Made by a program: the position numbers and the translations under genes. Of a stretch of DNA of 47,645 nucleotides, positions 1 through 47,645 are shown in pieces. Under the pieces are notes generated by a model. That model was not told the DNA's origin, searched no databases, and was given only the letters and a program-made list of their open reading frames with translations. The DNA is from Lachnospiraceae bacterium. GTDB taxonomy: Bacteria; Bacillota; Clostridia; Lachnospirales; Lachnospiraceae. The stretch's first letter is position 1. The number at the start of each line of letters is the position of its first letter. The DNA is taken from positions 1 through 47,645 of the forward strand of contig JAFUFL010000045.1 in the NCBI GenBank assembly GCA_017469935.1. The letters run 5' to 3'.

Positions 1-1
1 C

Positions 2-823
2 GTCTGCAATATTGCAGGCGACCTTCTACTCGTCGCCGGATTTCATTTGGGTGCGGCCGGCGCCGCGCTTGCGACCGTCTCCTCGCAGACTATCAGTGTC
101 CTGATTTCTCTCCTTGTGTTGCGCCGAAGGACGCTTCCCTTCACCTTTACGCGCAAAGATATCCGCATCGACCGCCCTTTCGCGGCCCGGATCGCTCGCT
201 TTGGAGCTCCGATCGCCTTACAGGACCTGTTGGTCGGAATATCTTTCCTTGTAGTGCTTGCGATCGTCAACACCCTCGGTCTCATCGCTTCTGCCGGTGT
301 AGGCGTCGCCGAAAAAGTCTGTGCCTTCATTATGCTCATTCCCTCTGCTTTCATGCAGGCTATGAGCGCCTACGTGGCGCAGAACCATGGCGCCGGAAAA
401 TCAGATCGCGCCATACAGGGCTTAAAGATTGCGATCCTTTTGTCGACAGCCTTTGGGGCGGTGATGTTTTGGCTGTCCTTCTTTCATGGGGACCTCCTGT
501 GCGGCATCTTCTCCGGTGACCCTGAAGTTGTCGTTGCCGGCTTCGACTACCTCAAAGCTTACGGGATCGACTGCCTCCTGACTTGCTTCCTCTTCTGCTT
601 TATCGGCTTTTACAACGGTCTCGGCTGCACGGGCTTCGTAATGATTCAGGGAATCGCTGCGGCCTTCCTGATCCGCATTCCGGTCGCCTACGTCATGTGC
701 CGCATGACCGGCCGACTATTCTACATCGGCCTCGGCATCCCTTGCTCGACCATTTTCCAGATCCTCGCCTGCTTCTTATATTTGAGGAAGGTCCGCCTTA
801 GACCGACCTCTAGGGTGGCTTGA
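2..823 (+). CDS. MATE-family multidrug/Na+ (H+) antiporter, 3' part
   Basis: The reading frame is open from the first bases, so this is the C-terminal part of a MATE efflux protein (DinF/NorM-like) whose start lies outside the window. About 270 hydrophobic residues with repeated membrane helices are visible, including the segment GLIASAGVGVAEKV and a basic loop (RRRTLPFTFTRKDIRIDR). MATE proteins export cationic drugs or metabolites across the cytoplasmic membrane. The same protein segment recurs unchanged at the right end of the window, with only synonymous DNA changes. The last residues (PTSRVA) and the TGA stop are encoded by the first unit of a 17-bp intergenic repeat array, so the original C-terminus may have been altered by repeat growth. 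Family call is firm; substrate is unknown. Confidence 0.88.
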   Translation, partial: VCNIAGDLLLVAGFHLGAAGAALATVSSQTISVLISLLVLRRRTLPFTFTRKDIRIDRPFAARIARFGAPIALQDLLVGISFLVVLAIVNTLGLIASAGVGVAEKVCAFIMLIPSAFMQAMSAYVAQNHGAGKSDRAIQGLKIAILLSTAFGAVMFWLSFFHGDLLCGIFSGDPEVVVAGFDYLKAYGIDCLLTCFLFCFIGFYNGLGCTGFVMIQGIAAAFLIRIPVAYVMCRMTGRLFYIGLGIPCSTIFQILACFLYLRKVRLRPTSRVA

Positions 824-871
824 CCTCTGGGGTGCCTCGACCTCTGGGGTACCTCGACCTCTGGGGTAGTT
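804..871 (+). repeat. Tandem array of ACCTCTRGGGT repeat, 4 units of 17 bp
   Basis: Four consecutive 17-bp units, each of the form YGACCTCTRGGGTNNCT, start inside the 3' end of the MATE gene. The TGA stop of that gene is formed at the junction of units 1 and 2. Units differ mainly in the spacer and in one purine of the core. Confidence 0.9.
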
Positions 872-926
872 TTTCGCGCTCCATCAGCCCCCCGGTCAAC
901 TCCCCTCCCTGGCCGCTCAGGCAAGC

Positions 927-1634
927 TCAGCCTTCCGGCCCACTCACCCTGGCCTTAGAAAACGGGCACCTCGCGCCAATGCACTGATTGTTCAAATGCG
1001 AAAACTCACACACGATCGGCATCAGCTCCATCACTATGCCAAAATTCTCTTCCACAAACCGCACCGCCTCCGTAACAGCCAAAAAAGAGTCCCTTTTACA
1101 ACATCTCGGCCCGCCAACCGTTCCGATTGCGTCCAGAGATCTCGCAGTCATTCTATTTGACAGCCCGAAGTTCGCTCCTCCAAGCGGCGTAGAGCCAGAA
1201 ATAATGGAGATAAAAATCCCGCTGCTGATCCCCGCTCCGCAGGCGCCCCAAAATCCGCAGACTCCTCCCGGCACTCCCTTTCCCCGATTGATCATTTCTT
1301 TTAACGCACTGTCAAGATCGATTTCTCCCCCTGCGTTCTTGTAAGCCGTCAGCAAAGCCGAACCGACCATCACATGATGCTCCGGTCCGTGCATATGGCA
1401 GAAGGATTGTTTCATCATCTTCTCAATGATCTCCACCGGATTTCTGGACTTTTCCGTTTTGCAGATCCCGATTATGGCGTCCAGCCCCCGCATATGGCAT
1501 TCATTGCAGACAAAATGTCCATTTATACATCTCGTCTTGCTCAGCATTTTCTTATGGCAGATCGCACACTCCATCGGCACATCAATTTCCAGATATTCCA
1601 AAGGAGCATTACAAATCAGGCATTCATCATTCAT
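927..1634 (-). CDS. DUF5714 domain protein with N-terminal Cys-rich zinc-binding-like module
   Basis: The 235-residue product starts with several CxxC/CxxxxC pairs (CLIC, CAIC, CNEC) that look like a small zinc ribbon. The body carries motifs typical of DUF5714: MHGPEHHVMVGSAL, GVCGFWGACGAGISSG, and a late GPRCCKR. The domain has no established function; relatives occur in clostridia and methanogens, so a redox or metal role is only a guess. An upstream in-frame ATG at 1652 sits one base from GGAG, whereas the ATG at 1634 (MNDECL) has better-spaced purine-rich sequence before it and is preferred. The CAAAATA motif overlaps the upstream region. The gene stands alone on the minus strand between two repeat arrays. 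Confidence 0.7.
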   Translation of the reverse strand: MNDECLICNAPLEYLEIDVPMECAICHKKMLSKTRCINGHFVCNECHMRGLDAIIGICKTEKSRNPVEIIEKMMKQSFCHMHGPEHHVMVGSALLTAYKNAGGEIDLDSALKEMINRGKGVPGGVCGFWGACGAGISSGIFISIISGSTPLGGANFGLSNRMTARSLDAIGTVGGPRCCKRDSFLAVTEAVRFVEENFGIVMELMPIVCEFSHLNNQCIGARCPFSKARVSGPEG

Positions 1635-1704
1635 TTTACTTCCATTCTCCAAAATATGCTAAAATCTTAATGGATTAACAGTTCCCAATATAATGTAAAC
1701 AAGT

Positions 1705-1872
1705 ACCCTAAAGGTCTCAACACCCCAGAGGTCATCCAGAAATTCGAATGACCTCTGGGGTCTCTCTTTTCCCGCGCATTCCCAAAGGACCTCCAGGGTC
1801 TCTCTTTTCGACAGACCTTCAGGGTCTCTCATTCTCCGATAGACCTCCAGGGTCTCTCACCTACAGGGTCTC
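1705..1872. repeat. ACCT..GGGT repeat cluster with a 14-bp perfect inverted repeat
   Basis: This gap holds about seven repeat cores. Two of them, at 1722-1735 and 1748-1761, form a perfect 14-bp inverted repeat (ACCCCAGAGGTCAT and its complement) around a 12-base loop. Then come units of ACCTYCAGGGTCTCTC separated by 15-17 bases. The cluster runs to within five bases of the stop codon of the downstream minus-strand gene. Confidence 0.88.
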
Positions 1873-1876
1873 TCAC

Positions 1877-2902
1877 CTACTCAGGCAAAAGCGGCAAGAC
1901 TGTTCCGTCACTGAAACTAAGCGCGAATAATTTCGGGCAGTTTTTGAACCAGGATCCAAATCCCTGAAAATCCCCGCGCAGTTTTTCTTTTTGAAACGCC
2001 TCCTTAAGAGAAGCGTCGATCATGACTTGAATTAGATTCGGATTATTGCAAAAGACCCTGTTCGCGCTGTTTTTAACTTCTCTGCCGAGGACCACCGAGC
2101 GCAGCTTCGGACACCTTCCAAAACTGTCGCATCCGAGATACTCCACCGTATCTGAGATCCTAACGGATTCAAGATTCCGGCATTCTAAAAACGACGTATC
2201 ATCCAACTGTCTGATACCATTTCCTATTACCAAATGGCAGACATTATCCCACCTTTTCTCGCCGGTACCATAATGATCATATTCTCTATTTTGGCAGTCG
2301 CGCCAAAAATCCCGATCCGTCAGGTTCCCCTTGACGGGCCGATCAGGGAAATGGATCGGATCCAGCACAAAGCAAAACTGCGGCTCAATCTTTATAGAAT
2401 CACAGAATACGAGCGTGCCTCTCTCCCCAAGCAGAAAACGGCGCCGATAATCCTCAAAGTTCCAAAACGTCTCAGATATGTAGCCGGCTCCGCGATACTT
2501 TTTCTGTAATCGCCGCATACTGACCTTAATCCTGACAACTCCTTGCCTTCCCCCGATGCGCTTATACGTGCAAACAAGCCGGCGAACCGCTCCTTGCTCA
2601 TTTCCGGCCCAATTGCCGCTCCCGATTTGAATGGCGTTCTTCCCGATTTCCTGTATCCCCGGAATAATCAGCCCATCCCTCTGTATTTCAGAGGCTTCCC
2701 TCTCTGACACGGCAAAATATAGAGCATCCGGCAGCTCAGAGAATGTAACAATTTTCATTTCTTCGAAAAAGCTCCGCGGCAAACTCACACCAAGAACAGC
2801 CGCGCTGTGAGAATACTGATTGCTCTCATCGTCCGACAGCCTGAACTGAAACTTTTCCGATACATCTTTGACTCCTGACGGTTCCACTTTTCCTAAGCTC
2901 AT
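1877..2902 (-). CDS. Protein with N-terminal unknown domain and C-terminal BspA-type leucine-rich repeats
   Basis: The 341-residue product has no signal peptide or membrane segment. Residues roughly 225-330 show LRR_5/BspA-like repeats (SFLECRNLESVRISDTVEYLG, then FGRCPKLRSVVLG, then NPNLIQVMI), a protein-interaction fold. The N-terminal 200 residues include LYFAVSEREASEIQRDGLIIPG, which recalls the first strand-helix of ADP-ribosyltransferase-like folds (RNA phosphotransferase or DarT type), but key residues cannot be assigned with certainty. Its 3' end abuts a repeat array and its 5' side faces another. Likely cytoplasmic, function unknown. Confidence 0.55.
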   Translation of the reverse strand: MSLGKVEPSGVKDVSEKFQFRLSDDESNQYSHSAAVLGVSLPRSFFEEMKIVTFSELPDALYFAVSEREASEIQRDGLIIPGIQEIGKNAIQIGSGNWAGNEQGAVRRLVCTYKRIGGRQGVVRIKVSMRRLQKKYRGAGYISETFWNFEDYRRRFLLGERGTLVFCDSIKIEPQFCFVLDPIHFPDRPVKGNLTDRDFWRDCQNREYDHYGTGEKRWDNVCHLVIGNGIRQLDDTSFLECRNLESVRISDTVEYLGCDSFGRCPKLRSVVLGREVKNSANRVFCNNPNLIQVMIDASLKEAFQKEKLRGDFQGFGSWFKNCPKLFALSFSDGTVLPLLPE

Positions 2903-2920
2903 TACCTACTCCTTGAAAAC

Positions 2921-3013
2921 CGACCTTTAGGGTACCTCGACCTCAGAGGTACCTCGACCTCTAGGGTATCTCGACCTCCAGGGTACCTCGACCTCTAGGG
3001 TACCTCGACCTCA
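2921..3013 (+). repeat. Tandem 17-bp repeat array, 5.5 units
   Basis: Five perfect-period 17-bp units (consensus CGACCTYYAGGGTACCT) run from 2921 to 3005. A truncated sixth unit beginning CGACCTCA follows. Its TCA (3011-3013) is the complement of the TGA stop of the minus-strand gene next to it. One unit carries the perfect palindrome ACCTCAGAGGT. Confidence 0.92.
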
Positions 3014-5206
3014 ATGCGTCATCTTCCTGCTCAACATCCGGAAATAATCAACGGATCTCGAATCCAGGTTCACCTCCCCGAAGACGCGCGCCAGCATCTC
3101 CGCTCCTTTTTCTTTCTCGATCGATTTCCAGCTCTTGATCATCTTCTTTCTCAGCTCTTTCGCCTCGGAAGAACCGCCCTTGAGCAAAAATGACATATGC
3201 TCAAAATAGATTCCCATCCCGATCACATTCAGGGTCAGATCAGGCCACTTCGCAAAACAGGCCTTTTCCGCCTTCTCATACGCACTCGCCGCCGCACCTT
3301 TCATTCCCTTCCTTGCGCAGTAGCCGGCGTACTTCCACAGAGTGACACCTTCAGGGTGGTACAGAGTCTCCTTATTCATCAATTTTTTGATATACTCACT
3401 GCCGGAAAGCGCCTTGAACATCTCCTCAGCCTTGCCCCAGCTCTCCGCGGACTCGGCCATCAGCCTTATGAACATATAGGCCTCATAAGCCGATTCCTTC
3501 TCCGCCAGTGCCCAGACCTCCCTGGCATCGGCATCCGCCGGCAGATCAACACGCGAATCCGCCGGAAAAACAGCACGCATCTCCGCAGGCACATCTCCGC
3601 CATCCTCGGGCTCCTCGTCGCCCATCGCTTCCCTGCCCGCTTCCAGCGCCCCAGTCACGCCGCTCTCCCCTTCCGGGTCTTCCGCCGGTGTCTCCCCCGT
3701 CCCGACAGCTTTGCACAAATACTCATAGGCATTGTCATAATTGCCGACTTCCGTCTCCAGAAGAACACGATACAGATACTGCCTCTTTTTATCCCTGTAT
3801 TCCACAAATTCCGCAATCGCCTCTTCCGAATTCAGTACGCCCTCTTCATACAGCTCCGGCTTTCCCCGAAGCAAAAAAGCGATGACCTGCGTGCGCGCCG
3901 CAAGCGCCCCCGCCAGCGCGTCGAAATGTGTAGATTCGTCCCCGGAGATCAGCGTCAGAAGCTCATCGACTTCTCTGCATTTTTGGACATGCTCATTTGA
4001 AAACTCCAGCGCCTCCTCGTATTTAAAGGCATTGCAAAGCGTAATGATCTTCCTCGTCCCGAATTTGATCCGGTTGCTGATGGTATAGAGCGAAGAGGGA
4101 AATCGGGGAAGTTCCGCCTCGCATTCTCTCTGCATCCTTTCGCTGTTTGCCACATCGCCCAGACGCGCGTAGGCCGTCCACAAATAAAACTTAATGTTGA
4201 GCCTTAGCCGGTCATCCAGACGTGATCTCGCCGCCTCCCTCTGCTCCGCCAGCAGCGGTACATAGTACTCCAGAAGATTATTCAAAAAGCGCACGATCAG
4301 ATTATAATCTCTGACCACATTTATGTAGTACTCTATGTAAGCGTTTATAAAGTTGTACTGGAACCTGACATTGTTGAGTCCTTGGCCGTCGAACCGCTTT
4401 TTCAAGAGGTCAAAACATCGACGCACCATCTCCTTATCGTCAGACAGGCAGATTCTGGATACCGCCTCCCCAACCTTATTGTCCAGCAGAGAATCCGTAA
4501 ATTCTTTCTCCAGGACCGACTCAAATACGCTGAAAGTCATCGTCTTGTCCCGATTCGTATATACACTCTCGATATATTCCCGCTCCTCTGCGGTGAACTT
4601 ATTCTTCCTGTACCTTGTAAAAAAAGTGTTGCAGACAATGTCCGCCAGCATGAGCCGCTTGTCGCTGCGCGCAGATGCATTCTGAAGCTCCCATTCCTCC
4701 TCGGTGATCGACTCCTGCAGGCCTTCGATCAGAAGTTTCTCTCTCAATCTTTTGACATATTCCCGGTTCTTTACGACGCTCACAGTGGGATCTTCCCCCG
4801 TAGTTGTGTCCACGCGGTTGGCAATGATGACTCTGAGAAAGACATCCCCGTACCGAGCGTTCAGATACTTGAGGATTTGAAGAATTCCCTGCGAAATAAT
4901 ATTCAGGTAGGTGATATTGTTGTCCAGGATCATGATACATTCCCGGTTGCTGAAAACGACCAGCTTATTGGCGGGATTGCGCTGCAGCCGCTCGTCGATC
5001 TTCCGGAATCGGACCAGCTGATCATTCATATCCACCGAATGATACGTCCCCTCCTCCGGCAGGATCATGCTGATTTCCTGATCAGCAAAAGTATTGTTCT
5101 CGATCAGCAGTCCCCCGACCAGCGAGGGATTCTCATTGCGCTCCACTTTTCTCTGGTCATTTGTGAAATCGCCGCTCTCATCGAGCCACAGTTCGAATCT
5201 TCTCAT
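3011..5206 (-). CDS. DUF3800-like RNase H-fold protein with C-terminal helical/TPR-like region
   Basis: The product (731 residues) opens with FELWLDESGDF, the hallmark first strand and acidic residues of DUF3800 proteins (predicted RNase H-like fold). A later acidic pair in RLMLADIVCNTFF (near residue 190) fits the C-terminal part of that domain. From about residue 250 on the chain is helix-rich with TPR-like pairs, interrupted near residues 505-560 by an acidic, low-complexity stretch rich in E, G, D and A. DUF3800 genes often occur in accessory regions and are suspected nucleic-acid enzymes. The start has AAAGGAG seven bases upstream. A copy of the ACCTTCAGGGT core is read in frame at 3347-3357. 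The stop codon lies in the repeat array. Confidence 0.65.
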   Translation of the reverse strand: MRRFELWLDESGDFTNDQRKVERNENPSLVGGLLIENNTFADQEISMILPEEGTYHSVDMNDQLVRFRKIDERLQRNPANKLVVFSNRECIMILDNNITYLNIISQGILQILKYLNARYGDVFLRVIIANRVDTTTGEDPTVSVVKNREYVKRLREKLLIEGLQESITEEEWELQNASARSDKRLMLADIVCNTFFTRYRKNKFTAEEREYIESVYTNRDKTMTFSVFESVLEKEFTDSLLDNKVGEAVSRICLSDDKEMVRRCFDLLKKRFDGQGLNNVRFQYNFINAYIEYYINVVRDYNLIVRFLNNLLEYYVPLLAEQREAARSRLDDRLRLNIKFYLWTAYARLGDVANSERMQRECEAELPRFPSSLYTISNRIKFGTRKIITLCNAFKYEEALEFSNEHVQKCREVDELLTLISGDESTHFDALAGALAARTQVIAFLLRGKPELYEEGVLNSEEAIAEFVEYRDKKRQYLYRVLLETEVGNYDNAYEYLCKAVGTGETPAEDPEGESGVTGALEAGREAMGDEEPEDGGDVPAEMRAVFPADSRVDLPADADAREVWALAEKESAYEAYMFIRLMAESAESWGKAEEMFKALSGSEYIKKLMNKETLYHPEGVTLWKYAGYCARKGMKGAAASAYEKAEKACFAKWPDLTLNVIGMGIYFEHMSFLLKGGSSEAKELRKKMIKSWKSIEKEKGAEMLARVFGEVNLDSRSVDYFRMLSRKMTH

Positions 5207-5215
5207 TTCAGCTCC

Positions 5216-5260
5216 TTTCAGCTCTTCCTACGAAGCTCTTCCTATGAAGGTCTTCCTACG
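5216..5260. repeat. Three short direct repeats upstream of the DUF3800-like gene
   Basis: Three near-identical units of CTCTTCCTAYGAAG lie immediately upstream of the ribosome binding site of the minus-strand gene starting at 5206. Read on that strand each contains AGGAAGA, so the region carries several Shine-Dalgarno-like purine blocks before the real AAAGGAG. Confidence 0.7.
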
Positions 5261-5296
5261 AAAAAACCCGGAGAGACTCTGTTTGTCTCTCCGGGC
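5261..5296 (-). terminator. Rho-independent terminator of the FKBP gene
   Basis: On the minus strand an 11-bp perfect stem (CCCGGAGAGAC / GTCTCTCCGGG) with a 7-base loop is followed by six T. It lies about 45 bases after the stop codon of the foldase gene. Confidence 0.93.
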
Positions 5297-5338
5297 CAAC
5301 GCTCTTCATAGGTCTGTTTTCAGCACCCGGCCAAATAA

Positions 5339-6550
5339 TTACTCTACCGTAACGTGTTCCTTAATATAATCCCTGACAAGATCGGGCAGTATATACTGCT
5401 GCACAATATAAGGCTTTCCATACTGCTCTGCGACTTCGTCGCTCACTTCGTTCTCAGTGATGAATTTCTGGTAGTCTTCGTCCGTCGCAGCGATCCCTGC
5501 CTGCGCGGCAAGATCCTGAAAAGCCATGCTGTAGAGGCAGTTTTCTTTTGCTTCCGTCTTGAGAATCTCCTGATACGCTTCTTCCGTTTCCGCACCCTTG
5601 TACGCCATCACACTGGTATAAGGGAAGTTCATACCGGATGCCGCATACATCTGTGCCATATAATTATACTCTTCCTCGTCGATCGTCATCTGAAGAGACT
5701 CCAAATGCTTGAGGTACTCATCCGGATATTTATCAGCGGAAATATTATCTTTAATATAGGTATCGATCGCCGTGCTGAGCTTGTTATTATAATTCGTATC
5801 TTTCAGATACTGCTTATATCCTTCGGCCGTCTCCGCGTAAGAGGACAGGTTTTTCTTTACAAATTCGTCGTTGAACTCAGAGGCCTGATAAATACCCTTG
5901 ACCGTTACTGCAAAAGAAGCTGCTTTGCCGGCCAGATCGGGATTGTTTTCATAAGGGTCCGGGAAAGTGACATTTACGGTTACGTTGTCTCCGGGATGCG
6001 CCCCGATCAACTGATCCTCAAAATTATCGATAAAAGAACCGGAGCCGATCGTCAGTCTGTAATCCTGCGCGCTTCCTCCGTCGAACTCGACGCCGTCCAT
6101 GGTTCCAACATAGTCAATGCTGACCTCGTCGCCGCTCTTGACGGCAAGAGAAGCGTCTGTACTCAATTCTTTGAACTGGTCCAGCTGGTTCTGAATGTCA
6201 TTCTGCAGGTCTTCATCCGTGTACGCCACATCCGCACTGGCAATCTTGACGCTGTTCACATCAAAATCCTTGACATAGTCCGCCGCATTGACATTCTGGA
6301 TCGTTCCGTCCTCATTCAGCATGGCACTGTAGTCCGTGGAAGGTTTGATCTTGTTTTTCTCCTTGTACCACTGCCTTCCATATCCGGCACCAATGCACCC
6401 GATGATTGCAAGTACGGCCAAAACAGCGATACCCCTGTTCATTATCTGGATGCGCTTCTGCTTCTCGCGCTCATCCTTCTGGCGCTCGCGCTTAGCCTTA
6501 CTGGCACTCATCCCCTCATACTTGCTGTTCTTCTTCTCATTTTCGGCCAT
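5339..6550 (-). CDS. Membrane-anchored FKBP-type peptidyl-prolyl isomerase with trigger-factor-like C-terminus
   Basis: The product (403 residues) has a charged cytoplasmic N-terminus (residues 1-35), one transmembrane segment (GIAVLAVLAIIGCIGAGYG), and an extracytoplasmic part. Residues around 140-225 form an FKBP domain (GDEVSIDYVGTMDGVEFDGG, IGSGSFIDNFEDQLIGAHPG), the same arrangement as in trigger factor. The rest resembles the helical trigger-factor C-terminal chaperone arms. It probably catalyses proline isomerisation and assists folding of secreted proteins outside the membrane. The ATG at 6550 is preferred over a GTG at 6559 because AGGAGAG is correctly placed only for the ATG. It has its own terminator and a TATAAT box upstream. 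Confidence 0.87.
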   Translation of the reverse strand: MAENEKKNSKYEGMSASKAKRERQKDEREKQKRIQIMNRGIAVLAVLAIIGCIGAGYGRQWYKEKNKIKPSTDYSAMLNEDGTIQNVNAADYVKDFDVNSVKIASADVAYTDEDLQNDIQNQLDQFKELSTDASLAVKSGDEVSIDYVGTMDGVEFDGGSAQDYRLTIGSGSFIDNFEDQLIGAHPGDNVTVNVTFPDPYENNPDLAGKAASFAVTVKGIYQASEFNDEFVKKNLSSYAETAEGYKQYLKDTNYNNKLSTAIDTYIKDNISADKYPDEYLKHLESLQMTIDEEEYNYMAQMYAASGMNFPYTSVMAYKGAETEEAYQEILKTEAKENCLYSMAFQDLAAQAGIAATDEDYQKFITENEVSDEVAEQYGKPYIVQQYILPDLVRDYIKEHVTVE

Positions 6551-6582
6551 AACGGTCACTCTCCTCTCAATAATATTTTCCG

Positions 6583-6690
6583 GCTCCGACTTCCTGCCGC
6601 CCGCTGTTGCGCCCGGACCTCCGGGCTTCCGGCCTCCAGGCCTTCGGCCTCAAGGCCACAAGGCCTCCGCAGCATCTCATTCGGTATAGC
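6583..6690 (-). other. GC-rich leader with repeated GAGGCC/GGCC palindromes
   Basis: Between the TATAAT box at 6714-6719 and the foldase start is a 5' leader of about 150 bases. It contains several overlapping palindromes such as GGCCTCCAGGCC, GGCCTCAAGGCC and CCGGACCTCCGG. Read on the minus strand GAGGCC recurs every 10-14 bases. Stable stem-loops are expected in the mRNA leader, but no known riboswitch is recognisable. Confidence 0.5.
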
Positions 6691-6713
6691 TTTCCAATCT
6701 ACAAAACATTGCT

Positions 6714-6719
6714 ATTATA
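6714..6719 (-). promoter_or_regulatory. Candidate -10 box of the FKBP gene
   Basis: A perfect TATAAT on the minus strand lies about 165 bases before the foldase start. No good -35 box is visible at 17 bases, so only the -10 is proposed. Confidence 0.45.
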
Positions 6720-6780
6720 GCAGATTTTTGAAAGGCTGATGTGTTTATTATGTGAATTTCTTTTTTAAATCTGTAAAACC

Positions 6781-6958
6781 GACCTTTAGGGTATTCACTA
6801 CCCTGAAGGTCTCTCATCAAAAATCAAAATCGACCTCTAGGGTATCCACTACCCTGAAGGTCTCTCATCACAAATCGACCTCCAGGGTGTCCACTACCCT
6901 GAAGGTCTCTCATCAAAAATCAAAATCGACCTCTAGGGTATCCACTACCCTAAAGGTC
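6781..6958. repeat. Array of four tandem hairpins built from inverted ACCT..GGGT repeats
   Basis: Four hairpins, at 6781-6811, 6832-6862, 6877-6907 and 6928-6958, each pair GACCTYYAGGGTR with TACCCTRAAGGTC across a five-base loop (TTCAC or TCCAC). Near-identical linkers rich in A (TCTCATCAAAAATC type) separate them, giving a period of 45-51 bases. The array lies 24 bases beyond the stop codon of the M48-like gene. Confidence 0.92.
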
Positions 6959-6982
6959 GATTTTGAAAGGTCGATTTTGCAT

Positions 6983-7615
6983 TTATGCCATTAACCGCTC
7001 TATCTGGGCAATTCTGCTGTCGGCATCCGGCCTAATATATAAACGTATAGATTCAACCGGATTCCATTTATCTGACCCTGAGAGCTTAATATAATCGATG
7101 TACAGTATTTGCGCTTCCCCATGTCCGCATCTTACAACAAATTCATCCGCTTCGAAGATATGCTTTTTAACAGCATGTTTGTAGACTTCGATTTTGGCGA
7201 ACATTAACACCATTAACATTCCTCCGGTAATTATAAGAACAAGTGCACCGTTTTCCTTTTCGGAATGAATATCACCAAAAATATCGACCGAATAACTGCC
7301 GAACAATGCAAAAAAGCCGGCTATTGCCATAATGGACAATGCTATACAAGATATGACGAGATTGCACCCGATTAATAACAGGCAAGTATCCGGATCTCTT
7401 TTGCTGATTTGATACAGCTGATGCTCTATAATTGCATCAAACACGTCCTCATTTACATCCCCCATTCCCTCAGACAGGATCATCGCATGCTTTCCTACAG
7501 CATAAGCAAATGGCGTTTCAGATCGTATCACATATGGAGTTATGTTCTCCGGAAGGTCCAGACCTGATTCCCTGCATGCAGCAAGCGTTTTTTCAAACGG
7601 AATCTGCAGGTTCAC
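6983..7615 (-). CDS. M48-peptidase-like membrane protein lacking the zinc-binding HExxH
   Basis: The 210-residue protein follows the order of HtpX/M48 peptidases. It has a strand segment TPFAYAVGKHAMILSEGM, then a helix where HELxH is expected, two membrane helices (about residues 77-105 and 125-146), and the downstream FEADEF-like segment that carries the third zinc ligand in true M48 enzymes. At the catalytic helix the sequence reads IEHQLYQ, so the catalytic Glu and the second His are both Gln. It is probably a non-catalytic relative. The IS3 element begins only about 28 bases upstream of the start codon, so its original promoter has probably been displaced. The assignment rests on motif order rather than overall similarity. 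Confidence 0.5.
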   Translation of the reverse strand: MNLQIPFEKTLAACRESGLDLPENITPYVIRSETPFAYAVGKHAMILSEGMGDVNEDVFDAIIEHQLYQISKRDPDTCLLLIGCNLVISCIALSIMAIAGFFALFGSYSVDIFGDIHSEKENGALVLIITGGMLMVLMFAKIEVYKHAVKKHIFEADEFVVRCGHGEAQILYIDYIKLSGSDKWNPVESIRLYIRPDADSRIAQIERLMA

Positions 7616-7643
7616 AATATGTTCATTTCTGAAGATCCCTGTG

Positions 7644-7667
7644 TGTTAGGCTAGATGTCAGTGAAGC
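7644..7667 (+). repeat. Left terminal inverted repeat of the IS3 element
   Basis: It aligns with the complement of 9459-9482 at 17 of 24 positions, including the block TGTCAGT. The exact outer boundary is uncertain by a few bases because no target duplication fixes it. Confidence 0.7.
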
Positions 7668-7717
7668 AAAACAGTTTTTGTGGTAGGATTAGGGTACCAC
7701 AGGAAGGAGCTTCACAG

Positions 7718-8215
7718 ATGAATTACAGTCCAGAATACAAGGAGGCAATCCTTCGCCGGATGCTTCCTCCGAACAACGAATCCATCACCAAGATCGCAAA
7801 AGAGGAAGGGCTCTCAGAACAGACACTCCGCAACTGGCGGGATAAAGCCAGAAAGGAAGGGTACGCTGCTCCTGGAAAGGATGCTGCTCCTGACGACTGG
7901 AGCACACAGGATAAATTCCTTATTGTTGTAGAAACCGCCAGCCTTAACGAGACCGAGCTGGCTGAGTATGCCCGTAAAAAAGGCCTGTACGTTGAACAGA
8001 TCAAGGCCTGGAAAGATGCCTGCATGAATGCCAACGGAGGCATCGCAAAGGAAGCTGCACGACTCAACCGTGAACTAAAGGATTCCCAAAAAGAGCGTAA
8101 GAAACTCGAAAAGGAACTCCAGCGAAAGGAGAAAGCCCTGGCGGAAGCTGCGGCCCTGCTCGTGTTGTCAAAAAAAGCAAATGCGATCTGGGGGGATCCA
8201 GAGGACGGTCAATAA
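7718..8215 (+). CDS. IS3-family transposase OrfA (HTH protein)
   Basis: The 165-residue product begins with a helix-turn-helix of the IS3 OrfA type (NYSPEYKEAILRRML followed by ITKIAKEEGLSEQTLRNWRDKA) and ends in a long coiled coil (ELKDSQKERKKLEKELQRKE). It binds the IS ends and regulates transposition. The start at 7718 is chosen because GGAAGGAG lies eight bases upstream; an open extension to 7655 lacks such a site. A programmed -1 frameshift near the C-terminus at AAAAAAAG would fuse it to OrfB. Confidence 0.88.
   Translation: MNYSPEYKEAILRRMLPPNNESITKIAKEEGLSEQTLRNWRDKARKEGYAAPGKDAAPDDWSTQDKFLIVVETASLNETELAEYARKKGLYVEQIKAWKDACMNANGGIAKEAARLNRELKDSQKERKKLEKELQRKEKALAEAAALLVLSKKANAIWGDPEDGQ
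8170..8177 (+). promoter_or_regulatory. Programmed -1 ribosomal frameshift site (A7G)
   Basis: The orfA frame reads TCA AAA AAA GCA, a canonical A-AAA-AAA-G slippery heptamer. Slipping back one base enters a frame that is open without stops to the end of orfB at 9303, as in other IS3 elements that make an OrfAB fusion. Confidence 0.85.
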
Positions 8216-9303
8216 GCGCCGCAGATCGCAGTGCGGCTATACAGCTTATTGACGAGGCCGTAAATAACGGAGCACGGTTATCAAAAGCCTGTGAACGACT
8301 CGGGATCACCGAACGTACTTATTACAGGTGGCAGTCATTGAACAAGGAACACCATTCTTATGAGGACCGCCGTGCATATGCTGACCATTCTGATCCGGTA
8401 AATAAGCTGACACCGGAAGAACGGCAGAAAGTGATCAACACCGTCAATGAGGAGCGTTTTGCAAGCATGCCTCCGTGCGAGATCGTTCCTGCCCTGGCAG
8501 ACGAAGGCGAGTATATTGCTTCAGAATCAACGTTTTACCGCATCCTTCGTGAGGAGAAGATGCAAAATCATCGCGGACGGAGTCAGGAACCCGGGAAGCA
8601 AGGAAAACCCACCTCCTATGTTGCAACGGCCCCTAATCAGGTTTGGACTTGGGACATCACATATCTCAGGGGCCCGGTAAAGGGATTCTTCTTCTACTTA
8701 TATCTGATTATCGACCTCTTCAGCCGTGACATTGTTGGCTGGGAGGTTTGGGAAGAAGAGTCAGCTGAGCATGCCAGCGTACTGATCAGGCGTACATGCC
8801 TTGCACAGGGAAGACTGACAACAATGCCCCTTGTTCTTCATTCAGATAATGGAAGTCCAATGAAAGGCACCACTATGCTGGAAACGCTGTATGCGCTGGG
8901 GATAACCCCATCCAACAGCAGACCACGAGTCAGCAACGACAACCCATACTCCGAATCCCTGTTCAAGACGCTCAAGTATCGGCCAAACTACCAGCCAAAG
9001 GGCTTCGAAAGTCTTGAAGAAGCACGTGAGTGGTGCAGCATCTTCGTACATTGGTACAGATACGAGCATCATCACAGCGGCATTAAATTCCTCACTCCGG
9101 CTGACCGCCATGCGGGGAAAAGCGAGGAGATCCTTGCAAAACGTGCGAAAGTATACGAATCTGCAAAAGCCGCTCATCCGGAACGCTGGAATGGACGTGA
9201 CACTCGTAACTGGAGTAACATCGAAGAGGTATACCTGAATCCGGACAAAAAATATGAAGTAACAGAAACCGATGGTAATAGCCAGGAAGCAAAAGCTTCA
9301 TAA
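8176..9303 (+). CDS. IS3-family transposase OrfB (DDE integrase), expressed as OrfAB fusion
   Basis: The frame is open from the slippery site. It shows the HTH_21-like segment LGITERTYYRWQSL, then the rve integrase core with the three acidic catalytic residues in WDITYL, HSDNG and YSESLFKTLK. The C-terminal HWYRYEHHHSGI motif is typical of IS3 OrfB. It cuts and joins IS ends. No good independent start with a ribosome site is visible; a TTG at 8338 is possible but would remove the HTH, so production through frameshifting is most likely. The frame is intact, so the element may be active. Confidence 0.88.
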   Translation, partial: SKCDLGGSRGRSISAADRSAAIQLIDEAVNNGARLSKACERLGITERTYYRWQSLNKEHHSYEDRRAYADHSDPVNKLTPEERQKVINTVNEERFASMPPCEIVPALADEGEYIASESTFYRILREEKMQNHRGRSQEPGKQGKPTSYVATAPNQVWTWDITYLRGPVKGFFFYLYLIIDLFSRDIVGWEVWEEESAEHASVLIRRTCLAQGRLTTMPLVLHSDNGSPMKGTTMLETLYALGITPSNSRPRVSNDNPYSESLFKTLKYRPNYQPKGFESLEEAREWCSIFVHWYRYEHHHSGIKFLTPADRHAGKSEEILAKRAKVYESAKAAHPERWNGRDTRNWSNIEEVYLNPDKKYEVTETDGNSQEAKAS

Positions 9304-9314
9304 AGCGGCTTTAT

Positions 9315-9429
9315 CTTGCTTGATTGACCTGTACCATGAGCAGGATAAGCTGTCAATGATCGCGCAGCGACGGCAAAGCCGCTTGTCATTTACAGCTCAT
9401 TCTGTTCATGGTAGAACCGGACAAGCAAG
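9315..9429 (+). repeat. Long imperfect hairpin at the 3' end of the IS3 element
   Basis: CTTGCTTG at 9315 pairs with CAAGCAAG at 9422. Inside, the segment ACCATGAGCAGGATAAGCTG pairs with the later CAGCTCATTCTGTTCATGGT, and a tight GGCAAAGCC hairpin sits between. The stem spans over 100 bases. It could insulate the transposase from neighbouring transcription or act in transposition. Confidence 0.75.
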
Positions 9430-9458
9430 AGGAGCCCAGAGCAACAAAAGATTTCAGC

Positions 9459-9482
9459 TTTTTACTGACAACTACCTTGACA
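9459..9482 (-). repeat. Right terminal inverted repeat of the IS3 element
   Basis: Its complement begins TGTCAAGGTAGTTGTCAGT and mirrors the left end. About 155 bases of noncoding sequence separate it from the end of orfB. Confidence 0.7.
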
Positions 9483-9580
9483 ATTAGCGTTTATTTATGG
9501 GAAAAACTGGGGTTTTTCGAGATGAATTTAATCGTTAGGAAATGGCGGAAAAGATGTTTGAAACTGTGAATAGTAACCCG

Positions 9581-9591
9581 ACCTCTAGGGT
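9581..9591 (+). repeat. Single ACCTCTAGGGT repeat unit
   Basis: One isolated core lies between the IS right end and the nuclease gene, about 70 bases before the start codon. The rest of the 9304-9658 gap is IS tail, the IS end, and sequence without other recognisable features. Confidence 0.75.
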
Positions 9592-9658
9592 ATGTACATA
9601 CAAATGCACACCCCGTTTTGTACACTATTCTCAAGAGCCAAAACAGAGAGGAGCCCCC

Positions 9659-10918
9659 ATGTACCCACCCATCCATACAAGGCCGCAGGAAACATATACC
9701 TTCGACCGCCTCAAAATGCTATGGGATCGTTACCCGCAGCACCATAGAATGAGTACTTTCGCCACACTCGACGAACTTCTCGAAGAGCACGAATCCTATC
9801 AAAAGGATTTTGACGAACTCCGCGAGGAGTATATAGAAGGCCATTATGATCGATTTCTCGTACAATTATCCTGGTCAGATCTTTCCTACCGCCATGCAAC
9901 CATGAAGCTGATCGAACGGGCAGCTGCAAATGCCGAAACCGGCCCCGACGCCGTCCCGCGCTCCAACCCATATGTGGACGCCTTCATGGCCCAGTTCGCC
10001 GATCTTGACACGGACCGCAAAGCCTGCTTCCTGTTTCCCGAGAGCTTCGTCTCACAATTTTTTGTCATAGCGGAAGTCTGTAAAAAGGCAGAAATCTTCA
10101 AACCTGTCCGCAGCCTCTTCCCGGACGAAGAGAAGGTCCACTATCTGGCCGTCTTTGACAAAAATGACATGGACACCGTCCTTTTGATGTTCCACCTGCT
10201 CTACACGAACACTTCGCAGGAGGTTTTCGGCGGCTATTCCCTGTACGACTATTCGCTGCCCTGGTACCACGATCACCTGTGGGAAGGCGGAACTGTGCTC
10301 CGCTCTCCCTATCTCCCCGATCGCCTGGCAAAATATCAAAGGAACCTCCCGTTTCACCACAACCCGGTCAAAACAGTCCACGTCAGACGCAATATCGATC
10401 ACATCCTGCAGTGCGGATACTTTACCTCAGAGCTCGAATTCTTCCTGAGCCTGACCAAGGTCATCATGCCCTTCTTTCAGTGGTGGTACACTGACCTGGC
10501 CCTCTACGAGGAGAAAGACGGCCTCCGCACAAACTGGCGCCTGGCCCGAACTAAGATCAGGACCAAACTCACCGCCGAGGACGTGATCCGCCCCAAATGG
10601 AAACACGAACTGACCCTGTTCCACGCAGTACGCGGCCGCCATCCCGATACGCTCTACCAATACCGCCCCGAATGGCTCGGCCGCCAAAGCCTGGACCTGT
10701 ATATCCCGTCCCTCAGGACCGCGATCGAATACCAGGGCGTCCAACACTACCTTCCCGTCGAATTCTTCGGCGGAGAGGAGGCGCTAGCGCAGCGCAAACT
10801 TTTAGACAGTCAAAAAAGAGAACTATGCATCGCTAACCAGGTTCGCCTGATCGAATGGCCTTACAGCGTCGACCCGACCGAAGCCAACATACAAAAAATG
10901 CTCTCCGGAGAAACTTGA
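9659..10918 (+). CDS. Uncharacterised protein with C-terminal PD-(D/E)XK-type nuclease-like domain
   Basis: The 419-residue protein has an N-terminal 300-residue helical region without a recognised domain, then a compact C-terminal segment: LDLYIPSLRTAIEYQGVQHY, a spacer with EFFGG, then RKLLDSQKRELCIANQVRLIEWPY. The D...ExQ pattern, a downstream Lys-containing helix and a final strand resemble restriction-endonuclease-like folds of the Vsr/DUF2726 kind, so a DNA endonuclease or repair role is plausible. It starts at 9659, where GAGGAG precedes the ATG; the frame extends upstream without a ribosome site. Its stop codon lies within the first arm of its own terminator. No methylase neighbour is visible. 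Confidence 0.6.
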   Translation: MYPPIHTRPQETYTFDRLKMLWDRYPQHHRMSTFATLDELLEEHESYQKDFDELREEYIEGHYDRFLVQLSWSDLSYRHATMKLIERAAANAETGPDAVPRSNPYVDAFMAQFADLDTDRKACFLFPESFVSQFFVIAEVCKKAEIFKPVRSLFPDEEKVHYLAVFDKNDMDTVLLMFHLLYTNTSQEVFGGYSLYDYSLPWYHDHLWEGGTVLRSPYLPDRLAKYQRNLPFHHNPVKTVHVRRNIDHILQCGYFTSELEFFLSLTKVIMPFFQWWYTDLALYEEKDGLRTNWRLARTKIRTKLTAEDVIRPKWKHELTLFHAVRGRHPDTLYQYRPEWLGRQSLDLYIPSLRTAIEYQGVQHYLPVEFFGGEEALAQRKLLDSQKRELCIANQVRLIEWPYSVDPTEANIQKMLSGET

Positions 10919-10950
10919 AATTCTCAAGTTTCTCCGGAGAGCTTGGTTTT
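10900..10950 (+). terminator. Rho-independent terminator overlapping the nuclease stop codon
   Basis: A perfect 18-bp stem (arms 10901-10918 and 10924-10941, extended by one G-C pair) with a five-base loop is followed by a T-rich stretch. The first arm is coding sequence and includes the TGA stop. Confidence 0.9.
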
Positions 10951-10954
10951 GGCC

Positions 10955-11140
10955 AGTTGAACTACCCTAGAGGTGTCTCTATGTCTGCAGTTGAACTACC
11001 CTAGAGGTGTCTCTATGTCTGTATGGAAACCACCCTAAAGGTATCTGGAAACCACCCTAAAGGTATCTGTATACCCTACCCTAGGTGTCTCTATACCCTA
11101 AAGGTGTCTCTATCATCTGTATACCCTAAAGGTGTCTCTA
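10955..11140 (-). repeat. Array of ACCCTARAGGT repeats
   Basis: About seven cores in ACCCTAAAGGT orientation are separated by short variable linkers such as TGTCTCTATGTCTG. The last linker's CTA at 11138-11140 is the complement of the TAG stop of the PTS gene. The array fills the gap between two convergent genes. Confidence 0.9.
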
Positions 11141-12676
11141 TGAAAGCATCTTTCTCAACTCATCCGCCACTTTCTGCACCTTGAGCCCAATCACGACCTG
11201 CACACTGCCCGCCCCCGGTCTGACCACGGCCTTAGCACCGGCTGCCTTTAGCATGCCTTCATTGACCGCATCCGAGTCTTTCACTTCAACACGGAGCCTT
11301 GTGACGCAGTTGTCCAGCGTCTGAATGTTCTCCCTGCCGCCGAGTCCATCCAGAATTGCATTCAAATTGAAACCTTCTACTACGATATCTTCTTTGCCAT
11401 TCTCCCCGGCGTTCTCTATTTTGTCCGTCTTCGCAGCTGCAGCCGAAGCTGTCGCCGCTTTTGCAGACTTTTCTTCATCTGCGCCGCTGCTCTCCTCCCT
11501 TCCGGGTGTTTTGAGATCAAGCGCCGTGATCATCACCCTGAAGACCAGGTAGAATACCACGAACGCAGCCAACCCTAAAGGTATGATCATCCAAGTTTTC
11601 TGCGCCGCCGGGAGCGAGGCCGAGAATACCAGATCCGTCGCACCTGCAGAAAAAGCGAACCCTGCCCGAAACCCGCTCAGCACAGTTATGTAACTGAAAA
11701 TTCCGTACAAAATTGCATAGGCAAAATATAGAACCGGCGAAGCGAACATGAACATGAATTCAAAAGGTTCCGTAATGCCGCAGACAAAAGCACAGATTGC
11801 GGTGGAAGCAACCATTCCGATGACCTGCTTCCGTTTCTCCTTAGGGGCACAGTGAACAATGGCGAGCGCCGCCCCGGGAACGCCGAACATCATGCAAGGG
11901 AAGAATCCCGACATGTACATTCCGAGCGACCACGACACATCCGCGGAAGTTTCCCCGGCCCAGAAATGCGTGATATCGCCCAGCCCGATCGTCTCAAACC
12001 AAAAAACATTGTTAAGCGCATGATGCAGCCCGACCGGAATCAGCAGTCGGTTCAAAAAAGCGTAAACGCCCGCACCGATGTTGCCCATCCCGACGATCGT
12101 AAGTCCCATTTTAACCAGTGCGCCGAACAGCGTCGGCCATACTACCATCAAAATAGCGGAAACCACCACAGATGCGATGCCGGATGCAATAACCGTGCTG
12201 CGCTTACCGCTGAAGAAGGACAGCCACTCGGGAAGCGACGTATCCTTAAACCGATTGTAGCTCGAAGCTCCGATCAATCCGGCCAGGATGCCGATGAAGG
12301 GATTCTCTATTTTGCCAAATGCAAGAAGAGTCTCCTCGCCGACAGAAAACAGCTCCAGAAACGGTTTCACATTGTCAGGCTTAAGCAACGTCGTAATCAT
12401 GAGCCAGGAAGCCAGCGCAGCGAGCGCGGACGTGCCGTCTCTCTCGTCTGCCATTCCGACGCCGACGCCCACTGCAAACAGAATTGCGATGTTGTCGATC
12501 AGTGCGCTGCCCGCCTTCACCAGAAACATTCCCAGCATCGGTATAAAACCGGCTGCTTCGCCGCCCTGCATCGTAGAGGGGCACATAAGATACCCCAGAC
12601 CCATCAATATGCCGCACAGCGGCAGACAGGCTACCGGCAGCATGATTGCCTTGCCAAGCTTTTGCAAAAATTTCAT
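11138..12676 (-). CDS. nagE: PTS sugar transporter EIICB, N-acetylglucosamine type
   Basis: The product (512 residues) carries a membrane EIIC domain of the glucose/GlcNAc superfamily. Visible features are the N-terminal MLPVACLPLCGILMGLGYL, the segment RLLIPVGLHHALNNVFWFE and the substrate-region motif GITEPFEFMFMF. An Ala/Lys-rich linker leads to an EIIB domain with the phosphorylated Cys in TLDNCVTRLRVEVKD. No EIIA domain is fused. It imports and phosphorylates an amino sugar or glucose using PEP-derived phosphate; the LGGRENI segment favours the GlcNAc branch but glucose cannot be excluded. AGGAGGGAAAT precedes the ATG. A repeat core is read in frame at 11572-11582. The gene is monocistronic between repeat arrays. 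Confidence 0.85.
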   Translation of the reverse strand: MKFLQKLGKAIMLPVACLPLCGILMGLGYLMCPSTMQGGEAAGFIPMLGMFLVKAGSALIDNIAILFAVGVGVGMADERDGTSALAALASWLMITTLLKPDNVKPFLELFSVGEETLLAFGKIENPFIGILAGLIGASSYNRFKDTSLPEWLSFFSGKRSTVIASGIASVVVSAILMVVWPTLFGALVKMGLTIVGMGNIGAGVYAFLNRLLIPVGLHHALNNVFWFETIGLGDITHFWAGETSADVSWSLGMYMSGFFPCMMFGVPGAALAIVHCAPKEKRKQVIGMVASTAICAFVCGITEPFEFMFMFASPVLYFAYAILYGIFSYITVLSGFRAGFAFSAGATDLVFSASLPAAQKTWMIIPLGLAAFVVFYLVFRVMITALDLKTPGREESSGADEEKSAKAATASAAAAKTDKIENAGENGKEDIVVEGFNLNAILDGLGGRENIQTLDNCVTRLRVEVKDSDAVNEGMLKAAGAKAVVRPGAGSVQVVIGLKVQKVADELRKMLS

Positions 12677-12724
12677 ATTTCCCTCCTCATAACCTTCGTA
12701 TACTGTACATCCCCTGCTATCATA

Positions 12725-12806
12725 ACCTCAGAGGTATCTTTTTCTTTAAAGACCTCTAAGGTGTCTCCCCCTCCTCTCAAAGACTCCCTTTGAAGACCTC
12801 TAAGGT
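12725..12806. repeat. Three ACCTCWRAGGT repeats between the PTS gene and the small-protein gene
   Basis: Cores at 12725-12735 (ACCTCAGAGGT), about 12752 and 12796-12806 (ACCTCTAAGGT) lie upstream of the PTS gene and just past the stop of the 95-residue gene. A CTTTAAAG/AAAGACTC-rich spacer separates them. Confidence 0.8.
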
Positions 12807-12826
12807 ATCTAAGCTACCTAGCCGCC

Positions 12827-13114
12827 CTATCCTCGTTCCAGTTCAAATAAAAAAATCTCATAGGCATCATCTTCTCCATCTAACAATGGCGAATTTTCTC
12901 CGCCCCCATTCGTGCTGCGCCTCATGGAAGCATAAGCAAACTCACCATATTCAATGATATCCATATCATAAAGAGGAAGACCGACTTCTGTACTAATCCT
13001 GCAAAACTCCCCTAAAGAGTTAGGATGGTCCCTGGTTGCCAGCAAAGCCTCTTTCAGCGCCGGATCACGAAGCGCCCTTTTCCTGAGTGCTTCAAGAGTT
13101 TCCGCAACATTCAT
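12827..13114 (-). CDS. Small conserved protein, Nif11-like
   Basis: The 95-residue product has an N-terminal helical pattern (ALRDPALKEALLAT, then SLGEFCRISTEVGLPLY) that resembles the Nif11 leader-peptide fold used by some RiPP precursors. A distinctive MRRSTNGGGENSPLL segment and an acidic tail follow. No modification enzyme or transporter is adjacent, and the Gly-rich motif sits late, so a peptide-precursor role is only a possibility. GAAGGAG lies about eight bases before the ATG. Repeats flank both sides. Confidence 0.55.
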   Translation of the reverse strand: MNVAETLEALRKRALRDPALKEALLATRDHPNSLGEFCRISTEVGLPLYDMDIIEYGEFAYASMRRSTNGGGENSPLLDGEDDAYEIFLFELERG

Positions 13115-13171
13115 AGATTTTTCTCCTTCAGATTTATTGGTCTTCTTAAATTATACATCAAACATCAAATA

Positions 13172-13285
13172 ACCCTAAAGCTCCTCAATTACTATCTCCC
13201 CATTACCCCAAAGGTCGAGTCACCCCGGAGGTCAAGTCAGCTCATCCCATTACCCCAAAGGTCGAGTCACCCCAAAGGTCGAGTC
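13172..13285 (-). repeat. Array of ACCCCAAAGGTCGAGTC repeats
   Basis: Four good copies of ACCCC(A/G)(A/G)AGGTC(G/A)AGTC plus one degenerate core sit between two divergent genes. The block of two units with the ATTACCCC prefix is itself duplicated (about 13191 and 13250). Confidence 0.87.
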
Positions 13286-13391
13286 AGCTCCCGTTTTTAT
13301 CCTTGAACCCCCAAAAAATCCGTGATAACATATAAAAATCAGATCTGACGCCGTCTTTCTTCTTAATGGCAGGCGCAGCTTCTCATTTCAT

Positions 13392-13425
13392 AGTGCCTGC
13401 GCTTAGCTATCAGCTGTAAGGCACT
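13392..13425. repeat. Hairpin upstream of the transposase gene, candidate left element end
   Basis: AGTGCCT (13392-13398) pairs with AGGCACT (13419-13425), with an inner AGCT/AGCT pairing. The segment AGTGCCTGCGCTTAG is repeated as AGTGCCTGCTTAG directly after the transposase stop (14313), so these copies may mark the ends of the transposase unit. Confidence 0.55.
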
Positions 13426-13562
13426 CGATTTCTTAAAGTTTCCTGCAGGCTTCTCTGCAAAACTTCAACACTAACACTATTTTCTACAATTCACAAAAGG
13501 TTGTCTTTATTTCTGAATATTGTACAACTGTCTACAAAAGAAAGGTTAAAAAGGTCACGTCT

Positions 13563-14312
13563 ATGGCAACTCCCAAACGCAAAATCAGCCCTCTTGGCAT
13601 TTACCACATCACTGTCCGCGGTATCAACAAACAGGATATCTTTGAGAATGCAGCTGACTTCGAAAAGTATTTGGAAATCCTTCACAAATATGAAACAATC
13701 TGCGATTTCAAGCTCCTCGGCTACTGCCTGATGTCAAATCACGTCCACCTCGTCATAAAAGTCGGTAAAATGCCTCTCGGCCGCATTTTCCAGCACATCT
13801 CTCCAAGCTATGTGTATTACTACAACCAAAAATATGCGCGCGTCGGCAGTCTGTTCCAGTCCCCTTTCAAGAGCAGGCCGATCAACAGCGAGAGCCAGCT
13901 CCTCACAGTCATCCGTTATGTACACCAGAATCCGGTCAAAGCTGGAATCTGCAAGAAGCCAAAAGATTACAAATACAGCAGCTATCCCAATTACTACGCC
14001 AATCAACTCATTGACGCCAGTTTTGTGCAATCCTTCGTGAGCAGGAAAGATTTTTTCAGCTTCAATTGTGCCCCTAACAACGACCACTGCCTGGATATCG
14101 ACGACGAAAAGCCTCGTCTCAATGATGAGCGTGCCAAAGAAATTATGTATAACATTTCCGGTTGCAGTAACGTGACGCAATTCCAAGCATTGGAGAAAGA
14201 CAAGCGTGACCGGGCACTACGGGAAATGTGGAAAGCCGGTATTTCGATGAACCGGGCCAACAGAATGACAGGCATCTCCTACGGCATAATCAGAAAAGCC
14301 GTTAAGTTCTAG
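13563..14312 (+). CDS. REP-associated tyrosine transposase-like protein (Y1/HUH family, RAYT-type)
   Basis: The product is 249 residues, a normal length for this family. It shows the Y1_Tnp/RAYT features: N-terminal GIYHITVRGINKQDIF, the HUH metal-binding motif in MSNHVHLVIKV (about residues 57-67), the segment VYYYNQKYARVGSLFQSPFKS with candidate nucleophile tyrosines, and HQNPVKAGICKKPKDYKYSS. A C-terminal helix-turn-helix-like part (MNRANRMTGISYGIIRKAV) follows. Relatives cut single-stranded DNA at hairpins and are tied to the spread of short palindromic REP elements. It is intact, with AAAGGTCA upstream of the ATG, and lies among arrays of short palindromic repeats. Whether it acts on those repeats is inference. 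Confidence 0.85.
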   Translation: MATPKRKISPLGIYHITVRGINKQDIFENAADFEKYLEILHKYETICDFKLLGYCLMSNHVHLVIKVGKMPLGRIFQHISPSYVYYYNQKYARVGSLFQSPFKSRPINSESQLLTVIRYVHQNPVKAGICKKPKDYKYSSYPNYYANQLIDASFVQSFVSRKDFFSFNCAPNNDHCLDIDDEKPRLNDERAKEIMYNISGCSNVTQFQALEKDKRDRALREMWKAGISMNRANRMTGISYGIIRKAVKF

Positions 14313-14341
14313 AGTGCCTGCTTAGTTAATATTTTGCCAAA
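14313..14341 (+). repeat. Candidate right end of the transposase unit with a CAAAATA palindrome
   Basis: Directly after the stop codon lies AGTGCCTGCTTAG, matching the upstream hairpin region. It is followed by TATTTTGCCAAAATA, a perfect palindrome made of the heptamer that recurs throughout the window. Confidence 0.5.
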
Positions 14342-14363
14342 ATACTGACCTCCTGGAAGATTG

Positions 14364-14390
14364 AGCGAGAGATCTAACAGATCGCTCGCT
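14364..14390. repeat. Strong 12-bp hairpin downstream of the transposase
   Basis: AGCGAG-A-GATCT pairs with AGATC-G-CTCGCT across an AAC loop with one mismatch. No T-run follows, so it is not a standard terminator. It could be a recognition hairpin for the neighbouring transposase. Confidence 0.65.
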
Positions 14391-14448
14391 ATTAACCATG
14401 CCTGCTCATGAGTTTCCCCTCAACGCCAAGGCCTCTCCCAACCTCTAA

Positions 14449-14531
14449 ACCTCTAGGGTGGCTCTTCCCCCTCCCCCGGCCTTCCTTTCCCCGACCTTTA
14501 GGGTCCTTGTTTGATCAAGACCTCTAGGGTA
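14449..14531 (+). repeat. Three ACCTYTAGGGT repeats
   Basis: Cores at 14449-14459, 14494-14504 and 14521-14531 lie between the transposase and the terminator of the convergent lipoprotein gene, separated by C-rich spacer. Confidence 0.85.
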
Positions 14532-14555
14532 ATTCACCAGGTAATTCGCCAAACA

Positions 14556-14586
14556 AAAAGCACCCCAGCCAACAAGCCGGGGCACT
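14556..14586 (-). terminator. Rho-independent terminator of the lipoprotein gene
   Basis: On the minus strand GTGCCCCGGC pairs with GCTGGGGTGC (G-U pairs allowed) and is followed by five T. Confidence 0.85.
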
Positions 14587-14600
14587 TCTTCTAAACCTTA

Positions 14601-15482
14601 TTACTGTGCAAGAATTGCCGTAATATGCGGGTTCGGTCCGTTATACCAGTACAGGAAACCTTCCATATCGATAACATCACCGACGTGAAGATCTTCAACT
14701 GCCTTATAGACGTCAGTATCAGGTCCGCAGAGATAAGACTCTACAGTGAACGTATAAGTCTGTCCATTGAGTGAAACGTTGAAATACAGATCAGTGTCAG
14801 CTCCTCTTTCTCCGGTTCCTTCACTATTATAAGTGAAAGCAACTTCCTTACCGTCTTTGTCCAGAATAGGGTTACCATCTTTATCGGTCCTTGCTTCCAC
14901 AGTCATGCCCTTGAAAACAACCTTCTTATTCATCTTGCTCGCAAGCTCATCAGTTCCAAGAAGCGCTGTAACGTCTTCTGCCTCAGCAATGAAATCGCCA
15001 TCAACGAACATCCATGCTTCAATATCAACGACTTCAATTTCACCGGACCATTCAGACTTATATCCCTTGACCTTAATTGTTTTGCCGGTTTCCATCAGCT
15101 CATATTCCTTCTCCGTGCAAGGAAGCTGGTACAGGAAATAAGCGCCGCCCTTATCATCCTGCAGGTAAACATTGGCGGTTCCTGCACCATCCTGCACATA
15201 ATAGGACTGCTTGCCCTGAATCGAGCCCTGAATAATGACTTCCGAGTCTGTTGCTGCTGCAATATAATCCTCATAGCTCATAGGCTCCTCGGGAATATTA
15301 GCCTCAGTCTCCTCTGTCTCCATGACAGTGCTCTCCACGGTTTCTGCCGTCTCTTCTGCAGGATTCGCCTCTTCCGTCTGCGTTTCAGCTGCAGGGGTAG
15401 AATTGCTGCTGTTGCCACCGCCGCATGCTACTGCCGCCAGCATCATTGCACCGGTCAGCATAATGACAATTGCTTTTTTCAT
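14601..15482 (-). CDS. Secreted lipoprotein with OB-fold-like domains
   Basis: The 293-residue product starts MKKAIVIMLTGAMMLAAVAC, a lipoprotein signal peptide with the acylated Cys in AVAC. An acidic Thr/Glu linker (residues 25-65) follows. The body contains two regions resembling OB-fold repeats: SEVIIQGSIQGKQSYYVQDG with VIIQG and VKGYKSEW, and a second with VVFKGMTVEA. OB-fold lipoproteins of this type bind nucleic acid or other ligands at the surface, but the ligand is unknown. The start at 15482 has GGAGG five bases upstream; the longer in-frame start lacks one. A TATAAT box lies about 110 bases upstream. Confidence 0.7.
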   Translation of the reverse strand: MKKAIVIMLTGAMMLAAVACGGGNSSNSTPAAETQTEEANPAEETAETVESTVMETEETEANIPEEPMSYEDYIAAATDSEVIIQGSIQGKQSYYVQDGAGTANVYLQDDKGGAYFLYQLPCTEKEYELMETGKTIKVKGYKSEWSGEIEVVDIEAWMFVDGDFIAEAEDVTALLGTDELASKMNKKVVFKGMTVEARTDKDGNPILDKDGKEVAFTYNSEGTGERGADTDLYFNVSLNGQTYTFTVESYLCGPDTDVYKAVEDLHVGDVIDMEGFLYWYNGPNPHITAILAQ

Positions 15483-15650
15483 AACGTCCTCCATGTTAAG
15501 TACAATTCGTCCTCCGCCGCCACAGTTGTAAGCGGCATTGGCCACAAGTGTTACTATGATTTAGAAAGAAACATCTTCCGAAACCACTTCTATTATAGCG
15601 AAGATCTGTCAAAATAGTACATTAATTTACGGGTACTTGACCCTCCGCCC

Positions 15651-15764
15651 ACCCTTAAGGTGTTCCTTCCCTCTGCATACACCTCCAGGGTCATGCACAC
15701 CTCTAAGGTCATGCCCCCGGTCACCCACACCTCCAGGGTCACCCACTCCAGGGTCACCCACTCT
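15651..15764 (+). repeat. Array of ACCTCYARGGT repeats
   Basis: About five cores with TCATGCAC- or TCACCCAC-type linkers run right up to the TAG stop (complement CTA, 15763-15765) of the solute-binding protein gene. One core is a truncated copy lacking the ACC. Confidence 0.88.
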
Positions 15765-17370
15765 ATTCCTCCGCATTCTTCCTCTTCATCCGCACATAAT
15801 ACACACCGATCAGAACCCAAGTGACAACCAGCGTGATCAAAAGCACCTTAGAGGCCGTCGGCAGCGGCCCCAAATCCCGATCCGGCAAGCCTTCTCCTCC
15901 CGCTCCCATACTGGTCTGATCCAGTCGATAAAGCGAAGTGACATCATCGAACAACGATTCCAGATAAGCGTCATCAACCTTCTTCTTTCTGCGGGATGCC
16001 TTAGCCACATCCTCAATCAGCTGCCCCGCCGCATCACGCAGGGAAGTGGACCCGTTAAAGACCGGCGTCGTAAACGTATACTGCACGTTGTCAATCAGGA
16101 GCTTGGAAGCACTGATCTTGACATCATAGTAAAGCTCGTTGTTCTCCCCGCTCCGCGCCAGGTAGTCCTGATACACCTCAGAGGTCTGTGCCTTAAGCGT
16201 CACCGGCACATAACCTTCCGTCTGGGAATACGCGATCTGCACATCATTGCTCATCAGAAACTGCGTGAACAGCCAGGAAGCCAGCACAACCTGCGGATCC
16301 TCCTTGTTGAAAATACAGACCGACGGCCCCTGCGAGATCATCTTCGGGTTCGAAGGATCGTACTGAGGAAACATCCTAACAGCTGTCTCGAACTCCACAA
16401 ACTGGTCTTTGCTGATATCCGACAGCGGCGCGTTGCTGCCCATCCACGTGGCACCCGCCGTAGAATCGATGGCAAAGATGCACTGCCCCGCATCCAGGAA
16501 GTTCGCAGGATAGCTCGATATTTTGAACGTTGAAAAAGCGCCTGTCGCCGCATGCCCGGCAACCGTCTTCAAAATGTCCCTGGTCGTGTCGTTGAAGATC
16601 AGCACCTCCCCGCTGTCCGACGAATAGCCCGCGTCCTGCTGCTTCAGCATCTGGATCATCATATTGTCCGTGGACTTGTCGATAAAGGGAATCATGACTT
16701 TCTGCCCGTTGACCGCGAAATTCCCCGAAGAATCCTTGGCCATCGCCGCCTCCGACACCTCCCAGACAAAGTCCCAGGTCAAAATATCGGGAACCTCATA
16801 CCCCAGCTTCTCCACGAAAGTTTTGTTCACATAACAGGCTTCCGTAGAACGCATGTAGGGCATCGCATAAGTCGTGCCGCCAATCGTGCACTCCTCCAGG
16901 AACTGCGGGACAATCTCCTCTTTGGAAGGCCCGTCAAACTTCAACTCACTACCCGCAAGGCCATACCTTGCATCTGTCATCAGCGTATCCAGCGGCACCA
17001 CAACATTGTCGCCGGTCATATAGGTCGCGATGTGGTCCGGATACGTTATGCAGACGTTAGGGGTCGTATTGGTGGAGATGTTTGTAATGACATCGTTGTA
17101 TATTTTGCCGTAGTCCGTGTAAAGACGCATGTTCACTTCGATATTCGGATAGAGCGCCTCAAAGTCCGCGATCGCCTTCTCGTAGATCGCGGTCTGCGTC
17201 TTGTTGGTGTCGTTTTTGGCCCAGAAAGTGAGCTCGATCTGCTTGCCCTCATCGAGCTGCTCGGGAACCGCGAACGCCGCCCTCCCCTGCGAGCCGTGGC
17301 AGCCGGTCAGCAAGGTACCCGAGAGGACGCAGGCAGCCGCAAACACCGCGATTTTTCCAAAATATTTCAT
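15763..17370 (-). CDS. ABC carbohydrate solute-binding lipoprotein with C-terminal membrane anchor
   Basis: The product (535 residues) belongs to extracellular solute-binding protein family 1. It has a lipoprotein signal (VLSGTLLTGC), then the typical start IELTFWAKNDTNKTQTAIYEKAI and motifs such as GGTTYAMPYMRSTEACYVNK. Unlike most family members it ends with a hydrophobic helix (KVLLITLVVTWVLIGVYYV) and a basic tail, so it may be held at both ends. The start at 17370 has AGGAGG nine bases upstream and overlaps the stop of the preceding permease (ATGA). It is the last gene of a four-gene importer operon. A repeat core lies in frame at 16175-16185. Confidence 0.88.
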   Translation of the reverse strand: MKYFGKIAVFAAACVLSGTLLTGCHGSQGRAAFAVPEQLDEGKQIELTFWAKNDTNKTQTAIYEKAIADFEALYPNIEVNMRLYTDYGKIYNDVITNISTNTTPNVCITYPDHIATYMTGDNVVVPLDTLMTDARYGLAGSELKFDGPSKEEIVPQFLEECTIGGTTYAMPYMRSTEACYVNKTFVEKLGYEVPDILTWDFVWEVSEAAMAKDSSGNFAVNGQKVMIPFIDKSTDNMMIQMLKQQDAGYSSDSGEVLIFNDTTRDILKTVAGHAATGAFSTFKISSYPANFLDAGQCIFAIDSTAGATWMGSNAPLSDISKDQFVEFETAVRMFPQYDPSNPKMISQGPSVCIFNKEDPQVVLASWLFTQFLMSNDVQIAYSQTEGYVPVTLKAQTSEVYQDYLARSGENNELYYDVKISASKLLIDNVQYTFTTPVFNGSTSLRDAAGQLIEDVAKASRRKKKVDDAYLESLFDDVTSLYRLDQTSMGAGGEGLPDRDLGPLPTASKVLLITLVVTWVLIGVYYVRMKRKNAEE

Positions 17371-18242
17371 CCCTTTGTACCTCCTCTCGAGACGCCGGCC
17401 ATGATCTTCTTGTGGAAGATCAGAAACAGCACGATCAGCGGTATGGAGATGACCACGACGGCCGCCATCATGGCGGGAATATTCTCGCGGCCAAAGCCGT
17501 TCTCGCGGATCTCCTGAATGCCGTTGGAGACGAGGAAATAGGCCTGGTCGTCCGTGATCAGCCGCGGCCACACGTAGGAGTTCCAGCACTCGATGACCTT
17601 CAGGATCGCGATGGTCACCATGGTAGGCTGGCAGATCGGCAGCATGACCTTCCACAGATACTTGAAGTCTGAGGTGCCGTCCACCTTGGCCGCCTTATAG
17701 AGCTCCTCCGGGATCTGCTCGAAGTTCTCCTTGAGCAGATAGATGTAGAACACCGAAGTGACCGACGGCAGGATCAGGCCGATATAGCTGTTGCGCCAGC
17801 CCGCATTCGTGATCGTGACGAAGTTGGTGATGATGACCAGCTCGTTGGGGATCATCATCAGCGACAAAAACAGCGTGAACAGGATGTTTTTGCCCGGGAA
17901 TTTGAGCCTTGCGAACGCGAAGGCCGCCAGCACGGTGACGATCATCATAAGGACCGTCGTCGCCACGGTGAAGATCAGCGTGTTCAGGAAATACCTCCCC
18001 AGAGGTACCGCCGTAAACGCGTCAAAATAGTTCTGCATGGTCGGTGATACCGTATAGAGCTTTGGGATATACTCCGAGTTGTACGCGCTGTAGCTCTTCA
18101 CCGACGTCAGGATCATCCAGTAGAAAGGGAACAGGACGATCAGGGCCCAGAAGGTCAAAAGCACATAGGTGACCACCTTGCGGGTCCTTTCGTTTCGCTG
18201 CGCCTGTCTCTCAATCGCGGAGAAATCTGTATTTTGATTCAT
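17367..18242 (-). CDS. Carbohydrate ABC transporter permease (MalG/UgpE type)
   Basis: The 291-residue inner-membrane protein has six predicted helices and the EAA loop EELYKAAKVDGTSDFKYLWK that docks the ATPase. The early WMILTSVKSYSAY region and final GVSRGGTKG are typical of CUT1 importers. It pairs with the other permease encoded just upstream (13-bp gap) and its TGA overlaps the start codon of the solute-binding gene, indicating translational coupling. Sugar specificity cannot be read from sequence. Confidence 0.92.
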   Translation of the reverse strand: MNQNTDFSAIERQAQRNERTRKVVTYVLLTFWALIVLFPFYWMILTSVKSYSAYNSEYIPKLYTVSPTMQNYFDAFTAVPLGRYFLNTLIFTVATTVLMMIVTVLAAFAFARLKFPGKNILFTLFLSLMMIPNELVIITNFVTITNAGWRNSYIGLILPSVTSVFYIYLLKENFEQIPEELYKAAKVDGTSDFKYLWKVMLPICQPTMVTIAILKVIECWNSYVWPRLITDDQAYFLVSNGIQEIRENGFGRENIPAMMAAVVVISIPLIVLFLIFHKKIMAGVSRGGTKG

Positions 18243-18255
18243 CTTGATCCCTCCT

Positions 18256-19143
18256 TTAAATGTTGTTCTTGCCGCTGATCAGCAGGTTGATGCACGTGAT
18301 GGTCAGCACGATCGCGAACAGGATCAGAGCTGCCGCCGCCGCAAAGGACGGATATCCGCCGCTGTTGCCGTACAGCATGTCGTAGACATAACCTACGATG
18401 GTGTTCATTCCTGCCGCGTTGAGGTCCGTTCCGAAAATAGCGACCACGTCACTGTAGGCCTTAAAGGCCCCGATGAATCCGGTGATCACCAGATAGAAGA
18501 TCATGGGCGAGATCATCGGCAGCGTGATCCTCGTGAAAATCCTGAGCTTTGAGGTACCGTCCACCCTGGCCGCCTTGTAGTAGTCGGGATTGACGCTGGC
18601 CAGCGCGCTCGTGAGAATCAATATTTTGAACGGAAGGACGACCCAGACCGTGTAAAAGCACATGACGAACATCTTGGCCCAGTAGGGTCCGTCGATGAAG
18701 TCCACCGCTGTACCGCCGCAGGCCGTGATCAGCAGGTTCACGAAGCCGTCCGAATAAGGGGTCTTCTTGAACAGGATCATGAAGACCAGGCCGACTGCCA
18801 GCGTGTTGGTGACGTAAGGCAGGAAGAATACGGTCTGGAAGAAGTCCTTGAGCTTCGTGATCGAGTTGAGCCCCACGGAGATCAGGAGCGCGATCGCCGT
18901 CGACAGCGGGACCGTGATGATAACCAGAATGAACGTGTTCTTGAGGGCCTGCAGGAAATACGGGTCCCGCAGGACATACGAGTAGTTGTACTTACCTATG
19001 CCAAAATAGGTCTGGGAGGCGAAGTTGTACCCTTCCTCCAGGGAGTAGATCACGACGTCGAACAGGGGATAGACCATGAAGACGCCCAGGAAGACCATCG
19101 CCGGGAGCAGGTACAGCCAGGCTTTATTGTTGTTTTTATCCAT
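18256..19143 (-). CDS. Carbohydrate ABC transporter permease (MalF/UgpA type)
   Basis: The 295-residue membrane protein begins MDKNNNKAWLYLLPAMVFLG and contains the EAA motif PDYYKAARVDGTSKLRIFTR. It forms the translocation pore with the MalG-type partner downstream. The start at 19143 is preferred to a longer in-frame start that would overlap the ATPase gene; GGAAGGAGG lies ten bases before it. The gap to the ATPase gene is 19 bases, so all four genes are probably co-transcribed. Confidence 0.92.
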   Translation of the reverse strand: MDKNNNKAWLYLLPAMVFLGVFMVYPLFDVVIYSLEEGYNFASQTYFGIGKYNYSYVLRDPYFLQALKNTFILVIITVPLSTAIALLISVGLNSITKLKDFFQTVFFLPYVTNTLAVGLVFMILFKKTPYSDGFVNLLITACGGTAVDFIDGPYWAKMFVMCFYTVWVVLPFKILILTSALASVNPDYYKAARVDGTSKLRIFTRITLPMISPMIFYLVITGFIGAFKAYSDVVAIFGTDLNAAGMNTIVGYVYDMLYGNSGGYPSFAAAAALILFAIVLTITCINLLISGKNNI

Positions 19144-19162
19144 TATGCGCCGTCCTCCTTCC

Positions 19163-20323
19163 TCACTGAAGCGGAGAGAATTTGCAGCGGACTCTGGCGC
19201 CGGTCGCAGTGTCAAACAGATAGATCCTGCTCGGTTTGATCCGGAAGTTCACTGTATCCCCGCTCACATATTTGAGTTCCTCCGTGTCCACGATCGTGCG
19301 GATGGAGCCGTTCGCGGCCGACGCATGCGTGGCGACGATGCTCGTGTCTCTTCCCATGACCTCCACGGCAGTCAGACCGCAGTGAAGCTCTCCGTTCGGC
19401 TCAGGGTCAAAACCTTCCGGGCGGATGCCCACGGTGACCGGACCGTCCTTCAGGGCGACGCCGTCAGCCGCGTCCGTGTCTCCTTCCTCCCAGTCCGCCT
19501 CGGGAACCACGTTCAGCAGGGCTCTTCCGCCGATATAGACCTTCCCGTCTTTGACTTCTCCTTCGAAGACATTGATGGGCGGCGTTCCGAGGAACTTGGC
19601 GACAAACAGATTGATCGGGTCCTCATAGACCTGCTGGGGCTTGTCGATCTGCTGGACGACGCCCGCTTCCATGACAACGATCAGGTCCGAGATACTCATC
19701 GCCTCTTCCTGGTCGTGCGTGACAAAAACCGTCGTGACCCCCGTCTCCTTCTGGATCCTGCGGATCTCTTCTCTCGTCTGGAGCCTTAACCGCGCGTCCA
19801 GGTTCGAGAGAGGCTCATCCAGAAGCAGCACTCTGGGCACCTTGACCAGCGCTCTCGCGATCGCGACGCGCTGCTGCTGACCACCCGAGAGCTCGCTGGG
19901 TTTTCTCTCGAGCAGCTGATCAATCTGGACCATTCTGGCCGCCTCTTCCGCCTTGGCGCGCATGGCCTCCTTGGTCATCTTATCCTTACCTTTGAGGTTC
20001 TCCATGGGGAACATGATATTTTGCAGGACTGTCAGATGAGGATACAGTGCGTAGCTCTGGAACACCATTCCTACTCCTCTGTTTTCCGGCGGGAGATCCG
20101 TGACGTCGTCGTCGCCGAAGAAGATCTTTCCGGACGTGGGCTTCTCCAGCCCGCAGATCATGTTGAGGGTCGTGCTCTTTCCGCAGCCCGAGGGGCCCAG
20201 AAGGCCGATCAGCTTGCCGTCCGGGATCTCAAAATTGAAGTTGTTTACGGCGATCACGTCCTCTTTGATCTTCTTGTTGCGGTTGGGATACCGCTTGGTC
20301 AGGTTTTGCAAAACGATTTTCAC
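19163..20323 (-). CDS. Carbohydrate ABC transporter ATP-binding protein (MalK/UgpC/MsmX type)
   Basis: The product (386 residues) has Walker A GPSGCGKST, signature LSGGQQQRVAIARA, Walker B VLLLDEPLSNLD and switch His in VFVTHDQEEA. A C-terminal TOBE/OB regulatory region (residues about 245-386) follows, as in MalK. It powers the importer encoded by the next three genes. Being first in the operon and linked to its own permeases, it is a dedicated rather than shared ATPase. AGGAGG precedes the ATG, and an 18-bp repeat array fills the upstream gap. Confidence 0.95.
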   Translation of the reverse strand: MKIVLQNLTKRYPNRNKKIKEDVIAVNNFNFEIPDGKLIGLLGPSGCGKSTTLNMICGLEKPTSGKIFFGDDDVTDLPPENRGVGMVFQSYALYPHLTVLQNIMFPMENLKGKDKMTKEAMRAKAEEAARMVQIDQLLERKPSELSGGQQQRVAIARALVKVPRVLLLDEPLSNLDARLRLQTREEIRRIQKETGVTTVFVTHDQEEAMSISDLIVVMEAGVVQQIDKPQQVYEDPINLFVAKFLGTPPINVFEGEVKDGKVYIGGRALLNVVPEADWEEGDTDAADGVALKDGPVTVGIRPEGFDPEPNGELHCGLTAVEVMGRDTSIVATHASAANGSIRTIVDTEELKYVSGDTVNFRIKPSRIYLFDTATGARVRCKFSPLQ

Positions 20324-20344
20324 TGTTTACCTCCTTCTTTAGTT

Positions 20345-20470
20345 GGACACCTTCAGGGTATCGGACACCTTCAGGGTATCGGACACCTTCAGGGTAGTCA
20401 GACACCTTCAGGGTACCGGACACCTCCAGGGTACCGGACACCTCCAGGGTACCGGACACCTCCAGGGTCA
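20345..20470 (+). repeat. Tandem 18-bp repeat array, 7 units
   Basis: Seven units of GGACACCTYCAGGGTAYC follow each other with an 18-bp period (one 19). The last unit ends in TCA, which is the complement of the TGA stop of the FRG-domain gene. Units fall into a TTC and a TCC subtype that are clustered, indicating local duplication. Confidence 0.93.
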
Positions 20471-21271
20471 TTCCCTCACATAATAATGCCGCCCCAGCCA
20501 CTGCGCCAGCCCGTCCAATCCGGGATAGACGATCCGCTCCGTAATATTCTGATGGTCCAAAAAATCCCTGATCTGCCAGCGCAGCTCCTTAGCTATGATA
20601 TAGCGCACAGTCTTATGGGTATTCGTATCCAGAAACTTCTCAATATCCTGCATATCGTTCGGAACGATCGAGAAGAACGAATACTGACTTATGATCCTGC
20701 GATCCAGGGACGGCGGTTCCATGACCAGCATATTGTCCATTTTCATGTCCCTGTCGTACTGCTCCGGCGACTCGCACGCCTCCTCCAGCATGTTCATCGA
20801 GAAAACCGTAGTCGAATACTTCTTCATGACCTTCTGATAATTCTCCGGAAGCCGGTTGTGAAGCTCATGGACATCAATCTTCCATACCACGGCGTCGTGG
20901 GCATCCATTTCGTCCAGGTCATCCTCCGTTGTCGCAAAATGCAGCGCCATCAGCGGGGAAAAAGACCAGTCCAAAAGCCTTGTCGGAATCCCGTGGTGCT
21001 GCCCGAGAATCATCTGCTTCCAGACATTGCCTTCCATGATCGGCTCCTCAAGAACCGCATACTTGGTAAAATTGTGCAGAAGCGGCATTTCCAGCTCCTT
21101 GCTCTTGGATTTACAGTTTATTCTCAGACTGGTTGTGAGTTTAAAATCCGCGTTGCTCATCCCGCGATAGATATGCAGGTCCCTGTGCCGCTTGAGCTCC
21201 GGCCTGTAATACTGCTCCGCCACCAGAATCGAAAGCTGGTCCATTGTTTCAATCCTGAATTCTTCTATCAT
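20468..21271 (-). CDS. FRG-domain protein
   Basis: The 267-residue protein contains the FRG signature: IYRGMSNADFKLTTSLRIN near residue 35 and then GQHHGIPTRLLDWSFSPLMALHFA near residue 90. FRG domains are widespread, often in mobile or defence-related neighbourhoods, and their biochemical activity is unsettled. The gene follows the DUF697 GTPase gene by 34 bases on the same strand and is likely in its operon. Its stop codon is part of the 18-bp repeat array. No signal peptide; expected to be cytoplasmic. Confidence 0.85.
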   Translation of the reverse strand: MIEEFRIETMDQLSILVAEQYYRPELKRHRDLHIYRGMSNADFKLTTSLRINCKSKSKELEMPLLHNFTKYAVLEEPIMEGNVWKQMILGQHHGIPTRLLDWSFSPLMALHFATTEDDLDEMDAHDAVVWKIDVHELHNRLPENYQKVMKKYSTTVFSMNMLEEACESPEQYDRDMKMDNMLVMEPPSLDRRIISQYSFFSIVPNDMQDIEKFLDTNTHKTVRYIIAKELRWQIRDFLDHQNITERIVYPGLDGLAQWLGRHYYVRE

Positions 21272-21305
21272 ATTTTGCCCCCTTTGCCTTCAATGCCCCG
21301 CCTCA

Positions 21306-22565
21306 TCAGCGGTTTTTTCCCCCGGCAAAAAATTCAGAGAGCAGGTTTCCCAGCTGTCCCGGATCGATCTTCCCGCCGTTCTTGTCCGCATAATTCTGAA
21401 CAACCGTCACAATGCCGGGCATATATTTGCTGAAAAGAGAGATCACTTCCGCTTCCCAATCAACACCCTTATACTCGGAATCGCCCTTATAGATCCTCTC
21501 AAACATCGTAATGCTGATCTCGCCGGCGACAAAAGTGATAATCCCCGCCGTCACCGCATTGAGGACCGCTCCGGCCGCCGCCAGCCCCGGAATGAGCTTG
21601 AGCTGGCTCAGAAGCGTCCTGCCCGCAATCGTCGTCATCCCGACCTTTATGATACTGTTAATGATCTCGTTTACCTGCGAGTTTTCCTTGATCCCGTAGG
21701 TCTTGGCGATTGCGCCCAACATGGCTGTCTGCACGGGAACCAGCACGGCCGCGTCCGGCGTCGGAAGCGGAATAGCCCCCACGGCCCCCGCCGCCGTCGT
21801 CGCTCCCACGACGATCGACTGCGCCATACTGCGCTTGATCTTTACGTCCATGTCCTTTACTGCGCTGTTCGCCATCTGAATAGCCTTCGGCGCAAGCTCA
21901 TTCGTCTTCTCCATCAAAATATCGAGACCGCGCGGCGCCACACTGAAAGCCTCGTTGATCGGGTATATTTTGGCGACGACCGGAATAATGTCCTCGATCA
22001 CAAGCGGGTTCTTCAGATGCCTGCTGTTGTACTTGTAAATGGCATTCTTAGCCATCTGTACGTTCTCTTCCTCCTCGATCTCCGAATAGGATTTCGTGAT
22101 CACCAGCAGGATGGGAACCCCTTTCCAGTCGTCCGAAACCGACTTGATATATTCCAGCACCGACTGATCGATCCGCTTTCCCGTACCGTCGATGCAGTAC
22201 CAGATCATATGGATCAGCTTCTCCAGATTCTTCTGCCGGACGCCTTCGCGGCCGAATCTGGCGATCTCATTTTTGATCTTGTGCTGGTGGAAAAAGTCAA
22301 ACTCATATCCCACCGTATCGATCATGCGGAAAGGCAGCGTATTATTCTGGTAGACCGCGATCTCCTTGGTCACGGCCTCCCCAATTCCGGTGACGGCCTT
22401 CTCTTCCCCGAGCATCGCGTTGATCAGCGTGCTCTTCCCGCAGCCCGAAGTGCCCAGAAGCATCACGTTGATCCTGCCGTCATTCATGTCGATGATCTGT
22501 TCATAGCCGGCTTTTTCTCTGTTTTGACTCAGTTTTGTCTCTTTCTTATTTCCGAAAGGAAACAT
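21306..22565 (-). CDS. P-loop GTPase with C-terminal DUF697-like membrane-associated domain
   Basis: The product is 419 residues. The G1 motif is GTSGCGKST, G3 is DTVGYEF and G4 is TKSY, placing it in the Era/YcjX-like GTPase group. The C-terminal 180 residues have long Ala/Gly/Val-rich hydrophobic helices (SIVVGATTAAGAVGAIPLP) typical of DUF697. Such proteins are thought to act at membranes or in stress responses. The start at 22565 follows AAGGAG by six bases. It lies ten bases after the hydrolase gene and 34 before the FRG gene, so the three are likely co-expressed. Confidence 0.82.
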   Translation of the reverse strand: MFPFGNKKETKLSQNREKAGYEQIIDMNDGRINVMLLGTSGCGKSTLINAMLGEEKAVTGIGEAVTKEIAVYQNNTLPFRMIDTVGYEFDFFHQHKIKNEIARFGREGVRQKNLEKLIHMIWYCIDGTGKRIDQSVLEYIKSVSDDWKGVPILLVITKSYSEIEEEENVQMAKNAIYKYNSRHLKNPLVIEDIIPVVAKIYPINEAFSVAPRGLDILMEKTNELAPKAIQMANSAVKDMDVKIKRSMAQSIVVGATTAAGAVGAIPLPTPDAAVLVPVQTAMLGAIAKTYGIKENSQVNEIINSIIKVGMTTIAGRTLLSQLKLIPGLAAAGAVLNAVTAGIITFVAGEISITMFERIYKGDSEYKGVDWEAEVISLFSKYMPGIVTVVQNYADKNGGKIDPGQLGNLLSEFFAGGKNR

Positions 22566-22575
22566 GGCCCTCTCC

Positions 22576-23229
22576 TTATAGCAGTTCCTCTGCCAAAATA
22601 TCGGCAATCTTAGTGCTGTGCACAATATAGCTGCCGTGCGACTCGCCCTTAAGTATCTTGAGGCGCGCGCCCGGGATCGCCTCCGCGATCGCCCTCGTCT
22701 CCGACTCCCTGATCAGATCCTTGCTGCCCGCGGTGACAAGCGTCTTCACCTTGATCGCGGAGAGCTCTGTGGTCGTGATCGAAGGCTCCCTCTTCATGAG
22801 CTCGATCAGCGGATCCTTCTTGCCGATCGACACCACGTCCAGATAAATGCGGAACCACAGCTTTGTACCTTTGGTCGTGATATTGGCTCCGCTGACCACC
22901 AGATTCGTGATCCGGCTGCAGGTCATCGCAGCGAGCAGCGCGACGATCCCTCCATCCGAAAAACCGTAAAACGCGACGTCCTCGAGCCCCAGCTCCGTCA
23001 TAAACGCGATCATGTCCTGCGCCATGTCCTTGTAGTGGAGCTCCTTGCAGGGACTGCTCTGCCCGTGCCCCCGCGAATCGACGGTATAACAGGTAAACTT
23101 CTCCTTAAGCACCGCCACCGCCTCGTCGAAAATCGTGTGATCTTCGCCGTTTCCGTGCACCATAATAAGGGGCCTGCCCTGGCCCGTCTTCTCATAATAA
23201 AGCTGGATGCCGTTCACACCGATGAACAT
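22576..23229 (-). CDS. Alpha/beta-fold hydrolase
   Basis: The 217-residue enzyme has the oxyanion-hole motif MVHGNGEDH, the DSRGHGQS segment, nucleophile Ser in GFSDGG, acidic residue in AGSKDLI and catalytic His in GESHGSY: a complete triad. It probably acts on an ester or similar small substrate; the substrate is unknown. The start at 23229 is chosen because AGGAGG is nine bases upstream; upstream in-frame codons lack one. It heads a likely operon with the GTPase and FRG genes. Confidence 0.85.
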   Translation of the reverse strand: MFIGVNGIQLYYEKTGQGRPLIMVHGNGEDHTIFDEAVAVLKEKFTCYTVDSRGHGQSSPCKELHYKDMAQDMIAFMTELGLEDVAFYGFSDGGIVALLAAMTCSRITNLVVSGANITTKGTKLWFRIYLDVVSIGKKDPLIELMKREPSITTTELSAIKVKTLVTAGSKDLIRESETRAIAEAIPGARLKILKGESHGSYIVHSTKIADILAEELL

Positions 23230-23286
23230 CGTGCATTTCCTCCTATATTCGTGGTAATAATGTACATTACCATTATACCGCAAACC

Positions 23287-23349
23287 ACCCCGAAGGTCTC
23301 ACGTTTTTCTGGTCCCGACACCCTGGAGGTCTCGAGATACCCTAAAGGT
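23287..23349 (-). repeat. Three ACCCYRRAGGT repeats
   Basis: Cores at 23287-23297, about 23319-23329 and 23339-23349 sit between the hydrolase promoter region and the pgi terminator. This is the last array before a repeat-poor stretch of about 16 kb. Confidence 0.83.
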
Positions 23350-23365
23350 GTGTTTTCACCCCCAC

Positions 23366-23411
23366 AAAAAAACCACCGCAGCCGGAATCCCAAGGATCCC
23401 CGCCGCGGCGG
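23366..23411 (-). terminator. Rho-independent terminator of pgi
   Basis: On the minus strand a G+C-rich stem (CCGCCGC with GCGGTGG, then GGGATCC with GGGATTCC) is followed by seven T. It lies about 50 bases after the pgi stop. Confidence 0.85.
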
Positions 23412-23460
23412 CCTCAACTCACAATATTAACGAATCATCAAATTCCTGATCACCCGATCA

Positions 23461-25044
23461 TCAGATCTCAAACATATCCGCATACGCCTTAAGCGCACCG
23501 TCCGTATCGTGTGCCAGAACGCGCTTCGCAAGAAGCTTGCCCAGCTGCACACCTTCCTGGTCAAAGCTGTTCACATTCCAGATAAAGCCCTGGAACATGA
23601 CCTTGTTCTCGAAGTGCGCAAGAAGCGCGCCGAGAGACTTGGGAGTGAGCTGCTTGCCGGCGATAATGCTGGAAGGACGTCCGCCCGCGAACGCCTTGTT
23701 GGGGTTCTCGTCTTCCTTGCCGCAAGCAAATGCCATGATCTGCGCAGCGACGTTCGCGCACAGCTTCTTCTGGCTGGTGCTGCCCTGAATCACGACATCC
23801 ATACCGATCTGGCTGTCATTGAATCCGACAAACTGCATAGGAATAATGTTGGTTCCCTGATGGAGCAGCTGATAGAAGGAGTGCTGTCCGTTCGTGCCGG
23901 GCTCACCGAAGATAACCGGTCCTGTCACATAGTTCACGGGCTCGCCAAAGCGGTTGACCGACTTGCCGTTGGATTCCATATCCAGCTGCTGCAGGTGTGC
24001 CGGGAAGCGGGACAGAGCCTGAGAATAAGGCAGAACCGCCGTGCACAGATAGCCCATAACGTTTCTCTCATAGACGCCGATCAGAGCATCCAGAAGAGCT
24101 GCGTTCTTCCTGATATCAGGATCTTTTGCCATAGCGTCGGCCTCTGCCGCGCCATCCATGATCGCTGCAAATACTTCCGGGCCAAAAGCCAGAGACAGCA
24201 CAGCCGCACCCACACAGGAAGAGGAAGAATAGCGTCCGCCGATGTAGTCATCCATGAAGAATGCTTCCAGATAATCAGAGCTCTTAGCCAGCGGAGAAGT
24301 CTCACTGGTAACTGCCAACATATGCTTGGAAGGATCAAGGCCAAGGTTCTTCAGAGCATCCTTTACGAAGGACTCATTGGTCAGAGTCTCAAGCGTTGTG
24401 CCGGACTTGGAAACAACGATGAACAGGGAGTGTGCGACATCAACAGATTTGAGGACTGCAGCCGCGTCATCAGGGTCAACGTTGCTGATGAACTTCGCTT
24501 CCATCTTCTTCGTGCCGTTGGCCTTTGCCCAGTTCTCAAGAGCGATGTAAAGAGCGCGAGGGCCGAGGTCACTTCCGCCGATACCGATCTGGACAACCGT
24601 CGTGAACTTCTCGCCTGCCGCGTTTGTGATCTCGCCGTTGTGTACCTTATTCGCGAAATCAGCCGCTTTCTTCTGCTGAGCGACATAGAAATCTCTCTTG
24701 TTGACGCCATCCGCGATAACATCGCCGCCCTGCTGTCCGCGGCAGAGCTGATGGAGGACAAGACGCTTCTCGCCTGTGTTGATCACAGCGCCGTTGTAGA
24801 GCTCCGCATACTTCTCGGTAAGCTGCTGCTCATCCGCCAGTTCCTGAAGAACGCCAAGGATCTTGTCGTCAACAGCCTTAGCCGCAAAGTTGTACTTCAG
24901 ATCACAAGCCATAGGAACACAGTACTCAGCGACACGCTTGGCACCGTTCTCACCGGACATCGCCTCAACCAGGTTAACGCTGTCTTTGAGAGCCATCAAC
25001 TTTCCGTAAGAAGCAAGCGTGTCCAAATTTTTCCATGAAACCAT
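23461..25044 (-). CDS. pgi: Glucose-6-phosphate isomerase
   Basis: The product (527 residues) converts glucose 6-phosphate and fructose 6-phosphate in glycolysis and gluconeogenesis, in the cytoplasm. Diagnostic features are QIGIGGSDLGPRALYIAL, VVSKSGTTLETLTNE, the catalytic-Glu region GGRYSSSS, FGEPGTNGQHSFYQLLHQG and the C-terminal NSFDQEGVQLGK with the active-site Lys. Length fits the large (about 550-residue) PGI class. AAGGAGG lies upstream of the ATG. It sits beside a phosphohexomutase gene, a metabolic pairing for hexose-phosphate interconversion. Confidence 0.97.
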   Translation of the reverse strand: MVSWKNLDTLASYGKLMALKDSVNLVEAMSGENGAKRVAEYCVPMACDLKYNFAAKAVDDKILGVLQELADEQQLTEKYAELYNGAVINTGEKRLVLHQLCRGQQGGDVIADGVNKRDFYVAQQKKAADFANKVHNGEITNAAGEKFTTVVQIGIGGSDLGPRALYIALENWAKANGTKKMEAKFISNVDPDDAAAVLKSVDVAHSLFIVVSKSGTTLETLTNESFVKDALKNLGLDPSKHMLAVTSETSPLAKSSDYLEAFFMDDYIGGRYSSSSCVGAAVLSLAFGPEVFAAIMDGAAEADAMAKDPDIRKNAALLDALIGVYERNVMGYLCTAVLPYSQALSRFPAHLQQLDMESNGKSVNRFGEPVNYVTGPVIFGEPGTNGQHSFYQLLHQGTNIIPMQFVGFNDSQIGMDVVIQGSTSQKKLCANVAAQIMAFACGKEDENPNKAFAGGRPSSIIAGKQLTPKSLGALLAHFENKVMFQGFIWNVNSFDQEGVQLGKLLAKRVLAHDTDGALKAYADMFEI

Positions 25045-25194
25045 AATAACTCATCCTCCTTAAATCATTTTCAATGTCAGCGGTTTACTGCAAAATATAC
25101 AACCTTTCTATTGATTGCTCATTTCATTTTATATATTACCACAACAGGTACGCCTTGTTAGTACATAAATATTCTATTATATGGAAATTCTCAA

Positions 25195-26886
25195 TCATTC
25201 AATCGCATCCACAAGCTCACCCACAGCCGTCTTCATATCCACGACCGCCGCCTTCGCTTCCTCTTTATTGTCCGCCTTGGCATAGAAGTAGAACTTGATC
25301 TTAGGCTCCGTTCCCGAAGGCCTCATGGCAAACCAGTTCCCGTCCGTCATGTGGAAGATCAGCACGTTGGAAGCCGGAACATACTTGGTCCCATTAATAT
25401 AGTCGACGCACTTCGCCACACTGAACCGCCCGAACACGGAAGGCTTCTTGCCGCGGAAGACATCCATGATGCGGCCGATCCGCTCCGATCCTTCCACGCC
25501 CTTGAGAACCAGCGATACCTGCTCTTCCGCATAATAACCGAATTTCCTGTACAGGTAATCCAGATACTCGGCCATCGACATGCCGTTCTTGCGGCACCAT
25601 GCCGCCATCTCCATGATCAGCATGGCCGCGCAGATGCCGTCCTTGTCGCGCACTTCCGAGCCGGGAGCGCACCCGATGCTCTCCTCGTAGCCGAAGAAAT
25701 ACGTGTACCCGTTCTTCTCCATCTTGGGAATGACGCCGCAGATATTCTTAAATCCGGTCAGGGCGTCGAACACGCGGATCCCGAAATGCTCGCAGATCCT
25801 GCGCCCGAAATTGCCGGTGACGATGGACTTGATCATGGCCGGTTTTTCGGGCATCAGGCCTTTCTCCTGCATGCTCTTTGCCATGTAGGCGATCAGCAGC
25901 GCGCCGGTCTGGTTGCCGTTGAGCGGCATGTAGTCCCCAAACCCGTCGGCGATCTCGACCGCCATTCGGTCGCTGTCGGGGTCGGTCGCGATCAGTACTT
26001 CGGCGTCTATCTTTTTGCCCAGCTCCTCCGCCAGCTTGAAAGCCTTGGGATCCTCCGGATTGGGATACCCCACGGTCGTGAACTCCGGATCGGGGTCCTT
26101 CTGCTCGGGTACGACCACGAAATTCACATAGCCCAGCTCCTTCGCCAGCCTCTGCATGGGAATACTGCCCGCGCCGTTCAGAGGCGTATAGACGATCGGG
26201 ATCGTAAGATCCAGCTCCTCGTCCTCCCTCTGTCTCATGGACATGACATAGTCCAGGTACGCCAGATCCATCTCTTCGCCCAGCATCCTCACTTTTCTCT
26301 GCTCGATCGCGTCCTTAAGCGGAATCCTCTTGAAGTCGTCAAAAAAGTCCAGCGCCAGAATCTCCTTCAGCATGCCGTCGGAGACCTCTCCCGAGATCTG
26401 CGCGCCGTCCATCCAGTAGACCTTGTAACCGTTATATTCCTTGGGATTGTGGCTGGCCGTCAGGTTGATGCCGCCCAGCGCGTCAAAGCTCCGGATCGTA
26501 AAGGACAGCTCCGGCGTCGGCCGCAGCGAAGGGAACAGATAGACCTTGATCCCGTTGCCCGCAAGGATCTCCGCCGCCAGCTCCGCAAACTCCTTGGAAT
26601 GGTATCTGCAGTCATACGCGATGGCGATTCCTCTGGCCGGATTCTCCCCGGACGCCAAAATATAGTTAGCAATTCCCTGCGTCGCCCGCCCGACAGTGAG
26701 CGCGTTCATGCGGTTCGTGCCGGCCGCGCAGATCCCGCGAAGGCCCGCCGTACCGAACTCGATCTCCCGGTAAAAACGCTCCTTGATCTCCTTCTCATCG
26801 TCCTTGATCGCGATGAGCTCTTCTCTCATGGGATCGTTCTCTCCGAGCTTTGCGACCCATTCCTCATACCTCTCTCTGTAGCCCAT
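25195..26886 (-). CDS. pgcA: Phosphoglucomutase/phosphomannomutase
   Basis: This 563-residue alpha-D-phosphohexomutase has the N-terminal EIEFGTAGLRGICAAG, the phosphoserine loop NLTASHNPKEYNGYK, the metal-binding loop ATDPDSDRMAV, the sugar-binding GYEESIGC and the phosphate-binding RPSGTEPKIKFY. It interconverts hexose 1- and 6-phosphates, feeding cell-envelope or storage polysaccharide from glycolysis. Length and motifs match the Firmicute PgcA type. The ATG follows an AGGAGGTATTGTA region. About 150 bases separate it from pgi, with AT-rich sequence and no repeat. Confidence 0.93.
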   Translation of the reverse strand: MGYRERYEEWVAKLGENDPMREELIAIKDDEKEIKERFYREIEFGTAGLRGICAAGTNRMNALTVGRATQGIANYILASGENPARGIAIAYDCRYHSKEFAELAAEILAGNGIKVYLFPSLRPTPELSFTIRSFDALGGINLTASHNPKEYNGYKVYWMDGAQISGEVSDGMLKEILALDFFDDFKRIPLKDAIEQRKVRMLGEEMDLAYLDYVMSMRQREDEELDLTIPIVYTPLNGAGSIPMQRLAKELGYVNFVVVPEQKDPDPEFTTVGYPNPEDPKAFKLAEELGKKIDAEVLIATDPDSDRMAVEIADGFGDYMPLNGNQTGALLIAYMAKSMQEKGLMPEKPAMIKSIVTGNFGRRICEHFGIRVFDALTGFKNICGVIPKMEKNGYTYFFGYEESIGCAPGSEVRDKDGICAAMLIMEMAAWCRKNGMSMAEYLDYLYRKFGYYAEEQVSLVLKGVEGSERIGRIMDVFRGKKPSVFGRFSVAKCVDYINGTKYVPASNVLIFHMTDGNWFAMRPSGTEPKIKFYFYAKADNKEEAKAAVVDMKTAVGELVDAIE

Positions 26887-26922
26887 TACAATACCTCCTG
26901 CATATGCCTTTTTTCGATTCCA

Positions 26923-27417
26923 TCACCTCTTCAGCGTCCTCAGAAACGCGATCAGCTCATCACTGCAGTTCTTCTTCTGAATGATCACGGAATGCCCCTG
27001 CTCGATCTCCAGATAGAAATCCTCCTCGGTCTCCACAACTTTGTAGAGCTTCGCGTACTCGTGAACGCCGTGGGACGTGTCATTTTTCGTCTCAAAACGA
27101 TCGTCATAGAAAAAGACCTGGAACTGCGTTCCGCCGGCGTCCTCAATTTTCTTGTAGTCTCTCTCCGCCTGGCTGTTGGCTCCGAAGCGCACCAGGAGCG
27201 GCGCGGCAATGCTCACGACGATCATGAAAATGCCGAGCACTGTCTTCCCCTGATAAATGTTATAGGCGCCGGCCAGCAGCAGCCACAAGCAGGCAACGCC
27301 CGCAATGATATTGTTCTTGGTCTGGCTCCCCTGCATCGCGCGCACATATTTCTTATACTCTTCCAGCCCCAGCTCTGTATGCGTCGTATATCTTACTTCC
27401 GAATCGGTGTTTGCCAT
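26923..27417 (-). CDS. YcxB-like membrane protein
   Basis: The 164-residue protein has two adjacent membrane helices (IIAGVACLWLLLAGAYNIY and TVLGIFMIVVSIAAPLLV) and a C-terminal beta-rich domain with FYDDRFETKND, YAKLYKVVETEEDFYLEI and VIIQKKN. That is the arrangement of YcxB-family proteins. Function is unknown. GGAGG precedes the start. It ends 36 bases before the phosphohexomutase start and may be co-transcribed. Confidence 0.75.
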   Translation of the reverse strand: MANTDSEVRYTTHTELGLEEYKKYVRAMQGSQTKNNIIAGVACLWLLLAGAYNIYQGKTVLGIFMIVVSIAAPLLVRFGANSQAERDYKKIEDAGGTQFQVFFYDDRFETKNDTSHGVHEYAKLYKVVETEEDFYLEIEQGHSVIIQKKNCSDELIAFLRTLKR

Positions 27418-27646
27418 CGAAATTTCCTCCCTCTCGCGATTAGCTTATCAAACGTCTATATTTTACCATACTGCGGCTTTAAAAGGGTAAAAATATAGTC
27501 TTCCGGGTACAGTGCACACTATGACATGTATCTGATTCTTTCCTTTTGTTAGACTGATTTCGGAGATTACAAAAGCGCATCCGCGAAATGGCCGGGATCT
27601 GTCACGGACCCGCACGCCGGTGCCGGATCACACGGAGGAATCAAGC

Positions 27647-28966
27647 ATGAAGATCACATTTATGGGTGCCGGGAGCACCGTTTTCGCAAGAAACGTCATC
27701 GGGGACTGTATGTGCAGCGAGGCCCTCAGAGACAGCGTCTTTGCCCTCTATGACATAGACGGCGCAAGGCTCGAAGAGAGCCGCACGATCCTGGAAGCCA
27801 TGCGCGCCGCCCTGGGCGGATACGGCCGCATCGAGTGCTATTTGGGCGTGGAAAACCGGAAAGAAGCCCTGCGCGGCGCCTCCTTCGTCGTCAACGCCAT
27901 CCAGGTGGGCGGCTATGATCCCGCCACCATCATCGACTTTGAGATCCCGGGGAAATACGGCCTTCGCCAGACCATCGCCGACACCCTGGGAATCGGCGGC
28001 ATCATGCGCGCGCTGCGCACCATCCCGGTCATGGAAGATTTTGCCCGCGACATGGAAGAAGTATGCCCTGACGCGCTCTTCCTCAATTACACCAACCCGA
28101 TGGCCATGCTGTCCGGCTACATGCAGCGCTATACCGGCGTGAAGACGGTCGGCCTCTGCCACAGCGTACAGGTCTGCTCCCGCGACCTGCTCACCTCCCT
28201 CGGCCTCGAGGACAAACTGGAGGGCCGCAAAGAACTCATCGCCGGCATCAACCACATGGCCTGGCTCCTCGACATCCGCGACAAGGACGGAAACGACCTC
28301 TATCCCGAGATCAAGTCCCGCATCGCCGCCAAAATAGAGTCCCCCGACTTCAAGGACAAAGTCCGTTTCGATTACATCCGCAATTTCGGTTACTATTGCA
28401 CGGAGTCCAGCGAGCACAACGCCGAGTACAACGGCTTCTACATCAAGAGCCGCTATCCGGAGCTCATTGACCGCTACAACATCCCTCTGGACGAATATCC
28501 GCGCCGCTGTATCGAGCAGATCGAATCCTGGAAGAAAGAATACGCCCAGCTCCTCGAGACCGGCGTCAAGGCGCACGAGCGCTCCAGGGAGTACGCCTCC
28601 CACATCATGGAGTCCATCGTCACGGACACCCCTTATCAGATCGGCGGAAACGTTCTCAACACCGGCCATCTGATCGCCAACTTCCCCGAGGAAGCCTGCG
28701 TAGAGGTTCCCTGCCTGATAAACGGCCACGGGATCCATCCCTGCAGGGTCGGTTCCCTTCCGGTCCAGTGCGCGGCCATGAACATGACCAACATCAATGT
28801 CCAGCTTCTCACCGTCGAAGCGGCCAGGACCCGCAAACTCGAGCACGTCTACCAGGCCGCCATGCTCGACCCTCACACCGGAAGCGAACTGGACATCGAC
28901 ACCATCAAGAAGATGGTGGACGAGCTGATCGCCGCCCACGGCGACTACATGCCCGCGTTCCACTGA
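27647..28966 (+). CDS. melA: GH4 alpha-galactosidase (NAD- and Mn-dependent)
   Basis: The product (439 residues) has the GH4 Rossmann start MKITFMGAGSTVFARNV, the segment LNYTNPMAMLSGYMQRY, the metal/catalytic GLCHSVQ with the conserved Cys-His, and GINHMAWLL. These are typical of MelA alpha-galactosidases rather than the phospho-glucosidase branch. The enzyme uses NAD+ and a divalent metal to cleave alpha-galactosides such as melibiose in the cytoplasm. The start at 27647 has GGAGG eight bases upstream; the upstream in-frame extension does not look translated. It stands alone on the plus strand; the nearest ABC importer is 7 kb away. Confidence 0.9.
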   Translation: MKITFMGAGSTVFARNVIGDCMCSEALRDSVFALYDIDGARLEESRTILEAMRAALGGYGRIECYLGVENRKEALRGASFVVNAIQVGGYDPATIIDFEIPGKYGLRQTIADTLGIGGIMRALRTIPVMEDFARDMEEVCPDALFLNYTNPMAMLSGYMQRYTGVKTVGLCHSVQVCSRDLLTSLGLEDKLEGRKELIAGINHMAWLLDIRDKDGNDLYPEIKSRIAAKIESPDFKDKVRFDYIRNFGYYCTESSEHNAEYNGFYIKSRYPELIDRYNIPLDEYPRRCIEQIESWKKEYAQLLETGVKAHERSREYASHIMESIVTDTPYQIGGNVLNTGHLIANFPEEACVEVPCLINGHGIHPCRVGSLPVQCAAMNMTNINVQLLTVEAARTRKLEHVYQAAMLDPHTGSELDIDTIKKMVDELIAAHGDYMPAFH

Positions 28967-29042
28967 CAGAATCTTCCCGATGGAATGGGCGCATAAATAG
29001 CTGATAAATGCCCCCACTGACAGAGGATTTCCCTTCCCCAAT

Positions 29043-29098
29043 AAAACTGCCGCACCTTTTGAGTGATTTCCACTCGCAAGGCGCGGCAGTTTTTTACT
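29043..29098. terminator. Bidirectional intrinsic terminator between melA and the nuclease gene
   Basis: AAAACTGCCGC pairs with GCGGCAGTTTT, with an inner GAGTG/CACTC stem; a T6 run follows on the plus strand and an A4 run precedes. It can serve the two convergent genes. The nuclease stop codon lies at its edge. Confidence 0.88.
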
Positions 29099-29960
29099 CT
29101 TTTCTGTGATTGTCCCCGGTCGCATAATCGATCTCGAAACCGGGCTGCACGTTATAGCAGAAGGCGCAGAACTGCACCAGAGGGTCCTCCACGGACCTCG
29201 CTTCCATGAGGACGCCGGTGCAGACCAGATTGTCCCCGTCAAAATAGGGCCTGACCCGGTACATCACATGATGCCCGGTCCCCTCCACATACCGGACCAC
29301 GGATTCCTCGAAGGGAAGCATCCCCTCCACATTCATGTACCTGGTCCCGGTGATCAGGTTTCGCTCATTGGCGTCCTGCCCGGTGAGCAAGTGGCCGATC
29401 AGATGACAACGGTTAAAGAGCATCTCTCCGTCTATGTCGCTGTAACGGTTCGTGTTCCACCCGGTGGGCCTGATCTCCCAGATCTCGCCGCGCTCCTGCT
29501 TTGGCAGCGTCTCCGGCCCGACGCATGCGTAAGCGCCGGTGCACCGTCCCAGTTCATCCAGAGGCCAGTACTGATGGAAGGCTTCTGTCGTCATCTCCTC
29601 TTCCGTAAAGAAAGGAACATCGTCATTGATATCCACGTAGGCCTGCCCCGAATAGGGTGGCACCATCTCCAGGGTAAAGATGTCTGCGGAACCGGTGTCC
29701 GGCACTTCGTCGGGCATTTCCCCGGGGGGCTCTGATGAAGCATCCCCGCCCGGCTCCGTCGATGCTTCGCCGCCCGGCTCCGCCTCCGTCTCCTTCTTCT
29801 GCTCCGGTCCGACGGCAGGAAACGAAACTCCGCTCTCCCGCACCCTGATCCAGACAAAAGCGAGGACCATAAATACTAAAAGGACTGCGCTGACGCCTTT
29901 TCTGATCAGGCGTCTCTTGCGGTAGTCCTTTCGTTTTTTCCTGCTTCCACTTTTCTTCAT
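29094..29960 (-). CDS. Membrane-anchored DNA/RNA non-specific endonuclease (EndA/NucA-like)
   Basis: The 288-residue product has a very basic cytoplasmic N-terminus, one membrane helix (AVLLVFMVLAFVWI), a Glu/Gly/Pro linker with repeated EPGG, and an extracellular nuclease domain. The catalytic beta-beta-metal motif is FNRCHLIGHLLTGQDANERN, with His and the metal-binding Asn, followed by LITGTRYMNVEGM. Related streptococcal EndA degrades DNA at the surface during uptake. Here it may serve nutrition or competence. ATG is preceded by a weak AAAGGCC site. Confidence 0.85.
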   Translation of the reverse strand: MKKSGSRKKRKDYRKRRLIRKGVSAVLLVFMVLAFVWIRVRESGVSFPAVGPEQKKETEAEPGGEASTEPGGDASSEPPGEMPDEVPDTGSADIFTLEMVPPYSGQAYVDINDDVPFFTEEEMTTEAFHQYWPLDELGRCTGAYACVGPETLPKQERGEIWEIRPTGWNTNRYSDIDGEMLFNRCHLIGHLLTGQDANERNLITGTRYMNVEGMLPFEESVVRYVEGTGHHVMYRVRPYFDGDNLVCTGVLMEARSVEDPLVQFCAFCYNVQPGFEIDYATGDNHRKE

Positions 29961-30012
29961 GGATTTTTACAGGCCTTTCTTAAATTGAAAATGGCGGAGC
30001 GCTTCGCGCCGC

Positions 30013-30099
30013 TCAAGGGTTGATATCGACCCTTGCGCCGGTCAGGGATTGATATCGACCCTCGCGCCGGTCAGGGATTGATATCGACCCTCGCGCCGG
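30013..30099 (-). repeat. 29-bp tandem repeat that duplicates the 3' end of the secreted-protein gene
   Basis: Three 29-bp units (30013-30041, 30042-30070, 30071-30099) each encode, on the minus strand, the same C-terminal segment LTGARVDINP and a TGA stop. The copy at 30071 is the functional gene end; the other two lie downstream as untranslated copies. The outermost has two or three substitutions. Confidence 0.92.
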
Positions 30100-30682
30100 T
30101 CAGGTCATCCTTGCCCATGCCGCAGACGTCTACGGTGTACCACCCGCAGGTGGCGGTGTGCGTGGTCCCTCCGGCATCGCGGATCGACTCGTAGAGGCGG
30201 ATCGTGAAAGTTCCGTCGCCGTTGTCCTTGGCGTCCGCATCAGGGGGATAGAAATCGTTGCTCTCGTAATAATAGTTTTGGGCCAGTTTGCACAGTTCCT
30301 CAGCCGTGTACACTTTGCTGTAGACGGTCAGGTCGATCTTGCTGCCGCTGCCGGCGTCCGTGCCTTTCCCGAATTCGTCGACATTGTACCTCGCGTCGCA
30401 GTCGGTACCGGAGTCGGTACCCGCGCCGGTCCCGTTCTCCCACAGGCTGATCTGCCAGGTTCCGTCCTTCTGCTCTTCGACCACCGCGGCAACCGGATAG
30501 ACTTTGCCGGCGCCGGTGCGCATGTAGTAATATTTTGCCATGCATCCCAGCTCCGTGTCCGTGTAGACCCTCTGCCCGGACTCCTCCGCCTTGGCGGCCT
30601 GCGCGCTCATGCCGGCCCCGCCGATGCTCAGTATACCGAGCAGAAACGCGGCGGCAATAATAAACAGTCTCTTTGACTTCAT
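30071..30682 (-). CDS. Secreted protein with duplicated domain, function unknown
   Basis: The 203-residue product has a signal peptide (LFIIAAAFLLGILSIGGAG, cleavage likely after AQA). The mature part contains two related modules of about 75 residues. Each starts with YT(D/A)(T/E)EL...A..YY, continues with DGTW/DGTF and ISLWEN/IRLYES, and ends in YNVDEFGKGTD or YTVDVCGMGKD. The fold is unknown; similar tandem modules are seen in clostridial exported proteins. Its transcript starts at a clear promoter and passes an intrinsic terminator before the gene, so expression is probably attenuated. GGAAAGGAAAC precedes the ATG. Confidence 0.6.
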   Translation of the reverse strand: MKSKRLFIIAAAFLLGILSIGGAGMSAQAAKAEESGQRVYTDTELGCMAKYYYMRTGAGKVYPVAAVVEEQKDGTWQISLWENGTGAGTDSGTDCDARYNVDEFGKGTDAGSGSKIDLTVYSKVYTAEELCKLAQNYYYESNDFYPPDADAKDNGDGTFTIRLYESIRDAGGTTHTATCGWYTVDVCGMGKDDLTGARVDINP

Positions 30683-30698
30683 AGTGTTTCCTTTCCGG

Positions 30699-30732
30699 AA
30701 AAAAGCCCGTTTAATCCGATCCGATCGGGCTT
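30699..30732 (-). terminator. Leader terminator (attenuator) of the secreted-protein gene
   Basis: On the minus strand AAGCCCG pairs with CGGGCTT, followed by six T, about 17 bases before the start codon. Upstream, ATTCGGTTC pairs with GAACCGAAT (30762-30770 and 30734-30742). Terminator plus preceding hairpin, all between promoter and gene, suggests regulated read-through. Confidence 0.72.
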
Positions 30733-30774
30733 GATTCGGTTCAGCTTCCGTTCCGATTCCCGAACCGAATTTAT

Positions 30775-30802
30775 ATTATACCACATTTTCCGCCATAGTC
30801 AA
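30775..30802 (-). promoter_or_regulatory. Sigma-A-type promoter of the secreted-protein gene
   Basis: TTGACT (30797-30802) and TATAAT (30775-30780) are separated by 16 bases on the minus strand, giving a leader of about 85 bases before the ATG at 30682. Confidence 0.82.
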
Positions 30803-30985
30803 AAAATTGAATACAGACAAGCTTTTCGGTATATTATTTGCGGTGCGGCGGCCGCCGGAGTATAAATGAAAACTTTCTATTAAATTTTGCACAATCTTCT
30901 TGATTTTATAGCAATCCCCTTGTACGATTAGCAATCGAGAGAATTTTTGTTTAGATCTGTGCGGCAATTAATACTATTAAGCGGA

Positions 30986-30991
30986 TATAAT
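30986..30991 (+). promoter_or_regulatory. Candidate -10 box for the large ABC gene
   Basis: A TATAAT lies 42 bases before the start codon at 31033. No convincing -35 is seen. The AT-rich gap 30803-30985 shows nothing else recognisable. Confidence 0.45.
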
Positions 30992-31032
30992 TTAACGAAA
31001 TAGCCGATCATTTGTCAATGTGCGGAGGCAAC

Positions 31033-34000
31033 ATGCTGCAGCTCAAAAATATAAAGAAGAAATACAATACGGGAGGCTACGAGCAGATCGCCCTGGACGA
31101 TGTCTCGCTCAACCTGCGCGACAACGAATTCGTCGCGATCCTGGGTCCCAGCGGCTCGGGCAAGACCACCCTCCTCAATATCATCGGCGGCCTGGACCGC
31201 TACGACAGCGGCGACCTGATCATCAACGGCGTATCGACCAAAAAATACAAGGACCGCGACTGGGACTCCTACCGAAACCATACAGTCGGCTTCGTCTTCC
31301 AGTCCTACAACCTGATTCCCCATCAGACGGTCCTGCAGAACGTCGAGCTGGCGCTGACCATTGGCGGTATTCCGGCTGACAGGCGCAAGCAGATGGCCCT
31401 CGACGCCCTGGAAAAGGTAGGCCTGAGGGAGCAGTCCCACAAGCGCCCCAACCAGATGTCCGGCGGCCAGATGCAGCGCGTGGCCATAGCCCGCGCCCTG
31501 GTCAACGACCCCAAGATCCTGTTGGCCGACGAGCCCACCGGCGCTCTGGACACCAAGACTTCCGTCCAGGTCATGGACCTGCTCAAAGAAGTGGCCAAGG
31601 ACCGCCTGGTCGTCATGGTCACCCACAACCCGGAGCTGGCCGAGGAGTACGCGACCCGCATCGTCCGCCTCAAGGACGGACAGATTACGGACGACACCGA
31701 CCCGCTCCAGATCGACACGGAGGAGCCGGCCGTCCACAAGAACCTCGGAAAGGCTTCCATGAGCCTTGCCACCTCCTTCGGGCTCAGTCTCAACAACCTG
31801 ATGACCAAGAAGGGGCGGACTTTCCTGACTTCTTTCGCGGGCTCCATCGGTATCATCGGTATCGCCCTGATTCTGGCGCTCTCCACCGGATTCCAGAATT
31901 ACATCGACCAGATCCAGGAAGAGACCATGAACAGCTACCCGCTGACCATCAATGCGGAGGCGGGGGACCTGGCGAGCACTATTTTGTCCATGCAGGCCAA
32001 CCGGGAGCTCAAGGCGGAAGGCAATTACCTGGTCGAGCAGCAGTACATTACGTCCTTTACGGACTCGATCACCAACAACGACCTCAAGAGCTTCATGGAT
32101 TACCTGGACGCCCATCCCGAGGAATACCAGGAAGACGTCCGCATGATCAAGTACCTCTATTCCGTCACGCCCGTGATCTACACCATCGACTCGACGGATA
32201 CGCTCACGCAGATCCACCCCAGTGCCAGCCAGAACCAGCAGCAGAGCATGATGACATCGCTGATGGCCAACTCCGGCGGCGGGATGAGCACCTTCTCCGA
32301 GATGATCGAGCCCGAGCGCATGAAGGAGGAATACACGGTCGCCTACGGCAAATGGCCGGAAAAATATAACGAACTCGCTATTTCGGTCCAGGACCCCAAC
32401 CAGATCTCCGACCTGCTCCTGTATTCGCTGGGCTTCCGCCCTGTCAAAGAATTGCAGGACATCATGAAGGACCTCTACATGGGAGAAGAGATCACCGTGC
32501 ACAACGAACCGATGACGATTTCCTACGACGAGCTGCTCGGCAGGGAACTCAAGCTCATCGATCCCTCTCTCAAATATAAGTACAACGACGAGTACGAGAT
32601 CTACGAGGACATGTCCAAAGACGACGACTACATGATGGACGTCTACGAGAACGCGGAACCCCTCAAGATCACGGCGATCATTTATAAGCCCAGGGAAAAG
32701 GGTTCCAACTCCTCTTCCACCACCGGCGTGCTCTACCTGCCCTCCCTCACCAAGTACGTGATGGAGAAGTCCGCCTCTTCCCAGATCGTGAAGGCGCAGC
32801 TGCGCGATCCCGATTATGATGTTTTCTCCGGCAAATCTTTTGACGAGGAAGACGACGAAGAGCTCAACTTCGAAGACATGATCACGGTCGACGAGGACCT
32901 CCTGGCAGAGGCCTTTGTCATCAACATGGATATGGACGGGCTGAATTTTGACCAGGATTCCATGACCCAGGTCATCATGGACTCCTCCAAGGCTGTCGTC
33001 GACAACATCGACCAGGTGACCCAGACCATGGTCAAAGCAGTGACGGAGGCAGACTCCGCCTTTGCAAACGGGATCATCGAAGGCTACAAGCAGATCGCCA
33101 CGGTGACCGTAAATGACTCCACGGCGCCGGAGGCCAAACCCGACGTCTCTGTTGTCACAGGGCTTTTGCAGAGCCAGAAAGATACGATCAAAGAACAGGC
33201 CAAAGAAGCAATGCGCCCTCAGGTCACAGAAGCGGCCGACGCGATTATTAAAAGGCTGACGGAGAGCATCTCCGGCGTCAAGACCCGCGGCGAAGCCGAG
33301 GCCATCATCGACCTTCTGGGCCTGGATGAAGAGACCGCGCAGATGCTCAAGGACACCATCGTGGAGACCGAGGGCGGCGCGCAGGGTGACGCGCAAGGCG
33401 AGAACGCCGGCACCGGCATCACCGATACGGAGACAGCAGCCGAGACCGAGCCCGGCAGCGTGGACGTCTCCGCCACCATCGCAGCCATTGAGGGAATGCG
33501 CGAGACTCTGATCGAGCGGAGCCTCGAACAGGCCGGCGAACTGGCCGCGCAGTCCATGAACGAGACCATCGAAAAACTGGAAAACGCTTCCACCAAAGCA
33601 GAGGCCGACGCCGTCATCGACGAGATGCAGGGCATCGAAGATTCCCAGAAGATGCTGCTCAAGAGCCAGATCACCAAGCAGTTCGAGGAAGGCGGAGAGA
33701 CAAGCTCCACGCAGTACATCACGCTTGCCTACCTTGACATGTACAAAGAAAACGCCATCACCGAGGAAAAGATCGGCGAGATGCTGGGCAGCATCGAGCA
33801 GATCAAGCTCGATCCCGCGGTGGCCACCAAGGTCGTCAGCGACGCATTCGACAACTATTACGGAAGCCTCACACCGGACGAGAACAACCTTGTCCCCGTG
33901 GCGGACCTTCCGTCCACCGACGCGGCTGTCATGAAGGCCGTTACCGACAACAGCTCGGCCATCTTTGAAGAGGGCTACAACCTCGCCAAAGAATACATGG

Positions 34001-34800
34001 CCCTTCTGGTCGCACAGGGAACCGGCCAGGCCCTCGGCGAAGTCATGGGCCCTCTCGCTGACATGTTCAGCGGCGGCGAAGACCTGATGACGATCGACAC
34101 CGACAAGTTTGCCGAGGCCTTTAAGTTCAACAAAGACGAGGACGAGCTCTCCCGCATCATGGAGACCATGATGGGCGGCGAAGACAAGTCCTACAAAGGA
34201 AACCTCCTCAAGCTCGGTTACCAGGCGGAGAAGGATCCGACCGGAATTTCGTTCTATTTTGACGACTTCGAGTCCAAGAACAAGTTCACGGACTTCCTCA
34301 CCCGCTACAACGACAACGCCGCAGAGCCGCAGAAGCTCCAGTACACGGACATCACGGGCATCCTGATGGGTTCCGTCGAGACCATCGTAAATGCGGTCAC
34401 CTACGTGCTGATCGCCTTCGTCTCGATCTCCCTGATCGTCTCCTCGATCATGATCGGAATCATCACCTACATCTCGGTCCTCGAGCGCACCAAGGAAATC
34501 GGTATCCTGCGCGCCATCGGCGCCTCGAAGAGCAATATCTCCTCGATCTTCAACGCTGAGACCTTCATCATCGGCATGCTGTCCGGTGTGATCGGCGTCG
34601 TTGTGACGAGACTCCTGCTCTTCCCGATCAACAACCTCATCCACAAGGTCACCGAGATCGACGACATCACGGCTGTCCTCGGCCTGCCGGCGGCACTGGT
34701 GCTGATCGCCATCGCCACCATCCTGACCATGATCGGCGGCCTGATCCCGTCCAGCTCGGCGTCCAAGAAGGATCCCGTCATCGCGCTGCGTACGGAGTGA
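31033..34800 (+). CDS. MacB-like ABC transporter: ATPase fused to FtsX-type permease with very large extracytoplasmic domain
   Basis: The 1255-residue protein starts with an ABC ATPase: Walker A GPSGSGKTT, signature MSGGQMQRVAIARAL, Walker B ILLADEPTGALDT, H-loop MVTHNPE. A first membrane helix follows near residue 270 (SIGIIGIALILALSTGF). Next comes an extracytoplasmic region of about 780 residues, partly acidic and helical, with repeats around IEGMRETLIERSLEQAGELA. The FtsX module (TKEIGILRAIGASKSNISSI) and last helices end the chain. MacB-type proteins are mechanotransmitters that move peptides, lipoproteins or drugs outside the membrane. The start at 31033 follows GGAGG. No partner gene adjoins. 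A strong terminator follows. Confidence 0.9.
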   Translation: MLQLKNIKKKYNTGGYEQIALDDVSLNLRDNEFVAILGPSGSGKTTLLNIIGGLDRYDSGDLIINGVSTKKYKDRDWDSYRNHTVGFVFQSYNLIPHQTVLQNVELALTIGGIPADRRKQMALDALEKVGLREQSHKRPNQMSGGQMQRVAIARALVNDPKILLADEPTGALDTKTSVQVMDLLKEVAKDRLVVMVTHNPELAEEYATRIVRLKDGQITDDTDPLQIDTEEPAVHKNLGKASMSLATSFGLSLNNLMTKKGRTFLTSFAGSIGIIGIALILALSTGFQNYIDQIQEETMNSYPLTINAEAGDLASTILSMQANRELKAEGNYLVEQQYITSFTDSITNNDLKSFMDYLDAHPEEYQEDVRMIKYLYSVTPVIYTIDSTDTLTQIHPSASQNQQQSMMTSLMANSGGGMSTFSEMIEPERMKEEYTVAYGKWPEKYNELAISVQDPNQISDLLLYSLGFRPVKELQDIMKDLYMGEEITVHNEPMTISYDELLGRELKLIDPSLKYKYNDEYEIYEDMSKDDDYMMDVYENAEPLKITAIIYKPREKGSNSSSTTGVLYLPSLTKYVMEKSASSQIVKAQLRDPDYDVFSGKSFDEEDDEELNFEDMITVDEDLLAEAFVINMDMDGLNFDQDSMTQVIMDSSKAVVDNIDQVTQTMVKAVTEADSAFANGIIEGYKQIATVTVNDSTAPEAKPDVSVVTGLLQSQKDTIKEQAKEAMRPQVTEAADAIIKRLTESISGVKTRGEAEAIIDLLGLDEETAQMLKDTIVETEGGAQGDAQGENAGTGITDTETAAETEPGSVDVSATIAAIEGMRETLIERSLEQAGELAAQSMNETIEKLENASTKAEADAVIDEMQGIEDSQKMLLKSQITKQFEEGGETSSTQYITLAYLDMYKENAITEEKIGEMLGSIEQIKLDPAVATKVVSDAFDNYYGSLTPDENNLVPVADLPSTDAAVMKAVTDNSSAIFEEGYNLAKEYMALLVAQGTGQALGEVMGPLADMFSGGEDLMTIDTDKFAEAFKFNKDEDELSRIMETMMGGEDKSYKGNLLKLGYQAEKDPTGISFYFDDFESKNKFTDFLTRYNDNAAEPQKLQYTDITGILMGSVETIVNAVTYVLIAFVSISLIVSSIMIGIITYISVLERTKEIGILRAIGASKSNISSIFNAETFIIGMLSGVIGVVVTRLLLFPINNLIHKVTEIDDITAVLGLPAALVLIAIATILTMIGGLIPSSSASKKDPVIALRTE

Positions 34801-34838
34801 AAAACTCAATAAAAAGAGCGATAAAAAGAACAATAAAA

Positions 34839-34899
34839 AGAGCTGCTTCTTGGATCTACCGGTTCAACTACCGGTTGATCCAAGAAGCAGCTCTTTTTT
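34839..34899 (+). terminator. Strong intrinsic terminator after the ABC fusion gene
   Basis: A near-perfect stem (GAGCTGCTTCTTGGATC with GATCCAAGAAGCAGCTC) with an inner CCGG pairing is followed by six T. Confidence 0.95.
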
Positions 34900-34903
34900 G
34901 TGC

Positions 34904-35008
34904 ACAAAATTTGTTTTTTTGGTGCAATTTTTTGGCGCGTTATTTGTTTTATGGCACAATTTTCTTTGGCGTATTATTTATTTTTTGGCGCAAAATTTGT
35001 TTAAACAA
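34904..35008. repeat. AT-rich imperfect direct repeats
   Basis: Three imperfect units of about 32 bases share a GGYRCAATTTT or GGCGCAAAATTTG start, then TTTGGCG and a T-rich tail. No gene or known site is recognised; composition is unlike the GC-rich surroundings. Confidence 0.6.
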
Positions 35009-35043
35009 ATCCGCCTTTTTTTTCTGTATACCCTCTTTAAAAT

Positions 35044-35162
35044 CCCTTCTTGAGTGGAATATCCACCGAAGAAGGGCTTTAAAAGAGGTACTATGATCTC
35101 TATAGGGATATATAGGCCTGTTTCAGTTCCCTTCTTAGGTGGAATATCCACCGAAGAAGGAA
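35044..35162. repeat. Two copies of a 33-bp inverted repeat
   Basis: Copies at 35044-35076 and 35128-35161 share CCCTTCTT..GTGGA, the loop ATA and TCCACCGAAGAAGG, each followed by a TTTAAAAGA-like box and then AC(T)ACTATGA(T/C)C. The two lie in the same orientation about 85 bases apart, next to the end of the helicase gene. They lack T-runs, so terminator function is unlikely. Confidence 0.85.
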
Positions 35163-35245
35163 TTTAAAAGACCACTATGACCTTTCTGCGTGCGGCAAGC
35201 ACATTTACCCAAAAGCTGCCCGGTAGAGGCTTATTCAATGGAAGT

Positions 35246-37657
35246 TCATTGCAGCAGCTTCTTCTGATAGAGTGTCTTGATATTCATGACCCGATCCTTG
35301 TCCTTAAACCGGATCTGCACCCGCTTCCCGTCCTGGCTGACGACCATGCCGGCGCCGTACGTGACATGCGTGACCATCTCGCCCGGCTGCAGCCTGCGCG
35401 CGAAGGCGGCCAGTTTTCCGGAAGAGCCCTGCTCCGCCCCTTCTTCGGTCCTGCGCGAGCCGCCGCTTCCGGAACTTCGCGCGCCGCCGCGTCCATAATC
35501 TGCCCAGCTTCCGCTTCCTACGGCCGCCGAAGTTCCCTCATAAGCCCGCTTCACCTTCCGGGTGCCACCTCGGGTCCCGCTTGGGGCCCCACTCTTTTTT
35601 GCCAGCGAAGCCTCCCTACGCGAGGCCGCTTTTTTCGCCGCCTCCGCGTTTCTGAGACTTTCCGGCCCGAAGAGTTCCTCCGTCAGCACCGACTTTGCGT
35701 CCGTCGTGAACACGCACAGCTTATTTCTGGCCCTGGTCATGCCGACATAGAAGAGCCGCCGCTCCTCCTCAAAGGCCCTGCGCTCCTCCTTCGACATGTA
35801 CTTCGTGCTGGCCGGCGCCTCCTCCGGAAAGATCCCGTCCATCACATCCATCAAATAGACCGTATCGTACTCCAGCCCCTTGCTGGCATGAATGGTCGAC
35901 AGAATAAAGGGACAGGAAGGATCCTGCTCCTTGCTCCGGAAGATATCCCCCAGAAACCCGAGCCGGTCCAACAGCTCCGCGGGCGACTGCGTATGGCTCC
36001 CGATCGATGTCAAAATATTGACCTTACTGTCCCGGATCCCCGCCCTGCTCAGGTACTCGCCGTAGCCCATGTTTTTGACAATTCTGGAGACCGCCTGGTC
36101 CCCCTTATCTTCCTTCATGTGCTCGAGATGCGTGCGGGTCGCCTTCACATTTCGGACGACCATGGGCTCCAGCTTCGCATACCGTAGCGCCACCTCCAGG
36201 ACCGGGAGCTCCATTCGCCTGCTTAGGTTGCAGATCAGCTCCGCCTTCTCCTTGTTCAGATACATGCCCAGCTTATAGTACACCGACCAGAAAGCATCGA
36301 CATCGTATGGATCATAAGCCAGCTTAATAATATTGGTGATATCTATCACCGTGCGGTGCGTAAAGAACCCCACTTCCGCATTCCGGATCCGGTACGGGAT
36401 CCCTTCCCGCTCCAGAAGATCCACCAGCGGAATGGCACTCTCATTATTCCTGTAAAGCACCGCCGTCTGCTCCGTGCAGCCGTCCGCCACCTTCAGAAGA
36501 TACTTGTACTGCGCCTTCCGACCTCTGAGGTATATTTCTCTGACGCCCGGCTGCGTGCCCTTTCCGCCAGGTCCGCTCGCTCCCGGCCCGCTCTCGGCTG
36601 CTGGTGCCACGGCACCTGCGGCGCCGATGCCTCCCGGCTGCCCGCCTAAGCCATCTCCGACCGCCGCGCAGACCATGTGCTTGGCATGCCGCAGCATATT
36701 GCGCTGTATGAACTGATCCGCCGCGCTCACGATCCCGCTGCCGGAGCGGTAATTCTGTTCCATCAGCAATATTTTGGCGCCGCGGTGCTCCTTCTCAAAG
36801 TTAAGAAGCGCCTCCGGATACGCCGCGCGGAACCCGTAAATGCTCTGGTCCTCGTCTCCGACCATAAAAAGATTGTCGTAGCGGGAGGCCAGCAAGGCGA
36901 TGATCGCGTGCTGAATTTTGGACGTGTCCTGCGCCTCATCCACGCAGATGTACTTGTACTGATCCTGGAAGTGCGCCAGAACCTGCGGCACCTTGCGCAA
37001 AATGTTCAAGGCGTACACCATCTGATCGTCGTAGTCCATCAGATGCTGCTCCCGCAACCACCTGTTATAGCGCTCATAGATCTCCCCGATATTGATCTGA
37101 CAGTCCGCCTCCCGCAGCGGACTCCCCTTGCCGCTGCCCAGCTCGCGGATCTCCTTCTCCGTCAGCATCTGGTTTTTGATGTACGTGATCAGCGTCCGCA
37201 CGTTCCGAAGGTCCGCCTCCGTCGGCCACGTCTGCTCCACCTGCTGATAAATCTGGGTCAAAATACCGGCCGTCCTCTTCTCATCCGTCACCAGCTCAAA
37301 GGCTTTCTTTCCCAGCACCCGGCTGTAGTAGCCGATGATCCTGGCGCAGATCCCGTTGATGGTCCGAAACTCCAGCCGCGAAGCCAGTTCCTCGCCAAAA
37401 AAGCCCGCAAACCTGCGGGCCATGTCGCGCGTAGCGGCAACCGTATAAGTCACGGTCAAAATATTCTCAGGCTCAATTCCACAGTTCGTGATCATGTAGC
37501 CCAGCCGCAGCACCAGCACCGTGGTCTTGCCGCTTCCCGGCACAGCCAGCAGAAGCACCGGCCCGTTGACCGTCTTCACTGCCTCCGACTGCTGCGGGTT
37601 GAGCACGATTCGGCCTCCGTGCTGCTGCGTCCCGATTTCAGAATTCTTGTTTGTCAT
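35246..37657 (-). CDS. UvrD/PcrA-like superfamily 1 DNA helicase
   Basis: The 803-residue protein has Walker A AVPGSGKTT, Walker B VDEAQDTSKIQ, motif III GDEDQSIYGFRAA, motif IV QNYRSGSGIV, motif V THASKGLEYDTVYL and motif VI VGMTRARNKL. The C-terminus, after a basic Gly/Ser-rich linker, ends in a PcrA-like VTHVTYGAGMVVSQDG module that contacts RNA polymerase in relatives. It unwinds 3'-5' during repair. A Gly/Pro/Ala-rich insertion lies between motifs IV and V (about residues 350-380) and is followed by REIYLRGRK, encoded by an ACCTCTGAGGT repeat core. It follows queF by 43 bases and may be read from the queuosine operon. Confidence 0.9.
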   Translation of the reverse strand: MTNKNSEIGTQQHGGRIVLNPQQSEAVKTVNGPVLLLAVPGSGKTTVLVLRLGYMITNCGIEPENILTVTYTVAATRDMARRFAGFFGEELASRLEFRTINGICARIIGYYSRVLGKKAFELVTDEKRTAGILTQIYQQVEQTWPTEADLRNVRTLITYIKNQMLTEKEIRELGSGKGSPLREADCQINIGEIYERYNRWLREQHLMDYDDQMVYALNILRKVPQVLAHFQDQYKYICVDEAQDTSKIQHAIIALLASRYDNLFMVGDEDQSIYGFRAAYPEALLNFEKEHRGAKILLMEQNYRSGSGIVSAADQFIQRNMLRHAKHMVCAAVGDGLGGQPGGIGAAGAVAPAAESGPGASGPGGKGTQPGVREIYLRGRKAQYKYLLKVADGCTEQTAVLYRNNESAIPLVDLLEREGIPYRIRNAEVGFFTHRTVIDITNIIKLAYDPYDVDAFWSVYYKLGMYLNKEKAELICNLSRRMELPVLEVALRYAKLEPMVVRNVKATRTHLEHMKEDKGDQAVSRIVKNMGYGEYLSRAGIRDSKVNILTSIGSHTQSPAELLDRLGFLGDIFRSKEQDPSCPFILSTIHASKGLEYDTVYLMDVMDGIFPEEAPASTKYMSKEERRAFEEERRLFYVGMTRARNKLCVFTTDAKSVLTEELFGPESLRNAEAAKKAASRREASLAKKSGAPSGTRGGTRKVKRAYEGTSAAVGSGSWADYGRGGARSSGSGGSRRTEEGAEQGSSGKLAAFARRLQPGEMVTHVTYGAGMVVSQDGKRVQIRFKDKDRVMNIKTLYQKKLLQ

Positions 37658-37700
37658 AACAGCTCTTTTTATGTCTCCAGCCGGGGCACGCCCGGCCTCA

Positions 37701-38183
37701 TCAGCGATTGTCGACTGCTTCCGGGTTCATGTCGAACCACATCATCCTGTTCTCTGCGATCTTCTCCCACTTGGTACCGGGCTTGCCGTAATTGCACCAG
37801 GGATCGATCGAGATCCCGCCCCTGGGCAGAAAACGTCCGCGGACCTCGATATACTTGGGGTCCATCAGCTTGATCAGGTCTTTCATGATCTTGTTGACGC
37901 AGTCCTCATGGAAATCGCCGTGATTGCGGAAAGAGAACAGATAGAGCTTTAAACTCTTGCTCTCCACCATCCGTTTGCCGGGAACATAGGTGATGATAAT
38001 ATTTGCAAAATCCGGCTGCCCTGTGATCGGGCACAGCGAAGTAAACTCCGGGCAGTTAAACTTGACCCAGTAGTCATTCTCCGGATGCTTGTTCTCAAAA
38101 GTCTCCAGAAGCTCCGGATTGTAGTCCGTGTCATACTTCACATTTTTATTTCCAAGTAAAGAAAGTCCTTCTGTCTCTCTCAT
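37701..38183 (-). CDS. queF: NADPH-dependent 7-cyano-7-deazaguanine reductase
   Basis: The 160-residue enzyme reduces preQ0 to preQ1, the base inserted into tRNA on the way to queuosine. The active-site Cys lies in [13 protein letters not shown], the NADPH-binding motif is [15 protein letters not shown], and FHEDCVN carries the conserved His-Glu. It is the short, single-domain (type I) form. GGGAGAG lies four bases before the ATG. Last of five queuosine genes in one minus-strand operon. Confidence 0.96.
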
Positions 38184-38249
38184 TTTTCTCTCCCTTTCTG
38201 TTCAAGACTCGCGGAGCCGGGCGCTGCGACGCCGGCAGGGTCTTCCACT

Positions 38250-38939
38250 CTATTTTGACCGGAGTGCCGGGTCTTCCACTCCATTGGCCGCAAAAGCCGC
38301 CGCCCTGTCAATACACGTTCCGCACTTGCCGCAAGGCTCTTCGCCGCCCTCATAGCAGGACCAGGTCAGCTCGTAGGGAACGCCCAGCTCCAGTCCGATC
38401 CTGACGACATCCGCCTTATTCATGTTGACAAAAGGCGCCTCGATCCGCAGCTGGCGGCCGGAGCCCTCCCAAATTGCCTTATTCATTGCGTTGTTGAAGA
38501 CCGGAGAACAGTCCGGATACGCGCAGCCTGCCGCGTCATCCGCGTGGGCGCCGTAATAGATCACGCCGCAGTCTTTGCTCAACGCGATGCTGGCCGCAGA
38601 AGACAGAAAAAGTCCGTTTCTGAAAGGCACATAAGTGCTGACCGGCTTGTTTCCTTCCGTTTCTTTGATCTGATCCGCATAGCTCTCTTCCGGGATTTCT
38701 TCCGTAGAATGCTTAAGAAGTGAGCAGTCACTGTATTGAAAAATCAGGCTCAGGTCCAGGAAAAGCTGCTCGACTCCGTAATATTTTGCCACCGCAGTCG
38801 CCGCCTGAATCTCCTTGTCGTGCTTCTGCCCATAGGAGATGGACAGTGCGACCACATTCTCTTTGCCGTATTTATCGATTGCCATACCCAGCGCCGTCGT
38901 GGAGTCCACGCCGCCGCTGCTTAAAACCAGTGCTTTCAT
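38250..38939 (-). CDS. queC: 7-cyano-7-deazaguanine synthase
   Basis: The product (229 residues) converts 7-carboxy-7-deazaguanine to preQ0 with ATP and ammonia. It has the PP-loop LSSGGVDSTTALG at the N-terminus, the segment YVPFRNGLFLSSAASIA, and the zinc-binding C-terminal Cys cluster CYEGGEEPCGKCGTC. AGGAGG is five bases before the ATG. It lies between folE (24-bp gap) and queF in the operon. Confidence 0.97.
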   Translation of the reverse strand: MKALVLSSGGVDSTTALGMAIDKYGKENVVALSISYGQKHDKEIQAATAVAKYYGVEQLFLDLSLIFQYSDCSLLKHSTEEIPEESYADQIKETEGNKPVSTYVPFRNGLFLSSAASIALSKDCGVIYYGAHADDAAGCAYPDCSPVFNNAMNKAIWEGSGRQLRIEAPFVNMNKADVVRIGLELGVPYELTWSCYEGGEEPCGKCGTCIDRAAAFAANGVEDPALRSK

Positions 38940-38963
38940 CTATTCCTCCTTGCTGCTGCGCGC

Positions 38964-39554
38964 TTATTTTATATAAATCTGCAGCATCGGATCCGTCCTG
39001 AAGCGTCCCCGCAGCTCCGCCGTATAAGTCTTTGTGTTAGTTTTCTTGATGCCCCGCGCCGTCACACAGCTGTGGCACGCTTCCAGCGTGACTGCCACAT
39101 CTTCGCTCCCGTTGATCTCGGTGATGATATCCGCGATATCCTTGCCGATCTTCTCCTGCAGCTGCAGGCGCCGGCCAACCATGTCGCAGACGCGCGCTAT
39201 TTTGGAAAGGCCGATGACCTTGCCGCCGGGCACGTAGGCCACGGTCGCCTTCATGTCATACATGAGCGCCATGTGGTGCTCGCAGTAGGAGAACATGTCG
39301 ATGTCCTTCATCACCACGACCCGCCCCGGGTCCGCGTCCATCTCCGCGTCAGAGCCGTCCTCAAAACCATCCTCAAAGGTCTTGCCGAACATCTCCGCGA
39401 TCTCGTGGTTGGTATAATTCATGCCCTCGAAGACCTCCGAGTACATCCTGGCCACCCGCCTGGGCGTGTCCCGCAGGCCTTCCCGGTCGGGGTCATCCCC
39501 GAGCGCCGCCAAAATACCCCTGATATGCTCTTCAATCGCTCTCTCGTCAATCAT
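38964..39554 (-). CDS. folE: GTP cyclohydrolase I
   Basis: The 196-residue enzyme makes 7,8-dihydroneopterin triphosphate from GTP, the first step of both folate and queuosine synthesis. Signature motifs are [33 protein letters not shown] and [14 protein letters not shown], which include the zinc-binding Cys and His residues. Its position between queE and queC indicates a role in queuosine supply here, though folate use is also possible. AGAGG precedes the ATG. Confidence 0.97.
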
Positions 39555-39603
39555 CTTATGCCTCTTTTTCTTTTGTGGTGCGTTTGCGCCTCTTCTTCGG
39601 GCA

Positions 39604-39747
39604 CTACCTCAAAGGTCTCCATTTCTCTGGTGCCTCTTGCCGGCCAATACCTTAGAGGTCGTGCCACTACCTCGTGCCACTACCTCAGAGGTGTCCGTTT
39701 CTCAGACGCACCTTGCCGGCCACTACCTCAAAGGTCTCCATTTCTCA
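39604..39747 (-). repeat. Array of ACCTYARAGGT repeats with duplicated blocks
   Basis: Five cores (ACCTCAAAGGT, ACCTTAGAGGT, ACCTCAGAGGT and others) are embedded in longer duplicated blocks (CACTACCTCAAAGGTCTCC plus a GCCGGCCA segment, seen twice). The array lies inside the queuosine operon between queE and folE, and queE's TGA is the complement of TCA at its edge. Confidence 0.88.
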
Positions 39748-40407
39748 GACACCCCTCGCATTCGGATCCCAGATCACCTTATGCATCTGAATCTGGATCC
39801 TCGCCTTATTGAGCTTGTTCTCCAGCATGAAATCTACGATTTCGGCCGGCTCTATTTTGCCAAAGACCGGGCTGAAATACACATAGCACCGGTCGAGCAG
39901 TCCGTATTCCTCTATGATTTCGGCGACTCTCTCCAGGTCTTCCCTGCTGCCGGATACGAACTTGACCGTGTCCTGTGCCTGCAGAACGCTGAAATTCCCG
40001 GCAAGCATCTGCGCCTCGCAGCCGCTGGAAGGCAGCTTATAATCCATGGTGAACGTCGGCCTCCCCTCGGGAATCTGCGCGAAGGGGCGAAGGTCGACCG
40101 CTCCGTTGGTCTCTATTTCGACGCGGACGCCGCAGTCCCGGATCAGCAGGCCGATCAGCTCCTCCATCCGCTTCTGAAGCAGGGGCTCGCCGCCCGTCAG
40201 CGTCACGTTGGAGATCCCGGTGGAGCGCACGTAATCGCAGATCTGCGCGGGCGTCATCTCCTCGAAGGGACATCCCGGCTCGTTGGCCCACATCGTGTCG
40301 CAGTAAGTGCAGCGCAGGTTGCAGCCGACAAATCTGACAAACACCGCGAGCTCGCCGGCTCGCGTGCCCTCTCCGTTGATGCTGATAAATTTTTCTGCAA
40401 CTTTCAT
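39745..40407 (-). CDS. queE: 7-carboxy-7-deazaguanine synthase, radical SAM enzyme
   Basis: The product (220 residues) turns carboxy-tetrahydropterin into 7-carboxy-7-deazaguanine using a 4Fe-4S cluster. The cluster-binding Cys residues lie in GCNLRCTYCDT; the SAM-binding TLTGGEPLLQ and early SINGEGTRAGELAVFVRF are diagnostic. The spacing C-x3-C-x2-C is the standard radical SAM form. The ATG at 40407 is favoured (GAGGA nine bases upstream); another ATG three codons earlier is possible. Second gene of the queuosine operon. Confidence 0.96.
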   Translation of the reverse strand: MKVAEKFISINGEGTRAGELAVFVRFVGCNLRCTYCDTMWANEPGCPFEEMTPAQICDYVRSTGISNVTLTGGEPLLQKRMEELIGLLIRDCGVRVEIETNGAVDLRPFAQIPEGRPTFTMDYKLPSSGCEAQMLAGNFSVLQAQDTVKFVSGSREDLERVAEIIEEYGLLDRCYVYFSPVFGKIEPAEIVDFMLENKLNKARIQIQMHKVIWDPNARGV

Positions 40408-40516
40408 ATAATTCATTCCTCTGTGCTGTGCGCTTTTTTGCCTCACAGCTCACACATGCGCCGCCGGGCGCTCCTGACGGCTGTGCCGCTAAACTCGCAC
40501 TCCTGATTCCTGCCGC

Positions 40517-40933
40517 TCACTCATACGCCGCATAATTAGACGGCGTCTCGTACACCTCCACGCGGTGCACCGGGAACCCTGCCGCTTTCACTTCCTCGTA
40601 AAAATAGTGCGCAAAGTTCTCCGCCGTCGGCCTGAAAGGCACCTCCACGAGCCGGAAATTCTCCTCGGTCAGCGCCTCGACGGTCTTCTCTTTCAGCGAC
40701 CCGCTCTCGTAAATCAGACAGTGGTCCAGATTGTCGCACATTTCTTTCAGCAGCATCTTGAGGTCGCCGAAATCCAGCACCATTCCCCTCGTCTGCTCCT
40801 CCTCGCTCAGCCTCTCGGCCGCGAGCTCCACCACTACCCGCCAGCGGTGCCCGTGTAAGTTGCTGCATTTCCCGATATAGCCTTTTAAAAAGTGTGCCGA
40901 GTCAAAGCTGCTCTCCGATCTTATGTAATACAT
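40517..40933 (-). CDS. queD: 6-carboxy-5,6,7,8-tetrahydropterin synthase
   Basis: The 138-residue product converts dihydroneopterin triphosphate to carboxy-tetrahydropterin. Zinc ligands are the His residues in FDSAHFL and NLHGHRWRV, the catalytic Cys is in GKCSNLHGH, and the late PTAENFAHYFYEEV motif is typical of QueD. The ATG at 40933 with GGGAG seven bases upstream is chosen; longer in-frame starts run into an intergenic ACCTCAAAGGT repeat. First gene of the queuosine operon, with a repeat array and a terminator-bearing leader region upstream. Confidence 0.95.
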   Translation of the reverse strand: MYYIRSESSFDSAHFLKGYIGKCSNLHGHRWRVVVELAAERLSEEEQTRGMVLDFGDLKMLLKEMCDNLDHCLIYESGSLKEKTVEALTEENFRLVEVPFRPTAENFAHYFYEEVKAAGFPVHRVEVYETPSNYAAYE

Positions 40934-40949
40934 CGTCATTCTCCCAAGT

Positions 40950-41073
40950 ACCTCAAAGGTCATATACTACCCTAAAGGTGTCTTCCCAAAATCAATCGAA
41001 CTACCCCCAATCGAACTACCCTAAAGGTGTCGATACCTCAAAGGTGTCTTTCCCAACGAGATACCCTAAAGGT
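40950..41073 (-). repeat. Array of ACCCTAAAGGT/ACCTCAAAGGT repeats upstream of queD
   Basis: Five cores with linkers such as GTCTTTCCCAACGA and AATCGAACT occupy the stretch between an intrinsic terminator and queD. The first core overlaps the sequence just before the queD ribosome binding site. Confidence 0.87.
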
Positions 41074-41084
41074 GTCTTTTCCCC

Positions 41085-41114
41085 AAAAAAAACTCCGCGG
41101 CCTGCACCGCGGAG
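41085..41114 (-). terminator. Intrinsic terminator upstream of queD
   Basis: On the minus strand CTCCGCGG and CCGCGGAG form a perfect 8-bp stem with a six-base loop, followed by eight T. It lies between the promoter at 41300 and queD, so read-through or a second promoter is needed for queD expression. Confidence 0.93.
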
Positions 41115-41266
41115 CTGAATAATCCTGAATTTATCTTTCGTCGCGGCCCCTCGCCGGAGCCGGATCAATACAAGATACAGATATGCAGCTTATCCTGCAC
41201 ATCTCAGCAGTCCTGGTTTTGTTTAACGACAGGATGGTACAAACGAACTGTCGGCGCTTTGCGCGC
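41085..41266 (-). ncRNA. Candidate structured RNA (about 180 nt) with own promoter and terminator
   Basis: Transcription from the promoter at 41273-41300 would give an RNA of about 180 bases ending at a strong terminator. It contains a 10-bp stem AGATGTGCAG/CTGCATATCT with a GATAAG loop, a CGACAG/CTGTCG stem, and a GGCTCC..GGGGCC hairpin. No open frame of note is seen. It could be an independent small RNA or a terminating leader (riboswitch-like) for the queuosine operon; it does not match preQ1-I, TPP, SRP or 6S RNA patterns known to me. Confidence 0.45.
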
Positions 41267-41272
41267 TAAATC

Positions 41273-41300
41273 AGTATAGCATGCCCGCCAAAATAGTCAA
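41273..41300 (-). promoter_or_regulatory. Sigma-A-type promoter of the candidate RNA / queuosine leader
   Basis: TTGACT (41295-41300) and TATACT (41273-41278) are 16 bases apart on the minus strand. A CAAAATA heptamer (read as TATTTTG) overlaps the end of the -35 box and the spacer. Confidence 0.8.
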
Positions 41301-41386
41301 GCGCGGCAACTCAATACCTTCCGGGTACCCCGCTCCGCGGGACTTCCCGCGCAGCCGTCACAAAACCGCCTCTCGCCACATCCCGC

Positions 41387-42823
41387 TCAGGCCCCCTTAT
41401 GATTATCCTTAATCAGGTTCTTAAAGAAGTCCACCGCTCCGGGCAGGCAGTCATAACGAAGCGCCTCATTGACGCCGTGGATTCCCTTCTTCTCCTCCTG
41501 CCCGTAGACAATCGGAGCAAAGCGGATGCAATTGTCACAGATCTCGTCATAGAAAGTCGCGTCCGTAGCAGCCGTCAGCACATAGGGACTGCTTACGCAG
41601 CCGGGGAAAGTCTTTGCGGCGGTGTCGGCCACATAGCGGTACACCTCGCCCTTGTAATCGATCATTCTGGTGCAGGCCGTCCCGTGGACAACCTCCATTT
41701 CCAGGTCATATTTTGACGCGAGCTTTCTCATGACCTCTAAGCTCTCCTCCATGTCCTGGTGGTGGACAAAGCGCATATTGGCGCCCACCCACGCCTCCCG
41801 GGGCATGACGTTGTAGGCGTTGGAGCCCGAAGCCATCGTAAAAGTAATCGTCGTCCGCAGCATTGCCGCCGCCTGTCCGTTGATGGCGGGCGTAAACCAC
41901 TCGATCGGCCGGCGGAAGAGCCACAGGTTCTCCAGAATCAGGCGGATCGGGAAAGACGCGGCCGGCGCCAGCGCCTCCAGCATGGCTCTCGTCTCCGGTT
42001 CCATCTCGCTTTTGAAGGGGCAGTGCTTCTCCACATCGCAGACAAAAGCAGACAGCCTCGCGATGGGCGAATTCTTCTGCGGCGTGCTGGCGTGTCCGCC
42101 ATTGCCCCGGGCGATGAACTTCACGTTGGCCCTGCCCTTCTCGGACACCCCAATCATGGCAAAATTCCCCTTAATCCCCATCATAGGATCCGTATAGAGG
42201 CCGCCGCCCTCGTCGCAGACCAGCCAGGGCTTTACGCCACGCCTGCGCAGCTCGTCGACCAGCGCGGGACAGCCGGGGCCGCCCCACTCCTCCGTGCAGG
42301 AAGTGGACAGCCAGACATCCTGCTCCGGCACATAGCCTTCCGCCAGAAGCTCCTCCACCGCCTGGAAGAAAGCCATGCAGGAACACTTCGTGTCCACCGA
42401 ACCGCGACCCCAGACCTTCCCTTCCGAGATCTCACCCGAAAACGGCGGCTTGGACCACTCGCCGGAGACCGGGACGACGTCCTGGTGCCCCATGAGCACG
42501 ACCGGGTACTTGTCATCCTTCCCCTTCCAGTGGTAGAGGAGACTTCCGGCGATCTCTGTTTTGGCAAGATTGCGGTGGACCAATGGGAACAGCTCCTCCA
42601 GAATCTTGTGATAGCCCAGGAACGTCTCCCTCTGGTCGGTGTCCGCATAGGAAGTGGTGTCGTACTGCACCATCCGCGACAGCTTCTGCGCGTAGGGCAG
42701 AGCTCTGGGGTCATCCGCGGGCGGCTTGTAGTCCGACTTGCGCACCGGGATCATCAGTGTCCTGACCAGCGCGGCCGCACCCAGCGCCAGACATATAAGC
42801 AATATGGCTGCCAAAATATTCAT
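41387..42823 (-). CDS. M20-family metallopeptidase (carboxypeptidase PM20D1/CPS1-like)
   Basis: The product (478 residues) has an N-terminal membrane helix (NILAAILLICLALGAAALV), then an M20 catalytic domain. Metal ligands are in MGHQDVVPV, GRGSVDTKCS, the Glu pair in STSCTEEWGG and the late GIHGVNE. The middle dimerisation domain contains GNGGHASTPQ. It probably hydrolyses peptides or N-acyl amino acids at the membrane. The ATG at 42823 follows AGGAG by seven bases. It is divergent from the acetyltransferase gene, with under 100 bases between them. Confidence 0.9.
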   Translation of the reverse strand: MNILAAILLICLALGAAALVRTLMIPVRKSDYKPPADDPRALPYAQKLSRMVQYDTTSYADTDQRETFLGYHKILEELFPLVHRNLAKTEIAGSLLYHWKGKDDKYPVVLMGHQDVVPVSGEWSKPPFSGEISEGKVWGRGSVDTKCSCMAFFQAVEELLAEGYVPEQDVWLSTSCTEEWGGPGCPALVDELRRRGVKPWLVCDEGGGLYTDPMMGIKGNFAMIGVSEKGRANVKFIARGNGGHASTPQKNSPIARLSAFVCDVEKHCPFKSEMEPETRAMLEALAPAASFPIRLILENLWLFRRPIEWFTPAINGQAAAMLRTTITFTMASGSNAYNVMPREAWVGANMRFVHHQDMEESLEVMRKLASKYDLEMEVVHGTACTRMIDYKGEVYRYVADTAAKTFPGCVSSPYVLTAATDATFYDEICDNCIRFAPIVYGQEEKKGIHGVNEALRYDCLPGAVDFFKNLIKDNHKGA

Positions 42824-42867
42824 AATCAAACTCCTGCTTTCCTATTCATCAATTTCGGCCGGTTCTG

Positions 42868-42873
42868 TATAAT
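42868..42873 (+). promoter_or_regulatory. Candidate -10 box of the CAT-family gene
   Basis: TATAAT lies 44 bases before the start codon. The matching -35 (TTCATC at 17 bases) is weak. Confidence 0.5.
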
Positions 42874-42916
42874 GGGGATTACAGCATATTTTGATTTACA
42901 ACAAAAGGAGAACATT

Positions 42917-43588
42917 ATGTCACGCAAATACATCGATATGTCTGCCTATCCCCGGATCGAGCACTTCCGGCACTTCCTCGCCATGGACCACCCCTGCGCG
43001 TCGGTCACGGTCCAGGTGGATATCACGGACTTCGTTCCCCGGCTCAAGGCGGCCGGTTTTCCGTTTTTCCTGAGTTTCCAGTACGCCGCCGTGCGCGCCG
43101 CCAACCGGATTCCCGAGTTCCGCCAGCGCATTGTCGACGAGGGGATCGTCGAGTACGACTTCTGCAATCCTTCCTATACGGTGGGCCTGCCGGACGGCAC
43201 CTACCGCTACTGCCTGGTCAACACAGACCAGCCCTTCGCGGACTACCTCGCAGAGGGGCGGCGCAAGCAGGCCGCGGCCCTCGAGGCCGAGCACCTTCAG
43301 GAGGAGGGCGACGTTCTGGGCCTTCTCTTTACCTCCTGCGTCCCCTGGCTCAACTACACCGAGGCCATGATGCCCTACCCGAATAACCATTTTTCCATCC
43401 CCAACATCTGCTGGGGCGGCTACAAAACAGAGAAGTACCTCTGCCTTGAGGACGGCTCGGTCACAGAAAGAGTCAAAATATCGATCCCCGTGACCCTCCT
43501 CTTCAACCATGCGCTCATCGACGGGCTGCACGTCGGCCAGTTCTACCAAAATCTGGAGGAGGAGCTCCGGAACTTTCCGTTTTCCTGA
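42917..43588 (+). CDS. Chloramphenicol acetyltransferase (CAT) family protein
   Basis: The 223-residue protein has the type-A CAT fold order: RIEHFRHFLAMDHPCASVTVQVDIT, FPFFLSFQYAAVRAANRIPEFRQRI, and the C-terminal active-site motif NHALIDGLHVGQFYQ, with the catalytic His (H-x3-D-G). Many chromosomal relatives lack drug resistance activity, so acetyl transfer to another hydroxylated substrate is possible. The ATG at 42917 has AAGGAG six bases upstream; the frame is open far upstream only by chance, over the divergent peptidase gene. A strong terminator follows. Confidence 0.85.
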   Translation: MSRKYIDMSAYPRIEHFRHFLAMDHPCASVTVQVDITDFVPRLKAAGFPFFLSFQYAAVRAANRIPEFRQRIVDEGIVEYDFCNPSYTVGLPDGTYRYCLVNTDQPFADYLAEGRRKQAAALEAEHLQEEGDVLGLLFTSCVPWLNYTEAMMPYPNNHFSIPNICWGGYKTEKYLCLEDGSVTERVKISIPVTLLFNHALIDGLHVGQFYQNLEEELRNFPFS

Positions 43589-43614
43589 AATCTCATGCTA
43601 GTCCATGCTAATCT

Positions 43615-43647
43615 GCGCGCCGGCTTTTGGGCCGGCGTGCTTTTTTT
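43615..43647 (+). terminator. Intrinsic terminator of the CAT-family gene
   Basis: GCGCGCCGGC pairs with GCCGGCGTGC (one wobble) across a TTTTGG loop and is followed by seven T. Confidence 0.93.
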
Positions 43648-43739
43648 GTTTTTGGCGGCTGTTCTCCGGCCTCCGGCGGCGGCAAGCCTGCTGCCGTCCC
43701 TTTCGAAGATGCCGGTCGAGGCTGCCGTGCCTGTCGTCA

Positions 43740-46304
43740 CTATTTTGACTGCTGTGGTGCCACAGTGATCGTGTACTCGCCGAATCCGCTGACCTGCGTC
43801 AGCTGCAGCTGATACCCCTGGCCTTCGGTCAGATCCGCTTCAATATAACTACCACCTTCAAGGTCATCCGCGCCGTCGATCCGCTCTCCCAGGGAACTGT
43901 AAAGATACATCTTCACGCGGCGGCCGCTCTCCATATTTCCGACTGTGAACCGATATCTCCCGGTCCGGGCTGCCTTAAAGGTGTAGGACTTTTTCTGCCC
44001 GGTATACGTCAATGCGCCGCATATGACTGACCTGCCGGTGACATCTTCGGAGACCTCCGGGCTTCCGATGGAAAAGGTATACTCGACCTCCTTGTCCGAA
44101 TTCAGGTCTTTGGAATTCGAGACTTCGATCCGGTACCTTCTTCCCTCCGTCAGTTCGACGGCAAAGCCGTCCCCGTCCCTGATCTCTCCGCCGCCCACCC
44201 TAGAGGTCCTGTCATAATCTGACACCTTTAGGGTATCGTCATCCGCGGCCCCATCTTCATCCGACACCTTCAGGGTATTGCCATCCCTGCCATCCCTGTC
44301 TTCATAAACCTCCAGCTTCACCGGCAAATCCTCCGGATCGCTCTTCACATCAAACCGATATGTGCCCGCTTTCTCCGGCACATAAGTATACCCGTTGTAC
44401 TGTCCCTTGTACTCAATACTGTCGCTCACGCTGTTATAGGCCGAAACATCGACCACCGCCTTATTCTGCCCAAGAAGCAGGACAAAACTGCCCTCGCCTT
44501 CTGCCGCGGAGACCTCCAGGGTATATGTCTTGTCCTTCTCCAGCTCACAATACACCCTGCTTCCGTCGACAAGTCCGGTTCCCCTCGCGACCACCGCTTC
44601 GTCCGGCCCCTTGACAAGGAGCTGCACCTTCAGCGCGCTCTCCATTCTGGTAAATTCCCACACACAGCTCCCGCTCCGTGCCGCTTTCACGGTAAACGTC
44701 TTCTTTTTATTCTTCCCCTTCAATTCGCCCGGATACTCCGCATAGGTGATCTTTTTCGCACTGTATTTCAGTGCCTTGGGGGCTGACCACTCCTCGCTGT
44801 CCGCAATCTGCTCCAGCAGCACGCCCAGCTCCTCGGAAGCATAAATCTCCGAGGCGTCCTCCACAAGGCCTTTTGCTTCCTCGAAGTCTCCGCCGTCGAC
44901 TCTTGAGAGGGCCTGCCTTGTGATATGGTCCACAAAGTCCTCCCGAAGCGCCGCGATCTTCTCTCCCAGCTCCTCGTCCTCTCCGAGCACTTCCATTCCC
45001 GCATCCAGCCGGCCAAAAGCCCCCGCAAAGTCCCCCTCAGCCGCCAGCCCGTCGGCCTCCGCGATGGCGCTGCTGCGCACCAGGGAGCGATATTTTGACA
45101 GACAGGCGGCGCGCCCTTCCGTCAGCTCCTCATTTTCGGGCAGAAGTACCAGCCCAGCGTCGATCCGGTCGATGGCCTCGAGGCATTCTTCCTCCGACTC
45201 CGCATCGTCACCGCCCGCTGCCAAAAGATTGACACACCTGCCGATCTTCTCCTGCGCCTGCGAATACATCGCCGACGACTCCTCCACGCGCAGCAAAACC
45301 TCGATGGCCTCCGGGAACTTGTGCGCCTCCATAAGTTCGGTGCCCTCCGCGATCGTCGCGGAAGAGACCTCGTAGCGCTCCACCTCATCCAACGCGCTCT
45401 GCGCCAGCTGCGAGAGTTCTTTCTTATCCGTCCCCGCCAAAATATTCAAATACGCGCACGCATCCTCATACCCGCAGTTTCCGTCCATATAGCTGTTACG
45501 GACGTCTTCGACGGCCCCCCGCAGCTGCGGGTCCGCCTCCTCCTCCCGGGCTTCATGCCCGCAGATCTCCTCGTTGTAAATGGCCACCGCTTCCTTATAA
45601 TTCGAAGCGCCCAGCTTCTCCTCAAACCGCTTCACCGAAGTGTCCCGCAAAATCCACACGCCCGCCGCCGCAGCCATAATGAGCGCGGCAAGTATGATCT
45701 CCTTGATCGGGAACCTCCTGCGGCGCCTGAAGGTGACGTCCTCATCCCGGCTGCCGCCTGCCGGCTTTCTTCCGGGGCGACTTCCGACGCGACTTCCGGT
45801 GTAGCCGGCGCCGGCGCCGCCGCTGCTGCCTGCGCCGCTACGGCTGCCGCCTGCCGAATTTCTTGCGGCTCGACTTCCGGCGTGGCCGGCGGCGCTTCCT
45901 CTCCCGCTCCCGATCTGATACCTCAGAGGTCTCGCAAGCTCCCCCGCGCGCAGCTCCTGTGAGGGCTGCGCCGGCTCGCATCCGTCAACCTTCAGGCGGA
46001 TCTCAAGCCCGTCCACGCCGGCAGGGTCGTCATCCTCCACTCCCACCTGCTCGGCCAACACCTTTAGGGTGTCTACTGCAAACAGCCTCACGCCGTACTC
46101 GTCATAACACTCCGCCGTCATGGGCAGCGTCTCACCGTTTTTAAGCTTCCAGAACAGCTCCTCCGGCACGAAATACTTCACCGTCTCCGGATTCCTTGTG
46201 CAGAGCACCCGGATGTTGTTGATCAGGTTCTGGTCCCACTCGATCACAAACAGATGCGCAATATTCGGTTCATCGAGTCTTGAGATCAGGCATTTCTGCT
46301 TCAT
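43740..46304 (-). CDS. Membrane-anchored protein with helical repeats and C-terminal pre-peptidase-C-like beta domains
   Basis: The product (854 residues) has an unknown N-terminal domain of about 125 residues and a Gly/Ser/Arg-rich linker. A RRRRR stop-transfer-like cluster and one membrane helix (IILAALIMAAAAGVWIL, about residue 210) follow. Next is a helical TPR-like region (KRFEEKLGASNYKEAVAIYN, EAHKFPEAIEVLLRV). The last 320 residues resemble two or three PPC-type beta-sandwiches (FTVKAARSGSCVWEFT; YTYVPEKAGTYRFDV; YTFKAARTGRYRFTV). It is probably a surface or sensor protein of unknown role. At least six ACCT..GGGT repeat cores are read within it, giving TLKVSD twice, TLEVS, TSRV and DTLKV. 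Confidence 0.65.
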   Translation of the reverse strand: MKQKCLISRLDEPNIAHLFVIEWDQNLINNIRVLCTRNPETVKYFVPEELFWKLKNGETLPMTAECYDEYGVRLFAVDTLKVLAEQVGVEDDDPAGVDGLEIRLKVDGCEPAQPSQELRAGELARPLRYQIGSGRGSAAGHAGSRAARNSAGGSRSGAGSSGGAGAGYTGSRVGSRPGRKPAGGSRDEDVTFRRRRRFPIKEIILAALIMAAAAGVWILRDTSVKRFEEKLGASNYKEAVAIYNEEICGHEAREEEADPQLRGAVEDVRNSYMDGNCGYEDACAYLNILAGTDKKELSQLAQSALDEVERYEVSSATIAEGTELMEAHKFPEAIEVLLRVEESSAMYSQAQEKIGRCVNLLAAGGDDAESEEECLEAIDRIDAGLVLLPENEELTEGRAACLSKYRSLVRSSAIAEADGLAAEGDFAGAFGRLDAGMEVLGEDEELGEKIAALREDFVDHITRQALSRVDGGDFEEAKGLVEDASEIYASEELGVLLEQIADSEEWSAPKALKYSAKKITYAEYPGELKGKNKKKTFTVKAARSGSCVWEFTRMESALKVQLLVKGPDEAVVARGTGLVDGSRVYCELEKDKTYTLEVSAAEGEGSFVLLLGQNKAVVDVSAYNSVSDSIEYKGQYNGYTYVPEKAGTYRFDVKSDPEDLPVKLEVYEDRDGRDGNTLKVSDEDGAADDDTLKVSDYDRTSRVGGGEIRDGDGFAVELTEGRRYRIEVSNSKDLNSDKEVEYTFSIGSPEVSEDVTGRSVICGALTYTGQKKSYTFKAARTGRYRFTVGNMESGRRVKMYLYSSLGERIDGADDLEGGSYIEADLTEGQGYQLQLTQVSGFGEYTITVAPQQSK
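44197..44276 (-). repeat. Three ACCT..GGGT repeats inside a coding region
   Basis: Cores at 44197-44207, 44224-44234 and 44266-44276 are translated in the acidic linker between two beta domains. Two give the peptide TLKVSD, the third, in the other orientation, gives TSRV. Total length keeps the frame open. Further single cores in the same gene lie at 44512-44522, 45920-45930 and 46060-46070. Confidence 0.88.
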
Positions 46305-46331
46305 TTGTTTCTCGGTTCCTTTTTTGTTCTA

Positions 46332-46449
46332 ACACCTTTTGTTCCAACACCTTTAAGGTATCCCAACACCTTTTAGGTGTCTGTTTTCCAACACCTTTGT
46401 TCTACCACCTTTAAGGTGCCTGTTTTGTTATGGCACCTTTAAGATCTCT
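46332..46449 (+). repeat. Array of AACACCTTTAAGGT repeats
   Basis: About six cores, several truncated to ACACCTTT, lie upstream of the 854-residue protein gene with TTGTTCY or CTGTTTT linkers. The subtype ACCTTTAAGGT is a perfect palindrome. A further isolated core (ACCCTAAAGGT) sits at 46534-46544; the stretch between is AT-rich with nothing recognised. Confidence 0.83.
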
Positions 46450-46581
46450 ATTTTCACTATTCATTTCAAAAAATCCCATCAGGAAAATCTCTCTCACATT
46501 ACTATATCAAAAATTTGCCAAAAGATACAAACTACCCTAAAGGTCTACCGCCCCCCGGCCCCCGCCGCTTCCCCCCGCCGC

Positions 46582-46611
46582 TTGACATTCCTCCAATTCT
46601 ACTGCTACAAT
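46582..46611 (+). promoter_or_regulatory. Sigma-A-type promoter of the second MATE gene
   Basis: TTGACA (46582-46587) and TACAAT (46606-46611) are 18 bases apart, about 150 bases before the start codon. Confidence 0.8.
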
Positions 46612-46632
46612 ATCGTCGTCCTCGGAGGGCAA

Positions 46633-46705
46633 ATCATTCACTGAGAAATGATAAGCCGGATAAGAGAATGGGCTGAAATGCTCATTTGCTTATCCGGCTT
46701 TTTTT
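46633..46705 (+). promoter_or_regulatory. Leader with intrinsic terminator before the MATE gene (attenuator or riboswitch candidate)
   Basis: A small ATCATT/AATGAT hairpin (46633-46652) is followed directly by a terminator stem AAGCCGGATAAG/CTTATCCGGCTT (46653-46664 and 46689-46700) with seven T. A 26-codon open frame starting at 46648 runs through the terminator to 46728, though it lacks a well-placed ribosome site. The arrangement suggests that transcription into the efflux gene is conditional. Confidence 0.7.
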
Positions 46706-46758
46706 CCGGCCCCAATCCGGAACCATAATTCTGAAGCACCTATTGAAAGGAACTACTC

Positions 46759-47645
46759 ATGCAAAACACCACCGATTTCACCCGCGGCCCCATCGTCGGT
46801 CCGCTGATCCGCTTTTCCATGCCCATCCTCCTCGCCCTGCTGCTGCAAGCGCTCTATGGCGCAGCAGACCTTCTGGTCGTCGGCAAATTCGCGCTGGCCC
46901 GCGACGTCTCCGGCGTCGCCATCGGCTCCCAGATCATGCATACCGTCACAGGACTCATCAGCTCCTTCGCCATGGGCACCACAATCTTACTGGGTCAAAA
47001 AATAGGCGAAGGCGACCGTAAATCCGGAGGCCGGATCATTGGAACCAGCATTGTCCTCTTTTTGGCTGCCGGAGCTGTGCTCACACTGCTCATTCCTCTT
47101 CTGTCCGGACAGCTCGCTTCAATCATGAATGCGCCTGAGGAAGCTTTTGCACAGACCAGCCGCTACATTGCGATCTGCGGCGCCGGCTCTGTGATGATCG
47201 TTGCCTACAACGTTTTGGGCAGCATCATGCGCGGCCTGGGCGATTCCAAGACGCCGCTGATGACTGTGGCGATCGCCAGCGTCTGCAATATTGCAGGCGA
47301 CCTTCTACTCGTCGCCGGATTTCATTTGGGTGCGGCCGGCGCCGCGCTTGCGACCGTCTCCTCGCAGACCATCAGTGTCCTGATCTCTCTCCTTGTGCTG
47401 CGCCGAAGGACCCTTCCATTCACCTTTACGCGCAAAGATATCCGCATCGACCGCCCCTTCGCAGCCCGGATCGCTCGCTTTGGAGCCCCGATTGCCTTAC
47501 AGGACCTGCTGGTCGGAATTTCTTTCCTTGTAGTGCTGGCGATCGTCAACACCCTCGGTCTCATCGCTTCTGCCGGTGTAGGCGTCGCCGAAAAAGTCTG
47601 TGCCTTCATTATGCTCATTCCCTCTGCTTTCATGCAGGCTATGAG
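46759..47645 (+). CDS. MATE-family multidrug/Na+ (H+) antiporter, 5' part
   Basis: The first 295 residues are in the window, starting MQNTTDFTRGPIVGPLIRFS, followed by MATE helices (MPILLALLLQALYGAADLLVVG, AMGTTILLGQKIGEG, GSIMRGLGDSKTPLMTV). The protein is membrane-embedded and exports a cationic compound by ion exchange. GAAAGGAACTACTC precedes the ATG. Its residues from about 175 on are identical to the start of the truncated MATE gene at the left end. The upstream promoter and terminator-bearing leader imply inducible expression. Confidence 0.92.
   Translation, partial: MQNTTDFTRGPIVGPLIRFSMPILLALLLQALYGAADLLVVGKFALARDVSGVAIGSQIMHTVTGLISSFAMGTTILLGQKIGEGDRKSGGRIIGTSIVLFLAAGAVLTLLIPLLSGQLASIMNAPEEAFAQTSRYIAICGAGSVMIVAYNVLGSIMRGLGDSKTPLMTVAIASVCNIAGDLLLVAGFHLGAAGAALATVSSQTISVLISLLVLRRRTLPFTFTRKDIRIDRPFAARIARFGAPIALQDLLVGISFLVVLAIVNTLGLIASAGVGVAEKVCAFIMLIPSAFMQAM

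Follow-up and report, generated by a model that had tools for sequence, protein, structure and literature searches.

RAYT-linked repeats and the present locus

The closest described systems are the REP/REPIN sequences with their RAYT transposases (REPtrons; PMC2817692, PMC3116915) and the TIRYTs. In the passages cited of Nunvar 2010 (PMC2817692), RAYTs are flanked by REPs, the number of REPs tracks the presence of the RAYT, and the two coevolve. REPs gathered near rayt are noted in the same passages for three marine gammaproteobacteria and the betaproteobacterium Thauera; therefore, local islands of such repeats are not new in kind. According to the parts of PMC8266576 drawn on here, TnpAREP cuts single-stranded REP at CT, the GTAG is important, the TnpAREP proteins studied bind hairpins, and the spread of REP-like repeats is poorly understood. 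For the genes of subclass 2.1, the sections cited of Quentin 2018 (PMC6006769) report automatic and manual searches in which no REP-like sequences were found nearby, and give Y---NP as common to all class 2 TnpAY1. TIRYTs with GGGGWSAS terminal repeats are described in the corresponding part of Di Nocera 2013 (PMC3733652), together with some moderately abundant TIR families, many in dimers or clusters.

The window is a whole contig of 47,645 nucleotides (C61) from a Lachnospiraceae bacterium, the genome of which (G000) comprises 3.55 Mb in 111 contigs. It carries many copies of the core ACCTYYRGGGT on both sides of a RAYT gene at 13563-14312, and the system is best read as RAYT-linked repeats of a new variety. 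As in the passages on REP/REPIN-RAYT systems (PMC2817692, PMC3116915), the RAYT is flanked, the number of repeats is linked to the RAYT, the two vary together, and inverted pairs occur; RAYT-associated repeats in the wide sense are thus present. In contrast to those systems, the repeats have an 11-bp core and no GT[AG]G foot, the direct arrays have no excess hairpin potential, residues E100 and R104 of E. coli TnpAREP are S and N in the window RAYT, and the host belongs to the Lachnospiraceae. Since the foot is absent, the direct arrays show no excess of hairpins and the contact residues are changed, the units are not canonical REPs. The original prediction had not recognised the family as a described REP; this agrees with the lack of GTAG and with the hairpin-free direct arrays, but linkage to a RAYT, otherwise a mark of REPs, was present.

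With TIRYTs, or subclass 2.1 TnpAY1 (RAYT group 1), as characterised in the sections cited above, the locus has in common the Y1 core followed by a C-terminal extension, the HuH and Y---NP motifs and repeats without GTAG; HTH profiles match the extension in more distant relatives. By its length, its NP motif and its C-terminal region, the window RAYT would fall into subclass 2.1/TIRYT. It differs from subclass 2.1 as reported in the part cited of PMC6006769 in that tens to hundreds of copies per genome are found here, in islands, and from the TIRYTs in the sequence of the core, which departs from GGGGWSAS; the G-type core (G at position 7) ends in GGGGT. Among the publications listed in a literature search, no description of an ACCTYYRGGGT family was found, and of 29 containing the letters of the core, none of the 20 listed was, by its title, on bacterial repeats.

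The repeat family in the window

The family is abundant, as had been predicted. With at most one mismatch, ACCTYYRGGGT has 90 matches in the window, compared with a mean of 3.60 (sd 2.07, maximum 9) in shuffled sequences; 59 matches are exact, and in the whole genome 331 exact cores (151+180) stand against 5 (4+1) for the reversed pattern. The exact cores form 17 clusters, close to the 16 or so first claimed, and a looser definition gives 78 sites in 24 groups. On a hand-made gene map, 51 of the 59 exact cores are intergenic, the intergenic share of the window being 12.2%. The claim that the repeats fill intergenic space therefore holds for these, but not for the remaining eight, which lie within ORFs, five of them in one common codon frame of ORF 43740-46304. 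No exact core is present between 23.4 and 40.9 kb.

The clusters differ in their architecture. A 17-bp period, described previously, was confirmed in the array at 804-867 (plus strand, four cores, the first overlapping the end of the upstream ORF) and in that at 2921-3012 (five cores), and an 18-bp period, with one step of 19 bp, in that at 20345-20468 (plus strand, seven cores). Six cores in mixed orientation at 1705-1853 include the inverted pair already seen (1722 on the minus and 1751 on the plus strand). The hairpin array noted at 6781 corresponds to eight cores in strictly alternating orientation, i.e. four inverted pairs, at 6782-6957. Around the RAYT gene, four cores lie upstream at 13205-13279 (minus strand) and three downstream at 14449-14530 (plus strand). 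Further clusters occur at 12725-12806 (three cores of variant spelling), 15651-15739 (four), 23287-23349 (three, minus strand) and 46349-46544 (three). At 39606-39735 (four variant cores) and 40950-41073 (five cores), both on the minus strand, the corresponding gaps of contig G008:C120 have none. The cores in frame in ORF 43740-46304 are four exact ones at 44197-44522 and a fifth at 46060; they read as TLKV, TLEV or TSRV peptides and may partly be a natural protein motif. This ORF had no NCBIfam match.

Folding of single-stranded DNA, compared with shuffled sequences, gave z -3.92 for the inverted-pair stretch 6775-6850 and no excess structure for the three direct arrays (z -0.40, -0.78 and -0.14). 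The motif GT[AG]G was found 0-2 nt 5' of the palindrome at 5 of 77 window cores and 3 of 80 on contig C42 of the same genome, and 5' of the core at none of the nine other loci examined; GTAG overlapping the 3' end of the core was found in 14 of 77 window cores and in 31 of 50 and 37 of 55 at the loci of two relatives. Palindromic arms around the core are fixed in some relatives (L088, L090), and the complementarity of the arms around single cores is about that expected from independence at most of 17 loci and clearly higher in L085. Core positions 5 and 7 showed no covariation in the window (27 TA, 22 CA, 6 CG, 4 TG). A cleavage point was sought in truncated cores, and the prefix ACCTCTG was about 4-fold enriched in the islands; since this excess comes partly from the ACCTCTGAGG variant, no cleavage site is claimed.

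Other features of the window were recorded. An insertion element with two ORFs inside the island (7655-9303; Pfam HTH_Tnp_1 and rve) is, in our own reading, of IS3 type, and a tandem repeat of another unit (29-bp period, 3.5 copies) lies at 30004-30104. The window gave no Rfam match at gathering scores and no tRNA in a tRNA scan, and a plasmid search returned 14 records, every one below 60% identity. The contig ends, 1-365 and 47281-47645, are near-identical with few differences and by eye resemble parts of a MATE-type transporter gene; they could be paralogues or mark an assembly break. CAAAATA occurs 49 times in the window, where a crude two-base-block shuffle gave a mean of 4 and a Markov expectation is exceeded just 1.5-fold, and is about twice as common there as in far stretches of contig G007:C12. 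The yeast Zap1 site ACCTTNAAGGT is similar to the core, which we take to be coincidence.

The RAYT and its repeats across genomes

The gene at 13563-14312 (plus strand) encodes a RAYT-like Y1/HUH transposase of 249 amino acids with H60-x-H62 and Y119...N123P124, and H60, H62, Y119, N123 and P124 are invariant across the 22 aligned members. It matches Pfam Y1_Tnp (3.5e-12) and NCBIfam REP_Tyr_transpos (2.3e-21), yet at 76.2 bits the latter does not reach the cut-off of 80. Searching the PDB with a profile built from six relatives gave TnpArep 4er8 (2.5e-4) as the sole chain at E<=0.1; as a single sequence the window RAYT found no PDB chain at E<=1, and none of the PHROGs matched it. Lachnospiraceae bacterium UBA4260 is the closest named relative found by way of the RAYT protein, with 90% identity. 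Clear HTH matches occur in 3 of the 22 members, all of the outgroup (L145, L144, L061), with best values of 7.7e-7 for HTH_7, 6.6e-5 for HTH_23 and 0.009 for HTH_38; those within the subfamily are weak (HTH_psq 0.0099 in L087, HTH_54 0.086 in the window). In the profile alignment to 4er8, the GTAG-contact residues listed in the section cited of PMC6006769, W94, Q95, E100, H101 and R104 of E. coli TnpAREP, correspond to F, Q, S, R and N in the window RAYT; Q95 is thus retained, and R at 101 is also present in some REP-associated subclasses described there. A candidate promoter of the pattern TTGAAC ... TGATAACAT was identified by eye at 13300-13332 (plus strand), with a similar one upstream of several relatives, and was not among the sites of a promoter scan. 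The leader at 13323-13562 begins with TGATAACATA and contains a hairpin-like CTGCGG...CCGCAAAAC, both common to several RAYT genes.

The number of cores is associated with the presence of this RAYT. Among 62 genomes of the genus, the family is lineage-variable, a point that the original prediction had proposed to check: about a dozen genomes have cores far above the control, i.e. the reversed pattern. A search with the window RAYT gave matches in 27 of the 62 at E<=1e-5, and matches of at least 254 bits, defined as the subfamily, occur in twelve (G000, G007, G008, G038, G041, G045, G048, G050, G051, G052, G058 and G061) at 20 places, or 22 with two partial ones (G007:C41 and G000:C83). At least 25 cores were counted in 12 of 12 genomes with a subfamily RAYT (25 to 331, median 206.5) and in 2 of 50 without (median 5); the statistics (Fisher 4e-11, Mann-Whitney 7e-8) ignore relatedness. 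The two exceptions are G049, with 60 cores (control 6) spread over many contigs, and G035, with 25 cores (control 14), 22 of which lie within a 46-kb stretch of one contig. Neither yielded a subfamily RAYT in a genome search, and reading 80 and 60 kb of their sequence showed no convincing one. REPs without their REPtron are known in E. coli strains and are attributed to deletion of the REPtron in the part cited of PMC3733652; by analogy, both genomes are tentatively taken to be cases of RAYT loss. A search of 299 genomes of the family gave, outside the genus, no RAYT match above 44% identity.

The repeats also lie close to the RAYT genes. An exact core is present within 1 kb of 19 of the 22 subfamily places, and the other three have different repeats: ACCTTTAAGGT-like in G041, GGGTAACCC in G052:C18 and a GATCACAGCCCGGGC palindrome in G061:C23. 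Loose cores were found at 15 of 15 fetched subfamily loci (3 to 17 each) and at none of 15 loci of other Y1 transposases, and 28 further loci of other Y1 transposases of the family had no exact core. The density is 2.20 cores per kb at 0-2 kb from the RAYT, 1.94 at 2-5 kb, 1.48 at 5-10 kb and 1.08 at 10-20 kb, and then 0.22 at 20-40 kb, 0.11 at 40-80 kb, 0 at 80-160 kb and 0.07 at 160-240 kb; this profile covers 16 of the 22 places, several of them stretches rather than whole contigs, and leaves out the three places without an exact core and the short contigs G050:C113, G051:C62 and G061:C55. Of the 46 cores on contig G007:C12 (278 kb), 39 are no more than 20 kb away from the RAYT, as are 12 of the 16 clusters (binomial 8e-8 for clusters). 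The RAYT of G048:C32 is at 9 kb, and 67 of the 79 cores there come before 30 kb; on G008:C120, none of the 45 cores lies past 30 kb, out of 62 kb. Permuting the RAYT position contig by contig, on contigs selected for carrying a RAYT, gave p<0.05 on three of nine (combined p 7e-4), and G007:C41, with its RAYT fragment at the contig end, showed no proximity (p 0.57). Contig-by-contig evidence for proximity is therefore moderate. In G000, 153 of 165 A-type cores (A at position 7) are on four contigs, C61 (49), C21 (42), C83 (36) and C56 (26); C61 and C83 have a RAYT match, and C21 and C56, with 68 A-type cores between them, have none.

The spelling of the core follows the RAYT clade. In a tree built without L059 and L063, two of six outgroup rows, and in which several deeper branches are weakly supported, the window RAYT clusters with that of G007:C24 and the G007:C41 fragment, and position 7 of the core is A in 49 of 59, 37 of 44 and 35 of 42 cores on the respective contigs. 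In the sister group of G000:C42 and G007:C12, A is found in 2 of 77 and 1 of 46. Ten of the other 11 contigs counted have G in all cores except one; the exception, G000:C83, has both spellings (36 A, 24 G), and its truncated RAYT is 86% identical to that of the window. Since C61 is mainly A-type and C42 mainly G-type, two islands of one genome spell the core differently, in step with their RAYT. Repeat and RAYT thus covary in sequence, both at position 7 and in the wholly different repeats, by clade.

Gain of units, rival explanations and meaning

Units are gained and lost between relatives. Positions 9580-19926 of the window are collinear with G007:C24 at 82-96% identity, and five of the six alignment breaks between blocks are in repeat clusters. 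A lone core at 9581-9591 (plus strand) is found at the orthologous site of G007:C24 too; in the gap at 10.9-11.1 kb, which in the window holds six cores (10964-11133, minus strand), G007:C24 has fewer copies and a different core spelling with the spacer retained. Copy number changes by whole units, and spacers are specific to each array, as was proposed. In pairwise comparisons of G045, G048 and G058, which share genomes, 9 of 15, 6 of 14 and 7 of 11 indels of at least 8 bp touch the repeat footprint (7.6-7.7% of columns), and several are of whole-unit length. The clearest case of unit gain is the CTP synthase of G035 (L124:1356-3161 on contig C32; NCBIfam PyrG 4.9e-235), which has two in-frame DKLPQRS copies, each encoded by the 21-bp unit GACAAACTACCCCAGAGGTCG, where the G048 gene reads straight through. 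Around RAYTs of G045 and G048, stretches of 20 kb contain 18 and 16 copies of this unit. The neighbouring glutamate-synthase small-subunit gene of G035 (L124:41-1216) has four further repeat peptides, so that both genes contain in-frame DKxPQ[RS]S peptides; it scores 406 bits, short of the 447.7 cut-off, but on a stretch that begins within the gene. A search for empty sites gave 39 pairs, many of them small coding differences or non-orthologous matches, and just the named cases are used. At position 13033 of G008:C120, a core appears to replace an equally long piece of host sequence, a single case that was chosen because the core differs.

Since the presence, absence and spelling of the repeats follow the RAYT, it is suggested that the enzyme spreads them locally. 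The repeats are probably short recognition units of the resident Y1/HUH RAYT, gained locally, with arrays then reshaped by slippage or exchange. Each RAYT lineage would recognise its own short dyad core, and units would be gained mostly within some 20-30 kb on either side of the RAYT gene, giving each RAYT gene an island of its own. Tandem arrays could then expand and contract by slippage or by unequal exchange among neighbouring units, with local sequence taken up as spacer. The association suggests the RAYT protein as the agent; on this reading it would use and cut single-stranded DNA, recognise a short dyad and act in cis. The lack of single-strand structure in the direct arrays counts against this reading, because the TnpAREP proteins studied in the part cited of PMC8266576 bind hairpins. 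The repeats of G049 and G035, the A-type cores of C21 and C56, the mixture on C83 and the contig-wise permutation, including G007:C41, weigh on the same side. The original prediction was right about the abundance and variability of the family, but its interpretation missed the RAYT inside the repeats.

It is conceivable that the RAYT is a passenger that inserts preferentially into repeat-rich regions while the repeats spread by other means, as G049 and G035 and the repeat-rich contigs C21 and C56 would suggest. However, a passenger does not predict that core spelling tracks the RAYT clade, nor that the count stays below 25 cores in 48 of the 50 genomes lacking the subfamily, and orphan REPs, ascribed to loss of their REPtron in the part cited of PMC3733652, are already known; this explanation is therefore unlikely. 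The short dyad, the 17-18 bp phasing and the unstructured direct arrays would also suit sites, maintained by selection, at which a host protein (a regulator or one that structures the chromosome) binds the duplex. We consider this very improbable, since the cores concentrate around RAYT genes, are patchy in the genus, lie in indel-rich arrays and include the unit gained in CTP synthase.

Replication slippage acting alone on chance motifs, without any transposase, would account for the spacers common within arrays and for several whole-unit indels, and slippage is likely to be how arrays grow. It would not place one and the same 11-mer in numerous unrelated gaps close to RAYTs, nor produce a clade-specific spelling, so that it is hardly tenable as the full explanation and is the least credible of these alternatives. 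The preferred reading remains that of recognition units of the resident RAYT.

There is a hint that such islands reach beyond the genus. Beside 43 loci of other RAYTs from the genus and the family, ACCGTCCC occurs at 0.68 per kb, compared with 0.025 in control stretches taken from other genomes. At least three copies are present at 15 of the 43, and many have none. Other Lachnospiraceae RAYTs with repeats nearby are 21-44% identical, and those of two Bacteroidales/Prevotellaceae genomes 33%; in these two, palindromes centred on GGGG flank the RAYT on either side (L042, 13 in 13.6 kb; L044, 11 in 16.8 kb). These repeats beside distant RAYTs support a general rule without establishing it. That Y1 transposases of the subclass 2.1 type generally make local repeat islands, with a short GTAG-less dyad particular to each lineage, a preference for action in cis that keeps most of the spread to tens of kilobases from the gene, and in-frame entry into core enzymes, is a tentative proposal, on balance doubtful.

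The host group falls outside the coverage of three REP surveys, as far as the passages cited go. With repeats gathered at their enzyme, and at least two paralogues with matching spellings within a single genome, these islands are a natural setting in which to test whether the enzyme acts in cis and how specific its recognition is. The in-frame units of CTP synthase demonstrate that repeats of this kind can enter core proteins.
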